Positions 1 to 64,000 of a DNA stretch of 64,000 nt are shown here, one piece after another. The position numbers were made by a program, and so were the translations under genes. The DNA is taken from NCBI GenBank assembly GCA_025917655.1, contig CP084616.1, positions 1,116,001 through 1,180,000 of the forward strand, in the 5' to 3' direction. Every line of letters starts with the position of its first letter. Within the stretch, counting starts at the first letter, position 1. The stretch comes from Chlorella sorokiniana (taxonomy: Eukaryota; Chlorophyta; Trebouxiophyceae; Chlorellales; Chlorellaceae). The notes under the pieces were generated by a model. The model had not been told where the DNA came from, did not search any database, and was given only the letters and a program-made list of their open reading frames with translations.

Positions 1-556
1 GATAAGGACTTGAGAATCCCCAGCACGGACCATCCTGCTTACCTAGCAAGTATCGCCTAGCACCTCACCGAGGCACCTGGCGCACTGGCCTTGCTGCGTG
101 CCTGACTGATAGTTTTTACACTCCGCTCTCAGCCGCGAAAGTATCTTGAGCGGGGCAAGGGCCGTGGCACACACAAAAGTGTAGCCGGAGCGGAGCGACG
201 GAAGTGTGCGGGGGTCGGCGGTTGGAGACTTGTGGAGAGATGGAGGGCAGGCGAGGTACAATAGGGAGAAGCGCCGGGGAAAAGGCAGCACCCACGGAAA
301 GGGTCATACACCAGGAACAAGGAGGATCAACGGAGTGCGTGGGCTCAAGTTCGCAAGCAGCACGCGGAGCGACGCAGCAGGCGGGACGCCCAAAGCTGCA
401 GGCAGGGCGGCCGCGGCCCGTTGCCGACGGCCATGCAGTGCGGACGGGTCGGGCAAAACAGTTCTCTCATATCTTGAGTGGCATAGGGCTGGGGCGCGCT
501 GTCGCGTGGGCGGGTCGGCAGCAGCGCGGCTGCTGCGCAGCTCCCCGCCAGCTTCC
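1..556. other. No gene seen; presumed 3' flank of the SpoVS-like gene
   Basis: Nothing here shows splice-bounded coding sequence that I recognise. It lies downstream of the minus-strand SpoVS-like gene and probably holds its 3' untranslated region. A TGTAA on the minus strand at 116-120 could be its polyadenylation signal. Confidence 0.4.
116..120 (-). terminator. Candidate TGTAA polyadenylation signal
   Basis: TGTAA on the minus strand, about 440 bases past the stop of the SpoVS-like gene. TGTAA is the usual green-algal poly(A) signal. The distance is long, so this assignment is weak. Confidence 0.25.
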
Positions 557-2262
557 TCACACCTTCTCCACCACCACCTGCAGCTTCACCGCCGTCATGG
601 TGTGCTTGTCCCCGGTGCGATCCTCCTTCTCCACCTCCTGCGCAGCACAGCGCCGCGCAACACAACGCCGGGTGTGCGAAACAGCGCAACAGCGGGGACC
701 CCGCGCCTCGCCGACGCGCACACAAACGCTCGACGCGAGCAGGCATGCGCCGCGCTGCGCCCTGCCGCCGCTGGGCATGCCGCTTCCACCCAGCACAGGG
801 CAGCGGCGCGTTCGTGCGCGGGGTGCGGCGCGAAAGGCTGCTCCGCCGCTGTGTGCCTGACAAAGTCGGTGCGTGGGGAGCAAGGATCAGCCCCCTCCCC
901 CCCCACACACGACAGCAACGGCTCCTGCCCCCACGGAAAGCACCCTCCCCCGCACCTGGAACGAGGGCACCACCCGCACATCCAGATGGTCCTGCTCCAA
1001 GTACAGGCGCGCGTGGCAGACGGCCATGATGGCGTTGCACACAGCCTCGGGGCCGATGCCTGGGGGAGGGCAGGGGCACGCGTTGCGAGCGCGCGACGCA
1101 AGGCAGCCCAGACACCCCGACGCAGCTTGCTTGGAAGGCAGCGGCAGCAGCGTGCCCGGGGACGTCACGCAACGCCGGGCGAGCGCAGCAGCAGCGGCCT
1201 GGGAGCAGATGCCAGGGGACTGACCGGTGATGTTGGGGCAGCCGCCTTCGCGCGCGGTTCGAGATGGCCCCCGCAATCACCGTCGGCTTGCTGCCCTTGC
1301 CCGCAGTCAGCTCGCTGGGCTGCGGCGCAGCGGAGGAAGCAAGCGAGGGGGAGGCAAGCGTGAGCCAACACCTGCCAGCTGCCCAACAAGGGGGTGGGCA
1401 GCGCTGGCAGCAGAGAGCCACACTGCGAGTGGGAGCGCCGCTGCTTTGCCTCCCCGCAAGACAGCTGGCGGCGCCCCACGTTCTGTATGAGCCCCTCAGT
1501 GGCACGCTTGGACTTGGAGGAGATGTAGAGGGCCAGCGAGTTGGCCATGCTCCTGCACAGGGGGCGCATGTGCGGCGGGTGGGCAACAGTGGGGGGCAAC
1601 CCCTGGCCGGTCTGCGCGCCGGGCGACGCCCTGCACGCGCGCTGCCCCCTCTGACGCCCTGCACGCGCGCTGCCCCCTCTGGGCACCTGTCGCGGAAGGC
1701 GGGCTGCACAAACAGCTCCAGCGAGTCTTCCTCCAGCAGCCGCCGAGCAATGGCCACCGCCTTGACGGCGCAGTTGATGGCGGGCGCGCCGGTGGCCAGC
1801 AGCGATGTGGCTGTTGTTGCGCGCGTTCCACGCAATCTTGGCGGAGTAGTGCCGCGGCTCCTCCTTGCTGGAGATCTGCGGCGGCGGCAGGCGCGGCGGC
1901 GCGCTGGGAGGCTGGCATGGGCGGCAGTGCGCGCGCCGTCGCACCGTGCGCGCGACCAGCCTTCCCCTCAACACCGTTGGTGCTGAGCTCAACAAAAAGG
2001 CAGCAGAGCTAATGCAATTGACTGAGTTCAACCATCCCCTGCTGCTCTGCTGCAGCGTGCCATAATGCAGTGCAAGACGTGCAAAACAGAGGACGTACGC
2101 AGTGGGGGCGAGTGCGGCGTTGAGCTCGCAAGAGGCTCCTCTGCCCCTGCAACGCGCGCCTGGTGTGCGGAAGCAACCGTGATGCAATCAATGCCAGCCC
2201 ACCTTGATAAAGTCAACCAGAGAGGCGTCCTCCTCGCCGGGTCTGTAGGGGGAACCCGCCAT
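557..2262 (-). CDS. Protein with two tandem SpoVS (Alba-like) domains
   Basis: Six exons can be traced. The first encodes MAGSPYRPGEEDASLVDFIK and ends at about 2204. The first SpoVS domain carries SSKEEPRHYSAKIAWNAR, ATGAPAINCAVKAVAIARR and LELFVQPAFRD (1690-1890), then MANSLALYISSKSK (about 1500-1560). The second carries SKPTVIAGAISNRA (1230-1300), GIGPEAVCNAIMAVCHARL (950-1060) and a final strand ending TAVKLQVVVEKV-stop at 557. The GAxAxNxAVKAxAIAR signature is that of bacterial stage V sporulation protein S, a small Alba-like nucleic-acid-binding fold. The role in algae is unknown; RNA or DNA binding is inferred. The first ATG in frame is at 2262; upstream sequence in this frame is Arg/Glu-rich but has no ATG. 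The first domain has a frame break near 1805. The gene is divergent from the ARF-GEF gene. Confidence 0.75.
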
Positions 2263-3643
2263 CTTGCTCCCTCCGCTCTGCCCCTGGTCGCGGCGGTAGG
2301 GATGGCCGTCAAGCTGCCTGTTCTGGCTCACACGGTTGGAGCGGCGCCTGCCCGAGTCCTCTTCCTCCTCCCCTCCTCTGCTGCTCCTGCGACTCAGCTT
2401 TGATGGCTTAAAGCCAACAAGGGAGACCCCTGTGGCTCGAGAATTCCACAGTCGGCTCGGAGGCGCCGGCGATTCGCACGATCGTAAGGGTACTGAGAAA
2501 ACAGCGTTGTGCGGGGGCAGGGGCAGACAGACACGTCCCAATACAATGCCCGTTCAGCCTGGTGGAAAGGGAGGTCGCCCAAATGAAGACAGGCGCAGCC
2601 AGAGTACAACAGTGGTACATGCACCAAAGAACGCGGCAGCTCCCTCCCCCTCCCTCGCAGGCGTCGAGGTGCATACTAATGCTCCAATGCCGAGACCTGG
2701 CCTGCAGGCCTGACCCCCACGTAGTTGTCGTGGAACTTTATGGCCGTTCGCCGCCACCGCCTTTTCCTGCAATACAGGGCTACCTGCCGGGTGCACGATG
2801 TTTCAGGAGGGCATCCATTCTAATGAAACGAGGCAATGTATGAAGCAATTGTTCAGCAAGGGTTCGGCCGAGAAACATGCCGCCAGGCTGCAGCAGCCTT
2901 GCAGGGACTGGACACTGAGTTGATGTGCGAGGGCCGGCTGGCGCATTTGATCCGGCACTTTGCAATGGTTTGGCGGCTGGTATCCTGCTCTGATACCGGC
3001 ATGCTGTGTTGGGGGAAGAGCTGGGGCCAACGCTGTGGGGCAATCAGAGGGTTGGTATGCTTCAACAACCTGTGAACTGTTCTGATCGGGGCAGACAACA
3101 GCATGCTACACTAATTTGGGTGAAACTCACGCATTGCATCATCCTATGGAGAATGCAAGCCATGCAAGGCGAAAGATCAGTCTCTGCAGCTCAGGGAAGT
3201 GAAAAAGTGTGTAGACGCTGACGTGGCAGTCGGTGCTCGCTCACAAGGCACGGTGCCCAAGTGGTCACCTTATGCAGCGATCTTGATGACGAATTGCAGC
3301 TCTTCCTGATCCAAGCCGTAACATGAATGGTTTCTTGTCCTACCTTGATCGCTTTGCGTCAATGCCAACAGCTTGAGTCCGGGCTGCGCGATCAGCAGAG
3401 TAAGGATCGGTCAGCATGCATATTTGTCTCCTCCCTCTCCCCTCAACCCAGCGACCCGCCGCGGCTTGAGGCCGTCTGCGTGGCTTGGAAGGCCTGCGGT
3501 GTTGATTTATTAGAGCACATGTCACGAGACTTGCACCGCTGGTCCCGCGGTCCGCCACCCTCCCCGCCTAACAAGCGCCCGCCAGCCGACTGCTGCTGCC
3601 GCTGGTCACCCTGCGTTGCAGCTCGCTCGTCCGAGGGGCAGCC
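2263..3643. other. Divergent intergenic region, SpoVS-like gene / ARF-GEF gene
   Basis: About 1.4 kb separates two genes transcribed away from each other, so both promoters should lie here. It is less GC-rich than the exons. I saw no TATA box I would trust and no third gene. Confidence 0.4.
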
Positions 3644-6600
3644 ATGCAGCGCGACCCCAGCGCTGTGTCGCTGGAGAAGTTTGTGCTCAACAGCCTCTCC
3701 ACCATCGCCCAGGAGACGACTGGGCGGGGGCAGGCGCAGAAGGATGTCAGGGAGGCGGCCATCAAGCTCCTGGGTGAGAGGCCAGCAGGCGTGTTCAGCC
3801 GCTTGCTGCTACAGCCCCTGCTTGCTGCTGCCTGGAGGCGTGCGACCAACCGCAGCCGCCATCTGCAAGCCCGCTGCAGAGGAGCTGGGCGTCGCCGAGT
3901 TTGGCAAGCCGGGCAGCCGGCTGAGCGTGCCATTCCCGCCCGATGTGACCTCACAGGCGCGCCCGCCGCCGAGCGCTGCCTGCGGTGCTTCCGGTTGGAG
4001 CTGTCATTGTGCGGTTGTGTGCTGTAATGGCCCCCACAGCCTTGCTGACGTGCCGTGGCCTTACACACACACACACATACGCCCTTGCCTGCCCTCTTGG
4101 CCGCACACACACGCGCTCTTGCCTTCCCTCCTGGCCGCAGCTGCTGGAGGTGCTGCGGGGTGCGCTGGCGCTGGGCAACCCGCGCCTGACGGAGCCCGCG
4201 CTCTCCTGCATGCACAAGCTGGTGGCGTACGCCTACCTGCAGGGAGAGACGGGGGCCAGCGGACGACTGCACGACACCGACAATGTGGTGACGCAGGTGT
4301 GTCCAAAGGGTTGGTGTGTGTGTGTGTGTGTGTGTGTGGTGGTGTGTGGTGTGTGGGGGGGGATGCAAGGCATAGGAGCCGGCGGGCAGTGCAAGCTGCT
4401 GCACATTGTGCTGCTGGCAGTTACGTCGTGCCACGGAATGCCTCGCACGCGACACGGCTGCTGTCCTGCAGCCGCTGGCTGCGGCAGCGTGTCGGGCTGG
4501 GGGCCGCCCTGGGCCCCCGGCTCACACACTGCTTGCGCTGCCCGCCTCCCCGCCTGCACAGGTGGTTTCCATGACGGCCAAGTGCGGCGAGAGCAACTCC
4601 GCCGCCACGCAACTGCAGGTGGTGAAGGCGCTGCTGACGTACGTCACGGGTGGGTGGCCGCTGGAGGGAGGAGGCAGGGAGGGTGGGGCGGCGGCGGCGG
4701 GGAGAGGCAGGGCAGGAAAGGGCAGGGCAGGATGGCAGAGGGCTAGCATTCCACGGCGTGCAAGGCGCCGCGCCCAGCATAATGTAGGGCAGCGGGGGAC
4801 AGCGCCTTCCCGCACCATCCCATCGCGCTCCCTCCCCGGCCAAAGCTGTGCTTTCGCGGGCCCCGCCCCACCCACCCCCGCTCCCGCGCTCTCCACCCCG
4901 CAGCGGAGCACTTTTTGGCGCACGGAGACGTGCTGATGCAGGCCGTGCGCGCGGTGTTCAACACCGCCCTCGGGGCGGAGAGCGCCGACATCCAGAACAC
5001 CGCCCGCTCGGCACTGCTGCAGATGGTCAACACGGTGTTGAAGCGCGTGGGGCAGCAGATCGTGGTGAGGGGCGACGCCTCCTGCTGCACGCCGCAGCGA
5101 CTGCACAGCCTGCACCGCCGACAGCCGAGTGGGGCACCCCCAGTTGGCTGGGTGGGGCCTGCGCGCGGGCGGTGGCAGCTAGCGTGTGTGCCTGGCGTGG
5201 TGTGCTGAAGCCGCTGCCGCTGCATGTTTTACCCTGGCAGAGCCCTGGAGGCACCCCTTGCCCAGCCCGGCGCCCCACGCCTTCCGCGCCCCCTGGAGCG
5301 CCAGCAGCAGCAGCGACAACGTGGCGGCGGCTGCGGCGGCAGCTGCAGCTGCAGAGCGCGCTGGGAGTGCCACATCATCGGCGGCAGCAGCAGCAGCCCA
5401 GGCCGAGGGCGTGGTTGAGGATGCTGGCAGCGGCACGGGGTCAGCCGCATGGGCTCGGCTGCCGACGCGGCCGATGCGCAGCCGCTGTCGCCGGCGCAGA
5501 GCGCCGCCCTGCAGAGCGCTCTGTCGGAGGAGATGGCGGTGCCTGCGCCGGCGGCCAGCGGCAGGTGCAGCCCCACCGCGCCGGGGGCGGCGCGGGCATG
5601 CAGGGGGAGCCGGCGGCGGCGCTGGAGCCGCGGGGCCAGCCGAGCGCTGATGTGGCGGAGGCCGCTGACGTGGCGGCGCTGGCCGCTGACATGGCGGAGT
5701 TGCAGTCCATGCTGCCGCGCATACAAACCACGCCAGGCACCCCCGTGTCCCCGCTGTCGGCTCGGGATAGCGGCGTCGGCGAGGTGAATGGCTCGGCCCG
5801 CCGAGCCAGTGACCTCGCTGGCAGCGGCACCACCGCCCTGTCCGCAGAGCGGTTTGTGGAGGCTGCGGTGGAGGCGGACGCGCGCACCGCCCAGCTGGCC
5901 ACGCTGGCTGAGGCCAGCGACCTTCGGGGGCTGGAGCGGGCGCTGGACAGCCTGCCGCAGGCGGAGCCCTCGGTGGGGGCCTGCAGCGCACCGCCTCAAC
6001 AGGCAGGACACGCCGCCAGACCCACGCAGGTGAGGGGCTGGGGGAAGGGGGGCTGTACCAGCGCTGGGAGGGGGCTGTACCAGCGCTGGCAGGCGCTGCG
6101 CCCGGCCGCGTGAACGCAGGCAGCAGCGGCGGCCACCCGCGTGCAGCGCTCTGCTCACCCGCCTGGCCGCCTTCCCGCGGCTGCGGCTGGTGGCGCAGGG
6201 CGTTGATGCGGGACCGCCGCGCAGCCGCGTGGAAGCTGCTGACGCCGGTGGAGCGGGGACGCGCTCATTGTGCTCACCGCCATGAGCAAGGTGTGTGGCC
6301 GGCCTGGTGTGTGTGGGGCGGGGGAAAGGGGGCGCCGATCGAGTCGGGCCGACAGCTGCGCATGCCGCGACGCCACGACGCTGATCGGCCGTTGCAGGCC
6401 CTGCCAGCGCTGCGTCGTGCCGCCATCCTCCCCCGCATCTCGCCGAGCCGAGCGCGCGCGCTCGGACGTGCCTGCCGCGCTACCGTCGGCACCGTGCGGG
6501 GCCCAGCCTGCCATCATCCGCTGGCGCCGTTTCAAGGCACCGAGCCCCCCCCCGCCGCCGCCGCCGCGCCGCGCCGGGCTTGCTGCAGATGGCGTCGCGC

Positions 6601-9600
6601 GAGACCGGCTTTGGCTCGGTGGAGGGCTACCTGCACCAGGGCAAGCTGCTGGCTCTGGACCTGCTGGTGCGGGTGCTGACCAACCCCACCCACGACTGGG
6701 GCCACATGCGGCCGGAGTTTGCGGGTGGGTGGGCAGGACCTGTGTGGTGTGTGTGTTTGTGTGTTGGAGGGGGCGGGAGTGTGTGTGGGTGGGGGTGGGT
6801 GGGGGGGGATTTGCGTGGGCGCCGCATGCGCGGCTGGTTGGGGCCCAGGCGAGGGGGAGAGGGGGCGACGAGGCTCCTCAGGTTTGTGCAGGGGCGGGGC
6901 GTGAAGGAATGGCGGGTTGGTGCACACGAGGGCAGAGTTTGCGTGTTGGCAGCAAGGCAGGGATCGGTGGCGGCGAGAGGGGGCGGGTACGGGGCCTGAG
7001 GTCCTCGCCCGGCTGGCGTGCCCAGGCTGCAGTGAAGGTTGAGGCAAGCCATGTTTTGGCGAGCCGCTGTGCAGCCCCAGCACCCTTACTCACCCGCCCC
7101 CTCCACCTCTCGCAGCCGAGCTGCGCTACCCCCTGTGCCTGGTGCTGCTGCGCAACTGCTCCTCGCCGTACGAGCAGGCGCTGACGGCGGCGGTGCGCCT
7201 GTTTGAGGCCATTCTGTCGGCGCAGGTGGGACACGGGTGCCTGAGGTGCTGCTCGATGAGATTGAAAGTCATCCCTGCTACTATCGGGGATGCCCGTCTG
7301 TCCTGCATCTGCCGCCAACAGGAGGCTGCTGCGGAGGTGCGGCTGCCGTCAGTTGCCGCGTGGCCTCCACCGGGCCCCCCCCTCTGCCGCCCCTGCGCAG
7401 AAGCTGCGCGCGGGGCTCAAGGCGGAGCTGGGCGCGCTCTACCCGCTGCTGCTGCTCAAGCCCGTGGAGGCGGCGGCGCCCGACAGCCCCCACGCGCTGC
7501 TCATGGCGGCCGAGGGCATCCTGCACGTGTGCAGCCGCCCGCAGGTGCGACACAAGCTCAGGGCTGCCGCTGGCTGCGGCCCCAGGGGGTGCAGCGTGGC
7601 CGCTCAGCGCAGATCGCCTCGCCAAGGCAGAGCCCACCACTGCACGCACATACCGCGTGTGCCGCCGCCGCCACCCACCCCCACACTGCCACATGCACGC
7701 GCCGACCGCGCCGCACTTCCCACCCCCACTCTAACACCGCCACATGCACGCGCTGACTGCCCCCCCCGCCCCCCTTCTTCCATACAGGTGCTGGTGGACC
7801 TGTTTGTCAACTACGACTGCTCCCTGCAGGCAGCCAACCTGTACGAACGCACCATCAAGTGCGTGCGCCGCCTGGCGACACTGCCAGACGCCACCCCCGC
7901 CCTCCCCCGCCACCGCCCAGGTGCGTCCCGCGCGCACTCTGTCTGTCGAGAGGAGCGGGGCGCTTGGGCCCCCGCCCCCTGCACGCTGGTATGCTCGCCG
8001 CGGGTGTGTTGCTTCCTTGCCGGGCAGCACCGCGCCGTTTGCCTAACAGCTGGTGCCCACAAGCCCTGCCTGCGGCTGCCGTGTGGGGCGCAGAGGCTGA
8101 GGGAGCTGTCCCTGGGGGCGCTGCTGGCCGCCATCAAGTCCCTGGACACCTGGGCAGGGCCCATCAAGTCGGCGGCGGCAGCGGTGGCGTTGACGCCCGA
8201 GGACGCCGCCGCTGCCGGCGAGGGCGGCGAGGGCGGCGAGGGCCCCGCCGCCGCGGTGCCGCTCGACCGCCAGGTGCGCGCCCTCTGCCCTCGCTGGACA
8301 CCCCTTTGCAGCCCCCTCGCTGACCAGTGGATGCTGGCCGTCGCTGCCCCGCTTCATCTCGCGCCTCGCCCCCTGCCTCCCTCCCACCCCCTCCGACACC
8401 ATGCCGCCCCCCCTGCAGGAGCTGCGCCGCATCCTGGCGGACAAGGAGCTCAAGGAGGCGCTGCTGAGCGGCATCCAGGCCTTCAACCGGGATGCGGTCA
8501 AGGGTGGGCGCTGCCTGCACACGCACATGCACACGCCTGCATACCGCCCCCCTTCAGGCATCCGCCCCCGGCTCGCCTCACTTTACAACTGCTCTAAGCT
8601 CAGAGGAAGAGCCGCTGCTCAAGGCCCTGCGGCCAGTGGTTTGCCAAGCCTTTTCCCCCCCCGCCCCAACGCGTCTTCCCTTGCCGCCGCCGCAGGCCTG
8701 CGTGCGCTGGTGCGCACCGGCGTCATCCCCGACCCCTCCCCCGCCGCCGCCGCCGCTTCCTGAGGGAGCATGCTCCCCGCCTGGACAAGGGGCAGCTGGG
8801 GAGCTGCTGGGCCACCACGAGGAGCACTCGGTGCAGGTGGGGCCGCAGGCGGGGTTGTGTGTTGCGGGCGCAGGGCCCAGCAGCGCTGCGCGGGCGTGCT
8901 TGTGTTTCCCTCCCGCCAGCTCGACGACATGCGCAGGCTGCAGCCTCCTCCCATTGGTCGGTGGGCAGGGCATGTGGCGGGCCTGCTGCCGGCACCCTCC
9001 CGCCCAGCAGGCCGTCCCTGCACAGGGCTGCTTGCAAAGGCGGTACGCCTGCGCCGCAGGTCATGCACTGCTACATCGACGCGGAGCGGTACGGCGGCCT
9101 GGCCCTGGATGCCGCGCTGCGCCGCCTGCTGGCCAGCTTCAGGTGAGGCCTTGCCGCCTGCTCCTGGGTCCCACTGGGCACGCTGGGGGCGTCCAGCACA
9201 CGCAAAGGTGCACAGGGCGCTGTAGCCCGTGAAAATAGAGCCGTGGCCATATGGCCAAACCCTTCGCCCCCTCTCTCCCCCCAAACCCCCCCACACACAC
9301 CGCCGTCCCGCTCGCCCTGCCCAGGCTGCCGGGGGAGGCCCAGAAGATTGATCGCATCATGGAGAAGTTTGCGGAGCGGTACTGCCGCGACAACCCGCAC
9401 GCCTTCGGGACGGGTGGGGGCTGGGGGGGGCTCTCAAACCCCGCCCCCAGGGCGGCAACCTGCCATGGCCGACCCGCCCTGCCAGCTTGTTCTTCTGCTC
9501 TGCGCGCTGTTCGTTTGTCAGGCGCTGCTTCAGGCCGCTGCAGCAGTGTGGTCTCTCTCGTGCGCCGCTGGACCACCTGCGCGCCCCGCCCCCTCCCCGC

Positions 9601-11756
9601 CCTCTCGCACTTCAGCCGATGGCGCCTACCTGTTGGCCTTTGCCATCATCATGCTCAACACCGATGCGCACAACCCCATGGCGGACAGGTGTGGGGAGAA
9701 AGGGGAGGGTGGGCCTGCTGACCTTCCGGATCCCTCAGCCCGCTGCCGCCGGCCATGCCGGGCTGCCGACATGTTGCTCCCAGGCGGCCGCCGTGTTGCG
9801 CAGCTCTGGCGCGGCGTTGCGCCCCCTCGGTTGAATGTTCCTCCTGCAGCGCCTCCCACATAGCTCCAACCGCTCCTCCTCCCCGGCCTGTGAACCCTCC
9901 TCCTCTCTCCCATGCCGTCCCTTCCTTCTGTCACCCCCCCCAGGCGCATCTCTGCCGACGACTTTGTGTCGATGGCGCAGTGCCAGGTGGACGCGCCTGA
10001 TGGGGGCCCCCAGTTTGAGCAGATCCTGCCCACCGAGGAGCTGCTGGCCATCTACCGCCGCATCACCGAGGATGAGATCCAGGTGGGGGCGGGGCGGGCG
10101 CAGAACCGCCTGGGCCACCCTCCCATACAGAGCCTGTGCATGTGTGTGCGTGGGGAGGCTGTATGGCGGGCGGGTATGGTGCTTGCGCAGGGTTGGGTGT
10201 GGGCATATGTGAGGGCCCGTGGGATGAAAGCATGTGTGGGGACGCCACGCGCATCCCTGCTGCCCTGCAAGCTGCAAGCTGCAGCAGCAGCCTCGCGCGT
10301 GTCGGCTGGCCGTCCCCAAAGGGAGGCCTCGCCGAGTGCCATACTCTGCGGCTGAGGGCTGCATGTGGCCGGCGCGCAGGTGGCGGGGGAGGAGGAGGGG
10401 AGGCCTCGGCGGCGCCCTCCAGCAGCGGCGCGCGCGGGCGGCGGCGACCGCAGGGCCGACGGCTCGCGCCGCGCGCGCCTGGCGGCGGCGGTGGGCGTCA
10501 GCCAGATGGTGCTGCCCTTCTGGAGCGGGGCCACCTGGGACAAGCAGCACGGAGTGGATGTGGAGCGACGCAGGTGGGCGCATGGTGGTGTGGGTAAAAG
10601 GGGGGGGGGGGGGGCGGGTCCAGGCGGGGGGGCAGGGGGTCTTTGCCCAAAGTGGTCCTTGAACCATTCCCAAGTCGTGGCCTGCTAAAAGGGCCCCAAC
10701 CCACCCTCCTGCTGATCCCCTCACCCCTGCTGCCCTCCACCTTGCCGCCACCCACCCTGCTGCCGCCGCCCCCACACTCACTCAGGCTGCTGGAGTTCAC
10801 GCGGCAGATGATTGCGAGCAGCGGCGCGGTGGCCGGCAACATCTGGCACACAGCCACCCACGCGGAGCACGCGCGGCCCATGATGCAGGTGCCGCGCCCC
10901 CACCGCCCCCAGCTTCCCCTCACCTCTTGCGTAGTGTGCTGGGACGTACCGCCAGCTTGCCCCGGGGGCGGGTGCAGCAGCGGCCGCCCGTGCGCCGCCG
11001 CGACCGCCCTGACAAGAGTTTGCTTCCCAACACCCTTCGTTTCCGTTCTTCCCCCATCCCCACCCCCTGGGGCAGGTGTCTGGCGACTCTTTCCTGGCGT
11101 GCCTCAAGGCGGCCCTGGACGCCTCACCCAACATGCACCAGGCGCTGCAGGTGGGGGTGGGGGGTTGGGGCACCCACGGCGGCCTGCCGACGCAGCAGCA
11201 GGCCCGCCCATTGCCAGGTCGAGCGCGCGGCAGCGGGGAGCGAGCAGGAACGGTATTCTGCTGCAGTTCGTCCTGGCCAGCTTCTTTCCAGCCGCCCGGC
11301 CTCCCCATGTTGCCGCCGCCCGCCCCTCTCCCGCCTCCCTGCCTGCCTTGCTCCCTGTCCCCTCCCCCTTTGCCGCCTTCTCACCATGCCGCGCCCAGCC
11401 CTGGGCCGTCCCCCCGCAGGTGCTGGCGGCATATGAGCAGGCGGTGCGCCTGGCGGCGCTGCTGCGCCTTGATGCCCTCTGCGAGGCGCTGGTGTCGGGG
11501 CTGGCGGCGGCGGCGGGGCTGGGGCACCCCGCGCCCCACAGCTCCGCGGCGGAGGCCAAGCAGGTGGCGGCGCTGTCCCGCCTCGTGGCCCTGGGCAGCT
11601 GCTCGGAGGCGGGCGCTGGGCAGCGCCTGGCTGGTGCTGCTGCGCGCGCTGAGCCAGCTGGAGGCGCTGCAGGCACGCCTGCTCCCCGGCTCCAAGGGCG
11701 GCCTGCCGCCGCTGCCCCAGGGCGCTGCCGCCGCGCTGGCCAGCAGCAGCCTGGAC

Positions 11757-11788
<32 letters not shown>

Positions 11789-14700
11789 TGCGCCGCCGCC
11801 GCCGCCCCCGCCGCCCCAGGCCTCCAGCCGGCCGCCTGCTGCAGCGCATGGGCTTGGCGTCGGGGGCTGCCCCGAGCCTGCGCGTGGTGGCGCTGGGGGC
11901 CCCTCTGGGCTGGCGGCGATCGGGGACCAGCCGGGTGCGGGGCACGTGATGTGGGCGGAGACGGCGGGTGTGGCCGCCGTCGAGCGTGTGTTCACCAACT
12001 CGGCTGCCCTGCACGGCGACGCGGTGCTGTCCTTTGCCCGCGCCCTGTGCGCCGTCAGCCAGGAGGAGCTGCACCCGGCGGCCCCGGTGAGCGCGGGACG
12101 CGGGCATGTGGCTGTGGCGCTCGCGGCTTGCCTGCACCGCCGCTCCTGGCTTGCCGCGGCTCTTCTGCCCAGGCCTAGACCAAGATGATTGCACCAGCGG
12201 GCACCCCCTTCACACACACACACACACACATACCTTTTTGCTGCCGCAGGCGAGCGCCCGCGGGTGGGCCTGCTGCAGCGGGTGGTGGAGTGCGCGTATC
12301 ACAACCAGGGCCGCATCCGCCTGGTGTGGTCCCGCCTGTGGGCCACCGTGTCGCAGCACCTCGTCTCGGCGGCGTGCCACACAGGTGGGCGGGCAGGGCA
12401 CACAGGGGGCCCGGGGGAGCGGGGGTTGGGGCGCCGGGCAGCCGGGCAGCGGTGCCGGTACCCGCCGTGTCTGGCGGGCAACCCCCCAACAAAAACGGTC
12501 TGCCTGCGCGCATCTCTCTATTCCTCGCTGGCTGGCGCGCCGCCGGTGCGATGCACCTCACCCACATCGCACAAGGCGCCGCCCGCCCGCGCCGCCCGCC
12601 CGCCCGCGTGCTGCAGACGCCTACGTGGCGATGTACGCTGTGGACGCGCTGCGCCAGCTGGCGGCCAAGCTGCTGGACCGGGCCGAGCTGGCGCGCTTCA
12701 CGCACCAGGGGAGGCGCTGCGCCCCTTTGCGGCGGTGCTGAGGCACTCGGGTGAGCGGCGGCAGGGGGTGAGCGGCGGTGGAGGGGCGGCGGGGCGGCGG
12801 GTCGGGGGAGGGCCACACGCGGCTTCTCTTGGATGGCCACAGGGTGGGGGCACAATTGCGCCGCAGCTGTGTGCCTGCGAAGCCGCCAAGGACCTGAGGC
12901 CTCGCTGGCAGGCAGGCTGCGGCCAGAAAGCGGCAGTTCCGCCCGCGGCCCATGCCCCGTTGCCGCTCTGGAGGCTGTCGGGCGGCGCGTTGCATGCTCC
13001 CGGCTGCTAAGCGCGGTCAGCATGTGCCACCCTCCGCCCCTCTTGCTCGCCTTGCTCCCCATCCAACGAGCGCATCCCCCTTCCCGTCCACGTTCCGCGC
13101 CCCCTGCAGACAGCCCCGCCGTGCGGGAGCTGGCGGTTGCGTGCGTGGCCCACGCGGCGTCGGCCCACCCGCGCGGCCTCGGCTCTGGCTGGCGCTCGGT
13201 CCTGGAGGCCCTGACGCAGGCGGCCCGAGACCCCTCCCCGCGGTCGTGGGGCAGGCGCTAGATGCGCTGCCGCCCGTGATAGAGGCCCTGCTGCGTCCCG
13301 CTGGCCACACGCAGCTGCGGTGAGGGGGCGGCAGCTGCGGGGGAGGGGGCAGCTGCGACTGAGGGAGCAGGGCAAGGGACGGCCAGGGGGCGAGGGGGAT
13401 GGAGTGGGCTGCCTGGGGGAGGGGGCGCGCGCGTGCGGCATGACCCGGGCGTTGGGGGCCGAGCCGAGCCAGGGCAGCCCTGCTGCGGGGCTGGGGCAAC
13501 GCAAGGGGCACCTGTTTCCAAGCCCCGCGCTGCGACCCAGCCGCCAAGGTCCCCCTTGAGAGCGCGGCCCTTGGGCGCCGCTCCTCCGGCCCCGTTAAGC
13601 TGCTCCCCGCTGCCGTCGCCGCCGCCGCTGCTGCCCTACCGCAGGGAGTGCGTGGCAGCTGTGCTGGCGGGGGTGGAGAACCCTCACGGCTTTGAGGAGC
13701 TGTCGCTGGCGGCGCTGCAGCTGTTCCGGGTGGGTGCCAGCTGGCGGCTAGCTGGCTGTGAGTGCTGCAGGGCGGGCAGGAGAGTGCGCTTGGGGAAGGC
13801 GTGGGGGCACCCGCAGGCTCGGGCCTCGGGCACTTCGGAGGGGGGCGGTGGTGGGGTGGGGGCTGTGGGGCAAAAGCATGTGGGCCCGTTGTTGGTGTGG
13901 TTGCGCGGTGTGCACGCTCAGCCGACCGTCGCCAGCTGCGCGCGTGGTGCTGGCAGGCGCTGGCGCGGCGGCTGGGCGAGGCGCTCAGCGACGGCGAGGC
14001 GGGCGAGGCGCTGGCGGCCCTGGAGCATGCCGCGCCTGCAGCGGGGCGGCGGCCAGCCCCGAGAGGGCGGCGCAGCGGCTGTCGCCCGCGCTGGGCCCTG
14101 CCGCCGCCGAGCAGCAGCAGCAGCAGCAGGCAGGGGGAGGAGGAGGAGGCGGCGGCAGCGCGGCCGGCGCGCCGGCGGCGACAGCCAGCCCGCGTCGCCG
14201 GCCGGGGCGGACGCGGCGGTGGGCGCCTGGCGCGCTCTGCTGGTCCCTCTGGCGACTGTGGCCCGGCTGGATGGGCGGCCGCGGGTGGCGGACGCAGCTG
14301 CCGCTGTGCTGCTGCAAGTGCTGGCGGCGCACGGCGGCGCCCTCGCCCCGCTGCCCTGGCAGCTGCTGCTGGAGGCCACGCTGCTGCCGCTGCTGGCGCT
14401 GCCCGCCGAGGAGGCGGCCGTCGGCGGCACGCCCCGCTTGGATGGCGCGCACCCGCCCACCCAGCGGCCCGCCTCGCCGGAAGTGGCGGAAGTGGCGGCA
14501 CCCGCGGACGGCGGCGGCGCAGACGGCGAGCCCCCTGCCACGGCGCGCACCGCCTCTGCGCAGCCTGCGGCCGCGCTGCTGCCGCCTGCAGTGCCCGGCA
14601 CGCTCAGCTTTGAAGGGCTGGACAGGTGGGCGGGGTGGCTGGGCGGCGAGAGGGGGCCTAAGCCTGGCATGCTCCATCCCGCTGGCCTGCCTGTGAAGGG

Positions 14701-16379
14701 GAGCGAGAGCGGCAGGATCCCACGCGTCTGTCGCTTGACCGCCCTGCAGCCAGCTCAGCTTGCCGAGGCTCCAGCTCAGCGCCCCACCACCTGTACCGCC
14801 TGCCACACATGTGTCCCGCAGGCTGGAGCGTCACGCGTCCACGCACATGCCGGAGCTGTGGCAGCTGCTGCTGGAAGCTGACCTGGCGGCGGCGGCGGCC
14901 GAGGCAGCGGCGGAGGCGGCGCAGCGGCAGCCCGGCCGCGCGAACGGCGGCGGCGAGCCGGCGGCAGGCGCGCGGGCGCCGGCGCGCCGCCTGCCGCTGC
15001 TGTGGCGGCCGCTGCTGGCGCTGCTGCAGCGCTACGTCAGCTTCCCGGCGGAATCGACGGCGGTGCTGGGCGTGAACCAGCTGCACCAGCTGCTGCTGGC
15101 GGCGGCGCCGCTGCTGGATGCCGACTGCTGGCAGGTGGCGGCGGCGGCCCTGCAGGAGCTCTGCCTGCGCGACCCCTGGGCCCCGACGCGGCGCCCGGCG
15201 CCGCCGCCGCCGCCGCGGAGGCGCTGCGCCGGCGCAGCCGCCTCGCCGTGCTGCTGCAGCGCGTGCTGGACTCGCTGCTGCGCCAGCGTGCGGCGGCCAT
15301 GCCGGGGCAGGTGCAGCTGCAGCTGCTGGACCTGCTGCACCGCACCGTGCTGGCGGCCGCCGCCATCAACGCGGCGCCAGGGCGGCGCGACGCAGCGCAG
15401 CGCGTGCTCGCCGCCGGCCCGCAGGGCTGCGCGGGGCGCGCCTGCGGCCTGGCCGCAAGGCGCAGACGGCGTCAACGGCGGCACGGACTCGACCGCGGCC
15501 GCCGGCGGCCAGCCGGGCCTGCTCCCAGAGGACAGCAGCGGCGGCGGCGGCGGCGGCGGCCTGCCCGGGGGGAGGAGGAGGAGGAGGGCGGCGGCGCGGC
15601 GGCCTGGGAGCAGCTGCGCCCGCACTTGCGCGCCAGGAGGCCGAGGGCGGCTGCCTCTACATTGCCGCGCTGCAGCGCTGCGTGCGCGCCCCCGCCGCCA
15701 GCAACGGCACCGCCGCCGCCGTGGCCGCCGAGTGCGAGCAGCGCCTGGCCCTCTTCTGTCTCTGGGTGGTGCAGGGGGCGGCGCAGCGGCTGGCCCCCTC
15801 CGACGACGGCGCGGCAGGCAGCGGCGCAAGCTCTCCCGACGCCGCGGCGGCGGCGCTGGCGGCCGCGGTGGCGGCCAGCCCGGGCGCGCCTCCGATGGCG
15901 TCGCCCGCCGACGGCGCCGCCCCCGCCCCCAACCCCGCTGACCAGGCCTGGGACGACGCAGTCAGGCGGGGCCCTGCCGCTGCCGCCCCCTGCCTGACCC
16001 TCACCTGCTGCCCTTACCTCGCCTCGCCCCGCCCCGCCGCTGCTGTCAGCGCAGCGCACGCGCATTCCTGCACACCCCTGAGGCTGCGCTTGCCGTGTGC
16101 ACGGGGGCTAGCACAAGCCCTCCATCCCTCCCCCTTCAACACGCACACACACACACACCGCCTCCACGCTCCCCTCCCCCCTTCCTTGCCGCAGAGCCCC
16201 GTGGTGGATGCCGCGCTGCAGGCGTACTGCGAGCTGAGCCCCCGGTGTGGGCGGTACAGCAGGCGGCGGCCTTCCCCCACCTCGCCCGACTCGTCTGCTC
16301 CCCCTCCCGCTCCGTGCGCCGCGCCCTCAGGGCCCTGCTGCAGCGACACGTGCCCAGCCTGCTGGCGGCCACGGCCTAG
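3644..16379 (+). CDS. BIG-type ARF guanine-nucleotide exchange factor (SEC7 domain)
   Basis: Large multi-exon gene for a trans-Golgi/endosomal ARF-GEF that loads GTP on ARF GTPases for vesicle budding. Start: ATG at 3644, [18 protein letters not shown]. The N-terminal DCB region (to about 5070) includes [20 protein letters not shown]. The HUS region (7120-7870) contains the HUS-box sequence [10 protein letters not shown]. The SEC7 domain (about 8700-10080) has [13 protein letters not shown], then [20 protein letters not shown], in which the Glu of PGEAQ is the catalytic glutamic finger, then [17 protein letters not shown] and RISADDF. HDS-type helical repeats follow to the stop TAG at 16377-16379. 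Ala/Pro/Gly-rich inserts (11757-11816, 14090-14170) are typical of GC-rich algae. Two single-base C/G-run deficits (8738-8742, 8798-8801) break the SEC7 frame. The family is certain; BIG rather than GNOM is inferred from architecture. It converges on the BNR gene. Confidence 0.9.
4313..4337 (+). repeat. GT microsatellite near an intron donor
   Basis: A (GT)n tract lies just inside an intron of the ARF-GEF gene, after the donor that follows the exon ending [10 protein letters not shown] tracts sit at acceptor ends elsewhere in the same gene (about 4062-4078, 12213-12231, 16141-16159). Confidence 0.8.
11757..11816 (+). repeat. GCG/GCC trinucleotide repeat in ARF-GEF coding sequence
   Basis: About 30 bases of GCG/GGC triplets are followed at once by about 25 bases of CCG/GCC triplets. 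They encode an Ala run then a Pro run in the post-SEC7 region. The two halves are complementary and could fold into a very GC-rich hairpin, a likely site for length variation or sequencing error. Confidence 0.8.
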
Positions 16380-16769
16380 GCCGGGGGAAGGCGGGCAGCT
16401 GGGGGAGGGCGTGGCCACAGCTCCAGGTGCCGCGGGAAGCCATGCTCCCCCAATACAACCACCCCATTCCCCTGCGTGGCTGGTCTGCAATGCTCTCAGT
16501 CAGTTCTTTCATTTTGTTCCGCCGGCCCCTGCAAGCTCTCTTCACACAAGGCGCAAGGAAAGTATGTGCACAGGGAGCGAGGGCTTGCATAAAGCCCTCG
16601 GCAGAGGGAGCAAGCAGGACCGGGTCGGCAGGGCAGCTGCCCGCTGCCACCACATGCACGCAGGGGTGGCTGGCATTGCAGCACGCCGCAATCAGCGCGG
16701 CTGGCAACGGTCCGCGGGCTGGAAGCGAGTGCCCGCAGGCCGCAGGTTGACGCAGAGCTGGCCGCCGCC
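16380..16769. other. Convergent intergenic region
   Basis: 390 bases between the stop of the ARF-GEF gene and the stop of the minus-strand BNR gene. It must hold both 3' untranslated regions. No TGTAA was found and no gene is apparent. Confidence 0.4.
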
Positions 16770-17504
16770 TCAGTGCATGACGGAGCTGGGGCTCTGCCCG
16801 GCGCCGCCAAGCAGGTGACTGGCGAGGGCAGGCGGGCCAGCGGGCCCAGCGCCGCCGCTCGGCGTCCTGCGCCCCCAGCAGGTGCCCGGTGTCGGTGCCC
16901 AGCAGCGCCTGGCCGCGCCAAAAGTAGGGCACCGGTGTGCGCTCGCCGCGGGCCTGCAGGCAGAAAAGGGGGCAGGGGGCCAGACGCTGAGCGCCAGGGA
17001 ACGGCGGCGCCGGGGGCGCTGACCTGTCGACCGCCGCATGGAGAGCACAGCGTGCCCACCCCCAGCAACTGGAGCGGCAGCCGCAAGGGCCTGCTCCCCT
17101 TACCAGACACACACACGCTGCACGCCGGCAGCTCACCTCAGCGCAGCCCGGGTTGGCGAAGACGCGCTCGGTGATGTCGGCCCAGGACTCGCCGCCGTCT
17201 GCCGAGCGGTAGACGTGCACGCCCAGCGCGGGGGCGGTCCCCGCCGCCACCAGCACCTCCCCCTGCGGGCGGGTGGGCGGGCCGGCAGGGCGCAACATCA
17301 GCGTGGGCTTGCCCCTCACCGGCCCGGCAGCAAAGCAGGGTAGAAGGAACAGGTGCAGCCACCAGCGGGGCAGGAGCCACCTCGGCCCTCTGGTGGCCAT
17401 GCCGGCAAGGGGCCTGTTTCGCCAGCGGAAGCCCAGCTGCGGCCAGGTCCCCACCCCCTTTCCAAACACCCATCACACCCCACCCGCCCTCCCTCCCTCC
17501 CCTT

Positions 17505-17536
<32 letters not shown>

Positions 17537-18615
17537 GCCCTGCCGCCCCCTCCACGCGCCTGCCGCTCCGGGTTGAAGGCCAGGCCCACCGTGTACCGCC
17601 CCGCCCACACCTCGGGGCACTGCCGCTGCCAGCTGGCGCCCGCGTCGCGCGTCGCGTACAGCCCGCGCCCTGCGGGGCAGCCAGGCAGTGGGCAGCGGTT
17701 CGAGCCCTCTTGTGAGGAGGCTTTGCAGCCGTCATCCGGGAGCCCCAGGCACGATGCCCGAGCAGCGGGCGGCGATGCCTGCGGCCGCTGGCAGGCGGCG
17801 CTGGCTGCGGCTGCGCCCCCACTGCCCCCCCCCCCCCCGCCCCGCACCCGTCACCGCCAGCCAGTGGCGGGGTCATGCGGGTCGATGCGGCAGGAGTGGA
17901 TGTCCGGGTAGAGGCCGCCGTTGCGCTCCTGCCACGCGTCGGCGCCGTCGGGGCCGCCGCCGCGCCGTCCCCACCAGCACGCCGCCCACCTCGATCCCCG
18001 CCGCCAGCTCTGGCTGCTGGGCCAGGGCCGCGGCGGGATCGTGCACCCCACGCGTGGGGGAGGGTGGGGAGGCAGCGGGCGACTGGGCGGGCGGCAGCGC
18101 TTCCAGGCTAAGGACGTGGGGCTTGTGGGGCGGCGCCGGGAAGCTCCAGTCGCCGCGGCTGGGCGCCGCCGCAAAGCCGTGGGACCCGGCCGACCAGCTC
18201 CTGCCGCCGTCCAGGCTGCAGAAGACGTCCGCAGGCTCCGTGCCCGCAGCCAGGCCCACGGGGCGGCCCCCTGGCCGTCTGACGGCGGCGGCGGCGGCGG
18301 CTCCCACACCAGGCAGCTGCGCGCGTCCCCTCGCCACACCCACTGGCTCTCCGGCACGCCGGCGCTGGCTGCCTCCTCCCCTGGCAGGTGAAGCAGGTGC
18401 ACCCCGCTTAGTTGCTCCCCCGACGCGAACTGCTGGGCCTTGTACATGTTGTGGACGGGGCCAAGCACGGGCACCGCCGCCGCCGCCACGCGGCCGCTGG
18501 CGCCCACGCTGAGATGGGTGATCACATTGTCGCGCAGCGCGGCTACTTTCGGAACTTGATCCACGAACCGGTACACCCCGGCAAAGGTGCCGACCAAGAG
18601 GCCGGAGGTCGCCAT
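16770..18615 (-). CDS. BNR/Asp-box repeat (sialidase-like beta-propeller) protein
   Basis: Starts with ATG at 18615, MATSGLLVGTFAGVYRF. It carries at least three Asp-box repeats (SxDxGxxW type): CSLDGGRSWSAGSHGF (about 18190-18235), ATRDAGASWQRQC (about 17625-17660) and YRSADGGESWADITERVF (about 17155-17215). These mark WD40/YVTN/BNR-like beta-propeller repeats, as in many bacterial proteins annotated as glycosyl hydrolase or exo-alpha-sialidase. No catalytic residues can be assigned, so hydrolase activity is not supported. No signal peptide is evident. The likely C-terminus is SPSSVMH-stop at 16770. A C-run deficit at 18267-18271 and probably others near 17960 and 16800 break the frame. One intron holds a long CA tract (17510-17536). 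Confidence 0.7.
17510..17536. repeat. CA/GT microsatellite in intron
   Basis: About 13 CA units on the plus strand, so GT on the transcribed strand of the BNR gene, just after a donor site. The bases before it (CCCTTCAACACGCACAC) also occur before the CA tract at 16133-16159 in the ARF-GEF gene. Confidence 0.85.
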
Positions 18616-18788
18616 GGCGCTACCTCGCGCAGCAGCGGTGTCGGGGGATGCCAAATGCCACTGATGGAGGCTCGAGATCTGCGATAGAACCGCCTGCTGC
18701 CGAAAAGGGCCCTGAAACAGCTGACAGGGCATTGCCGTGGCTGATGTCAGAGGCGGCCACCGCCGCCAACAGCTGGCGCGCCAAAAGG

Positions 18789-18793
18789 TTACA
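18789..18793 (-). terminator. Candidate TGTAA polyadenylation signal
   Basis: TGTAA on the minus strand about 105 bases past the stop of the kinase gene at 18897-21715, a usual distance for green-algal 3' ends. Confidence 0.5.
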
Positions 18794-18896
18794 ATCGTTG
18801 TCCTTCAATTGATGAGGTAATCATGGTCGTGGTCAAGGTCAAAAGTTCAATATAAAAAGGCGACACAGAGGTCCAGCATCACAGGATGGCTTGCTG

Positions 18897-21715
18897 TCAC
18901 GACGCCGCCCGCAAGCTGGCCCGGGAAGCCTGCTTGGACGGCGCCGGCGACTCCAGCGCCGCCGCCGCTGCAGCCGCTGCCTTGAGCGCGTTCGAGTTGG
19001 GGGTGGCGGAGGCCGAGATGGCGTCGCTGATGCGCCGCTGCAGCGGCAAGGACTTGCTGTTGCTGCGGGGGGAAGGTGTGAGGGGGGCACAGCCATGTTT
19101 GCCGCTGCAGCTGCTGCCACAAACACCGGCGTCAGGGCATGAGCGCTTGATTTGGCGGGGTGGAACAGGGGCTGCATCCCTCCCATGCCAAGGAAGAGCG
19201 GAAGCACGACAAGCTCCCAAGCAGTTGGTGTGAACCCCCGGCGGGGCCACCCTGCCCGCCCACCGCCGCGAGATGGTGTCCTGGATGCGCGCCGCCGTCT
19301 CGCTGAGGTGCGCCTCCGCCCCGCCTCCGCCCGCCGCCTCATCCACGGGTGGGCCAGCACCTGCTCGCAGGTCAGCCGCTTGGCGGGGTCCACCACCAGC
19401 AGCTTCTTCATCAGGTCCTTGGCCTCGTCGCTGACCTGGCGGGCGCAGGCGCAAGTGCCAGTCAACGGCTGCCCGGCAACGCGCGCCGGGCACAATGTAG
19501 GCAGCGTTTGAGACTGGGGAGCAGTGCCAGGCACCCGCCCGCGCCCAACAGCCCCCCACCTTTTGCCACACCGGGTCTCTGAGGCTGTACTTGCCCGCCA
19601 TGATGGAGCGCAGCAGGCGCGGCTCGCTCTTGTCGTGGAAGGGCGGCGTCCCCGCCAGCAGCATGTACAGAATGACGCCTGCGAAGCAGGGGTGTGGCGT
19701 GCATGTGCTTGTGTGTCTATGTGTGGAGAGAAGGGGGCAGGGCGAGAGTGCCGACGACATGCGCAGGCGCCAAGAACAGCGCGCGCGGTCGCCAGCGGGA
19801 GGCCCAGCCAGCGCCACGTTGCCCCCACACCCGCCCACCCCACCCGCGCTCCATAGGTCACACTCCTTGCTGTAGCGGTGCTCGTAAGAGTCGGGGCCGG
19901 CTCTCCCGAGGGCTGCATGATGCCGCGGATGACCTCGGGCGCAATGTAGCCTGCCCCGGGTTGCCAGGAGGGGGTGGCAGTGGGAGTGGGTGGGTGAGTA
20001 GCGGAAAGGGTGGGGTGCAAACGGGGTTCGATGGAGGTGGGGCCAGAGATAAAAGGGAGTTTTGTCCTGGGGGCGGCTCGGCGGAAAACGGCCTCATGCC
20101 ATCTCCACACCACCTGAGCCTGCCTGCCAGCCAGCAAGCCGCAGCAGCAGTGGCCACTGAAGAAAGCATGGGGTTTCGCACGGCGGCAAGTCCCGCAAGG
20201 GGGCGAGGCAGCCCTGCCGTGCCAGCCCTCGCCCCGCTCTTGCCGCCCCACCTGGGGTGCCGCACACCGTCTTCATCGCGTCCTGCCGCGCCCCCTGCAC
20301 CTTCTTGGCAAACCCAAAATCTGCCAGCTTGATGCAGGTGATGTCGCCGGGGGCCACCAGCAGCAGGTTGTCCAGCTTGAGGTCCCGGTGCACGATGCCC
20401 CTGGAGCAGGAAGACAGATGGGCACCAAAGTTGGCAAGAGGATGACGGAAAAACAGGGGAGGAGAGAGGAGAGGAGGGAGGCAGCTGGCAGGTTGTGCCG
20501 CGCAGCAGCGGCGGCTGCGACGCCACGCGGGCTGGCCGCAGCGCGCCGACGGCACCCGGGTGTGACAGGCCTCACCTGGAGTGCAGGTACTGTATCGCCT
20601 CGATGAGCTGGCGGAAGATGGTGCGCGCGTCCGCCTCGCTGTAGTGCCCCTGATCCAGGACCGCATCCAGCAGCTCCCCCTGCAGCCGGGACCAGCCAGT
20701 CGGCAAGCGCTGCAAGGCGGCGGGCGGCGGAGCTGTGCGGGCAGAGCACGCTGCGCTGACGAGCCGCACCAAGGCACTTTGCCCCCCCCAAGAAAACAAA
20801 ACACAACACGCTCCCCACAAACCCACCCTTGAGCAGGTCCATGATGAGGTACACCTTGCTATGCTGCACAAAGTACTCGTGTAGGCGGATGACGTGGGGG
20901 CTCTCCAGGTGCAGCAGCGCGTCAATCTCCTGCGGGGCGGCAGGAGCAGGTGGGGGTGTTGGTGGTGTGTGTGAGGGGGCCGGGGGCGGGGCGGGGGCAA
21001 AGCTCATGTCGGCATTGCACTCGCTCTCTGCAGTCTGTTTCACGAGGAGCAGATGCCACCAGGGAGGGCGAGGGGGACGGGGCAGATGGCTGGCGAGGCC
21101 GGCAGGTGCGCGCGCCACCGTGGCGCTATGCAGCCCGCGCCGCCGCCGCTACCTTCATGATGGCGGCTCGGTCCGACAGGTGCTCGTTCACCCGCTTGCC
21201 CGGCTTGGGCAGTGGAATGATCTTGCATGCGTACTGTTTCCCCGTGTCGCGGTGCGTGGCCAACCGCACTTTGGAGAAGCCTGCGGCCGCAGCGCCCAGA
21301 TGGCTGACGGACGGGCACGTTGCCGCAGCAGGAGCGATGCATAGCGCACGAAAGCAGGCGGGGAGGCCAGGCCAGCACGCTTGCAGCGTTGGCGCCGCAG
21401 CCAGGCGATTCTGTGTGTGCGTGAGGTCTCACCTCCCTCCCCAATCTGCGCCCCCAGCTCATAAACCTCCTCCAGGGTGGCATCCGTACGCAGCTTCTTC
21501 CCATCCCTGCAGCCAGGCCCAGGGGCGGCTCGGCCAGCAATGCAGCCGCCATTCATTGCGCCCCGCAAGCCCTGCACCGGCGACCTGCGGCTCTGCCGGC
21601 AGCCTGCCCTCAGCGAGGAGGACGCAGGCACCCAGCCGCCCCCGGCGACGCACTCTGGGTACTGCTCCTCCTCAGCAGCTTTGTGCTGGGTGGGAGTGCT
21701 CGACACACAGCCCAT
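18897..21715 (-). CDS. CaMK-like Ser/Thr protein kinase, copy A
   Basis: The start MGCVSSTPT (ATG at 21715) is an N-myristoylation plus palmitoylation signature, so membrane attachment is inferred. Exon 1 ends QYPE; exon 2 begins DGKKLRTDATLEEVYELG. The kinase domain follows: Gly loop IGEGGFSKVRLATH, VAIK-type lysine in [30 protein letters not shown], catalytic loop IVHRDLKLDNLLL, Mg-binding DFGFAKK, activation segment TVCGTPGYIAPEVI, then GVILYMLLAGTPPF and [13 protein letters not shown]. After the domain comes a short Ala/Ser-rich tail ending SRASLRAAS. No EF-hands are visible, so it is not a classical CDPK. The frame breaks at a G run, 19893-19896, between EVIRGIMQP and DLWSAG, and again after HPWM. 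It is paired head-to-head with copy B. Confidence 0.85.
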
Positions 21716-22777
21716 GGGCTGTACACACGCTCACGCACGCAATCGTTGCACAGCCCAGCGCTTCCCCTCCTGCAAGGCCAGGCAGCCCAGGAGCAGTTCT
21801 GCGCAGGTTCCAGCGACAGTGGCGGGGCGGGGCACAAGGCGGGGGCCCATCGGAGCGATGCCGGCGGCTCATGGTCAGCGCACACCTTGGCTTGCGCCTG
21901 TATCGCTGAACGTCGCTGCCGTGCTTCCGGCGGAAATCGCTGGTGCAAACTTCTGCTTTGCTGTCCACCAGCACCTTGCTGTCCTAGATGCTAATTCGAA
22001 TGCATGCACATGGGAGACAGCGACACTGGCAAAGCGCAAGTTGTGACTAGCTGTACATCCGGTAAACTGCATCTTGCTCGTGTCAATACTCTTTGACCAG
22101 GATGATGCGTAAATCATGGTTTGTTGAGAGTGCAAACCTAGATCGCAGGCTGTTACCGGCACAAGGGACAGGCCAGACTTAAAGGTCGGTGTGCCCAATC
22201 TGCCCTGCCCAAACGTTATGTTCCTGACATCAGTATCGGCAGGATCATATCACAAACAGCTAAACCGATTTGGTGCCCATGTCGCAAGGGAAGGTCTTGG
22301 CCGCCTGTTATCGCTACGTCCGGGACGCTGGTGCGCCACATGTCTCTCTGGCGTGCACCAATGCTAAAGCATTGCCATCACCAGTGAAACAGACTCAAGT
22401 TCATCCTGTAAGGGCCAATTTTCCCATGCATGCTGCTTCCGCCACTGCCAAGCACGCACCGCCAGACGCTTCCATGAAGGAAGGCTGACTTCTGGCTGTG
22501 ACTTGGCCAACGTTCGTTTGGTGCCATCTACAGATCTGCATGTGCACCTTGTGCAATACATGTGCATGCAAAGGACGCAGGGAGCCTGGTGCATATGAGG
22601 GGCAGGTGCAATTGAGTGGTCGCATCTCGCCAGCGACTCACTGGCAGCACAAGTATCTCTTCAAAGCAGGATGAACTTTGATTTGCGTATTATTGCCATC
22701 AGCGTTTCGTATAGAACAGCAGCTCAAAAAGAGTCCCGAGCTTCACCGAGAGGCCAGAAGCGCTCGCCCACCGCGGC
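21716..22777. other. Shared promoter region of the divergent kinase pair
   Basis: 1,062 bases between two divergent paralogous kinase start codons. It is more AT-rich than the flanking exons and must hold both promoters. I found no clear inverted symmetry or TATA box by eye. Confidence 0.45.
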
Positions 22778-25700
22778 ATGGGCGGCTGCTGCTCGTTAGA
22801 GGCGCCAATAGACCCTACGCACTACCCAGAGTGAGCGAAAGAGAGCAAGGCATACGGAGAAGAGCGCACGGCGTCTGCGCTGCCCACCGCCGCCACCCCG
22901 CCTGCAACAGCTTTTTCTTCAAAGTGCCCTGTGCACCGCTGGCCTTGCTCGTTCGTGTGCAGGGAGGGCAAGAAGCTGCGCAGAGATGTGGCAGTGGAGG
23001 AGGTTTACCAGCTAGGGGAGGAGCTGGGCCAGGGGGTGAGGCGCCGCCGCCGCCAGCCCGCGCCACAGCTGCTGGCTGGCACCGCTGCGCTGCTGGCCAC
23101 GTGCGCCGCCGCCGCTGCCGTGTGCCGGGGCATGCCCTCCGGCCCAAGCAGAGCCTTCTGCTCTGCCGCCGCAGCCTTCTCCGAGGTGCGGCTGGCCACG
23201 CACCGGCAGAGCGGGCGGCAGTACGCGTGCAAAATCATCCCTCTGCCCGACTACGGCCAGGCGCTGAACCAGCACCAGGCCAGCCGGTCGACCATCATGA
23301 AGGTGTGACCGCGGCGGCGGCAGCCAGCGGCCGCTGACCCGCCGTTGGGCCGGGCCAGCCGGCATGGCCGTGCTCCTGCCTGCGCAGGCCCGTGCCGGTG
23401 TGACGTCCCAGCTGCCTTGCGGCTGCCTCCTGGCCGCACCCCAACCATCCTGCAGCTTGCTCCTCCCCAAACCGAAATGCACACACCCACATCTGAGCAT
23501 ACCCCCCTCCACACACGCACACCCCCACCACCACACGCATGCACACTCACACCACCACCGCCAACTGCACGCCGCCGCCGCAGGAGATTGACGCTCTGCT
23601 GGACGTCGACCACGACCACGTGGTGCCCCTGCACGAGTACTACCGCCAGGGCAACAGGCTGTACCTCATCATGGAGCTGCTGAGGGGCGGGGAGCTGCTG
23701 GAGGCGCTGCAGGAGGTGGTGAGTTTATGGGGGGGTCTCAGCCTCGGGAGCGGTGAGAGTTTGTGGTGGTGGCAGCTGCAGCGGATGGCAGTCCTAGTGG
23801 ATTGTGTGGATCCCGATTGTCGGTCCTGTTCCTCCTAGCGTCTGTGTGCTCGTGTGTACCCGTGGGTGCTGTGGGTGGGTGTGTAGAAATGGAAGACGGG
23901 CAGGCTTTGCTCCCCGCCCGCGGCTGACGAGGGTTGGGGGCCGGATGCGTGCAGGGATACTACAGCGAAGCCGCAGCGCGCACCATCTTCCGCCAGCTCA
24001 TCGAGGCGATACAGTACCTGCACTCCAGGTGAGGCCTGCTGCTGCAGTGCGCCATCGGCACACCCTCAGCTCGCCCCGTGCCACCCATCCAGCTTGCCCG
24101 CCATCCTGCCCTGGTAGCACTGTGCGAGTCAAGGGCTTCGCTGTTTTCTGGGCTGCCCCTGCTCCGATGCGCCCCCACCCACCCACCCACCCGACCCACG
24201 CGCACGCTGCCGCCGCCGCCTGCCTCGTGCAGGGGTGTGGTGCACCGAGACGTGAAGCTTAAGAACCTGCTGCTGGTTGAGCCCGGCGACATCACCCACA
24301 TCAAGCTGGCCGACTTTGGGTTTGCGCGCAAGCTGCGCGGCGCCGCCGACGGCATGGACATCATGCAGACGGTGTGCGGCACGCCAGGTGGGCGCCAGCT
24401 GGCTGCTGGAGGGGCTATGGGGAGCGCAGCTCCTGGGCCTTCGCTCGTGCGTTAGTGTGTAGGTTCTGTGTGTGTGTGTGTTGCGATGGTGCGTGTGTAT
24501 GGGGTGGGGGGTGGGGAGGTGGGGGCGGTCACCCATCGTTGGGCGGCACCTGGCATCCCCCACGCCCCACCAGCCTGGCAGCTGCCAGCTGGCAGAGCGG
24601 AGCCGGTGTGCGCCACCTTTGCACAGGCAGCAGGCCATGCAGGCAGTTCGCAGCCAGCACATCCCCCTCCCCGTGACAACAAAGACAAACATGGGGTCCA
24701 ACCTGCCCACCACCGCCTTGCAGGCTTCACGGCCCCGGAGGTCATCCGTGGCGCTCTGCAGCCCAACGCCTGGCCCCCAGGCTGTACGGCAAGGCTTGTG
24801 ACCTGTGGAGCGCGGGTGGGCGGCGGCGTTTTGTGTGTGGGTGGGGTGTGTGGGGGGCTGAGTAGGCGTGTGGGGGAGGGAGGTGAGGAAAGGGGCGAGG
24901 CAAGGCTCCGCGCGTTGCAGCCCCTTCCCCTGTCGCCGCTCATTGGCGGGGCCTTCACATCCCCGCACAGCGCTCCCCGCTTGAGCGCCCTGTCCCCTGA
25001 TGTCCGTCCCTTCCACACAAACCCGGCATCTTGCCACACGCCCGAACTTCCCACCCGTCCTTAGCCCACCCCAGCTCCCCACCGTGAATCCGCCGTGGAA
25101 GCACCGTGACAGCACCGTCCCCCCACCCGTTGGGCTGCAGGCGTGGTGCTGTACGTGCTCCTGTCGGGGTGCTGCCCTTTGACGACCCCAGCGAGCCGCG
25201 CCTGCTGCGCTCCATCTCGGCGGGGCAGTACGACTTTGCCGACCCCGCCTGGGAGGAGGTGCGGCGGCAGCGGGCGCAGGGTGCAGCGCTGGCGTGCGCG
25301 GCGCTGCAGTGCTGCAGCACGGGGGAAGAGCTGGAGTGCTGGGGGCTGTGTGGGGAGGGCCCTGGGAATGCTGGCAGCGCATCCCTGCCGGCAACGGTGC
25401 TGGCATGTGACATCTCCCTGCTTCTGTGCCCCCCCCCCATGCCCCCACCCCCCCCCCTTTCCCGCCTCGCCAGGTCAGCGAGGAGGCCAAGGACCTGGTG
25501 AGGAAGCTGCTGGTGGTGAACCCCGCCAAGCGGCTGACCTGCGAGCAGGTGCTGGCCCACCCGTGGATGACGCTGCCCGGGGTGGAGCGGGAGCTGGCCC
25601 GCACCCGCTCACACTTCTCAGAGTCGTCGGTCCACGGGCGGTGAGGCTGCCGCACGGCGGCTGGGGCTGTTGGGCTGTGACGGAGGGTTGGGGTGCACCC

Positions 25701-26222
25701 GAATGGCGGCATGCTCGGCCCGGCGGCTTGCCCCCACCTGCCCTTCCCGCAAGCCTGCCGGCCTCCCGTTCGAGCGGCCAGCTGCGGCAGGCGCTGCATG
25801 AGCATCCTCCCAAATCCCCCCCCGGGCGCCTGTGCAGGAACGCCGCCTACAAGTCGCTGCGGGAGCGCATCGACGACGCGCTGAGCGGCTGCGGCTCGCC
25901 GCCCGGCAGCGCGGCCGGCACGCTGCGCGCGGGCAGCGCGGCGGGGGCGGCGCTAGCAGCGGGTGCCGCCGCGTCGGGCTCGCCGGCAGTGGGCTCGCCG
26001 CCAGGGCGGCCTGTGGGGCCCGGCCTCGCCCAAGGCCCCTGGGGCGGCGCCGGATGCACCCAGCCCTGGCCGCTGATCCAGCACATTTTTGGGGCAAAGA
26101 TCTGCCTTCCCTGCTGCTGCTGCTGCTGTGCAGCATCCCCACAGTGTATGGACGACACCGTCCGTCTCACGCCCAATCTGCCACAGCAATGCACAACACT
26201 GCTCGTCTCCCTGACCCCATGA
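22778..26222 (+). CDS. CaMK-like Ser/Thr protein kinase, copy B
   Basis: Paralogue of the adjacent minus-strand kinase, with the same intron positions. Exon 1 (22778-22830) encodes [18 protein letters not shown], again a myristoylation/palmitoylation N-terminus. Further exons: 22963-23035 ([18 protein letters not shown]), 23175-23302 ([18 protein letters not shown]), 23584-23719, 23955-24028 ([17 protein letters not shown]), 24233-24387 ([26 protein letters not shown]), from 24722 ([11 protein letters not shown]) and about 25140 ([16 protein letters not shown]), from 25474 ([18 protein letters not shown]), and a tail ([12 protein letters not shown]) that is Ala/Gly-rich. No EF-hands. Three G/C-run deficits (23032-23036, 24774-24778, 25166-25169) break the frame. 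The exact C-terminus is uncertain, between 26076 and 26222. Confidence 0.85.
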
Positions 26223-26835
26223 CCGCATTGCTTGGGTCCCCCTGCTTCCACGCCGATCTTTTATGCTGTGCCCGCCTGCCGCGGCCAGGCAACGACTTCC
26301 TTGGCTTTACAACACTACAGGTGGACTGCCGATGTCCCGACGGCAGAGGCGGCCCCATGCCGAAGCTGCTGCGCAGCTGGTACATCTGGATGGCGTGGTG
26401 AGAGGTGGCAAGGGGTGGGCTGAGGCCGCGTTGGGCAGCGCGGGGCAATGAAAAAATCAGGGGAAGGGGGTTGAAAGAATTCGGAAAGGCTTTTGGATGG
26501 AAGAGCGCGGGCAGAAACCCGGGGCCCGCGACAAGAGGCACATCAAAGCAGTACATGGCAAGCGTCCAAACGCGCTGCAATGGGGCAGCCAGAGGGACGA
26601 GCGCGTGGGTGGGTGCATGGCAAAAAAAACAGCAAAATGGCGCGTGTAGTGTGGGGGCGGCGGTGGGCAAACTAGGGTTGAGTGCCGCTTTTGGGCGCGT
26701 GCACCTAGGTTGGCGCGCTTGGAAAGATTCAACTGACTGAAGGTACTGGATTGGTTGCACCAGCAGCGCCGCCCTGTGCGCCAGGGAGGGCAGCCGGGCG
26801 CCATCCGCGGCTGCAGGTGGGGCGAGATCGAGCGC
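26223..26835. other. Convergent intergenic region
   Basis: About 610 bases between the 3' end of kinase copy B and the stop of the first AP2-like gene. Nothing codes convincingly. A minus-strand TGTAA occurs at about 26305, far from the stop at 26836. Confidence 0.35.
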
Positions 26836-29112
26836 TCACAGAGAGGCCAGCAGGCCCACCGCCGCCACGCTGTTGGCAGCCAGCGTGGCGGCGCCGCCAT
26901 AGTGCTCCGCCTGCAGCAGGAGCTCCATGATGGCGGCCTGGGGGGGGGGGGGGGAGGGGGTCTTCAGGTGACAAGGTGGGGCAGCAGCGGGGGCTTGCGA
27001 GGGCGACGGGGGCGCAAGTGAAGGGAATTGGGAGTGGGCATCGGTGGAGGAGGAGGAGCGCACAAAGCATGCCGCCCGCGCTTGGGGCAGCCAATGCTGC
27101 GGCGCCATGCTGGCCAGCTCCAGCAGGCGAGGCGCGGAAACGGTCGACAGACGCAGCTGAAGCCGGCCAGCTTGCCTGCCTGCACACAAACCCCACCCCA
27201 CCACCACCCGCCCTGTCTAACCACACACCCCTGCCCACCTGCTGCTGCTGCTGCGGCGCAGGCACGCGCTGCAAGGCCAGCAGATAGGCCGCCGACAGCT
27301 GGGGGAGAGCCCCGCTGCTGCGGCGCCCGGGCGCTGCGCCGCCACCAGCAGCCGCTGCAGCAGGCCGTCGTGCGGGTGCTGCGCCGCTGGCAGCTGCGGG
27401 CGGCAGCCGCCCAGCCGCCCGGCGGCTGATGCGGCGCTGCCCAGGGGCGGGCGCCAGGGTGGCGGCGGCAGTGCTGGTTGGCAGGGCGTGCCAGGCTGTG
27501 CTGGGTGAGGCAGCAGGCTGGGAGGCGCCCAGCGACGACAGTGCACGCCCCAGGGCAGCCAGCGGGCCCGCTGGCGACGTCGGCGGCTGCGGCAGCATGC
27601 CGCCCCAGGGTGCACCTGCTGGAGAGCGCGCGGCGGCGGGCGGCGGGCCGGAATTGATGCCATTGGCCGCAGCGGTGGGGCTTGAGCCCCCAGCAGCGCC
27701 GCCAGCGCCGCGACCGCCGACCCAGGCGGCGTGTCCTGCTGCTGCCGCTGCTGCTGAGAGGCGAGCGTGGCGGGGGCGGCGGGCGCGGCTGGGCGCTGGC
27801 GGGCGGCTGCGGCGCGGGGAGCCCGCCCCGCTGCCCCCTGCAGCTCCGACACCATCACCTCCAGGTGCCGCCGCAGCACCTCCAGCGGCGCCTCCGCCGC
27901 CATCGCCTCACCCGTCGCCCCCTGCTGGCGGCCATCCGCGCCGCGCTTGGGCGGCCTGCCACGCGCTGGGGGCTGGGCGCCACGCTTGGCGCCGCGACCC
28001 GCCTGCTGCCTTGCCGCGGCGGCCTCCAGCGCGCTGCGCCCGCCGCGCATGGTGGCCGCCAGCGCGGCGGCCTCCGCGCGCTGCGCCGCCAGCACCTCGG
28101 GCGGCGTGGCGCGCTGCTCCGCCACCAGCCGCGCCGCCAGCGCCTCCAGCTGCCGCGACTCGCGCATGCCCGTCAGCAGCGTGCGCAGCTGGGGCAGCGA
28201 GCGCGCAGAGCGGATGCGGGACCACAGCTGCACGTCCTGGCGGTACCTGCGGCGGCAGCGGCAGGGGCAGGGCGCCACGTCAGCGCCTCTGCACCCTCCC
28301 CCGGCCCGGCAGCCAGCAGGCGGGGCCGCCTGCCAACAAGCGACCAAGCAAAGCCCCTGAAACGCGTAGTCAGCTGGCCAGCCAGCAACCAGACTGCTGG
28401 CTTGTCCCCATGGAAGCCCCCCCCCCCCCCACCCCCCACCCACACCCACAACCGAACACCCCTCACTTGATCATGGGGAAGTTGTATTCGTCGGGGTGGG
28501 GAGCGCCGCCGCCCGCGGTTGGGTGCAGCTGGCGCCACGCGGTGCCGATGTCAAACGCCACGGCAGCCTGCAGAACGATACGAGCGCGCGGAGCGTCGGC
28601 GGGCCGGTCAGCACACAGCCGGCCGCCTTGGGCCAGGGCGCGGCCAGGCGCGTCAAACAGCAGGCGCTGGCGCGGAGCGGGGCTGTGTTGGGCCCGGTGC
28701 CAGGCGGCGGCGGCGGCGGCGCCGCAAGCTTGCCTCCTCCGCGGACTTGACCCTCGCAATGTCGACGTTGGCCCGCTTCTCGCCGGGTCGCTGCGGCATG
28801 CGCAGGCGCACGTCCCAGGGCAGCTTGTAGCCGGAGCCGTCGCCGCGGAAGCGCAGGCCGTGGTAGGAGCGCAGCAGGGCGTCCACGTCAGCGGGGCCGG
28901 GACTGCCGCAGCCGCGCCGCCGCCACCTGGCGGCGGAGCCGGGCGTCGGAAGGCGCGGCCGGGCGCCCCGTCGCGCGGCGACGGCGTGGGCTCGCCGCTG
29001 CCGGGCTGCGCGGGGTCGGCCACCGGGCGGGGCGGTGGCCGCCGCCTGCGCCCAGGGAGGGACCTGGCACGGAAGCCGGTGGCGGCGGGCCCGCCGCAGT
29101 GCTGGGCGGCAT
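26836..29112 (-). CDS. AP2-like cluster gene 1 (one AP2-like segment)
   Basis: Putative DNA-binding regulator. The AP2/ERF-like segment (about 28470-28900) reads SYHGLRFRG, YKLPWDVRLRMP, KRANVDIARVKSAEEAAVAF, DIGTAWRQLHP and DEYNFP, the YxG..W..I..AEEAA.A.D...YNFP pattern of AP2 domains. A helical motif follows (YRQDVQLWSRIRSARSLPQL, RQLEALAARLV), then a basic low-complexity stretch with GRPPKRG, which resembles an AT-hook. The C-terminal domain shared across the cluster reads [20 protein letters not shown] and MELLLQAEHYGGAATLAA. The stop is TGA at 26836-26838. The start is taken as ATG at 29112 (MPPSTAAGPPPP); the N-terminal domain of the other members is absent. Frame breaks lie at a G run, 28893-28896, and probably near 29030. 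An acceptor at 26939-26953 follows a C run of about 13. Confidence 0.65.
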
Positions 29113-30049
29113 GCGGGCGCTGCTACAGCCTCAGGGGGCGGGACTGAAGCCGTCTGCCTGCCTGCAGGGGGGGCATCGTTTTGGTGGGCGTGAGCAGGGC
29201 CGCTGGGAGGCTGACGTCGTGTGCTGGCAACCTCCAGCAAGCGGCAGGGTAGGGACCTGGAGCTGGCGGCCTCTCCGCGGCGAGCAGGTCTGAGCGCGCA
29301 CGTGCGTGACCAGGAGGGCCGGCTCGCAGGCCAAGCGCCGGCAACCAGGCGAAAAACGGACAGGCCGTTCCAACCTGGCTGAGCGTTAGCCGTCACCAGC
29401 CAGGGCCGCAGCGCCGTATCGAGTATGACCCAAGGCTGCTACCCGGTCGAGGCAACGGTGGAGGGGGCTGTGCAGCTGCCGCAATCTTTGTGGGGGATGA
29501 TTGATACAGGAGGCCGAGCCCGCCACTGTGGCCGGCCTCTTCCCGCCTCAAATCAGCCTCCAAGCTTCGCAGAATGTGCATGTGGCACCTGAACTTGAAT
29601 AGGCCCGAACCACGTGCTGGCCTCCAGCACGCCGCACGGGGCTGCCCTCACGAAGGAGCAGAATCGGTGAGCTTATCTAGGCTCCTAAGCTTTATCTGCT
29701 CGACCAACCCCATGAGAAGGGCTCCCGCGGGAGGGGGTCGGCCCAATGAACCGACCTGCGGCACTGGCGGGCCGGCCGGCCTCCTCCCTCCTGGCCATGC
29801 ACAACCATTCATAAGGGGGCGACCGTCCAGGTCTCATGCCTCTGTACGACCGGAAACAGCCAGGCTGTGCAATTGTAATAGACGGGCAGCCTCGGTTTAG
29901 TCCGCGGAGCGTGCAGCGGGCCGGAAGATGGCGCGTGCCCGGCGCCGCCCGCTCGACGCGGAATCGACCCGCACCCTCCTGCCCCCACCCCTGCATGCCT
30001 TTCACACACCCGCCATCCATCTGGGTCGGCAGCGCTCAGCAATCAAGGA
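29113..30049. other. Intergenic region inside the AP2-like cluster
   Basis: About 940 bases upstream of AP2-like gene 1 and downstream of gene 2. It should hold the promoter of gene 1. No coding exon could be supported. Confidence 0.4.
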
Positions 30050-33000
30050 TCAATCCAGGCGCGCGATCTTGATGGCGGCCCGCAGCATGGCCACCACGCC
30101 TCCGAGCTCCCCCGCCCCAGCAGCATCCGCAGGCATGCCAGCTGCTGGCGCTGCGCGGCGGCGCCCAGCGCCTGCACGGCGGGCATGAAGGTGGCCGCCA
30201 GCTCGACGGACAGCCCCGCCTGCCGCCCCGCCGCCGTACGGGAAGCCTCCGTCAGCGCCACCAGCAGCGGCACGGGGTCTGAGGGGTCCTCGCCGCCGCC
30301 GACGACGCTGCCCGGCGACGCCGCAACAGGCGGCGCCGCTGCCAGCGGCGGCGGCAGCGGCGTGGCAGGCAGCGGCTCCCGCTTGGGCTCCAACACCTCC
30401 GCCTTGCGGTGCCTGCCGCGCCTCATGGGTCCAGGGCCAGCAGAGGCGGCGGCAGGCGCCTCCGCCTCGGCAGCAGCCGCTGACCGCGCGGCAGCAGCGT
30501 TCCGCGGGCGCTCCACCGCCGCGGTGGCGCCGGCAGTGCCGCCGCCGACGACCTTCTGCCGCTTGGCGGGTGGCGCCGCTGCCGGCACGTGCTGCACTGC
30601 ACCTCGCTGCTGCCGCTGCTGCCGCTGCTCCTGCCGCTGCTGCGCCTGCTGCTGCCGCTGCTGCTGCCGCTGCTGCGCCTGCTGCTGCCGCTGCTCCTGC
30701 CCGCTGCTGCCGCGCCTGCGCCTGCTCCTCCCGCTGCTCTTGCTGGCGCCGCTGCTCCAGCTGCTGCCGCGTGAAGTGCTCCAGCCAGCCGCAGCCGCGC
30801 AGCTTCCTGCGGGGGGCCCGGCAGATGCGGGCGCTGCCAGGCCTGCCTGAGATGGCGCCAAGAGCTCTGACACGGCTCAGGGTTGCTGGCTCGCCGATGG
30901 GAGGCGGGTTGACGCGGCGCAGCGGACGCAGCAGCCGGGCCCGCTTGGCGCTCGCCCACCAGTATATCCCCCCCCCACCCCCCACCCCACACACACGTGC
31001 ACACTCCAACAGCCGCACGCACCACCACCACCACGCCTGCGCACCCCACACACCCATGTGCCGCTCACCCACCCAACCAGGCGCGCCCACCTGAACAGCA
31101 CACGCAGGTCGCCCTCGTGGTCTGCTGCCAGCAGGCGCCCCACACCTCGCCGTCTTCCCGGTAGCTGCAGCGCGGCCGACCAGGCAGGGCGGCAGGCTGC
31201 GTCAGAGCGGGCCGCGCCCGGGCAGCCCACGCCCGGCACGGGCAGCGGCAGCCGTGGCAGCTCCTGCCACCCAGCTCCTGGGGCGCCCGCACGCCCGGCG
31301 ACTGTGTTGCTTGCTGCTGCAGGGGCAGCGGTGCAGCGGTACTGCCCCACCTGTCCAGGGGGAAGCTGTACTGCTGGCCCTCCACGTCGCCGTCCGCCTT
31401 GTGGGTGGCCTCCCGCCAGATCAGCGCCATGTCAGCGGCGGCGGCGGCCTGTGCAGGGGACAGCCGCAGCAGGATGAGCTGCCCGCGCAGCCTCGGCGGG
31501 GCGGCAGGGCAGCTGCATTCGCATGACGCAGCGCTGCGCAGGTGAATGACGGGGTGTAACCACGGGGGCGGCGCTGCGAAGCGTGAAGGCAGGCGGGCGG
31601 CGCACCTGCGCCCGTGTGGCGCTCTGCAGCACCACCTTTGCCTTTTGATCCAGCATCAGAGTCGTCCGCCAGGGTAACCTGCCCTCCGCTCGAACGAAAG
31701 AGACCCTGTGGTACTGCGGGCCGACCTGCGGTACAGGCGGTACCACTCTGAAGTCGTCAGCCGATGCTTCATGACAGGCCAGACGGGAAGGAGCATGCAG
31801 TCAACGCCCAGACCCTGGCCCCGCCTTGCGTCAGCCCTCCCACCCCCGGCCTTGCCTTGGCCTGCACAGCCGGCTCCGGCGGCGGCTGTGCCGCCGCCAC
31901 ACTGAAGCGGTTGCGCCGCAGCGTCGCGGCCATGCGCGCCAGGCGGCCGTTGCTGTCCAGGGTTTCGAGGTACGATTTGAGCTGGGTGAGGGTGCGGCAG
32001 CGCAGCAGGCCAGGCGTCACATCGATGAGCTTGTGGTACCTGCTCACGAGGAAGGGGGAGCAGCAGGGCGCCAACTTCAAAGCATCCAGCAAGGGCGACG
32101 CGCTGCTGCCGCACTTCAGTCGGCGACAGCCAGCAGGGAGAAGGGGGTTTCTTCGGGGGCATTGGGAGCTTGGGAGCGCAGAGAGCCGCTGCCTGCTGCC
32201 TCTGGGAGCCACTTCCTCCGCAGAACAGGGAACAGGTGCAAGGGCGGCGACAGGAAGGCAGCGCTGGGGGAGCGGCGCCAGGATTGCCCCAAGGCCGGGC
32301 AGGGGAGGGCCGCAAAATCAGCAAAGGACAGCAGGGAGGGGGAGGGCAGCGGAAGGAGTACGGTGCTGGCGGGGGGCGGGGCGGCACAGCAGGGGCAGCA
32401 CAGCGTGCACAGCGCACCCCTCCAGCTGGAAGTTGTACTCCTCGGGCACCCACGACAGGTCGCCAGACAGGAAGCCCAGACGCTGCTCGCGCCTGGGGAC
32501 ACGGGGTGGGATGAGGGGGAAGCGGCGCGTTGCGGGCACGGGCGGGCAACAGCGCGGGGCGGCATGCAAGCAGGGGCACAGCTGCTCAGCAGGGACGTTG
32601 CGCTCGCGGCTGAGGCTGCGGCGTGCAGCGGCGGCCGCCTGCCGCGCCCCACCCCGGGGGCGGGAGGGAGGGCCTCACCAGAGCAGGGCCAGGTCGCGCG
32701 CCACCCCCGCCTCCGCCTGGCTGCCGCACTCGCACAGCGTGCCCGCCCAGCGCGTCCCCCCACCACGGGCGCCTCCTGCGCGGCACGGGGAGCAGCAGGC
32801 GAGCGGCGCGGCTGTGGCTGTGCGGAAGACTGCCGTGAAGAGCGGATTGGCTGGCTGCACGGCACCCGAACCAACAGGGCCCCAGCGTCCCACCCCACCC
32901 CTCTTCCTCGCTCGCTCAGAGGCAAAGGGACTGAGCGCACATGTGGGACAGCTCACAGCAGCCCTCCTCGCCCCCAGGCTGCCCACCTCTTTACCCCCCT

Positions 33001-34582
33001 CAACCCCCTCCCCCCCCCCCCCACACACACACATACCTGCTTGGCATCCAGCATGGCAACCATGGTGGCCCGCCAGCGCGCCTCCTCCCCGCCGCCCACC
33101 CGCGCCACTCCCTGGAACTCGACGCTGTCGCCCGCCTCCCCATTCCCCTCGCCGCCGCCCTCGGGCCCGCCCGCCGCCGCAGCTGACGGGGCCTGCCGCC
33201 CGACTGGGCAGGCCGCGGTCGGCGCCTATGACCGCGGCCTGGGGGAACGTGCGGCCGTACATGTCCCGGAGGCTGCCTTCGGCGGGGGCAGCGGTGCGGC
33301 GCTGGCGGGAGCGGTACCGCTCCGCAGCCGTCAGCTGCTCCTGGAGCCGCCGCGCCAGCAGCTCGTCCCGCTTCTTGCTGTCCCAAGGGGTGTTGGCTGC
33401 GCCCCGCCCTGCTTTGACGGCTGCTGCTGCGGCTGCACCTGCTTCCGCCTGCCCGGCTTGCGCCGCTGCTTCTGCTGCTGCTCGTTTGTCGCCGCAGCCA
33501 CTGCTTCTGCTGGCTGCTCCGTGGTCGCCGCAGCCACTGCTTCTGCCGGCTGCTTCCCAGCTGTCGCAGCCACTGCTCCTGCCGGCTGCTCCTCAGCTGC
33601 CGCAGCCACTGCTCCTGCCGGCTGCTTCATTGTCGCCACAGCCACTGCTTCTGCTGGCTGCTCCCCAGCTGCCGCAGCCACTGCTCCTGCCGGCTGCTTC
33701 ATTGTCGCCACAGCCACTGCTTCTGCCGGCTGCTCCCCAGCTGTCGCAGCCACTGCTCCTGCCGGCTGCTCCTCAGCTGCCGCAGCCACTGCTTCTGCTG
33801 GCCGCTGCACAGCGAGGCCTGGCTCAGGCTGCAGCTCCGGGCGCGTGCCTTTGCACTGTGGGGCAGCAGGCGCATGCGGCCCACCCCGCTCATGCACAGC
33901 TGTTTGGTCTGAGCTGGCTTCCTGCTTCACAAGAATGCGTGGCGCGGGCTGCTCCAGGTCAGCTTCTGCGCGGCCGCCGCCCGGCTCTGCGGTGACGGCG
34001 CTGTCCGCGCCTGCCCCGGCTGCGGCGCTGCCGCCATCCGCCGAGGCTGCGCTGCCGGCCTGCTGGCTGTCCGCGGCACCCTCCGGGCTGTCGGGATCGT
34101 CGGGCTCCTCCGCCGCGGCTGCAATCATGGCGTCCATGATCGCCTCCAGGCTCTCCCCCTCAGGTCCTCCATTGCGCCCGCCAAGTCGTGCATCGGCCGG
34201 CTGAGGGAAACAACCTCCAGCGGCGTCCCGGCATCCAGCGCCACCTTGATGCGCAGGCAGTCCGCGACGTGCTGCAGAAGAACAACGAATCCAGTTGTGA
34301 GCAACGGGCTCGATCAGGAGGAGCTGGGGCCGGGAGCGATGGCATGCGCCGTGGACGAGCCGGCAGCGGCAGCGGCGGCCGCGACAAAAGGAGGTGCAAA
34401 GCAGGACAGGCAGGGGCCACGGCAGCCGGATGTGGGGCAAATCCTAGATATTTGAGTCGCGCCTGTGCTATGGGCTGAGAAAGAGGCGCCAACTCGCGCA
34501 CAACCACACCCGCAACTGTCAAGGAGACTGCATACTGGTCGGAGCTCGACTCAGCCTGCTTGATCTCGATTTCGACGTCCAT
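30050..34582 (-). CDS. AP2-like cluster gene 2 (two AP2-like segments)
   Basis: Start ATG at 34582, MDVEIEIKQAESSSDQYAVS, the N-terminal domain shared with cluster genes 3 and 4, closing with SLEAIMDAMIAAAAEEP. Then come a Glu/Ala-Val repeat (33483-33806) and ELLARRLQEQLTAAERYRSR. AP2-like segment 1 (32420-33140): VEFQGVARVGGGEEARWRAT, TRWAGTLCECGSQAEAGVAR, EEYNFQLE. Linker motif: YHKLIDVTPGLLRCRTLTQL. AP2-like segment 2 (31360-31740): YHRVSFVRAEGRLPWRTTLM, AAAADMALIWREATHK, QQYSFPLDR. Second linker: YREDGEVWGRLLAADHEGDL. A Gln/Ala-rich stretch and the C-terminal domain (LACLRMLLGRGELGGVVAML) end at TGA 30050. I join 31.8-34.6 kb with 30.0-31.7 kb because gene 4 has the same domain order in one unit; a split into two genes is not excluded. 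C-run deficits lie at 34155-34159, 31138-31141 and 30109-30113. Confidence 0.6.
30598..30735 (-). repeat. CAG-rich Gln/Ala-coding repeat
   Basis: Interrupted CAG/GCAGCAG triplets on the minus strand inside AP2-like gene 2. They encode an Ala- or Gln-rich stretch depending on frame (Gln in the frame that continues downstream). It lies between the second linker motif and the basic segment AKRQKVVGGG. Confidence 0.75.
33483..33806 (-). repeat. Coding minisatellite, 36-bp unit, about 9 copies
   Basis: Nine imperfect units of 12 codons, consensus E/K-QPA-G/E-AVA-A/V-A-x-x, inside AP2-like gene 2 between the N-terminal domain and the first AP2-like segment. Two alternating subtypes (QPAGAVA and QPAEAVAVAT) show higher-order duplication. 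Confidence 0.85.
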
Positions 34583-34926
34583 GGTTATGCATATAGCAAT
34601 CGACAACGGGTTAGGAAGCAGGATTGAGGAGCCGCCAAAGGTACGATAGCACAGTACAGGTAGGGTTGTTTCTATGCCTCCCTGCAAACGGATGAAGGTC
34701 GATCGGCGCACAGCATGAAAAGCGTAGTTATCATCCCACACGTGAGGCCATCCCCAGAAGAGCCCAAGCCGCATTGGGTGGCATCAAGACTCTTGACCAC
34801 AGTGTGGACTGAGGCCCAGTGGCGGCAGCATGCACACTTCTATTGCAAAGTCTGGATCATGGATCCCTCACAGTGGCGTAGAAGGGTTGTGGCAGATGCC
34901 TATTGAACTGAGGTGGCAGGCACAGA
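34583..34926. other. Short intergenic region, AP2-like genes 2 and 3
   Basis: 344 bases upstream of the start of gene 2 and downstream of gene 3, both on the minus strand. It should contain the gene 2 promoter. No gene is visible. Confidence 0.4.
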
Positions 34927-36722
34927 TCATGATCGGCGGCTGATGTGAGGCGGTGAAGGCCCATCCCGCACTTCACCAGCGGCCGCCAAGAGGGCCACCG
35001 CCGCTGGCAGCATGTCTGGCGCGCGCAGCAGCAGCTGCAGCATCTCGGCGCGCTCCTGCTCCAGCTGCTGCAGGGCCCGCAGCTGCACCGCCAGCTCCTG
35101 CCGGACCGCCTGCTCAGCTTGCTGCTGCCGTGCCATGAAGGCGCCGATGGCGTGCGGCGTGAGGCCCGCCGCCGTGGCGCCTGGCTTGCGGCAGGCTTCC
35201 ATCAGCTGCTGCAGCAGCTGCATGTGGGGCAGAGCGCTGCTTCCCGGCACGGCTTGATTGGGCATGTCGGCGGCCTGGTGAGCGGCCATCGCCGCTGCAT
35301 CCGCGGCCCCATCGGGGAGCGCGCAGCCTGCGGCTCCCGCTGCGGGCTGGCCGGCGTGATGCGTGCCCGCTTGCCGCATTCCGCCAGGCCACGCAGGTCG
35401 CTGTCATCGCTGTCACTGCGCTCCGCTGGCGGGTCCTCCCGGCATGGCCTCAGCGTCGATGTCGCTCTGAGCCTCAGCGTGCACGCCGCGGCCGTCGCGC
35501 CGCGCCCCTGAGGCGCATCCCCGCCGGCCTCGCCAGCAGCAGCCGCATGCGGCGAGTGCCCGCCTCGCAAGCGTCGCGCCAGCTGCTTCAGCTTGCCGCT
35601 GTCCAGCAGCCGAATGGCCAGCGCCTTCAGACCCGGCACGTCTGTTGCCTGCCTCAGCTGCCGCATCAGGCTGGCATCCTCCTCATACCTGCAACCACAT
35701 AACATTTCCTGACAATTGCAGCGGTCATGTACAGTGAAGGTCGGCGACTGAGGGAGAGTGGGTGCAACTGTGCAGACATGCAGCCACGTACATGCATCCC
35801 CCACGCGCCTGTCTGCGCTGTGCGCCATTTGCGCTGTGGGCCCGTCCAGGCCGCGCAAGCCCCGCCAGAGGATGCCGATGTCTCGCAGCACCACGGCAGA
35901 GCTCCGGGTGGGGCAGGTGCACAGCGGGAGCCTCACGTGGCGACCTTGCACAGCGGCCACCAGCCCAGGACGGAAGCTAAACATGCCATTGATCCTGCGC
36001 ACCGTCTCAACACCCACAGCCATGGCCTCTGCCTCGTCCGCTGCCTCAGATGACTCGCTCGACTCCCAGCTCCCAGGAAGCGCCGCCTTGTGCAGGCGTG
36101 GATCGCGGCTGGGCGGGCGGGCGCGGGCTGCGCCACCAGCTGACACTGCCCGTGACTCGAGGCGGCGCAGCCGGGAGCATGGGCCCCGCCCCGCCGCCTC
36201 TTCTTCCTGCTGCAGCTGCCGGGCGAGTTCCTCGTCAACGACAACGTCCTTGCAGCCTTCCAACGAGGCCGCTGCGTGCTGGCATGGCGGAGGGGCATCG
36301 GTGGCGCCCCCAGCTGGCTGCGGCTCCGCAGGCAGCGAACGGGCCGCTGTGCTCGTTCCCACCTCGTCGCCTCCTGCGCCGCTGCTCTCCTTTGCGGAGC
36401 CGGCCGCAAAGCCCTGCAGCAGCGCAATCAGCTCATCCAGGCTGCAGCTCTGCAGGTCATGACGCTCCTGCTCAGCTGTGTAGCCACCCTGGTAAGGAGG
36501 CTGGTCGTCCGCCGCTGCCAGCGGCAGCGCAGCCTCCTGCAGCCCCTGCAGCTTGCGCTTAAGCAGGAAGGCCGCGTCCTGGGCCGCGCCTTGCGTGAGA
36601 AAGGGCCCCAGCACGTGAAACCGCCGCTGGGAGAGCTGCTCTTGGGCCGCAGCCTCCCTCAGGTCGAGCCGCACGAGCCAGCGGGTGCCGTCTGGAGCCA
36701 ACTCGACCTTGGAGGAGGTCAT
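34927..36722 (-). CDS. AP2-like cluster gene 3 (one AP2-like segment)
   Basis: Start ATG at 36722, MTSSKVELAPDGTRWLVRLD. The N-terminal domain ends in DLQSCSLDELIALLQGFAAG. Next is VVVDEELARQLQQEEEAAG, matching ELLARRLQEQ of gene 2, then one AP2-like segment (about 35830-36010): RINGMFSFRPGLVAAVQ, RHVRLPLCTCP, SSAVVLRDIGILWRGLRG. After an intron comes the helical motif YEEDASLMRQLRQATDVPGL and KALAIRLLDSGKLKQLARRL. The cluster-wide C-terminal domain reads LLQQLMEACRKPGATAAGLT, PHAIGAFMARQQQAEQ and LLLRAPDMLPAAVALLAAAG, with stop TGA at 34927. A G-run deficit at 35314-35317 shifts the frame before the C-terminal domain. The shared domains make this a paralogue of genes 2 and 4 that lacks one AP2-like segment. 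Nuclear regulatory function is inferred. Confidence 0.65.
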
Positions 36723-37025
36723 GGTCGTGTGGAGCGCGCAGAAAAGGCGGAGCAGCGCGAGAGCAGCCCCTGAGGCTACCGCCGTGTTGGTGGAAAGCAG
36801 GGTGTTGAGCCATGAGCACTCTCTAAAGCTCTGCTTTGTCAACTGCTCACGCAAGCATTCCAACACCGCACATAAAGTTAGCTATCGGTATTCTTGGATT
36901 ACATCCCTTAAAAGGCTTTGCCGGCCAAAAGGTGCAGGCTGCACTTGCTCAAGGTGTCGACAGCGGCGCGGCAAGGGCGGCGCGGCTGGGCCGGGCTCGA
37001 ACAGTGGCCTGCGCTCCTGCTCCCC
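36723..37025. other. Promoter region of AP2-like gene 3 and 3' flank of the 79-residue gene
   Basis: About 300 bases between the start of gene 3 and the stop of the 79-residue gene, copy A. A minus-strand TGTAA at 36899-36903 is about 125 bases past that stop. Confidence 0.4.
36899..36903 (-). terminator. Candidate TGTAA polyadenylation signal
   Basis: TGTAA on the minus strand about 125 bases downstream of the stop of the 79-residue protein gene, copy A. Confidence 0.4.
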
Positions 37026-37593
37026 TCACAGCGGCACCGTGTACTGCAGCTCCCGCTTCTCCGACCGGTCGCCCTCCTGTGCCTCCAGCTCCACTTCCAG
37101 CTCGATCGCCTTGCCGTCGTCGTCCAGCTTGGCCTGGGGCCAGGCGAGGAGAGGGGGAGGGAAGCGCGGGGACTATGAAGGCGAGTCTGGCACCACCCAA
37201 TATCCACTGCCAGGCAATAGGTGCCGCCCTGATGCACGAGCACAACTGCCTGACCAGCCTGCACTGCATGGTGGCTGGCTGCCAGCGCCGCAGTTTAGCC
37301 GCTGCCAGCGCCAGCGCAACGAAGGCCGAGACATCTGTGCTGGCGCCATCAGGAACCGCTATCGGCGCACCTCAACTTCAATCTCCAACTTGACCTGCAA
37401 GAATGCCAAGCGCTTTCGTGTGGCGAGACGGCGACAATACCAAAGGGTTCAGCCGCGATCCTCTCCATGCTCACCGATCGCTCACCTTCTTCTGCCCCGA
37501 CTTGATGGCGTCGATCACCAGCTGAATCAGGGTGGCTGCGCTGCTGTCCAGCGCCTCAGACAGCTGCAGCTTGTTGTAGCCCGGCAGAGACAT
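37026..37593 (-). CDS. 79-residue protein of unknown function, copy A
   Basis: Three exons fit exactly: 37486-37593 (108 bases), 37371-37394 (a 24-base micro-exon encoding VKLEIEVE) and 37026-37133 (108 bases with stop). All junctions are GT-AG and in phase 0, giving 79 residues. It starts MSLPGYNKLQLSEALDSSAA, then LIQLVIDAIKSGQKK, and ends KRELQYTVPL. The first third is helical and mildly amphipathic; the rest alternates charged and hydrophobic residues (IELEVELEAQ), as in acidic beta strands. No signal peptide, membrane segment or known motif. Copy B encodes the same protein, with one synonymous change noticed, which argues that the protein is under selection. I do not recognise the family. 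It lies downstream of the quinone oxidoreductase gene on the same strand. Confidence 0.8.
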
Positions 37594-38126
37594 GGCAAGC
37601 AGCTAGGGGATTGGCAAAAAGACAGGGAAGGAATGGGAAAACTCAGTCAGGTGGGATCGAGGGCGATGGCGCGAACCGTGTCAGCGCAGCTGGTAGAGAA
37701 TCTGGCATGCTCAGCGCTCACACGACGTGCACGGTTCTGCCCCGAGCTGCACTCCTCCGTTGGGTGGCACACTGAGGTGGAGCCTCTGTTTGGGTTTCAT
37801 TCTCATGGTTGTTGTGATGGTCAATGTACTGTTCATATTGGGCCTGTGAATGGATAGGCTGGGACCCCCTTGCAGAGAACAGCGTCTCTCCTTGCAAATG
37901 GTCGTTGCACAGGATGAGGGTAAGTATCTCAGTCACAACATGGTGAAAAGTAGGGGTGCGGACAGTCGGAGAAATCAGGTGGTGTTGCATTTCAGAACAG
38001 TATCATGTGTAGATCAGAAGGGGTCCAAGTTGGCCAGGCTGGCCTGCGGCCACCGTTGCCAGACGGCCGGGCCAGCAGCGGCGTCTGCGCCCGCACGGCG
38101 CAATAGGCCGCAGGCCCGCCCTGCGC
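37594..38126. other. Intergenic region within duplicated unit A
   Basis: 533 bases between the start of the 79-residue gene and the stop of the oxidoreductase gene. The part next to the 79-residue gene (to about 37720) matches 41541-41665 in unit B and is probably its promoter. No other gene. Confidence 0.5.
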
Positions 38127-40538
38127 TCACGCCATCTGCTTGATGAGGATGCCCACCTTGCCGCGCACGCCCCCTTCTCCAGGTACTCATGAGCCTGGGC
38201 CATCTCTTCCAGCGCAAAGACCCTGAGCACGCGGCATGCGGATGCATCAGGTAACACTGAGCAGAGGCATGGTGCGGGCGCATGGGTGTGGGTGACAACG
38301 GCAAAGGCGGAAGAGCGGTGCTCATGCAAGTCAGCGTGGCGCTGCCGCCCAGCAGAGACAGGGCCTGCAGCTTAGCACCCACCTGTCAAGGTGCACTTTG
38401 AGCTTGCCTTGCGCCAGAAGCTCAGCCAGCTGCTCCAGCCCGCGGGATGCCTTGCCGGTCAACATCACGCTGCATAGCAGAGCATGGCGGCGAGAGGCAA
38501 AAGGGTTGGCATCAACAGCCGGCAAGTTAAGGAGGCTAGGTAATGCAAGGAAGAGCATGCAGCGGTCGACTGGTCGCATCCGTGCGCAGCACAGGCCAGA
38601 ACTGCACAATCGAGCGTGCGGGCTCCCACAGGCTCCACGTCTGCTGCTGCTGCCGCCACTCACAAGTGGTACTTATGGCCGAGGCCAAGCTTGCCCAGCA
38701 GCGTCTTCCAAGTCACGCCCAGCAGCAGTGACAGCATGCCGCCATACCCAACCCGATCGACGTCGGGCCCCGTGGCGCCCACAGCCGCGAGCTGGCCGCC
38801 GCTCTTGAGCAGGCGCAGGCTGGCTGCCTCGTACCATCCCCGATCACGTCCAGAATGAAGTCAAATTTCTCCCCAGTGGCGGCAGGGGACTGGTTCCAGG
38901 GGCCCTGCAGCAAGGGGTGGGGCAGCGGGAAGGGATTAAGGGCAGGAGCGCCACGGAAGGCGGCAGCGCTTTCATGCAGCGCCCTACAGCCCAGCTGAAA
39001 GCGCGCGCAGGGCCCTCCTGCCTGCGCTGCCCTGCCGGCACTCGCCTGCCAGCCAGGCTGGCACCAACCTGTGTGTAGTCGATGGCTGCATCTGCGCCCA
39101 GCGTCTGGGTGACATATTGGACGTTGCCTGTGCGGCAGGTGGTCGTCACGTGCGCCCCCTGAGCCTTGGCGATCTGCAGGAGGTGCGGCGTGCCGGAGGC
39201 GATGAAAGCGCAGCTCGGCTGCAGCCAACCCTGCCCAAGCTGGCCCAGCACCGAACCTGCACCCGCATCCCCCCCTCCTCCTCCTCCTCCTCAGCTTCGC
39301 AGACGTTCCGTGCCGTGCCACATAAGCCTGCCGAGCCCACCCACCTGCACCGCAAAGCCGCCGACGCCACCGGCCCCACCGTGGATTAGCAGCCGCTTGC
39401 CCGCCAGCGGCATGGCTGGCTCCAGCGCCTGCCACGCCGTCATGCCGGCAAAGGGCACCGCGGCAGCGTCCTGCAGAGACACCCCGGGGGCACCCGGCAC
39501 ACCTTGTCTTCATCCACAGCCACGTACTCTCCGTACGTGCCTGCATCAACACATGGCGGCTGCTCGATGTTGTGTGCCGCAAGCAAGTGAGGGCGGGCAC
39601 ATGGCAGTGCCCGCGGGTGGCGTGCCCTCGCCGGGCGCCAGCTCAGCAGACGCCAGCCAGCTGGAGCCTGGACCCGCCCACCTCCATGCTCCCCTGACTT
39701 CAGATGCTGCTGTGTCTCCGCAAACACGCGATCGCCCTTTTGAAACTGCGTGGCACAGCCACAAACGAGGCATTTGCAGCGGCCAGCCAGAGTGTTCAAG
39801 TCAGACGGTGCATGCGCCTGGTGCCAGCAGCAGCAGCACTGCTGGCTGCCGCAGAACACGCCACCCACCTTGCTGCCCTCTGGCGCCTCCGCCACCACGC
39901 CCGCCAGGTCCTCTCCCAGGATCTTGGGCAGCGTGACCGGGAGTGGGGCAAAGCCCTGCGGCAGTTCAAGGGAGCCGGACAGTGGACGGGATGCACCGGC
40001 GGGCGGGCTGCTGCAGGGGCCAGCATACAAGTGCCGTCCAAAAGTCACGATTCAAGATGTGAGCGGTTCACCGATCGCATCTTCCTGCGCGGGCATGAGG
40101 AGAAGCGGCTGCGCGTCAGGAAACAAAGCCATATGGCATGCATGCCATGTTGCGCGAGCGAGTGCAAAGCGTGCCGCGGGCAAGTTGGCCCACCGTGCGC
40201 CCTCACAACCAACCCCAACCACGAACACAATTTACATCACTGAAACCTTGATTGAAACAATTAGTGCATGCAATCATCTCACCAATCTCCTGCGTTGACA
40301 GAGGTGGCTGCTGCCTCTACCAGCACCTGCGGCGGTGCGGGCGCGATAGCGGGAAGGTTATGCAACTGCAACCCAAAAGGTTTGCGCCCGTCTTCCACCA
40401 CCCACCGCCCGATTCAACAAATCGCACCTGGTTGGGCTTCCGCACGGGCACAGGCCAGTCGCTGTGAAACTCCAGCACCTCGGAGGCTGGACCTCGGCGC
40501 CTCATAACCACCGCCCGCATGGTTTCAGGCACTGACAT
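38127..40538 (-). CDS. Zeta-crystallin-like NAD(P)H quinone oxidoreductase, copy A
   Basis: Medium-chain dehydrogenase/reductase of the zinc-free quinone-reductase class (zeta-crystallin, RTN4IP1, chloroplast-envelope QORH); reduction of quinones or enones with NADPH is expected from the family. Start ATG at 40538, MSVPETMRAVVMRRRG. GroES-like part: ILGEDLAGVVAEAPEGSK, KGDRVFAET. Rossmann part: LLIHGGAGGVGGFAVQ with the GxGxxG nucleotide loop, then IAKAQGAHVTTTCRTGNVQ and TLGADAAIDYTQ. The C-terminus reads VFALEEMAQAHEYLEKGGVR, then GKVGILIKQMA-stop at 38127. About ten exons include a 13-base micro-exon (40072-40084, KMRS). Frame breaks at base runs lie at 38170-38174, 38838-38841 (copy B has one more base there) and about 39483. 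It differs from copy B near the N-terminus (MSVPET / MPMPKT). Confidence 0.8.
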
Positions 40539-40985
40539 TTTATCTAATAAGTTATAGCTCGGACAAAGCCAAGGAAAGCCCTCCTGTCCAGCGCTTGGAG
40601 CGGGTACGGCACCGTACCGCACTCAGTACGCCATGCTTGCGATCGCTTGCTGCGCGCTCATAGCGGGAGAGAGAGCAATTGTGGTTGTGTTGCCAATTCA
40701 ACAACCCTGAGGCTGGCACTTTGTGGGTAGAGCAGGTTGTGCCGCCGGCGGGCGCCCAGGACGCGCCTCTAAATACTGTTCTCGTTCTGCCATCAAATCA
40801 TACCGCAGACATTTCACATACGTACTGATGTAACGAGCAAAAAGCTTTGTTGTACAGGAAATAACAGCCTATGCCAGCACAACTGTTGGCTGCACGTGCT
40901 TAAGGTGCCGCCAGCGGCGTGACGAGAGCTGTGCAGCCCTGGAGCTAGGCCGGGCGTAGCCCTGGAGCTCTGGCTCCTTCTCCCC
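40539..40985. other. Spacer between the duplicated units
   Basis: The promoter side of oxidoreductase copy A plus the 3' flank of the 79-residue gene, copy B. The duplication edges fall at about 40632 and 40885. No gene or mobile element is visible at the junction. Confidence 0.45.
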
Positions 40986-41540
40986 TCACAGCGGCACCGT
41001 GTACTGCAGCTCCCGCTTCTCCGACCGGTCGCCCTCCTGTGCCTCCAGCTCCACTTCCAGCTCGATCGCCTTGCCGTCGTCGTCCAGCTTGGCCTGGACA
41101 ACCGATGAAAGTGCAGCAGGGGGGTGAGTGCCGGCGCTGGAGAGGAAGGGTTAGAAGAACCTGAAAACCAATGCTGTGTGGTAGTTACTACCACAATGCA
41201 CAAGCACAACTGACTGCCAGCCTGCACAGCGTGTGGCTGGCTGCTGGCGCACGGTTTGGCCAGCACGAGCGGAAGCGGCAGGCTGCTAGCGCAACCAGCA
41301 GTTGGTGCCCGGCGCACCTCAACTTCAATCTCCAACTTGACCTGCAAGGATGCCAAGCGCTTTCGTGTGGCGAGACGGCGACAAAACCCAAGGGTTCAGC
41401 CGCGATCCTCTCCATGCTCACCGATCGCTCACCTTCTTCTGCCCCGACTTGATGGCGTCGATCACCAGCTGAATCAGGGTGGCTGCGCTGCTGTCCAGCG
41501 CCTCAGACAGCTGCAGCTTATTGTAGCCCGGCAGAGACAT
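40986..41540 (-). CDS. 79-residue protein of unknown function, copy B
   Basis: Exons 41433-41540, 41318-41341 (24-base micro-exon) and 40986-41093 repeat the 108/24/108 layout of copy A. The translation is the same in every exon; one synonymous difference is in the Asn codon of YNK. The introns differ in length and sequence from copy A, so the duplication is not very recent, yet the protein is unchanged. Function unknown. Confidence 0.8.
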
Positions 41541-42022
41541 GGCAAGCAGCAAGGGGATTGGCAAAAGACAGGGAAGGAATGGGAAGATTAAGTCAGGTGC
41601 GATCGAGGGCGATGGCGCGAACCGTGTCAGCGCAGCTGGTAGAGAATCTGGCATGCTCAGCGCGCGCGACATGGACGGTTTCGCCCTGAGCGGCACTCCT
41701 TCAATGTGTGGCACACTGAAGTGGAGCCATTGTTTGGGTTTCATGAATGTTGTGATATCCAATGTACTGTCATGATGGGCCTGTGAGTCAGTAGGCTAGG
41801 ACGCCCTTGCACAGAAAAGCGTCTTTATTGCAACAGATTGAGGGCAAGTATCTCACTGCATCAAAATAATGCGGACAAAAAGATAAAGAGATGGTGTTGT
41901 GATTTAGAACAATATCATGCATAGGTCAGAAGGGGCCCAAGTTAGCCAGGCTCGCCGGCGGCACACCTTCGCCAGACGGGCGTGCCAGCAGCGGCGCAAC
42001 GGGCTGCAGGCCCGCCCTGCGC
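41541..42022. other. Intergenic region within duplicated unit B
   Basis: 482 bases corresponding to 37594-38126. The first ~125 bases upstream of the 79-residue start are well conserved with unit A; the rest is diverged. Confidence 0.5.
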
Positions 42023-44454
42023 TCACTCCATCTGCTTGATGAGGATGCCCACCTTGCCGCGCACGCCCCCTTCTCCAGGTACTCATGAGCCTGGACCATC
42101 TCTTCCAGCGCAAAGACCCTGAGCACGCGGCACGCGGGCGCATTAGGTAACATTGAGCAGAGGCATGGTGCCGGCGCATGGGTGTGGGTGACAACGGCAA
42201 AGGCGGAAGAGCGGTGCTCATGCAAGTCAGCGTGGCGCTGCCGCCCAGCAGAGACAGGGCCTGCAGCTTAGCACCCACCTGTCGAGGTGCACTTTAAGCT
42301 TGCCTTGCGCCAGAAGCTCCGCCAGCTGCTCCAGCCCGCGCGAGGCCTTAGCCTCCTGCATCACGCTGCGCAGTGGAGAGGCAGGGCGCGGCGCTGAGAG
42401 ACGGATGATGGCAGCAGTGGTTGCCAGGGGGTGAGGCTAGGGAAGGCAAGGAAGAGCATGCAGCGGTCGCAGCCGTGCGCAGCGCAGGCAAGCACTGCCC
42501 AACCAAGCGCGCTGGCTGCCACAGGCTCCACGTCTGCTGCTGCTGCCGCCACTCACAAGCGGTACTTATGGCCGAGGCCAAGCTTGCCCAGCAGCGTCTT
42601 CCAAGCCGCGCCCAGCAGCAGCGCCAGCATGCCGCCCCACCCAACCCGATCGACGTCGGGCCCCGTGGCGCCCACAGCTGCCAGCTGGCCGCCGCTCTTG
42701 AGGAGGCGCAGGCTGGCTGCCTCGTACCATCCCCCAATCAGGTCCATAATAAAGTCAAATTTCTCCCCAGTGGCAGCAGGGGACTGGTTCCAGGGGCCCT
42801 GCCGCAAGGGGTGGGCCAGAGGGAAGGGGTTAGGGGCAGGGGCCCCACGCAAGTCGGCCGCGCTTTCATGCAGCGCCCTACAGCCCAGCTGAAAGCGCGC
42901 GTAGGCGCCTCCTGCCTGGACCGCCCTGCCAGTCCTGCCGGCACCCACCTGCGTGTAGTCGATGGCTGCATCTGCGCCCAGCGTCTGGGTGACATGCTGC
43001 ACGTTGCCGGTGCGGCAGGTGGTCGTCACGTGCGCCCCCTGAGCCTTCGCGATCTGCAGGCATGGCGGACGGTAACAAAGCGCAACTTGCCTGCGCTCAA
43101 CCGGCCCAAGCGGGCCCAACACCCAACCCCCACCCGCCTCCCTCCTCCTGCCTCCTCCGGGCCTGCACAGCCGCTGCATGCCTCGCCAAACAAGCCTGCC
43201 GAGCCCACCCACCTGCACCGCAAAGCCGCCGACGCCACCGGCCCCACCGTGGATCAGCAGCCGCTTGCCCGCCAGCGGCATGGCTGGCTCCAGCGCCTGC
43301 CACGCCGTCATGCCGGCCATGGGCACCGCGGCAGCGTCCTGCAGAGACACCCCGGGGGCACCCGGCACACCTTGTCTTCATCCACAGCCACGTACTCGCC
43401 GTAGGTGCCTGCAGCCGCACACGCTGGCTGCTCATCAGTACACCAAGCAGATTGCCGACTCACACCGGGAGGGTGTGGCGGGTGGAAGCAGCACCGCAGC
43501 ATGCGAGGCAGGTTGCCCGATGGGGCCGTGCTGCTCGCCCGGTCGCCAGCTCAGCGGCCGGTCGCCAGCTGAAGCCAGGACCCACCCACCTCCATACTCC
43601 CGGCCTTGAGGCCCTGGTCCGTCTCAGCAAACACGCGGTCGCCCTTCTTGAACTGCGCCAGCGGGGTGGCACCGGCAGCAGCTGGCAGTTGGGGCGCTGG
43701 GCCTCGCGCCAGGTGTCAAGCTGACCAGAGCGAGAGCGGCAGCATGTGCACCGGGTCCAGCAGCAGCAAGGGCGCTGCAGCACACCCACCCACCTTGCTG
43801 CCCTCTGGAGCCTCCACCACCACGCCCGCCAGGTCCTCCCCCAGAATCTTGGGCAGCTTGACGGGGATGGGAGCAAAGCCCTGCGGCGGCGAGGGGGCGC
43901 AGGAGGGTGGGCGGGGCGTGCACAGGCCGCAAGGTCTGCTGCGGGGCTGGAGCATGGGAGCACCGTCACCGTTGCGGGAGCAAGGACAACAGGGGCTCTT
44001 ACTGATCGAATCTTCCTGCCCAGGCACGAGGGACGCATGGGGTGGGGCAAAGGCGTGCAGTGTGAGAGGCCCACAGCGCAGCAGGTCGGGAGCCGCCGTG
44101 CACCCTGCGCGTCGGCCGCCGCCCCCCCACACACACACACAACCCCAATCCAAACCACGCAAACGTTGATGCTTGATGGCTGCCTTTCCACTCACCACTC
44201 TCCTGCGTTGACTGAGGTGGCTGCCGCCTCAACCAGCACCTGTGAAGGTGCGAGGAAGCGGCGGCGATAGCTTTACATAACTGCAAACCAGCGGGTTGTG
44301 GCCCACCCTCCCACCGCCGATTGCTGCAACCAACGACATGCACCTGGTTGGGCTTCCGCACGGGCACAGGCCAATCGCTGTGAAACTCCAGCACCTCAGA
44401 GGCTGGACCTCGGCGCCTCATGACCACCGCGCGCATGGTTTTAGGCATCGGCAT
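42023..44454 (-). CDS. Zeta-crystallin-like NAD(P)H quinone oxidoreductase, copy B
   Basis: Start ATG at 44454, MPMPKTMRAVVMRRRG. Exons traced: EVLEFHSDWPVPVRKPNQ; VLVEAAATSVNAGEW; a 13-base micro-exon 44003-44015 (KIRS); PVKLPKILGEDLAGVVVEAP; FKKGDRVFAETDQGLKAGSM; GTYGEYVAVDEDKVCRVPPG, then LLIHGGAGGVGGFAVQ (nucleotide-binding loop); TGNVQHVTQTLGADAAIDYT; EKFDFIMDLIGGWYEAASLR; GLEQLAELLAQGKLKVHLDR; and the last exon ending GKVGILIKQME-stop at 42023. No Zn-binding Cys/His pattern is apparent, as in quinone reductases. At 42731-42735 this copy has five C where copy A has four, and here the frame is open. It shares two other run-linked frame breaks with copy A (about 43353 and 42065). Confidence 0.8.
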
Positions 44455-44746
44455 CTTGTCAAATACGTTGCCGCTCGGGTGAAGCCAAGGAAAGCCCTGT
44501 ATCCATCCGCTTAGAGCGGGTACTGCACGCCGTACTAGCAAGCGCATAGAGCGCGCTTGAATCGGGATCTTGGACAGTAACGCACAAGATGCGACGATTG
44601 GCAGTGCACAAAGTGATTTGGGCAGGCAACTGCACACAGCCTGGCCAGGGCGTGGCGGCGACGGCCCGGGCGGCGGCACAGCATGCTGTCTGCTGCCAGT
44701 GAGAGTCTGGACCCGCTGCCTGCATGCCTTCCGGCCTCCTGCCAGG

Positions 44747-47700
44747 CTACTCCTGCCTCGCCTCCTCTCCACTGGCTGCCTCCATGACCGCGGCGGCCGC
44801 CGGCCAGGTGGTGGGGTGGGCCAGCAGCAGGCGCAGCGTGGCCGCTTGCCGCTCCTGCCGTGCCACCAAGAAGCGGCCCACCAGCTGTGGAGTGATCCCG
44901 GCAGCGGCCGCGCCCGGCTGGCTAGCTGTGGCTGCCAGCTGCTGAACAAGCTGCAGCTGGCTGCTGGGCGCAGGCTGGCCGGGTATGCCGGGTGCTGCAG
45001 GCTGGCTGCCAGCTGCAGCTGGAATCGGCTGAGCAATGTGCGCCAGGGGAACCGCTGCAGCAGGGGTGGCAGGCGGCGGAACAGCTGGGGCCGGGGCAGC
45101 CGCTGCGCCAGGGGCCAGGCCGGGTTGGGGGCTCGCCCTCGCGGCAGTCCTGACCCGCTTGGTTGAAATGGCGGCCGCCCGCGTCCAACGGGGCTGCCCA
45201 GCCGCCCCGTGCCCAGCCGCCACCTCGCCCTGCTGCCCCTCCTCATGCTTTACGGCAGCAGCAGGCGACGCGGTGTCGCCGCTGCCGCTGCCGCTGGGCA
45301 GGAGCCCAGTGAAAGGCGAGCCGGCGTCCTCCACTTCCGGGCTGCCCCGCTGGGCCTGCACCCGCCGCGTGAGCGCCGCCAGCTGGCCGCTGGACTTGAG
45401 GAGCAGCGCAAGCGCCTGCAGGGCGGCGGCGGTGCCCGCCTTGCGCAGCCGCCCCAGCAGGGCCCGGTCCGACTCGTACCTGCGAGCGCAGTACGGGGTG
45501 CACGGCATGACGCCCCAACAGGGAGGGCCTAGCGCCTTGCACAGCGGCGCTGCGCATAGCCCGCGGCTGCAATGCGGCAGAATGAGAGGCTGGGTGGCTG
45601 GTAGCCAGCCCAGCACCTGGTTGGCGGAGAGGTAGGCTGATTATGCCCCCTGGGAGCCCCCCCCACACACACACACACCCACACACACGCGCGCACACCT
45701 GGCAGCCGGGTGGTAAAAGTCCAACGGGCGGCGGCGGCCGCGCACGTCCACCCTCACGCCGTGCAGGCGCTGCCACAGCACGCCCAGGTCGCGCAGCACG
45801 ATGGCCTTGCGTGTTTTTTGGGGGAAGGAGGGGGAGGCACAGTGGAGACGTGTGTGTGTATGGTGGCAGGTGAGGGGGCCGCGCGCGCTCTGGAAGAAGC
45901 GCGCTCAAACAGCCCGCCAGCAGGCGGCTCAGGCTTGCGCCCAGTGTGGCAGCACATACGCTGGCCTCGCGCTCTGCACGAGCGCCGGGCAGGGCTGAGC
46001 TTCGCCGGCGGCGCGCTGCGTGCGGGTGCAGGGCGGGCGCCGCGGGTGGCCCCGCCCACACCTGGTCCAGGGTGGGGCAGGCCGCCATGCGGGCGAGGCG
46101 CACGGTGCCCGGCAGCTGAGGGTGTGGCTCGTAGAAAACGGGGCGGAAGGTGCTGCCCACGCGCTGAACGCCTGGGGGCAGGGCGCCGGGCAGCGCGTGG
46201 GCGGCGCCTGTCGCGCCTGCGGCCCCGGCCCGCCGCCGCTCTCTTCCTCCCCCCTGGTCGGCGGTGCCGTCGGCATCGTACTCTGCATCCGACCCGGATC
46301 CCCTGCCCAGGCTGCCGCTGTGCGCGCTGCGGTGGGGCTCCAGCGTGCTGGGGGCGGGGAGGCCTCCCACAGCCACTCCCCGTCAGATGCCAGCGTTGCC
46401 GCTGGAGGCGGCGCCCTCTTGCGCGCCGTCAGCGGGCAGTGCCGGGCCGGCGTCCGCTGCTTGCGCTTGCCGCCCCCGCCGTGGGCTGCGGGATGCAAGG
46501 CTGCGCCATCCGACAGTGTTACGTCCTCTGCAGGTAGGCCGCCCTGCTCCTCTAGCCCCGCTTCCCCCGGCACCTCCCCTGCCTCCAGCCCAACAAGCAC
46601 CTCTGCCACAGCTGCCGCCTGCACCGACTCCCCAGGCTGCTGCCCCCGCCCAGCAAGCTGCCCGCTCGCAGCAGCCGCCTGCGTGCCGCCGCCGCCCTCG
46701 CCGCACGCTTGCGCCGACAGCTTGGCCAGGCCGCCGCAGTCTCGCTGGCTGCGGATGACTTCCCGCATCGCTTCCACGCTGTCGGCTTGCTGCAGCTGGG
46801 CCACCAGCCTGGCGTGCGCCTGGTAGCTGCCGGACAGGATGGGAAGCGCACGGTGAGGCAAGGCTTTGCTGCGAACGGTCTCCAGGACGGGCACCCGCGT
46901 GGCAAGCCCACACCCCAGACAAACGGTGCTCAGCAACAAAGCCAGCTGGCGCACCTGGAGAGCGGCATGGCGTGCCTCGCGGCGCGGGCCTGGGGCGGCG
47001 CCGCCCCTGCAGCTCCCTCCACAGCAGGCACAGGTCCCGCGCCGCGGCCGCCTCTCCCGCGCTGGCGCACGCGCACAGGCACACATTCCTGGTGGCTGCC
47101 TGGCCGGCCAGCCGCACCTTCACCTGCGCCTGGTACCTGCAGCGATGGCCCTGGCTCCTCTTGCCAATGAGGTACACGCCCTGCGGCAGCCTGAGCCCCG
47201 GGGCAGCTGCAGGCTGCGCCTCGACAAGCGGTGGGGGAGGGCCGCAAGCATCGGGGCGTCGCCGGCAGTCGGGGGGCTGGCGCGCCGCTCGACCCCGCAG
47301 CAGGGGCGGGTGGCGGGAGGTGTTGTCCGGCAGGAGCAGAGGGCTGGGGCGCGGGGCTGCCTCTGAAGGCGTGCGGGCCCTCCGTGCCGCCGCTGCGTGC
47401 GGCTGTGCCGCCGTCTGCGCCTTCGCCCTGCACAGCGGCGGCCACGTCCTCGCTTTTGCCCTCCTTGCTCCCAGCCGCGGCTCCCCCCGCCGCTGGCCCC
47501 TCCTCCTGTGTGGCGTTCTCCTTCCGGCTGGGCGGGCGCTGCCGGACAGGGATGAGCGTCAGGCGGGCCGCCAGCGGGGTCGGCACGCTCCGCCAAGGCA
47601 GGCTGCCCCGCCGCGGCGCTCCCTCCGCGTGCTCCTGCAGCAGCGCCACGAGCTCCGGCAGGCTGCATGCCGCCAGGCCCGGCAGCTCGTCCCCGCCGCC

Positions 47701-47898
47701 GCCCTGGCCAGGCGCGGCCGCGCCCGCCGCCGCTTTTTGCTGCAGCAGCCGCGCGGCCTCGGCCGCCGCGCTGTGCGCACGAAAGGGCCCCACGCGCCAG
47801 CAGCGCTGTGCCTGGGCGCTCTGCTGCTGCCCGAGGTCCAGGGTGGCCGCCCAGCGACCGCCGGCCTCCTGCACGATCTCGACCTTGGCCTGCTCCAT
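44747..47898 (-). CDS. AP2-like cluster gene 4 (two AP2-like segments)
   Basis: Start ATG at 47898, MEQAKVEIVQEAGGRWAATL. The N-terminal domain continues RCWRVGPFRAHSAAAEAARL and AACSLPELVALLQEHAEG, matching gene 3. AP2-like segment 1 (about 46970-47180): GVYLIGKRS, RYQAQVKVRLAG, ASAGEAAAARDLCLLWRELQ; helical motif YQAHARLVAQLQQADSVEAM. AP2-like segment 2 (45710-46170): VGSTFRPVFYEPHPQLPGTV, RLARMAACPTLDQ, AIVLRDLGVLWQRLHGV; helical motif YESDRALLGRLRKAGTAAAL and LLLKSSGQLAALTRRVQ. The C-terminal domain reads LQLVQQLAATASQPGAAAAG, TPQLVGRFLVARQERQAATL and WPAAAAVMEAASGEEARQE-stop (TAG at 44747). Base-run frame breaks occur in the middle. The cluster-specific domains and double AP2-like layout match gene 2. 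Transcription-factor function is inferred from the AP2-like segments only. Confidence 0.65.
45659..45700. repeat. CA/GT microsatellite in intron
   Basis: Interrupted CACACA tract on the plus strand, so GT on the transcribed strand, just inside the donor after the exon ending DFYHPAA in AP2-like gene 4. Confidence 0.75.
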
Positions 47899-48439
47899 TC
47901 GTAATAAGATGTACAGGCAGACGGGGTGTGAGGCCTTGCGGGTGCACCCTGAGCATGGGCCCTTCCCAGCGCCACAACGCCAAATCATCAGGTCGCCATG
48001 GAAAGAAAGAAAGAAGTGAGCGCCGACCGCTGTGCTGTCCTGCTGCATCCGTCGCTGACCGCTGCCGCTTGCAACCATCTCTCGTGTCGGCATCGCACGA
48101 GAGAGCGAGGCGAGGGCTGTGCTGTCCTGCTGCATCCGTCGCTGACCGCTGCCGCTTGCAACCAGTTCTCGTGTCGGCATCGCACGAGAGAGCGAGGCGA
48201 GGGCGCAGGAGAGGCAGCAGCGACCAAGCAGAGCAGGCGCTTGCCTCCAGCAGATGCCCATGGGTTTCTGCCACCGAGGCGCGCAACCGCCTCTTCTGAT
48301 GTGTTACTATCCATGCACATGCCACACGAACCCTGTGTGAAACAGCGCATGAATGCAGAGTCAAACAGGTTGCACGAGTTGCTGGGCGCCGCTGGTTCTG
48401 AGGGCAGCCCTGAATCGAGCTGGATGGCGCATCCGGGAC
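47899..48439. other. Promoter region of AP2-like gene 4
   Basis: Upstream of the ATG at 47898. It contains a two-copy 87-base direct repeat (48029-48202). No coding sequence is supported. Confidence 0.5.
48029..48202. repeat. 87-bp tandem direct repeat, two copies, each with a hairpin
   Basis: Units 48029-48115 and 48116-48202 are nearly identical; ACCATCTCTC against ACCAGTTCTC is the difference seen. Each has inverted arms TCTCGTG / CACGAGA around a 9-base loop. The pair lies 130-305 bases upstream of the start of AP2-like gene 4. Confidence 0.9.
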
Positions 48440-48930
48440 GGGCGCAAGCCGGCGCCCCCGCCGTGCCACACCGCTGCCTCCATGACCACCAGCGCCGCCG
48501 CCCACACGCCAGGCTGGGCCAGCAGCACGTGCAGCGCATCCTCTCTCTCCAGCTACTGCTTGCGCTGCGTACGCTCATGTTGCAGCCTGGCACGCTCACG
48601 CTGCGCCTGCTGCGCAGCCACACAGCGCCCCACCTCCTCCGGAATGAGCCCCGCCGCCGCCGCCGCTGCTGCTCCTGGCTGCGCTGGCACCACTGAACAG
48701 ATATGTCAGGTGCTGCGCCAGCTAGGGGGTGCTGCGGGCTGTGCCGTCAGCTGCGCAGCCAGGCATGCTGGACTGGCGGCAGCCGCAGGGCGGGCTGGGC
48801 TGGGGAGAGGGTCGTTGGCAGGTGCCCAGTTTGCTGGAAGTGCTGCTAGTGCAGGTGTCACAGCGGGTTGGGAGGGCGTAGCGGCCGGTGGGGACGCCCT
48901 GCAAGCTGCAAAGGGCGCGCGGCCCGCTTT
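48440..48930 (-). pseudogene. Relic of an AP2-like cluster gene (C-terminal domain only)
   Basis: On the minus strand the sequence can be read as a decayed copy of the cluster's C-terminal region: an Ala/Pro-rich part (RASPPAATPSQPAVTPALAA), then [40 protein letters not shown] and LHVLLAQPGVWAAALVVMEA. This follows QPGAAAAGITPQLVGRFLVA ... AAAAVMEA of gene 4. An in-frame TAG interrupts it (after ERTQRKQ), and TGA and a frame change lie near 48710. No N-terminal or AP2-like segment is found upstream. Unlike the base-run breaks elsewhere, the TAG does not lie in a homopolymer, so this is likely a true relic. Confidence 0.65.
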
Positions 48931-49462
48931 TGGGCGGCCGCCGCTCTGGCACCGCCAACCCCCACCTCAGCAATCGCAGCATGCGCCCCACCACCGGCTA
49001 CTGGGCAGCAGGCTGGGCGGCAGGCTGGGCGGCAGGCTAGGAGGGTCAGGGCCGATGCGAGGGTGCTGTTAGTGCGGGCTGGCGGCGCTGTGCCACGCTG
49101 TGTTTGAAGCAAAGCGCAACCACCGGGCGTGCGCCACACTCATGACGGCTGACAGGTGTGCATTTCCACAGCTTCTTAATGGAGGTGCATCTCATGTTTT
49201 TCAGGCTTCAGGACCTTCCTGGGCTACGCGAGACTGCAGCGAGACGTGCATACAACGCTGTTGATTGTCACATGAAATGTGCGGGTGGGTGCTGCCGATC
49301 AGGCAAGTGAAGGAGACCGCATCGTTGACTGTTTCAGCAAACAAAAGGCAGGGAATATTTTGCAAAAGTCATAGAATTAACTTGGTAATGCAATATAATA
49401 AATGAAAGTCAGGTGAATCTACAGATACGGGGTAGGCACAGCTTGCTGGCGACGCAAGCGTT
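48931..49462. other. Intergenic region
   Basis: Contains a short run of GGCAGGCTGGGC repeats (about 49008-49040) and an AT-rich stretch (49340-49420). No gene is supported. Confidence 0.4.
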
Positions 49463-49976
49463 TCACGTCATCTGACCGCCGCACTTGCACTTGGATGGTT
49501 GGCGGTACGCCTGCTGCATGCAGGGATGGTGTCTGTGAGATGCATCTTTGACCCAACAACACAGAAAAACACAAACGTCAAATCTTGAGCAAGCACCCAC
49601 ATCACCCCATGCAGGCGAATGGTACAGGTACCTGTGGCGACTCCTTCCGCGGACATGCATCGCAGAATTGGTAGCCCTCCCTGCAAGGCAGGCGAAGATG
49701 GAGCTGTTCGAGACAAGCAGATCTGCGTGGGCCAACCAGACTGTTCTAATCCATGCAAGATCAGTCTTGTCTCCTGCCGAGGACGTGCCGCGCCCATCTC
49801 AGCGGCATGGGCGCTGCACGACAGCAAGGGCTGCCGACTGAGGCTCTTTACCCGACCACAGTTGCGTTGCCGGCCGCTAGATCAGCCAGGCGACCAAGAG
49901 CGGCCGCCCCACGGTTAAGTGAGTAGGCGATGGCACAAAGGCCGACCAGCAGCACCACCGCTTCCTCTTTCACCAT
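49463..49976 (-). CDS. Small membrane-anchored Cys protein (73 residues)
   Basis: Three exons fit with GT-AG introns and matching phases: 49852-49976, 49632-49680 and 49463-49510, total 222 bases including stop. The N-terminus MVKEEAVVLLVGLCAIAYSL holds one hydrophobic span, a membrane anchor or signal anchor. The short C-terminal part has FCDACPRKE then SKCKCGGQMT, that is CxxC and CxC, which could bind zinc or another metal or form disulfides. No family recognised. It lies between the relic and the Dus3 gene, all on the minus strand; its start is about 270 bases past the Dus3 stop. The exon fit is exact but rests on no homologue. Confidence 0.5.
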
Positions 49977-50111
49977 TGCAGCAGACAAGCAGCGAAGGGT
50001 GAACCACGGAACGCGCAGGCGACGAGGACATCTCCAGCCAGGTGTGCTGTGTGTGCTGGGGTGCCCAGTGGTACAGCGGCTGGCTGCGGATGCGTTCCCT
50101 GCAACCCCTCA

Positions 50112-50124
50112 TTACAGCATTACA
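50112..50124 (-). terminator. Two TGTAA polyadenylation signals
   Basis: TGTAATGCTGTAA on the minus strand, 120-135 bases past the Dus3 stop at 50245. Confidence 0.55.
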
Positions 50125-50244
50125 GCAAAACCGGGCCAGGTCCAGCATCAAGTATTGAAACCAATGCACGGCTCGTGGCGGCGTGAGTGACGCACAAGAC
50201 ACTCGGCCAGCCATCACGGCTGCCAGATCCACCCACGCGTTGCC

Positions 50245-53200
50245 TCAGTACTCCTCCTCCTGCTCTGCCGCCAGGTCCGCCCGCCAGCCGTGGCAGCACT
50301 TGACGCGTGCGCAGCCGCTGCTGCCGCCGTTGCGCCCAGGTCTGTGGCCTCCCGCCGAGCGTAGCTGTTGGCCTTGTGCTTGGGCGAGAACACAAAGCCC
50401 TGCAGGGGGCACCCAGCACCCAGCCATCAGCGCACGCGCACCGCCTGCCACGCGCCCCAATCCGACAGCCCCCAACCCCCATTCACACATCCAAAACCAG
50501 CACCCGACTGCCGGCTGGGGGTCTGCTGCATAGATTTCCTTCCAGCGCGAGAACACGCCCGCATGGCCGCGAGAGCTGCCGCCCCTCACCGGCGGCGCCG
50601 GCCCCAGCAGCATCTCCGAGATGGCCACCCAGTCGGCGGCATGGTCCGAGCCCAGCAGCGTCTCCAGGTCGGAGCGCCCCACAAAGGCGGGGGGCGCCAG
50701 TGCAGGCGCTGCGGCAGCACCTCCAGCAGGCCCACGGGGATGTAGCGGTGGGTGAAGGACAGCCACTCCAGCAGGAAGCGGCTGGAGGGGGAGGAGGGGG
50801 TGCAAGGTGTGGGGAGGGGTGCAAGGGGCTCGTCAGGGTGCTGGGGAGTGGGCTCGTGCGGCGCGCGGGAGGAAGGCAAGCAAGCGGGGGCTGGCCGTGC
50901 AGGCGGCAGGCGCCGGGCAGGCCGGGCAGTGCAGCCGGGGTGCTCGACGGGGCGGCGCCAGCAGCCGGCGGCTGGGCTAGCGGGGTGGGACTGTCGCGTG
51001 ATGCTGCCGCAGCCTCACCGCGTCGTCTCCACGCCGCGGCTGTCGCTGCCCCAGTGCTCCAGCCCAAAGCTGCAGAACTGCTTGAAGAAGTCGAGGCGCT
51101 CGCCTGTAGGGCAGCAAGAGGATGGGGCCAGGCAGAACAACAGGCTCAGCATGCAACGCTGGGCGGGAGGGCACCTGGGGTGAGGGCGGCGGCATCATTA
51201 ACGGCCACAACCGCCATCCTCGGCCACCCTTGCCCCCCCCTACCCGCGCTGATGTCCCAGTGCCGCCGCTCCTTGATCTCGGTGAAGATCCAGGGCTTGA
51301 CCAGGGCACCACGTGCGATGTAGGTGGTGGCCAGCCCGGGGCACTGCTCCAGGTGGCTGCCGGGCGATTTGAAGAGGGGGAGGGATGGGGAGCCGGGGTT
51401 CGAGCCGAGCCGGAAAACCGCACAGATGCCAAGGCATGGCTGTCTCAAGGCTGGGTGTCTGCTGCCCAACCAGGAGCTGCGCCAGGGGCACCCTGCGGCG
51501 CATGCAGCAGCGCGGGCGGGGCTGCCGCTCCCTCCCTGCGGTTCATCTGAGCGTGGACCCCTGCGATTCACCTGTAGTGGTCCTCGAACGAGAACACGTC
51601 GCCGTTGCCCACCAGCTGTAGCCCTGTGCCGGCGGCGGCGTCCACGCAGCGCTTGATGTAGGGCCAGTCCGCCAGCCTGGCGCAAGAACACGGCAGGGGG
51701 CGACGAGCCGCCGTCAACCGGCATCGTAGGCAGCAGCGCCGCGCTTTTCCGTCGGTTTGGGGCAAGGTGGGGAGTATGAGCAGGGCACAGGGGGACCGCG
51801 CTGGTTTGCCGCCGCCGCGCCGCCCCCACCTGCTGTACCGCTGCTCTCGGGTGCGGCCGTGCAGGGTGACCGCGGCGGCGCCCCAACCCGCTGCCTGCGG
51901 CACCAGCGTGTGTGCAATGTCCTGTCCGTCGTGGTAACCCTGGGGGTGGGGGGGAGGGGGCTGTGCATGTAAGTGCATTGTTCATGGGGGCGGGTCATGC
52001 AGGGGGCGGCTGCTTTTCCTCATTCGTTCTATGCCTCAAGAGGGTGAGCAGAGGCGGGGCCAGGCAGCACCAGCGCTTTAAGCAGCCGCAGGCAGACGCT
52101 CAGGCAGCCGCGCGCGGAGGGAAGGCCGCGTGAGCAGCAGGGCGGGCGCGCAGGTGGCGCGCCGCCCGCGACCCCCTCCGCCCCTCCGCCCACCGCCCAC
52201 CTTGCGCATCTTGAAAGTGAGGGGGCAGGAGAGCACAGAGCTCATGCTGCGCACGATGGCCTCCAACCGCTGCGGCTTCAGCAGGCAGGCCGACCCCGCG
52301 CCCTTGCTGCAGCAGGGGCCAGGTGGCGGGCGGTTGGGGCGGCGGCAGGCATGCCGTGCACCGGCCAGGCGCGCGGCAGCTGCTGCTGGTCACGCGTTCC
52401 CTCGGCCACCCCGGCGGCTTGGAAGGAACAAGCGGCGCCTGCCTCCCTCAAGCGGCGGCGGCGGGCGCAGCGGCAGCCACACCCACAGACAAGCCCTGCT
52501 GAGCACGCTTGCGATGGACAAGCACCAGGCCGGCGTGGAGAGCGTCAAGCGGCTGCGGCGGGCGCAGCGGCAGCCACACACCCGCAGACCACGTCGATGG
52601 GGCAGCCAAAGTTGACGTCCACAAAGTCCACGCTGCAGCGGTCCTCGATGAGCTGCGCGCACCGCGCCATGCTGTCGGGAAGCCGCCGCACAGCTGCCGA
52701 TTGGGGGGGGGGGTTAACAAAACCGTAAGCGTTGACTTGACGGTAAGCGAGTGTGTGCACTCGGGGACCATGCAGGAGGGGAAGCAAGGTGGGGCAGAGC
52801 TGGCAGAGCGGGCTGGCCAGGCGCGGAGGGGGAGCGCCTTCCCTGCCAGCAGTCCTGGCACGCGCTGGCCGCGAGCGCGCCGCGCGTCCGCCCGCGCCGC
52901 CGCCGCCCACCTGCACCCCGAAGCAGTCCTCGGAGGGGTGGCGCTTGAGCAGGGCCCACTCGGAGGGCTGGCCCTGCAGCAGGTTGGTGGCCAGGGCCAT
53001 CTCGCCGCACGTCACGTCCGCGCCCAGCGCCTTGCACAGCCTGCAGGCGGGGCAGATACAGGGGGGCAGATTGGTTGAGGAGCGGGCAGAAGGGAGGGGT
53101 GGCTGCCGCTGGTGCACAGCCGTAGAACGGGCGAGGAGGGCGAGGAAGGGCAAGGCTGGGTGCAGCGGGGAGGGAGGCTGCCTGGCGTGGTCTGTAAGAG

Positions 53201-55148
53201 AGAGGCTGGAGCGCTGGAGAGCTGCGGCAGGCCGCAGCGCTCCCAGTGGCGCAGGCAGGTTTCGTTGCTGCCCTCTCCCCGCGGGCGTTCCCCCACCCCA
53301 CCCCCCCCACCCCCCGGGTGCAGCGCGCCTGCGGAAGGGCAGGTTGCCCACGGTCGTGAGCGGCGCCAGGAACGTCTTGCCCCGAAGATCCAGCACCCGC
53401 TTCTCGCGCGGGTGAGGCGCCGCCTCCACGTAGCCGCCGTCGCCGTCGCCGCCGCCGGGCCCCGCGGGCGCCGCCGCAGCGGACGCCGCAGCCGCAGCGT
53501 CGGCTGCGTCAGCGGGCGCGCCGGCTGGGGCGTCCGCAGCAGCGCCAAGGCTGCCGAGGAAGGCTGCGTCGGCGGCGGCGGGCCCTGTCGCCGCGTCTGC
53601 TGGCGCAGCGGCGCCAAGCGCCGCTCCCGCTCGCGGCCAGCCTCGCCCTCCACCTTGGGGCGCTTGGCGGCGGGCGAGGCGCCGTCCGCGGGGCGCCTGC
53701 CTGCGCTGCGCCCCCGCCCACCGCCGCGCCCGCCGCCGCGCCCGCCCCTCTGGCCCTTGGCGGCTCGGTGGAAGCGGATGCCCATGCCGGCCAGCACAGC
53801 ATCGGACGCATCAAAGCAGTAGGACCCCTTCCTGCGGCAGAGCAGCCAGGTGGCAGGTCGCACGCAGGCCGGCTGGGCGGGTGCGCAGCTGTGGGCAGGT
53901 GCGCGGCTGTGGGCGGCAGCCCGGCCAGCGGAGCGGCGCCCAGCCCTGGAGCCTGCGCAGAGCGAGCGAGAGCAAGCGCCTGCATGTGGCGTCCGGCGGC
54001 GACAGCGGCATGGCCCCCCGCACCTCAGCTGATGCTGCAGGTCCTTGCTGAGGCCGTTGACGGGCTCCGAGGGCGGCTCCGCCGCCGCCGGCAGCTCCAG
54101 CGTGCCACGCGGGATGGTGCCGTCCCGCCGCCACCACCCCGCTGCGCGCCGTCCTGCTCGGTCGGCCCCGCCCCCACCTGCTGCCCCTCCGCCGCCGCCG
54201 GCCCCGCTGGCGCCATCACCTGCAGCCTGCGCCTGCTGGGGCTGCAGGAGGAACCGCTGCACCAGCTCCTCGGGCCGCGGGTGCTTGCTGGCCCAGCGGC
54301 ACGTGATGCCGTACGGGCAGCGCTCGGCTGCAGCAGAGGGAGCAGGTGGGGGTGGTGGGGGGAGGCAGTCCAGCGGGCCATCGCCAGGGGCAAGCCTAGG
54401 TTGCGACCCAGGGCAGCCCCGGTCTGAAGTGCACCTGCGCTGAAGGGGCAGCTGCCCGGAAGCTCTGGCGCCTTGTGCTGCAGATACGCCTCCACATCAT
54501 GGTTGAACCTGCAGCACACCGGGATCGCAGATTGCTTGACGGAGGGGGATTCCACACTGACACTGTTTCAGCCCTTCAGCAGTGCATCCCCCCAAACACA
54601 CTCACAACCATACACCCACGCAACCCTCACCTGCACGAGTCAGCGAAGCTGCATTTGCCAAGCGCAAACATCGTGCACAGCTCTGAGGTGCTGTAGCGCT
54701 GCTGCGTGCGCTCCTGCACGCACATGGGGCATGCCAGCGAGCGCGGCGTGGGTTCGGCGTCATCAGCGCCAAAGGCAAGGGCCGTTTCACGCACAAGAGG
54801 GCGCCGCGCGGCCCAGCATCCGCCATCCAGGAGATCCCACCTTCTTGGCCTGCTTCTTCGACTTGGCTCGCACGTCGCGCTGCCGCTCGCCGTCGCCCGC
54901 CGCGGCCACCACCGCTGCTGCGCCCTGCCGAGGCCCCAGCTCCGTCTCCTGCCCCCCGCCGCGCCACCCATCTGGCCAGTCACTACGCCTACATGCACCC
55001 GTGACACTGCACCCCTCAGGTACTCGGCCCTCACGGGCGCCTCGCCGCGTGCAGCCAGCTCAGCTGGTGAAAGCGAGGCGCGCTCTTTGCCAGGTGCCTG
55101 GGCAGCGGCGGCAGCAGGAGGTCCTGCTTCGGAAGGTCCCGCTGTCAT
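50245..55148 (-). CDS. DUS3: tRNA-dihydrouridine(47) synthase Dus3
   Basis: FMN-dependent enzyme that reduces uridine 47 of tRNA. Start ATG at 55148, [20 protein letters not shown]. Two CCCH zinc fingers follow: [19 protein letters not shown] (C-x7-C-x5-C-x3-H, about 54510-54690) and [20 protein letters not shown]. After a Gly/Arg-rich linker comes the Dus core: [71 protein letters not shown] with the catalytic Cys in [89 protein letters not shown] and [20 protein letters not shown]. It ends AAEQEEEY-stop at 50245. The order and motifs match animal DUS3L and yeast Dus3 closely. More than ten introns. Location in nucleus or cytosol is expected. Confidence 0.92.
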
Positions 55149-56146
55149 CCCGTGCCGGAAAAGCTCGCCACAATGCGCTGCTACACGACACAACCGCCGC
55201 TCAGGGCTGAGACGGGTTTCGGCCGCAAAGCGCGAGAGCTCGACTGGGTTGCTGGCTATGAAACCGACTTAAAAAGCGGCAACACTCGAGTATATTCTGT
55301 AGACGCGTGCATCACATGCATGCAGCCTCCCGATGAGCAAGCCCGGCACCATGCTAGGCCTGCTGTGACGGGAGCGAGAACTGGGGGCTTCTTGTATCCG
55401 CGCAAGTCCCTCAGCTGGCGGCTGCTCTGCAATTGATACTTCTCCAGCACTCTATGTGCAGACGGCTTCCTGCCCAGTATGCATCTCCTGCCCAGTATGC
55501 ATCTCTAGCCGTACAGCAGCAGGGCTCTGCAGCGTCCCCAACCACATGCGAGTCTGCCGTACGTCCAGGTGACCTGCACCGTAACCATGATGTGACTTCC
55601 GAGACTGTTCCAGCGAGCCCTCCCACTCATCTCAGTCTGGTAGGCCAACCAACAGCATCCCCTAGACTGCTATGAATGCTCAGCATGCAAGCGTGTGTGC
55701 AGGCGCTGCGCAGACAAGAGGCGTGAGCCACGCCATGACGGGTGCGCTGCCAGGGCGGACAGGCAGCAGGAGTGATTTGCTGTTGACATGCTTATGCGAG
55801 TTTGATACTCCTGTAGGGGGTTGGGGTCCGACTCTTTTCACACAGCAGATTGATCAGCAGCAAACCATAGAGGAGGTGCAAAGGCGGCAGGCGGCGTTGG
55901 GGAAGCAGCATCAGGCTACAAACGCCGGCCTGCATTGAGCGCATCCACACAATCGACTCAAGCTTGAGCCAGAGCGCGATCTGCATGTGCCCGGGGCCCG
56001 AATCCTTCTGTGAAGACCCTGGAAAAGCTGAGCTGGCCAAAATCCAGCGGCACCCGCATGAAGTCTTCCCGCCGCAGCGTTTGACGTTGTTCCCTTGCCC
56101 AACGCACCTTGGTCACACTCTTCGTGTCACCAATAAACCAGCAAAG
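55149..56146. other. Divergent promoter region, Dus3 / LHCB4
   Basis: About 1 kb, less GC-rich than the exons, holding both promoters. It contains an 18-base perfect tandem duplication at 55469-55504. I did not find a convincing TATA box. Confidence 0.45.
55469..55504. repeat. 18-bp tandem duplication
   Basis: Two perfect adjacent copies of CCTGCCCAGTATGCATCT in the region between the Dus3 and LHCB4 genes. Confidence 0.9.
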
Positions 56147-57776
56147 ATGCAGACGGTGGCACTGTTCGGCAACCAGGGCACCGTGAGTGCTGCTGCAGCT
56201 GCTACACAGGGCTGTGCTCATTCAGAAGCCTCTTGAGTCGCTGAGGAACAGCATAAGAGCAACAGCGAGCCCTATCCAAGCCCTATCCCCATCACCCTTG
56301 ATCCCTCGGTCCCTCGCTGCTGCAGAAGCTGCTCAAGGGCAAGGGCACCGCCGCCAAGACCGCGAGCAAGCCCAAGCTCCCCTTCAAGAAGGCCGCCCCC
56401 GCCCGCAAGTCGTCTGGCACCGAGCGCTCGGGTGGCGCTGGCTACCGCCAGTATGATGGTGAGCTCCCTGGCCGCGATTTAATCCGAACCAGTCATACGC
56501 GCACGTATCCAGTCCCGCAGGGTGCCCAAAGCAGCGCCGGTGGGGCCAGCCATCTTATCTCGCTGGATAGCATGGCCCTCAGCTTCCTGGCGATGGGGCT
56601 TTCCAAGGCAGCCGCTTTACACTATCGTGAATCAAGCAGGATATTGGCCAGGATTGGCGTTGGTTGAGCCCAGCTGGGGCAGGGTGCAGGCCCTGGTGCT
56701 CATGTGCCGCCCCGCCGCTGCCTCGCGCCCTCCTGCAGGCGATGCGCTGTGGCTGCCCAACACCACCCGCCCTGCTTGGCTGGACGGCAGCCTGCCCGGC
56801 GACCGTGGCTTCGACCCCCTGGGCCTGTCCAAGCCCGCTGAGTACCTGCAGATCGACGTGAGTTGCGTGCTGCCACCCGCGGTGCTTGCAGCACGGGCAG
56901 CCTCTGCTGCCTTCCATCCACCTTGCTGTGTTTAAGCAGCGGTTCAGCTTCTCAGCGTATTTGATACTGAGCCGTGCACGTGTGCTGGGAACACAGCACA
57001 GCTGCTGACCTCCTCGACTGTTTTCCCCCAAACACGCCTGTTTGCTGTGCTCTTCACGTCGCCCCCGCATTGCCGCCCCCGCAGCTGGATGAGCTGGACC
57101 AGAACGCGGCCGTGAACAAGGCCGGCTCGGTCCTGGGCGCCTTCACCCCCGTTGCCGACCAGGTGTCCTCCGACACCCCGCTGGCCCCCTACAGCGAGGT
57201 GTTTGGCCTGCAGCGGTTCCGCGAGAACGAGCTCATCCACGGCCGCTGGGCCATGCTTGCCTGCCTGGGCGCCCTGGTCCAGGAGGCCGTGACCGGCGAC
57301 AGCTGGGTGGCGGCACAGGTGGGCACCCCGCTGGCGCAAGCCATGCGTTCGCGTGTGCAGCCTGTGCCCTGATCACGCGTGGGCAGCATGCCGGGTTGTG
57401 CGCCGCCGCGCCCGCCCTGACCCTCCCCGACCCCCTGCCGCTGCCCCGCAGACTGTGGTGTACAACACCCCCAGTACGCCGGCGTGGAGCTGCCCTTCTC
57501 CATCTACAACCTGGCCATCGCCAACTCCGTGCTCATGGGCGGCGTGGAGCTGTTCCGCAACTCCGAGCTGGACCCCGAGAAGCGCATCTACCCCGGCGGC
57601 GCCTTTGACCCCCTGGGCCTGGCCTCCGACGACAGCGAGCGCACCCAGAAGCTGCGCGAGGCGGAGATCAAGCACGCCCGCCTGGCCATGGTCTCCTTCC
57701 TGGGCTACACCGTGCAGGCGTGGTACACCGGGAGGGCGCCCTCGGCTCCCTGCGCAAGTTCGGCGAGGGCTTCTGA
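56147..57776 (+). CDS. LHCB4: Chlorophyll a/b-binding protein CP29 (Lhcb4)
   Basis: Minor photosystem II antenna in the thylakoid, linking LHCII trimers to the core. Five exons: 56147-56182 ([12 protein letters not shown]), 56336-56458, 56739-56857, 57085-57318, 57452-57776. The Lhcb4-specific N-terminal stretch [18 protein letters not shown] is followed by [20 protein letters not shown]. Helix B is [20 protein letters not shown], helix [21 protein letters not shown], helix [20 protein letters not shown]; the Glu and His ligands of chlorophyll are in place. The basic N-terminus ([17 protein letters not shown]) recalls Chlamydomonas CP29, which keeps its transit-like N-terminus. Two single-base run deficits, 57468-57472 and 57730-57732, break the last exon. 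With those read through, the C-terminus is [13 protein letters not shown]-stop, as in the family. Confidence 0.95.
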
Positions 57777-58574
57777 GCGGCCGGCGGCGGCTAGGCAGCC
57801 AGCCCCGGCCCCCGGGCCCCCCGCAGCAGCAGCAGCCACTCACTGCCCCGCGCGCGGCGCCGCCGCGCAGGCGGCGCGCAGCAGCAGCCTCCACCGAGAA
57901 GATTTAATGACCCCCTGCCCCCCTTGCCACCCCCGCCGCTCTCCTACCCGTCCTGCTAGCAGTTTTCCCCCGGCCCGGCTGCCCCGCCGCCGGGGTTGCA
58001 TTTTGCTCCTTCCCACTGCTCGTGTGCTTGGAACCTGAGGTCTGTGCCCAACTGTACCCTGCTTGTGTAAATTCTGGTCGCACGGGCAACGCAGCTCAGC
58101 GCAGCTCACACGTGTGTTTCTGTCGCGACAGAACTCCCTACAGAGTGAGGTTGCGTGTCAGGCGCTGGCCTGCAAGCTCACCTTTACTCAGCAAGGAAGC
58201 ATGAGCGGAAGATGGGTGTTGGCAGCCCACCCCCTCACCGACAGCGTCACGACCACACGACAAGGCCTGCATCGCAAGCACCCCCGCGCAGATGATCTGC
58301 CTGCCCACTCTAGTGGTCGCCGCAGCAGGGCCGTCACAGCGGCGTCCAGCGCCTCCCTGCGTGTGCTGCCCATCGGCAAGGGCGACAGAGGCTGTTGCAG
58401 CAGAGGAGCATGGGCGCCAGGCGCCCCGCTAGGTGCCCTCACGGCGCTGCCGCGCGGTGGCTTTCTGCAGGACCATCCAGGGCGGGGACAGCTCTGGGCC
58501 GCTGCTGCGAGAGCCGCGCCAAATCGACGGCAACCAGGGCCACTGCAGTGAAAGCGGCGCGCCAAGCAGCTGCC
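57777..58574. other. 3' region of LHCB4 and downstream spacer
   Basis: LHCB4 3' untranslated region up to the TGTAA at 58066, then about 500 bases in which I could not support a gene on either strand, though open frames exist. Confidence 0.45.
58066..58070 (+). terminator. TGTAA polyadenylation signal of LHCB4
   Basis: TGTAA about 290 bases past the LHCB4 stop, within GCTTGTGTAAATTC. Green-algal antenna genes commonly have long 3' untranslated regions ending this way. Confidence 0.65.
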
Positions 58575-59053
58575 ATGCAGCAGGCGCAGGTAGGGGAACG
58601 GGGGGGGCAGCTTGCGCAGCTAGATCAGGCTTTTGGGGAGGGCCTGTACACGCACACGAGTCTGTCACTGCTGCTCTGCGCTCAGGCGGCTGACGGACCA
58701 AAGTTGCAGCATGCTGTGAAGAAAAGGAAACGCTTGTGGCAGCTGCAGCAAGTCCTGGACAGGGACAAGGCTGTAAGCACTCAAGGAAAAATCAGCACGC
58801 TAGACGGAGCGGCAATGCCTTGCGAACCAAGCTCAATAGCACGGCTCTCCCACGAACAGCTGCACGCTCTCTTCACAGCCTGCTGCGCGGCGGCGAGCCG
58901 TCGCCGGCGCTGCCGCTGCCGCCCACACCCGCCAGCCCCACGGCGCGGCTTTTGGCCTCCACTCCACGGCTGACCCGAGACACGGCTTCGCGAGGCACCA
59001 GGGGCGGCCTGCGGTGTGGTGGGGGAAGGGCCAGGGCGGCAGTTGGCAAGTGA
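58575..59053 (+). CDS. Possible small basic protein, unknown
   Basis: Tentative. An ATG at 58575 gives MQQAQ with a donor GTAGGG after 58589; an in-phase exon 58686-58772 encodes KLQHAVKKRKRLWQLQQVLD then RDKA, a basic coiled-coil-like helix, followed by GTAAGC. A further open stretch (about 58797-59053) reads LHSLLRGGEPSPALPLPPTP and ends RARAAVGK-stop. The link between the second and third parts would need a 24-base intron or a frame correction, so the model is incomplete. An earlier start upstream is possible. No family recognised. Confidence 0.3.
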
Positions 59054-59152
59054 ACGGCATGCAGCGCATCCCCACCTCACCAGCAGCGCAGCGGCGGGCT
59101 GCCAGCTGCCAGGGCACGGGCCCAGCAGCAGCAGCGCACGGCCCCGCTCCTC

Positions 59153-61284
59153 TCACTTGCACATCCACTCTGCGCCGTCCACCACCAGCGTGTGCCCGGT
59201 GATGAAGCCCGCGGCTGGGCTGCGCGGCGGGGCGCGGCGGCAGCGCAGGCGGGGCGGGTCAGCTGCTCGCTGCGGGTTTCAGCAGCACAGCACCGGGCGC
59301 TGCCTCTCTGCGCGACAGCGGTGCTGCCCGCACGCGTTGCGCCGGCAGGGGGCGGCCCGCAGCGGCGTTGGGCGCGAGCAGCACATGCTGGCGGCTGAGC
59401 ATGCTGTGATCCAGCCCCGCACCCCGGACCCCCATACAGCCCCCCACACACATGCGCATACGCCCTCCCACCTGGCCAGGAAGACGCAGGCCATGGCGAT
59501 GTCCCAGCGCCGCCCCATGTGGCCCAGCGGTATCGCGGCGTTCACTTCCTTCAGCACCGCCGCCGCCGCGTCGCTGCCGGGTGCCAGCTTGGCCATGCCT
59601 GCGGGGCAGGCGCAGCACGGGCAGAGGCGTGGCAGCCACGTAGCACGCCTTCAGCCCGGCGGGCAACGCCGGCCAGACCGCCTCGGAACAAAGGGGCAGG
59701 GGGCTGCGCGCCGAGTGCGCAGGCAATGCGCTGCCTTGCCGGCGCTGCCTTGCCTGCTGTGCCCTCGATGGGTCCGGGGGCCACCCCGCGGTACGGATGC
59801 CGTAGTGCCCCCATTCCAGGCCCAGGCTGCGCGTCAGAGAGTCCACAGCTGCCTGCGCAGGAGGGCGGCAACGGGCGTCCACGACTGACAAGGGCCCAAC
59901 GCAGGGGTGACTCATTGACTGGCAGCAGAGCCTGGAGGGGGCGCTCGGCACGCTGCTGTCAATGCCAAACGAACTTGTGCCAAAACGGCTTCGCATGGCA
60001 GCAATTTTGAGCGCGGCGCGGTGAGGCGGGCCCTGCCACCTCAGAAAGAGCTGTGCAAGGCACGCAGCGCTTGCGGAGCTGTTTCGCAGGCTTCAGGGCC
60101 GCTTTTCGCAGCTGCCCCGCACGTTTCAGGGCCGCTTGTGCAGGCTGCCGAGGCCTGACGCAGCATCTCCAGCTGCTCCATCGATCGGCCACCGCGGCGG
60201 CAGGACCCCTCACGCACCCTCCCTTCTGTGCCTATCTCAGGCTCAGCCCAGCCGCACAGGCCAGCTGAAAGAGCGGCGGGCGGCAGCAGCCCCCGCCACC
60301 TGCGATGAGCCCACCGACGTGGCACCACCCGCCCACCTTGGCCGCTGAGGCGTGGGCCTGCCACCAGGTTGCGGCGTAGTGGAGCGTCATGGAGATGTTG
60401 ATGATGAGGGATGAGCGGGCGGCGGCCAGGGCCTCAAACGCGGCGCGGCTCATGTTGAAGGTGCCCAGCGCGTCGATTTCCATCACGGTGCGGAAGCCGT
60501 TGGAGCTGAGCTGCTCCGCGGGGACAGGAAGTTGCCGGCTGCGGGCAGCGCGACGTACGAGCATGTGAGCGGGCGGGGCGGGGCGGCGGGCCGGGTGCCA
60601 GCGCTGGCTGGACGCGCGACGGCACCGGGGCGCGAGGTGGCGCCGCCGTTGGCAAAGCCGTGGGGGCGCAGGGCGGCCCCACCCGCGCAGTTGACGAGGG
60701 TGTCCAGGCGGCCGAAACGCGCCACCGCCTCGCGCACCATGCGCCGCAGTCCTCGTATCGCCGCACATCGCCCTGCGCCGCCGAGGCACAGCGTTGGAGA
60801 GGCAGCGGTGAAGCGCGGCCAGCACGGCCGGCGGGCAGGGGAGCGCGGCGGCCTGCGACACAACTGCAGTTTAGGCAAACCGCCCCCGGCTTGCAGCGCG
60901 GCTCTCAAGCAACAGGGGAGCTGAGCGGCAGCCACCGGGCGCAAACAACTGGCTGCCGCACCTGCACAAACGTCGCCGTCACGCCGTCGCCGCCCAGCGT
61001 TTGGCAGGCATCCGCAGCACTTGCTCGCGCCGACCCGAGATCACCACCTTGGCTCCATGCAGGCCTGCATATTTGCCAACTCAGGTAGGCGGTTTGGTCG
61101 ACAGCCAGGCCTTCCTGCCCGCCCAGTTCCGACATGACTCGCGAGCCACCAGCTCTCCGCCAGGCACACGCTCACTCACCCAGCTGCCTGCTGATCTCGA
61201 GGCCGATTCCGCTCCCTCCTCCCGTGACCAACGCCACCCTGCCTTCCAAGATGTTGGGCTTGAAGGGGATTGCGGGGCTGCCAT
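59153..61284 (-). CDS. Short-chain dehydrogenase, 2,4-dienoyl-CoA reductase-like
   Basis: NADPH-dependent SDR resembling peroxisomal 2,4-dienoyl-CoA reductase (DECR2, plant SDRb), which acts in beta-oxidation of unsaturated fatty acids. Start ATG at 61284. FKPNILEGRVALVTGGGSGI shows the TGxxxGIG cofactor loop. Further on: GAKVVISGRR, DVRRYEDCRRMVREAVARFG, LDTLVNCAGG (NAG-type motif), NFLSPAEQLSSNGFRTVMEI, ALGTFNMSRAAFEAL, INISMTLHYAATWWQAHASA, AKAAVDSLTRSLGLEWGHYG, VAPGPIEGTAGMAKLAPGSD and GFITGHTLVVDGAEWMCK-stop. The substitution of the classical Tyr in YxxxK by the DECR pattern H-A-S-A-A-K is shared with DECR2. The C-terminus MCK is not a PTS1 signal. A G-run deficit at 61274-61277, just after the start, shifts the frame. 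Its first exon is divergent from the membrane-protein gene. Confidence 0.85.
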
Positions 61285-62713
61285 GCTCCGTTTGATGTGT
61301 TTGAATCCGCCAGTAACAGGAACACGCAAATGGTCGCCTCACAGCGGCCTAAGAACATCGTGGCCGCGGCGCCGTGCCAGGTGGACAGCGGATGCGGCAC
61401 AGGCGGTGTGCCGCTGAGCACTCTTCTATGGTGCACCTGCAAGTGTTGCTGTGGGCTGAAAGCTGCGCGGCAGCCCGAACGTGGCTGGAGCAGCCAGGGT
61501 CAGGAGCCTGTCATGGCCCCTGGGGTGCCGCGTGTGAGCCGCCAGGCGCGCTCCTCTCTCTGGGTGGCGGTGTGGGTTGGGAGGCCGTTTGCCTGCCTGT
61601 CGAGATCATAACTGACTTAGGGATCCCGCTGCCACCTGTTCGCTGTTGCTGATGTCCTGATGGGCCCCAAACCCCATTTGGCCTGCCTATCCACCAGCTG
61701 CCTTGAAGCAATACGCTGCCGAGGACGACGTCCTCCCAGCTGCCGTGATAAGGACGGAGTGCACCCAGAATTCGTCACCCTGCCTCTGCCTGCCACCATA
61801 TCCGTAAATCAAAGGCGACAGTCAGTGAGCACCCTCGATAGACGTCTTCAAAGCACTTGGTGGGCTGGTGCAGGGCTGGCGGGAAGCTGGCTGCGAGGAG
61901 CGCCTGTCTGTCCGTGCTGCTGCGCCGTCTTTTCTCTGGTTCGAGGCCAGCAGGCTGCTCTTAGCATGCGCCACTCAAGATAGCCTTTGTAAGTCTCATG
62001 ATAACACGTGAAATAGGAAGGAACCCCGAGACCTTTATGGCCCCCTTGAGCCACGCTGCGGCACTTTGCGCAGCGTGGGCAGGACTGGTGATGGGCGCCC
62101 ACGTCAATGCGGGGCGCTGGCTAAGTATTTGAGGCGTGCGACGCGATATAATAAATTAAAAGAGTATATATTAATCAAACCTGTGAGTAAACCTCCTTGC
62201 AGCGGCCACCGATTCGAGCGGGGAGCGGGGGACGGGTTCTGCCACCTGGAAAGGAGCTGCTCAGCTTTCAAGTCCTGAACCGCGCCATCCCCCTCTAATG
62301 CCATATTGCAGCTTGTAATCGCCTCAGTATCCATCTGAGCATTGCAAAGAGGCCGCATCGCGTCGTTCCAAGCCAACACTGACGCTGCCCCGTCCATAAC
62401 GCTCAAGCAAGGTAAATAGGGCTTATAATTGCTTCTTACTTGAAAGTATTAGGGCTGGGGTGTGTGCTGCAGCCGCAAGACAGCCGCCGGCGCAGCGATG
62501 ACGCCACGGGAAGGGCCTGGTCGGTTCCCCCGGCCCAAAGAGGCTACGTTCGCTGTTCATCAAGCTTTTGGCGGGCCTTGCATGGCCTTGGCATCCCGCG
62601 CAGCGAGGCAAACGCGCCTGGGAGGGGTGGTGGCAGCTGCTCACCCGCAGGACGGCACCGCCCTCCTGGTGCAGGTGGCTTCGCAGGCTCCCAGGACTCT
62701 TCCCGCTGCCTCA
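61285..62713. other. Divergent intergenic region, SDR / membrane-protein gene
   Basis: About 1.4 kb. It has the most AT-rich patch of the window (62137-62175, ATAATAAATTAAAAGAG and TATATATTAAT). No gene, tRNA or repeat was recognised. Both promoters should lie here. Confidence 0.45.
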
Positions 62714-63562
62714 TGGGGAGCCTCACCGGGTTTGGACTAGCTGCAGCAATGCTGAACCTCTTTGCGGTGAGGTCGGGGCTGCGTGACGGCCGCAGGCGTG
62801 AGGGCTGCGTGACGGCGGCAGGCAGCGCCGGCTGCAGGTGGCGGCCCTGGCCTGCTCCAAACGGCGGGATGCACCCACCGCCAGCAGCACGGCCGCCCCC
62901 TCTCACCCTGCCCCCGCCCCTCCGCCGCCCGCTGCAGTGCGCGGCAGCCGCCACCGCAGTGCTGCTTGACTTTGAGCGCCCCGTCGGCCGGGAGGGGTGC
63001 CACTGGGTGGACACAGTGCTCGTCGGCGGCGGCCTGGCCTCTGCCGCCTGCGCGCTGCTCTCCGCAGCCGGCCAGCTGCACGGTCGCAGCAAGCCGGCGC
63101 CCGCGCGGCTGAGCCTGGCGGTGCCAGCAGTCGGAACAGCAGCGCATGCCGCCATGCTGGTGGCGCTCACGCTCTACTGGCGCTGCTTTGCCACCAGGCA
63201 GTACTACCGCCCCCACGACGGCAGCTCCAGCGCCAAGCGCCAGCTTGTCAGCCGGCCCGTTGACTACTTTGAGCACTTCCACCACTGGAGCGACGAGGAG
63301 GTGGCCCTTTACGCCTTTGGCTGCGTGGCGGGCCTGGCGGCGTGGCTCCTGGCCCTTGCCGCGGCCGCCGTCGACTGGCGGGCTGCGGCGGCCGCCGGGC
63401 CGCGCGGCCCTTCCACGCCGCGGCCAGCGACTCCTGCAGCAGCCTGTACGCCGCGTCGCCGCCCCCGCAAAGGGGCTGCTGGAGCCGCTGCTGCCGCGCA
63501 GCTCGCCGCCTGCCACACCCGCGGCCTGCTGGGATGTGCCCGCCTTCATCTGCCGCTCGTAG
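62714..63562 (+). CDS. Unknown four-helix membrane protein
   Basis: Exon 1 (62714-62767) encodes MGSLTGFGLAAAMLNLFA; exon 2 begins at 62938 in phase 0 with CAAAATAVLLDFERPVG. Hydrophobic spans: residues about 5-28, VDTVLVGGGLASAACALLSA, LAVPAVGTAAHAAMLVALTL, and LYAFGCVAGLAAWLLALAAA, so a tetraspan topology. The loop between spans 3 and 4 is polar and aromatic (RQYYRPHDGSSS, VDYFEHFHHWSDEE). With two one-base run corrections (near 63397 and 63466) the tail reads PFHAAASDSCSSLYAASPPP and ends WDVPAFICRS-stop at 63562. Size and topology recall MARVEL/CASP-type proteins, but I see no diagnostic motif, so the family is left open. Confidence 0.55.
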
Positions 63563-64000
63563 CGGGCCACCGCCGCTGCGGCTGCGGCACGCACCCCATC
63601 TCATGGTACTTGGTCCCCCTTTCAGTACTCCCCATTTTTTTTAAGCTCCCTTGCCCTTGCCTCAGTACAGTGTAGCGTAAGCCAGCCTCTGCACGCAACC
63701 CTGGTCGATGTGCGCTGCATCCTCTGCCCGTGGGCCCTGCCCCGCCCCCGCCCCCTGCCCCTGCACTCCGCATGCTCTTAGATGCGGCCAGCAGCCAGCA
63801 CACCCCTGTTGTGTGCTTGCCTGCTGGGCCCCTGCTTCTCCATGTCGCGACTCCCCTTACCATCCACCCCCATCCCTGACTGCACCTCAATAACCAGGTC
63901 ACCTTTTTCAGCGGCTCAGTTCGCTCTGTGACAACCTCCAACACTCGCTCCTCTTGCCATTCTGGCCGACCCTGATACCCCGCGAGGGGGCCCCTTACGA
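63563..64000. other. Right end, no gene seen
   Basis: Presumed 3' untranslated region and flank of the membrane-protein gene. C-rich, with no supported coding exon up to the window end. Confidence 0.35.

Follow-up and report, generated by a model that had tools for sequence, protein, structure and literature searches.

In ANT proteins of the AP2 class, a conserved linker of some 25 residues joins two AP2 domains (PMC6361745), and for the single-AP2 ERF protein AtERF1, Arg150, Arg152, Arg170 and Trp172 are cited in GCC-box binding (PMC3602543). We analyzed a gene cluster within a window of Chlorella sorokiniana DNA (i.e., the whole stretch under analysis, 64,000 nucleotides), the proteins of which resemble AtERF1 in the GV/GL start and the AEEAA..D helix start of some copies. 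Unlike in AtERF1, the DNA-contact residues are partly kept, and a single module occurs in genes 1 and 3 only, where it is followed by an extension.

Layout and shared parts of the cluster

Overall, a three-frame reading recovered four genes and a C-terminal relic, all on the minus strand (Table 1). A first-pass annotation had described this one-strand arrangement with common parts, two AP2-like segments in genes 2 and 4 but one in genes 1 and 3, and repeated motifs in a fixed order, all of which was borne out, with held-out profiles beating all shuffles for most segments. Neither an N-domain nor a start codon was found for gene 1 in this reading, and no AP2-like or helical part was seen beside the C-domain of the relic. 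The gene models contain 12 introns, including an optional one in gene 3; ten are GT-AG and two GC-AG. By eye, genes 1, 2 and 3 contain frame changes without a splice signal and are not clean in the assembly, and this reading gave no join in gene 4 from the N-domain to the first AP2-like segment, nor from there to the helical exon. In protein searches with gene 3 and with a composite from contig C1 (see below), scoring was confined to the 7994 candidates with the most words in common; the gene 3 search returned the first part of gene 3 as a 506-aa ORF in a metagenome (P0001), which reads differently from the window over about 60 residues. The duplicated oxidoreductase-like unit separating genes 3 and 4 is a neighbor outside the AP2-like family, and Rfam had no matches in the window at gathering score.

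Table 1 Features of the cluster, in positions of the window.
Feature	Positions	Strand	Remarks
Gene 1	26836..28889	-	One AP2-like module, helical extension, AT-hook-like stretch, C-domain
Gene 1 AP2-like segment (YHGLRFR...SAEE/AAVAFD...YNFP)	28467..28868	-	Split by GC-AG intron 28733-28568
Gene 1 helical extension	28108..28245	-	Begins after phase-2 intron 28466-28247
Gene 1 C-domain	26836..27378	-	Frame changes within
Gene 2	30050..34582	-	Candidate N-domain, two AP2-like modules, C-domain; several frame changes
Gene 2 candidate N-domain	34158..34582	-	Two exons, GC-AG intron; no support in held-out test
Gene 2 first AP2-like segment	32418..33123	-	Frame change between its pieces 1 and 2
Gene 2 first helical extension	31904..32038	-	Weak in held-out test
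Gene 2 second AP2-like segment	31353..31716	-	Held-out test, intron models
Gene 2 second helical extension	30749..31164	-	Two exons, frame change within
Gene 2 C-domain	30050..30279	-	Weakest copy; frame change within
Gene 3	34927..36722	-	N-domain, one AP2-like module, C-domain
Gene 3 N-domain	36399..36722	-	Held-out test
Gene 3 AP2-like segment	35829..35999	-	Held-out test
Gene 3 helical extension	35559..35687	-	Held-out test
Gene 3 C-domain	34960..35232	-	Held-out test
Gene 4	44747..47898	-	N-domain, two AP2-like modules, C-domain
Gene 4 N-domain	47620..47898	-	Held-out test
Gene 4 first AP2-like segment	46986..47189	-	Single exon
Gene 4 first helical extension	46694..46825	-	Held-out test
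Gene 4 second AP2-like segment	45699..46160	-	Two exons
Gene 4 second helical extension	45344..45478	-	Held-out test
Gene 4 C-domain	44750..44965	-	Held-out test
Relic, C-domain only	48466..48708	-	In-frame stops at 48708 and 48555
Direct duplication, oxidoreductase-like unit	36937..44535		Between genes 3 and 4; 36937-40617 vs 40888-44535, 78.7% identical

To evaluate the shared parts, we built for each of 19 segments a profile from the sister copies and compared the segment's score with those of 2000 shuffled versions of it. All shuffles were beaten by 6/6 AP2-like, 5/6 helical, 3/4 C-domain and 2/3 N-domain segments. The failures were all in gene 2: its C-domain was equaled by 1/2000 shuffles, its first helical segment by 6/2000, and its N-domain, which is thus not supported, by 357/2000. 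When the 1117 six-frame ORFs of the window were ranked, the held-out piece came ahead of every other untrained ORF for 13 of the 19 segments. The remaining six were the gene 2 N-domain (no match), the first and second helical segments of gene 2 (ranks 40 and 64), the C-domains of genes 1 and 2 (ranks 5 and 2, with the relic among the ORFs above both), and the gene 4 C-domain, which the 7-mer filter of the test itself had removed.

An exon start before the helical motif is common to five of the six modules, and a YNFP-like end lies between the AP2-like segment and the helical part in gene 1 and in both modules of gene 2. We read the helical motif as extending the AP2-like segment on its C-terminal side, and the module composed of both spans 104–123 residues as trimmed (cluster and C1 together). 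The C-domain, which terminates each cluster gene, is short, with a core of about 30–40 residues.

Relationship to AP2 domains

The AP2 membership proposed in the first-pass annotation holds as a profile homology running through two genes on contig C1, while the Pfam AP2 cut-off is missed and the direct link from cluster-only profiles is weak. Specifically, Pfam AP2 gave no match above its curated cut-off in any of the six cluster segments or the four C1 modules, and the four genome-wide matches to PF00847 all lie outside the window. No AP2 chain was retrieved from the PDB by cluster-only profiles, including one of the AP2-like segments taken without the extension. Compared to canonical AP2, the cluster-only profile gave a weak hhalign match (32%; 1/300 shuffles as good), and of seven canonical AP2 domains scored with it, WRI1 R2 alone beat all shuffles.

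The C1 genes provide the bridge. Cluster and C1 modules matched at an hhalign P of 6.7e-12 and C1 modules matched canonical AP2 at 5e-9 (0/300 column shuffles and 0/300 shuffles as good, respectively), and the C1 profile beat all 2000 shuffles on 7/7 canonical AP2 sequences. When 1395 ORFs from the loci on C1 and C6 were searched with the cluster-only AP2 profile, the three best matches were C1 AP2 exons (iE 3.5e-6, 4.6e-6 and 3.7e-4). A joint profile placed WRI1 (7wq5) first in the PDB (whole-chain E 2.3e-7, next match 0.066); the two stretches that make up this match are weak (i-E 0.0057 and 4.8). Taken together, these profile comparisons support an AP2 homology of the cluster segments that is real but indirect, via the two C1 genes. 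The helix residues A, D and W are invariant in 10 of 10 modules; most cluster copies no longer have strand 3 (WLGTF), and the AP2 start is partly kept in gene 1 and the first module of gene 2. A match of the gene 4 AP2 query on contig C5 (L024, E 0.011, two stops) contained nothing AP2-like on reading.

The N-domain aligned in register with AP2 but not significantly (8/300 and 17/300 shuffles as good; 33/300 with gene 2 included), and had no PDB match; its identification as AP2 was set aside on both grounds. As a bolder idea, the N-domain of genes 3 and 4 may be AP2-like too, as a third module that has diverged even further. Eight of the 13 genome matches to the N-domain query fell on contig C12, and were treated as false because the three right-strand ORFs read there have the appearance, by eye, of what we take to be mTERF-type repeats.

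The C-domain beyond the cluster

The two C1 genes each combine two AP2-like modules and GATA-like fingers with a C-domain at the end (one match weak), and a GATA-finger array on contig C6 contains 20 copies of the C-domain, 19 of them behind a finger. This occurrence in the C1 genes and the C6 array is new here. Thus, the local expansion recognized by the first-pass annotation is right but too narrow a description, as the C-domain extends to both places. Cluster and C6 C-domains matched at P 8.5e-8 (0/300 shuffles as good); genes 1, 3 and 4 beat all 5000 shuffles in this comparison, and gene 2 and the relic were weak (16 and 14/5000). With an E limit of 1, a cluster-only C-domain profile matched 35 stretches in the C1 and C6 loci; of the ten listed, nine are copies on C6 and one is on C1. 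No link from the cluster C-domain to C1 or C6 emerged from genome searches with single sequences, and its best PDB match had an E of 0.33.

Of the parts measured in the C6 array, the C-domain was under the strongest constraint, with a dN/dS of 0.22 (1.12 and 1.59 in the wrong frames) compared to 0.50 and 0.54 for the fingers. Two of three finger stretches from the same genome reached the Pfam GATA cut-off; among the matches listed in the GATA genome search, five array places (of 20 copies) were above it and three below. A search with the array protein returned P0002–P0004, the finger stretches of which are identical to C6 copies, and the metagenome protein P0002 fell below the GATA cut-off. 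The four C1 finger stretches did not reach it either (best 18.9 and 17.3 bits, cut-off 26.8). Profiles of the C6 fingers gave seven matches to fingers in the two C1 genes, both genes being hit (iE 8e-11 to 1.3e-8). Within the candidates scored, the protein database search with the C1 composite returned no protein. One C1 gene seemed by eye to contain a B3-like stretch, but Pfam gave no B3.

Interpretation and comparison with known systems

We consider it likely (probability roughly 0.6) that the cluster encodes diverged AP2-class DNA-binding regulators with the C-domain as a shared docking element. The first-pass notion of a transcription-factor family probably stands as a regulator family, the AP2 link of which goes through the C1 genes. 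The cluster proteins would be nuclear and would contact DNA through one AP2-like module (genes 1 and 3) or two in tandem (genes 2 and 4), with the helical extension packing on, or extending, each module. The common C-domain may allow AP2-type and finger-type proteins to assemble mutually or to recruit the same co-regulator; we take the C1 genes, with DNA-binding parts of both kinds, as a Rosetta-stone hint for such a partnership. A bolder and rather doubtful version would have one C-terminal docking module across the cluster, the C6 array and the C1 pair, with AP2 and GATA halves as exchangeable subunits, in which case the array would diversify its DNA-reading half (0.50/0.54) and hold its docking half fixed (0.22).

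Alternatively, the cluster modules may have lost sequence-specific DNA binding and become protein–protein modules that titrate or tether finger proteins via the C-domain. We regard this as unlikely, although some features speak for it: strand 3 is replaced by L-C-x-C in the first modules of genes 2 and 4 and in gene 3, and by A-C in the second module of gene 4, whereas the second C1 modules retain LGSF/LGQY; moreover, four of the six cluster copies have Arg in place of Tyr at the AYD end, and AtERF1 Trp172 is not evident in most. However, HGLRFR of gene 1 stands, in an ungapped alignment (the MAFFT gap falls elsewhere), at RGVRQR of AtERF1, the first module of gene 2 has the same GVAR as WRI1, and tandem module pairs and basic stretches (by eye) suit DNA binding. 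A decaying cluster, in which genes 1, 2 and perhaps 3 are pseudogenes like the relic and a full protein comes from gene 4 alone or from none, strikes us as similarly improbable. Such decay would account for the frame changes, the two joins not read in gene 4 and the clear relic nearby, but several breaks coincide, by eye, with runs of G/C, the metagenomic gene 3 copy departs from the window beside the gene 3 break, and domain similarity runs on across breaks. Frame breaks are also found in one C1 gene and in an HSP70-like gene on contig C3, where abutting matches lie in different frames (1270819-1270971 and 1270967-1271083; one case noticed among 57 matches), and assembly indels are therefore plausible. 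Finally, Ala/Gly/Gln-rich, GC-rich coding could make unrelated segments alike, as the Ala/Leu-rich C-domain and helical motif and the N-domain matches of unrelated appearance might suggest; this is very improbable given that same-composition shuffles were beaten in most tests, that the exon start before the helical motif is shared, and that C6 C-domain dN/dS is low in the coding frame only.

If the cluster does encode AP2-class regulators, Pfam-based annotation misses a set of them in this organism, and the shared C-domain would be a testable link between two transcription-factor classes normally kept apart; cluster, C1 genes and C6 array would together illustrate DNA-binding parts shuffled onto one constrained tail. 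Even a modest reading leaves an AP2 branch that has diverged and been duplicated locally, and whose extension can be sought in other algae. Among the literature matches listed, the titles and abstract openings name neither a protein with AP2 and GATA fingers nor such a C-domain.

Like ANT/WRI1-type proteins, the cluster has an AP2-homologous module, paired in genes 2 and 4 and in both C1 genes, and in some copies an NFP-like end ahead of a Tyr and a charged stretch; WRI1 is also the best PDB match of the joint profile. Unlike the AP2 class, the cluster lacks a Pfam AP2 match, has mostly lost the WLGTF strand, and carries a helical extension after every module plus additional N- and C-domains. 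Instead of being joined by the ~25-residue linker described for ANT, the modules of genes 2 and 4 and of C1 lie further apart, each with its own extension, as read from provisional gene models. The C6 array resembles C2C2-GATA proteins in its first finger, several copies of which score above the Pfam GATA cut-off. It differs in comprising 20 tandem copies and in having a second finger rich in Cys, and to our knowledge the C-domain is not part of known GATA proteins. RAV proteins (AP2 plus B3; TEM1 is one listed in the PDB) are like the C1 genes in joining AP2 to another DNA-binding domain, but the partner in the C1 genes is a set of fingers.

Shared segments and gene structure of the cluster

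The first-pass annotation had described four genes and one relic on the minus strand, sharing N-terminal, AP2-like, helical and C-terminal parts. Three-frame reading of the window, which spans C11:1116001-1180000, bore out the four genes (g1–g4) and the relic, a C-domain remnant. The style of the genes suggests that the genome belongs to a green alga. We then compared every segment with the profile of its sister segments and with 2000 shuffles of itself: 6/6 AP2-like segments, five of the six helical motifs (exception, g2 first copy, 6/2000 as good), three of the four C-domains (g2, 1/2000) and two of the three N-domains (g2, 357/2000) were better than every shuffle. All exceptions come from g2; the shared parts are thus upheld for most segments, but the g2 N-domain is an eye-level call only, because 357 of 2000 shuffles were as good. 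Against 1117 window ORFs, the held-out piece came first among untrained ORFs in 13/19 cases, the six misses being the g2 N-domain, both g2 helical motifs and the C-domains of g1, g2 and g4, the last because the ORF filter had removed it. ORFs of the relic (window 48364-48705) surfaced in the same scans. An N-domain query gave eight weak matches on contig C12 (1487614-1699963), where three matched ORFs resemble mTERF-type repeat proteins by eye and are possibly another expanded family.

Twelve introns were modelled, including one optional in g3: ten GT-AG and two GC-AG (window 28733 and 34462). A new exon begins at the helical motif in five of the six modules (AP2-like segment plus helical motif), the AG leaving one base ahead of Tyr, and four of the five introns preceding the motif are modelled in phase 2; as to the remaining two junctions, the donor is ambiguous in the first g4 module, and g3 has an open frame with or without an intron. 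An extra phase-0 intron lies just within the AP2 helix start in g1 and in the second modules of g2 and g4. By eye, a GC-AG intron also occurs in gene L034 on contig C1, making it recurrent in the AP2-like gene family.

Frame shifts without splice signal occur in g1, g2 and g3, several at G/C runs, g4 has two joins between parts without clear connection, and one C1 gene also has a frame break. A metagenome copy of the first part of g3 (P0001) disagrees with the window sequence across about 60 residues. Assembly indels are a plausible source of the cluster breaks, which may instead mark gene decay. In an HSP70-like gene (C3:1270819-1271083), two successive matches abut in different frames, which suggests assembly indels there.

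Between g3 and g4 lies a direct duplication (window 36937-44535, 78.7% over 3.8 kb). The duplicated unit carries ORFs that resemble oxidoreductases, with a Pfam ADH_zinc_N_2 match that stays under the cut-off (E 0.016). Inverted duplicated blocks at 19320-21305 and 23152-25591 (four pieces, 73-91% identical) adjoin an ORF that looks kinase-like by eye.

Relationship of the modules to AP2 domains

Pfam AP2 matched 0/6 cluster segments and 0/4 modules of two genes on C1, a genome-wide AP2 family search (38.8 Mb, 15 contigs) gave four matches, all of them outside both the window and the C1 genes, and a PDB search with cluster-only profiles gave no AP2 chain. The two C1 genes, which lie in opposed orientation, provide a bridge: one was reached via a weak match of a g4 query (E 0.042), the other lies ~21 kb off (E 3.3e-6), and their second modules have sequences such as RYVGVARITNSTKLAAAI/REHLGSFSTAAEAAVVRDVGIIWKQLQGG. 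In profile-profile comparisons, the cluster matched the C1 modules (P 6.7e-12; 0/300 column shuffles as good), the C1 modules matched canonical AP2 (P 5e-9; 0/300), and cluster versus canonical AP2 gave P 4.7e-4 (1/300). With 2000 shuffles each, the C1 profile outscored all shuffles for 7/7 canonical AP2 sequences and the cluster-only profile for 1/7 (WRI1 R2). The AP2 assignment made at first pass therefore stands as homology by profile, bridged by the C1 genes, but not as a Pfam match, and 1/300 shuffles equalled the direct comparison. A B3-like stretch noted by eye in one C1 gene was set aside, Pfam giving no confirmation.

The top PDB match of a joint ten-module profile was WRI1 (7wq5; whole-chain E 2.3e-7, runner-up 0.066), composed of two stretches each weak by itself (i-E 0.0057 and 4.8). 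In the weaker of the two, YNFP..Y at the start of the extension aligns with LNFPAETY, which follows the first AP2 domain in WRI1; the helical motif is for this reason best read as extending the module at its C-terminal end, possibly matching the linker start of AP2-class proteins, a likeness that is suggestive only.

All ten modules keep the helix residues A, D and W unchanged. Aligned with AtERF1 and WRI1, the equivalent of strand 3 (WLGTF) is LGSF/LGQY in the second and VSGY in the first C1 modules, and 3/6 cluster modules carry in its place an L-C-x-C motif that could be structural or metal-related. Read ungapped, g1 has HGLRFR in place of AtERF1 RGVRQR, the first g2 module has GVAR as in WRI1, and little is retained in the remaining copies. 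A stretch of g1 (ARGRPPKRG, window about 27936-27966), which we take to be AT-hook-like, had no Pfam match. In PMC3602543, AtERF1 Arg150, Arg152, Arg170 and Trp172 are cited for GCC-box binding. It is thus plausible that the cluster proteins bind DNA.

Features of the cluster and of related loci
Feature	Location	Strand	Content
L-C-x-C, first g2 module	window 32678-32755
L-C-x-C, g3	window 35829-35999
L-C-x-C, first g4 module	window 46986-47189
C1 gene L033	C1, about 1514400-1518900	+	two AP2-like modules, several GATA-like fingers, C-domain
C1 gene L034/L035	C1, about 1529000-1537300	-	two AP2-like modules, several GATA-like fingers, weak C-domain
Tandem array L048-L051	C6:2205120-2241447	-	20 GATA-type first fingers, 20 C-domains

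A C-domain shared with GATA-type finger proteins

A search with the C-domain of one C1 gene produced 16 matches, of which one was the query itself and 15 lay on C6. With a consensus of the C6 copies there were 22 matches; 20 fall within the array, over C6:2205120-2240658, another is on C1, and the last is a weak match in a different part of C6 (E 0.089). The C-domain of the second C1 gene is weak (iE 7.6e-4). Within the array, 19 first fingers and C-domains pair in order, one of each is unpaired, and second fingers number 20 (counted from 22 match rows, one finger split). Pfam GATA scored above cut-off in 2/3 array stretches and, genome-wide, at no fewer than five array places, with three below, among the eight of 20 places listed. 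Three metagenome array proteins are each identical to C6 copies along 116 residues; one (P0002) falls below the Pfam GATA cut-off, and the C-domain is visible by reading in two, the third stopping short of it. Within the array, a stretch of 7.5 kb is duplicated (2207701-2215152 vs 2213272-2220723, 94.4%), either as a recent event or as an assembly effect.

Of the three array parts measured, the C-domain is the most constrained: across 12 C6 copies its median dN/dS was 0.22, against 0.50 for the first finger (20 copies) and 0.54 for the second (18 copies), all from non-independent pairs. Wrong-frame controls covered the C-domain (1.12, 1.59) and the first finger (1.13, 0.78).

Single-sequence genome searches gave no C-domain connection of the cluster to C1 or C6. 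By profile-profile comparison, cluster and C6 C-domains matched at P 8.5e-8 (0/300 shuffles as good), and the g1, g3 and g4 C-domains beat all 5000 shuffles against the C6 C-domain (as good: g2, 16; relic, 14). The cleanest test was the reverse one, in which cluster-only and C6 profiles were run against 1395 ORFs from the loci on C1 and C6. The top three matches of the cluster-only AP2 profile were C1 AP2 exons, C6 finger profiles matched fingers in both C1 genes, and the cluster-only C-domain profile matched 35 stretches; nine of the best 10 of 35 are copies from C6 and the tenth is from C1. The N-domain did not turn up among these ORFs (best iE 0.11).

Overall reading and comparison with known families

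We favor, with a probability of roughly 0.6, a reading of the cluster as diverged AP2-class regulators, a branch of a modular family that shares its C-domain with GATA-finger proteins. Such proteins would be located in the nucleus and bind DNA, with the C-domain perhaps serving docking. Lineage- or species-specific expansions of algal factor families, including AP2/ERF in Emiliania huxleyi, are described in PMC4827209, so that expansion by itself is already known. In the literature searched, we found neither a C-terminal tail common to AP2-like and finger proteins nor genes that combine AP2-like modules and fingers.
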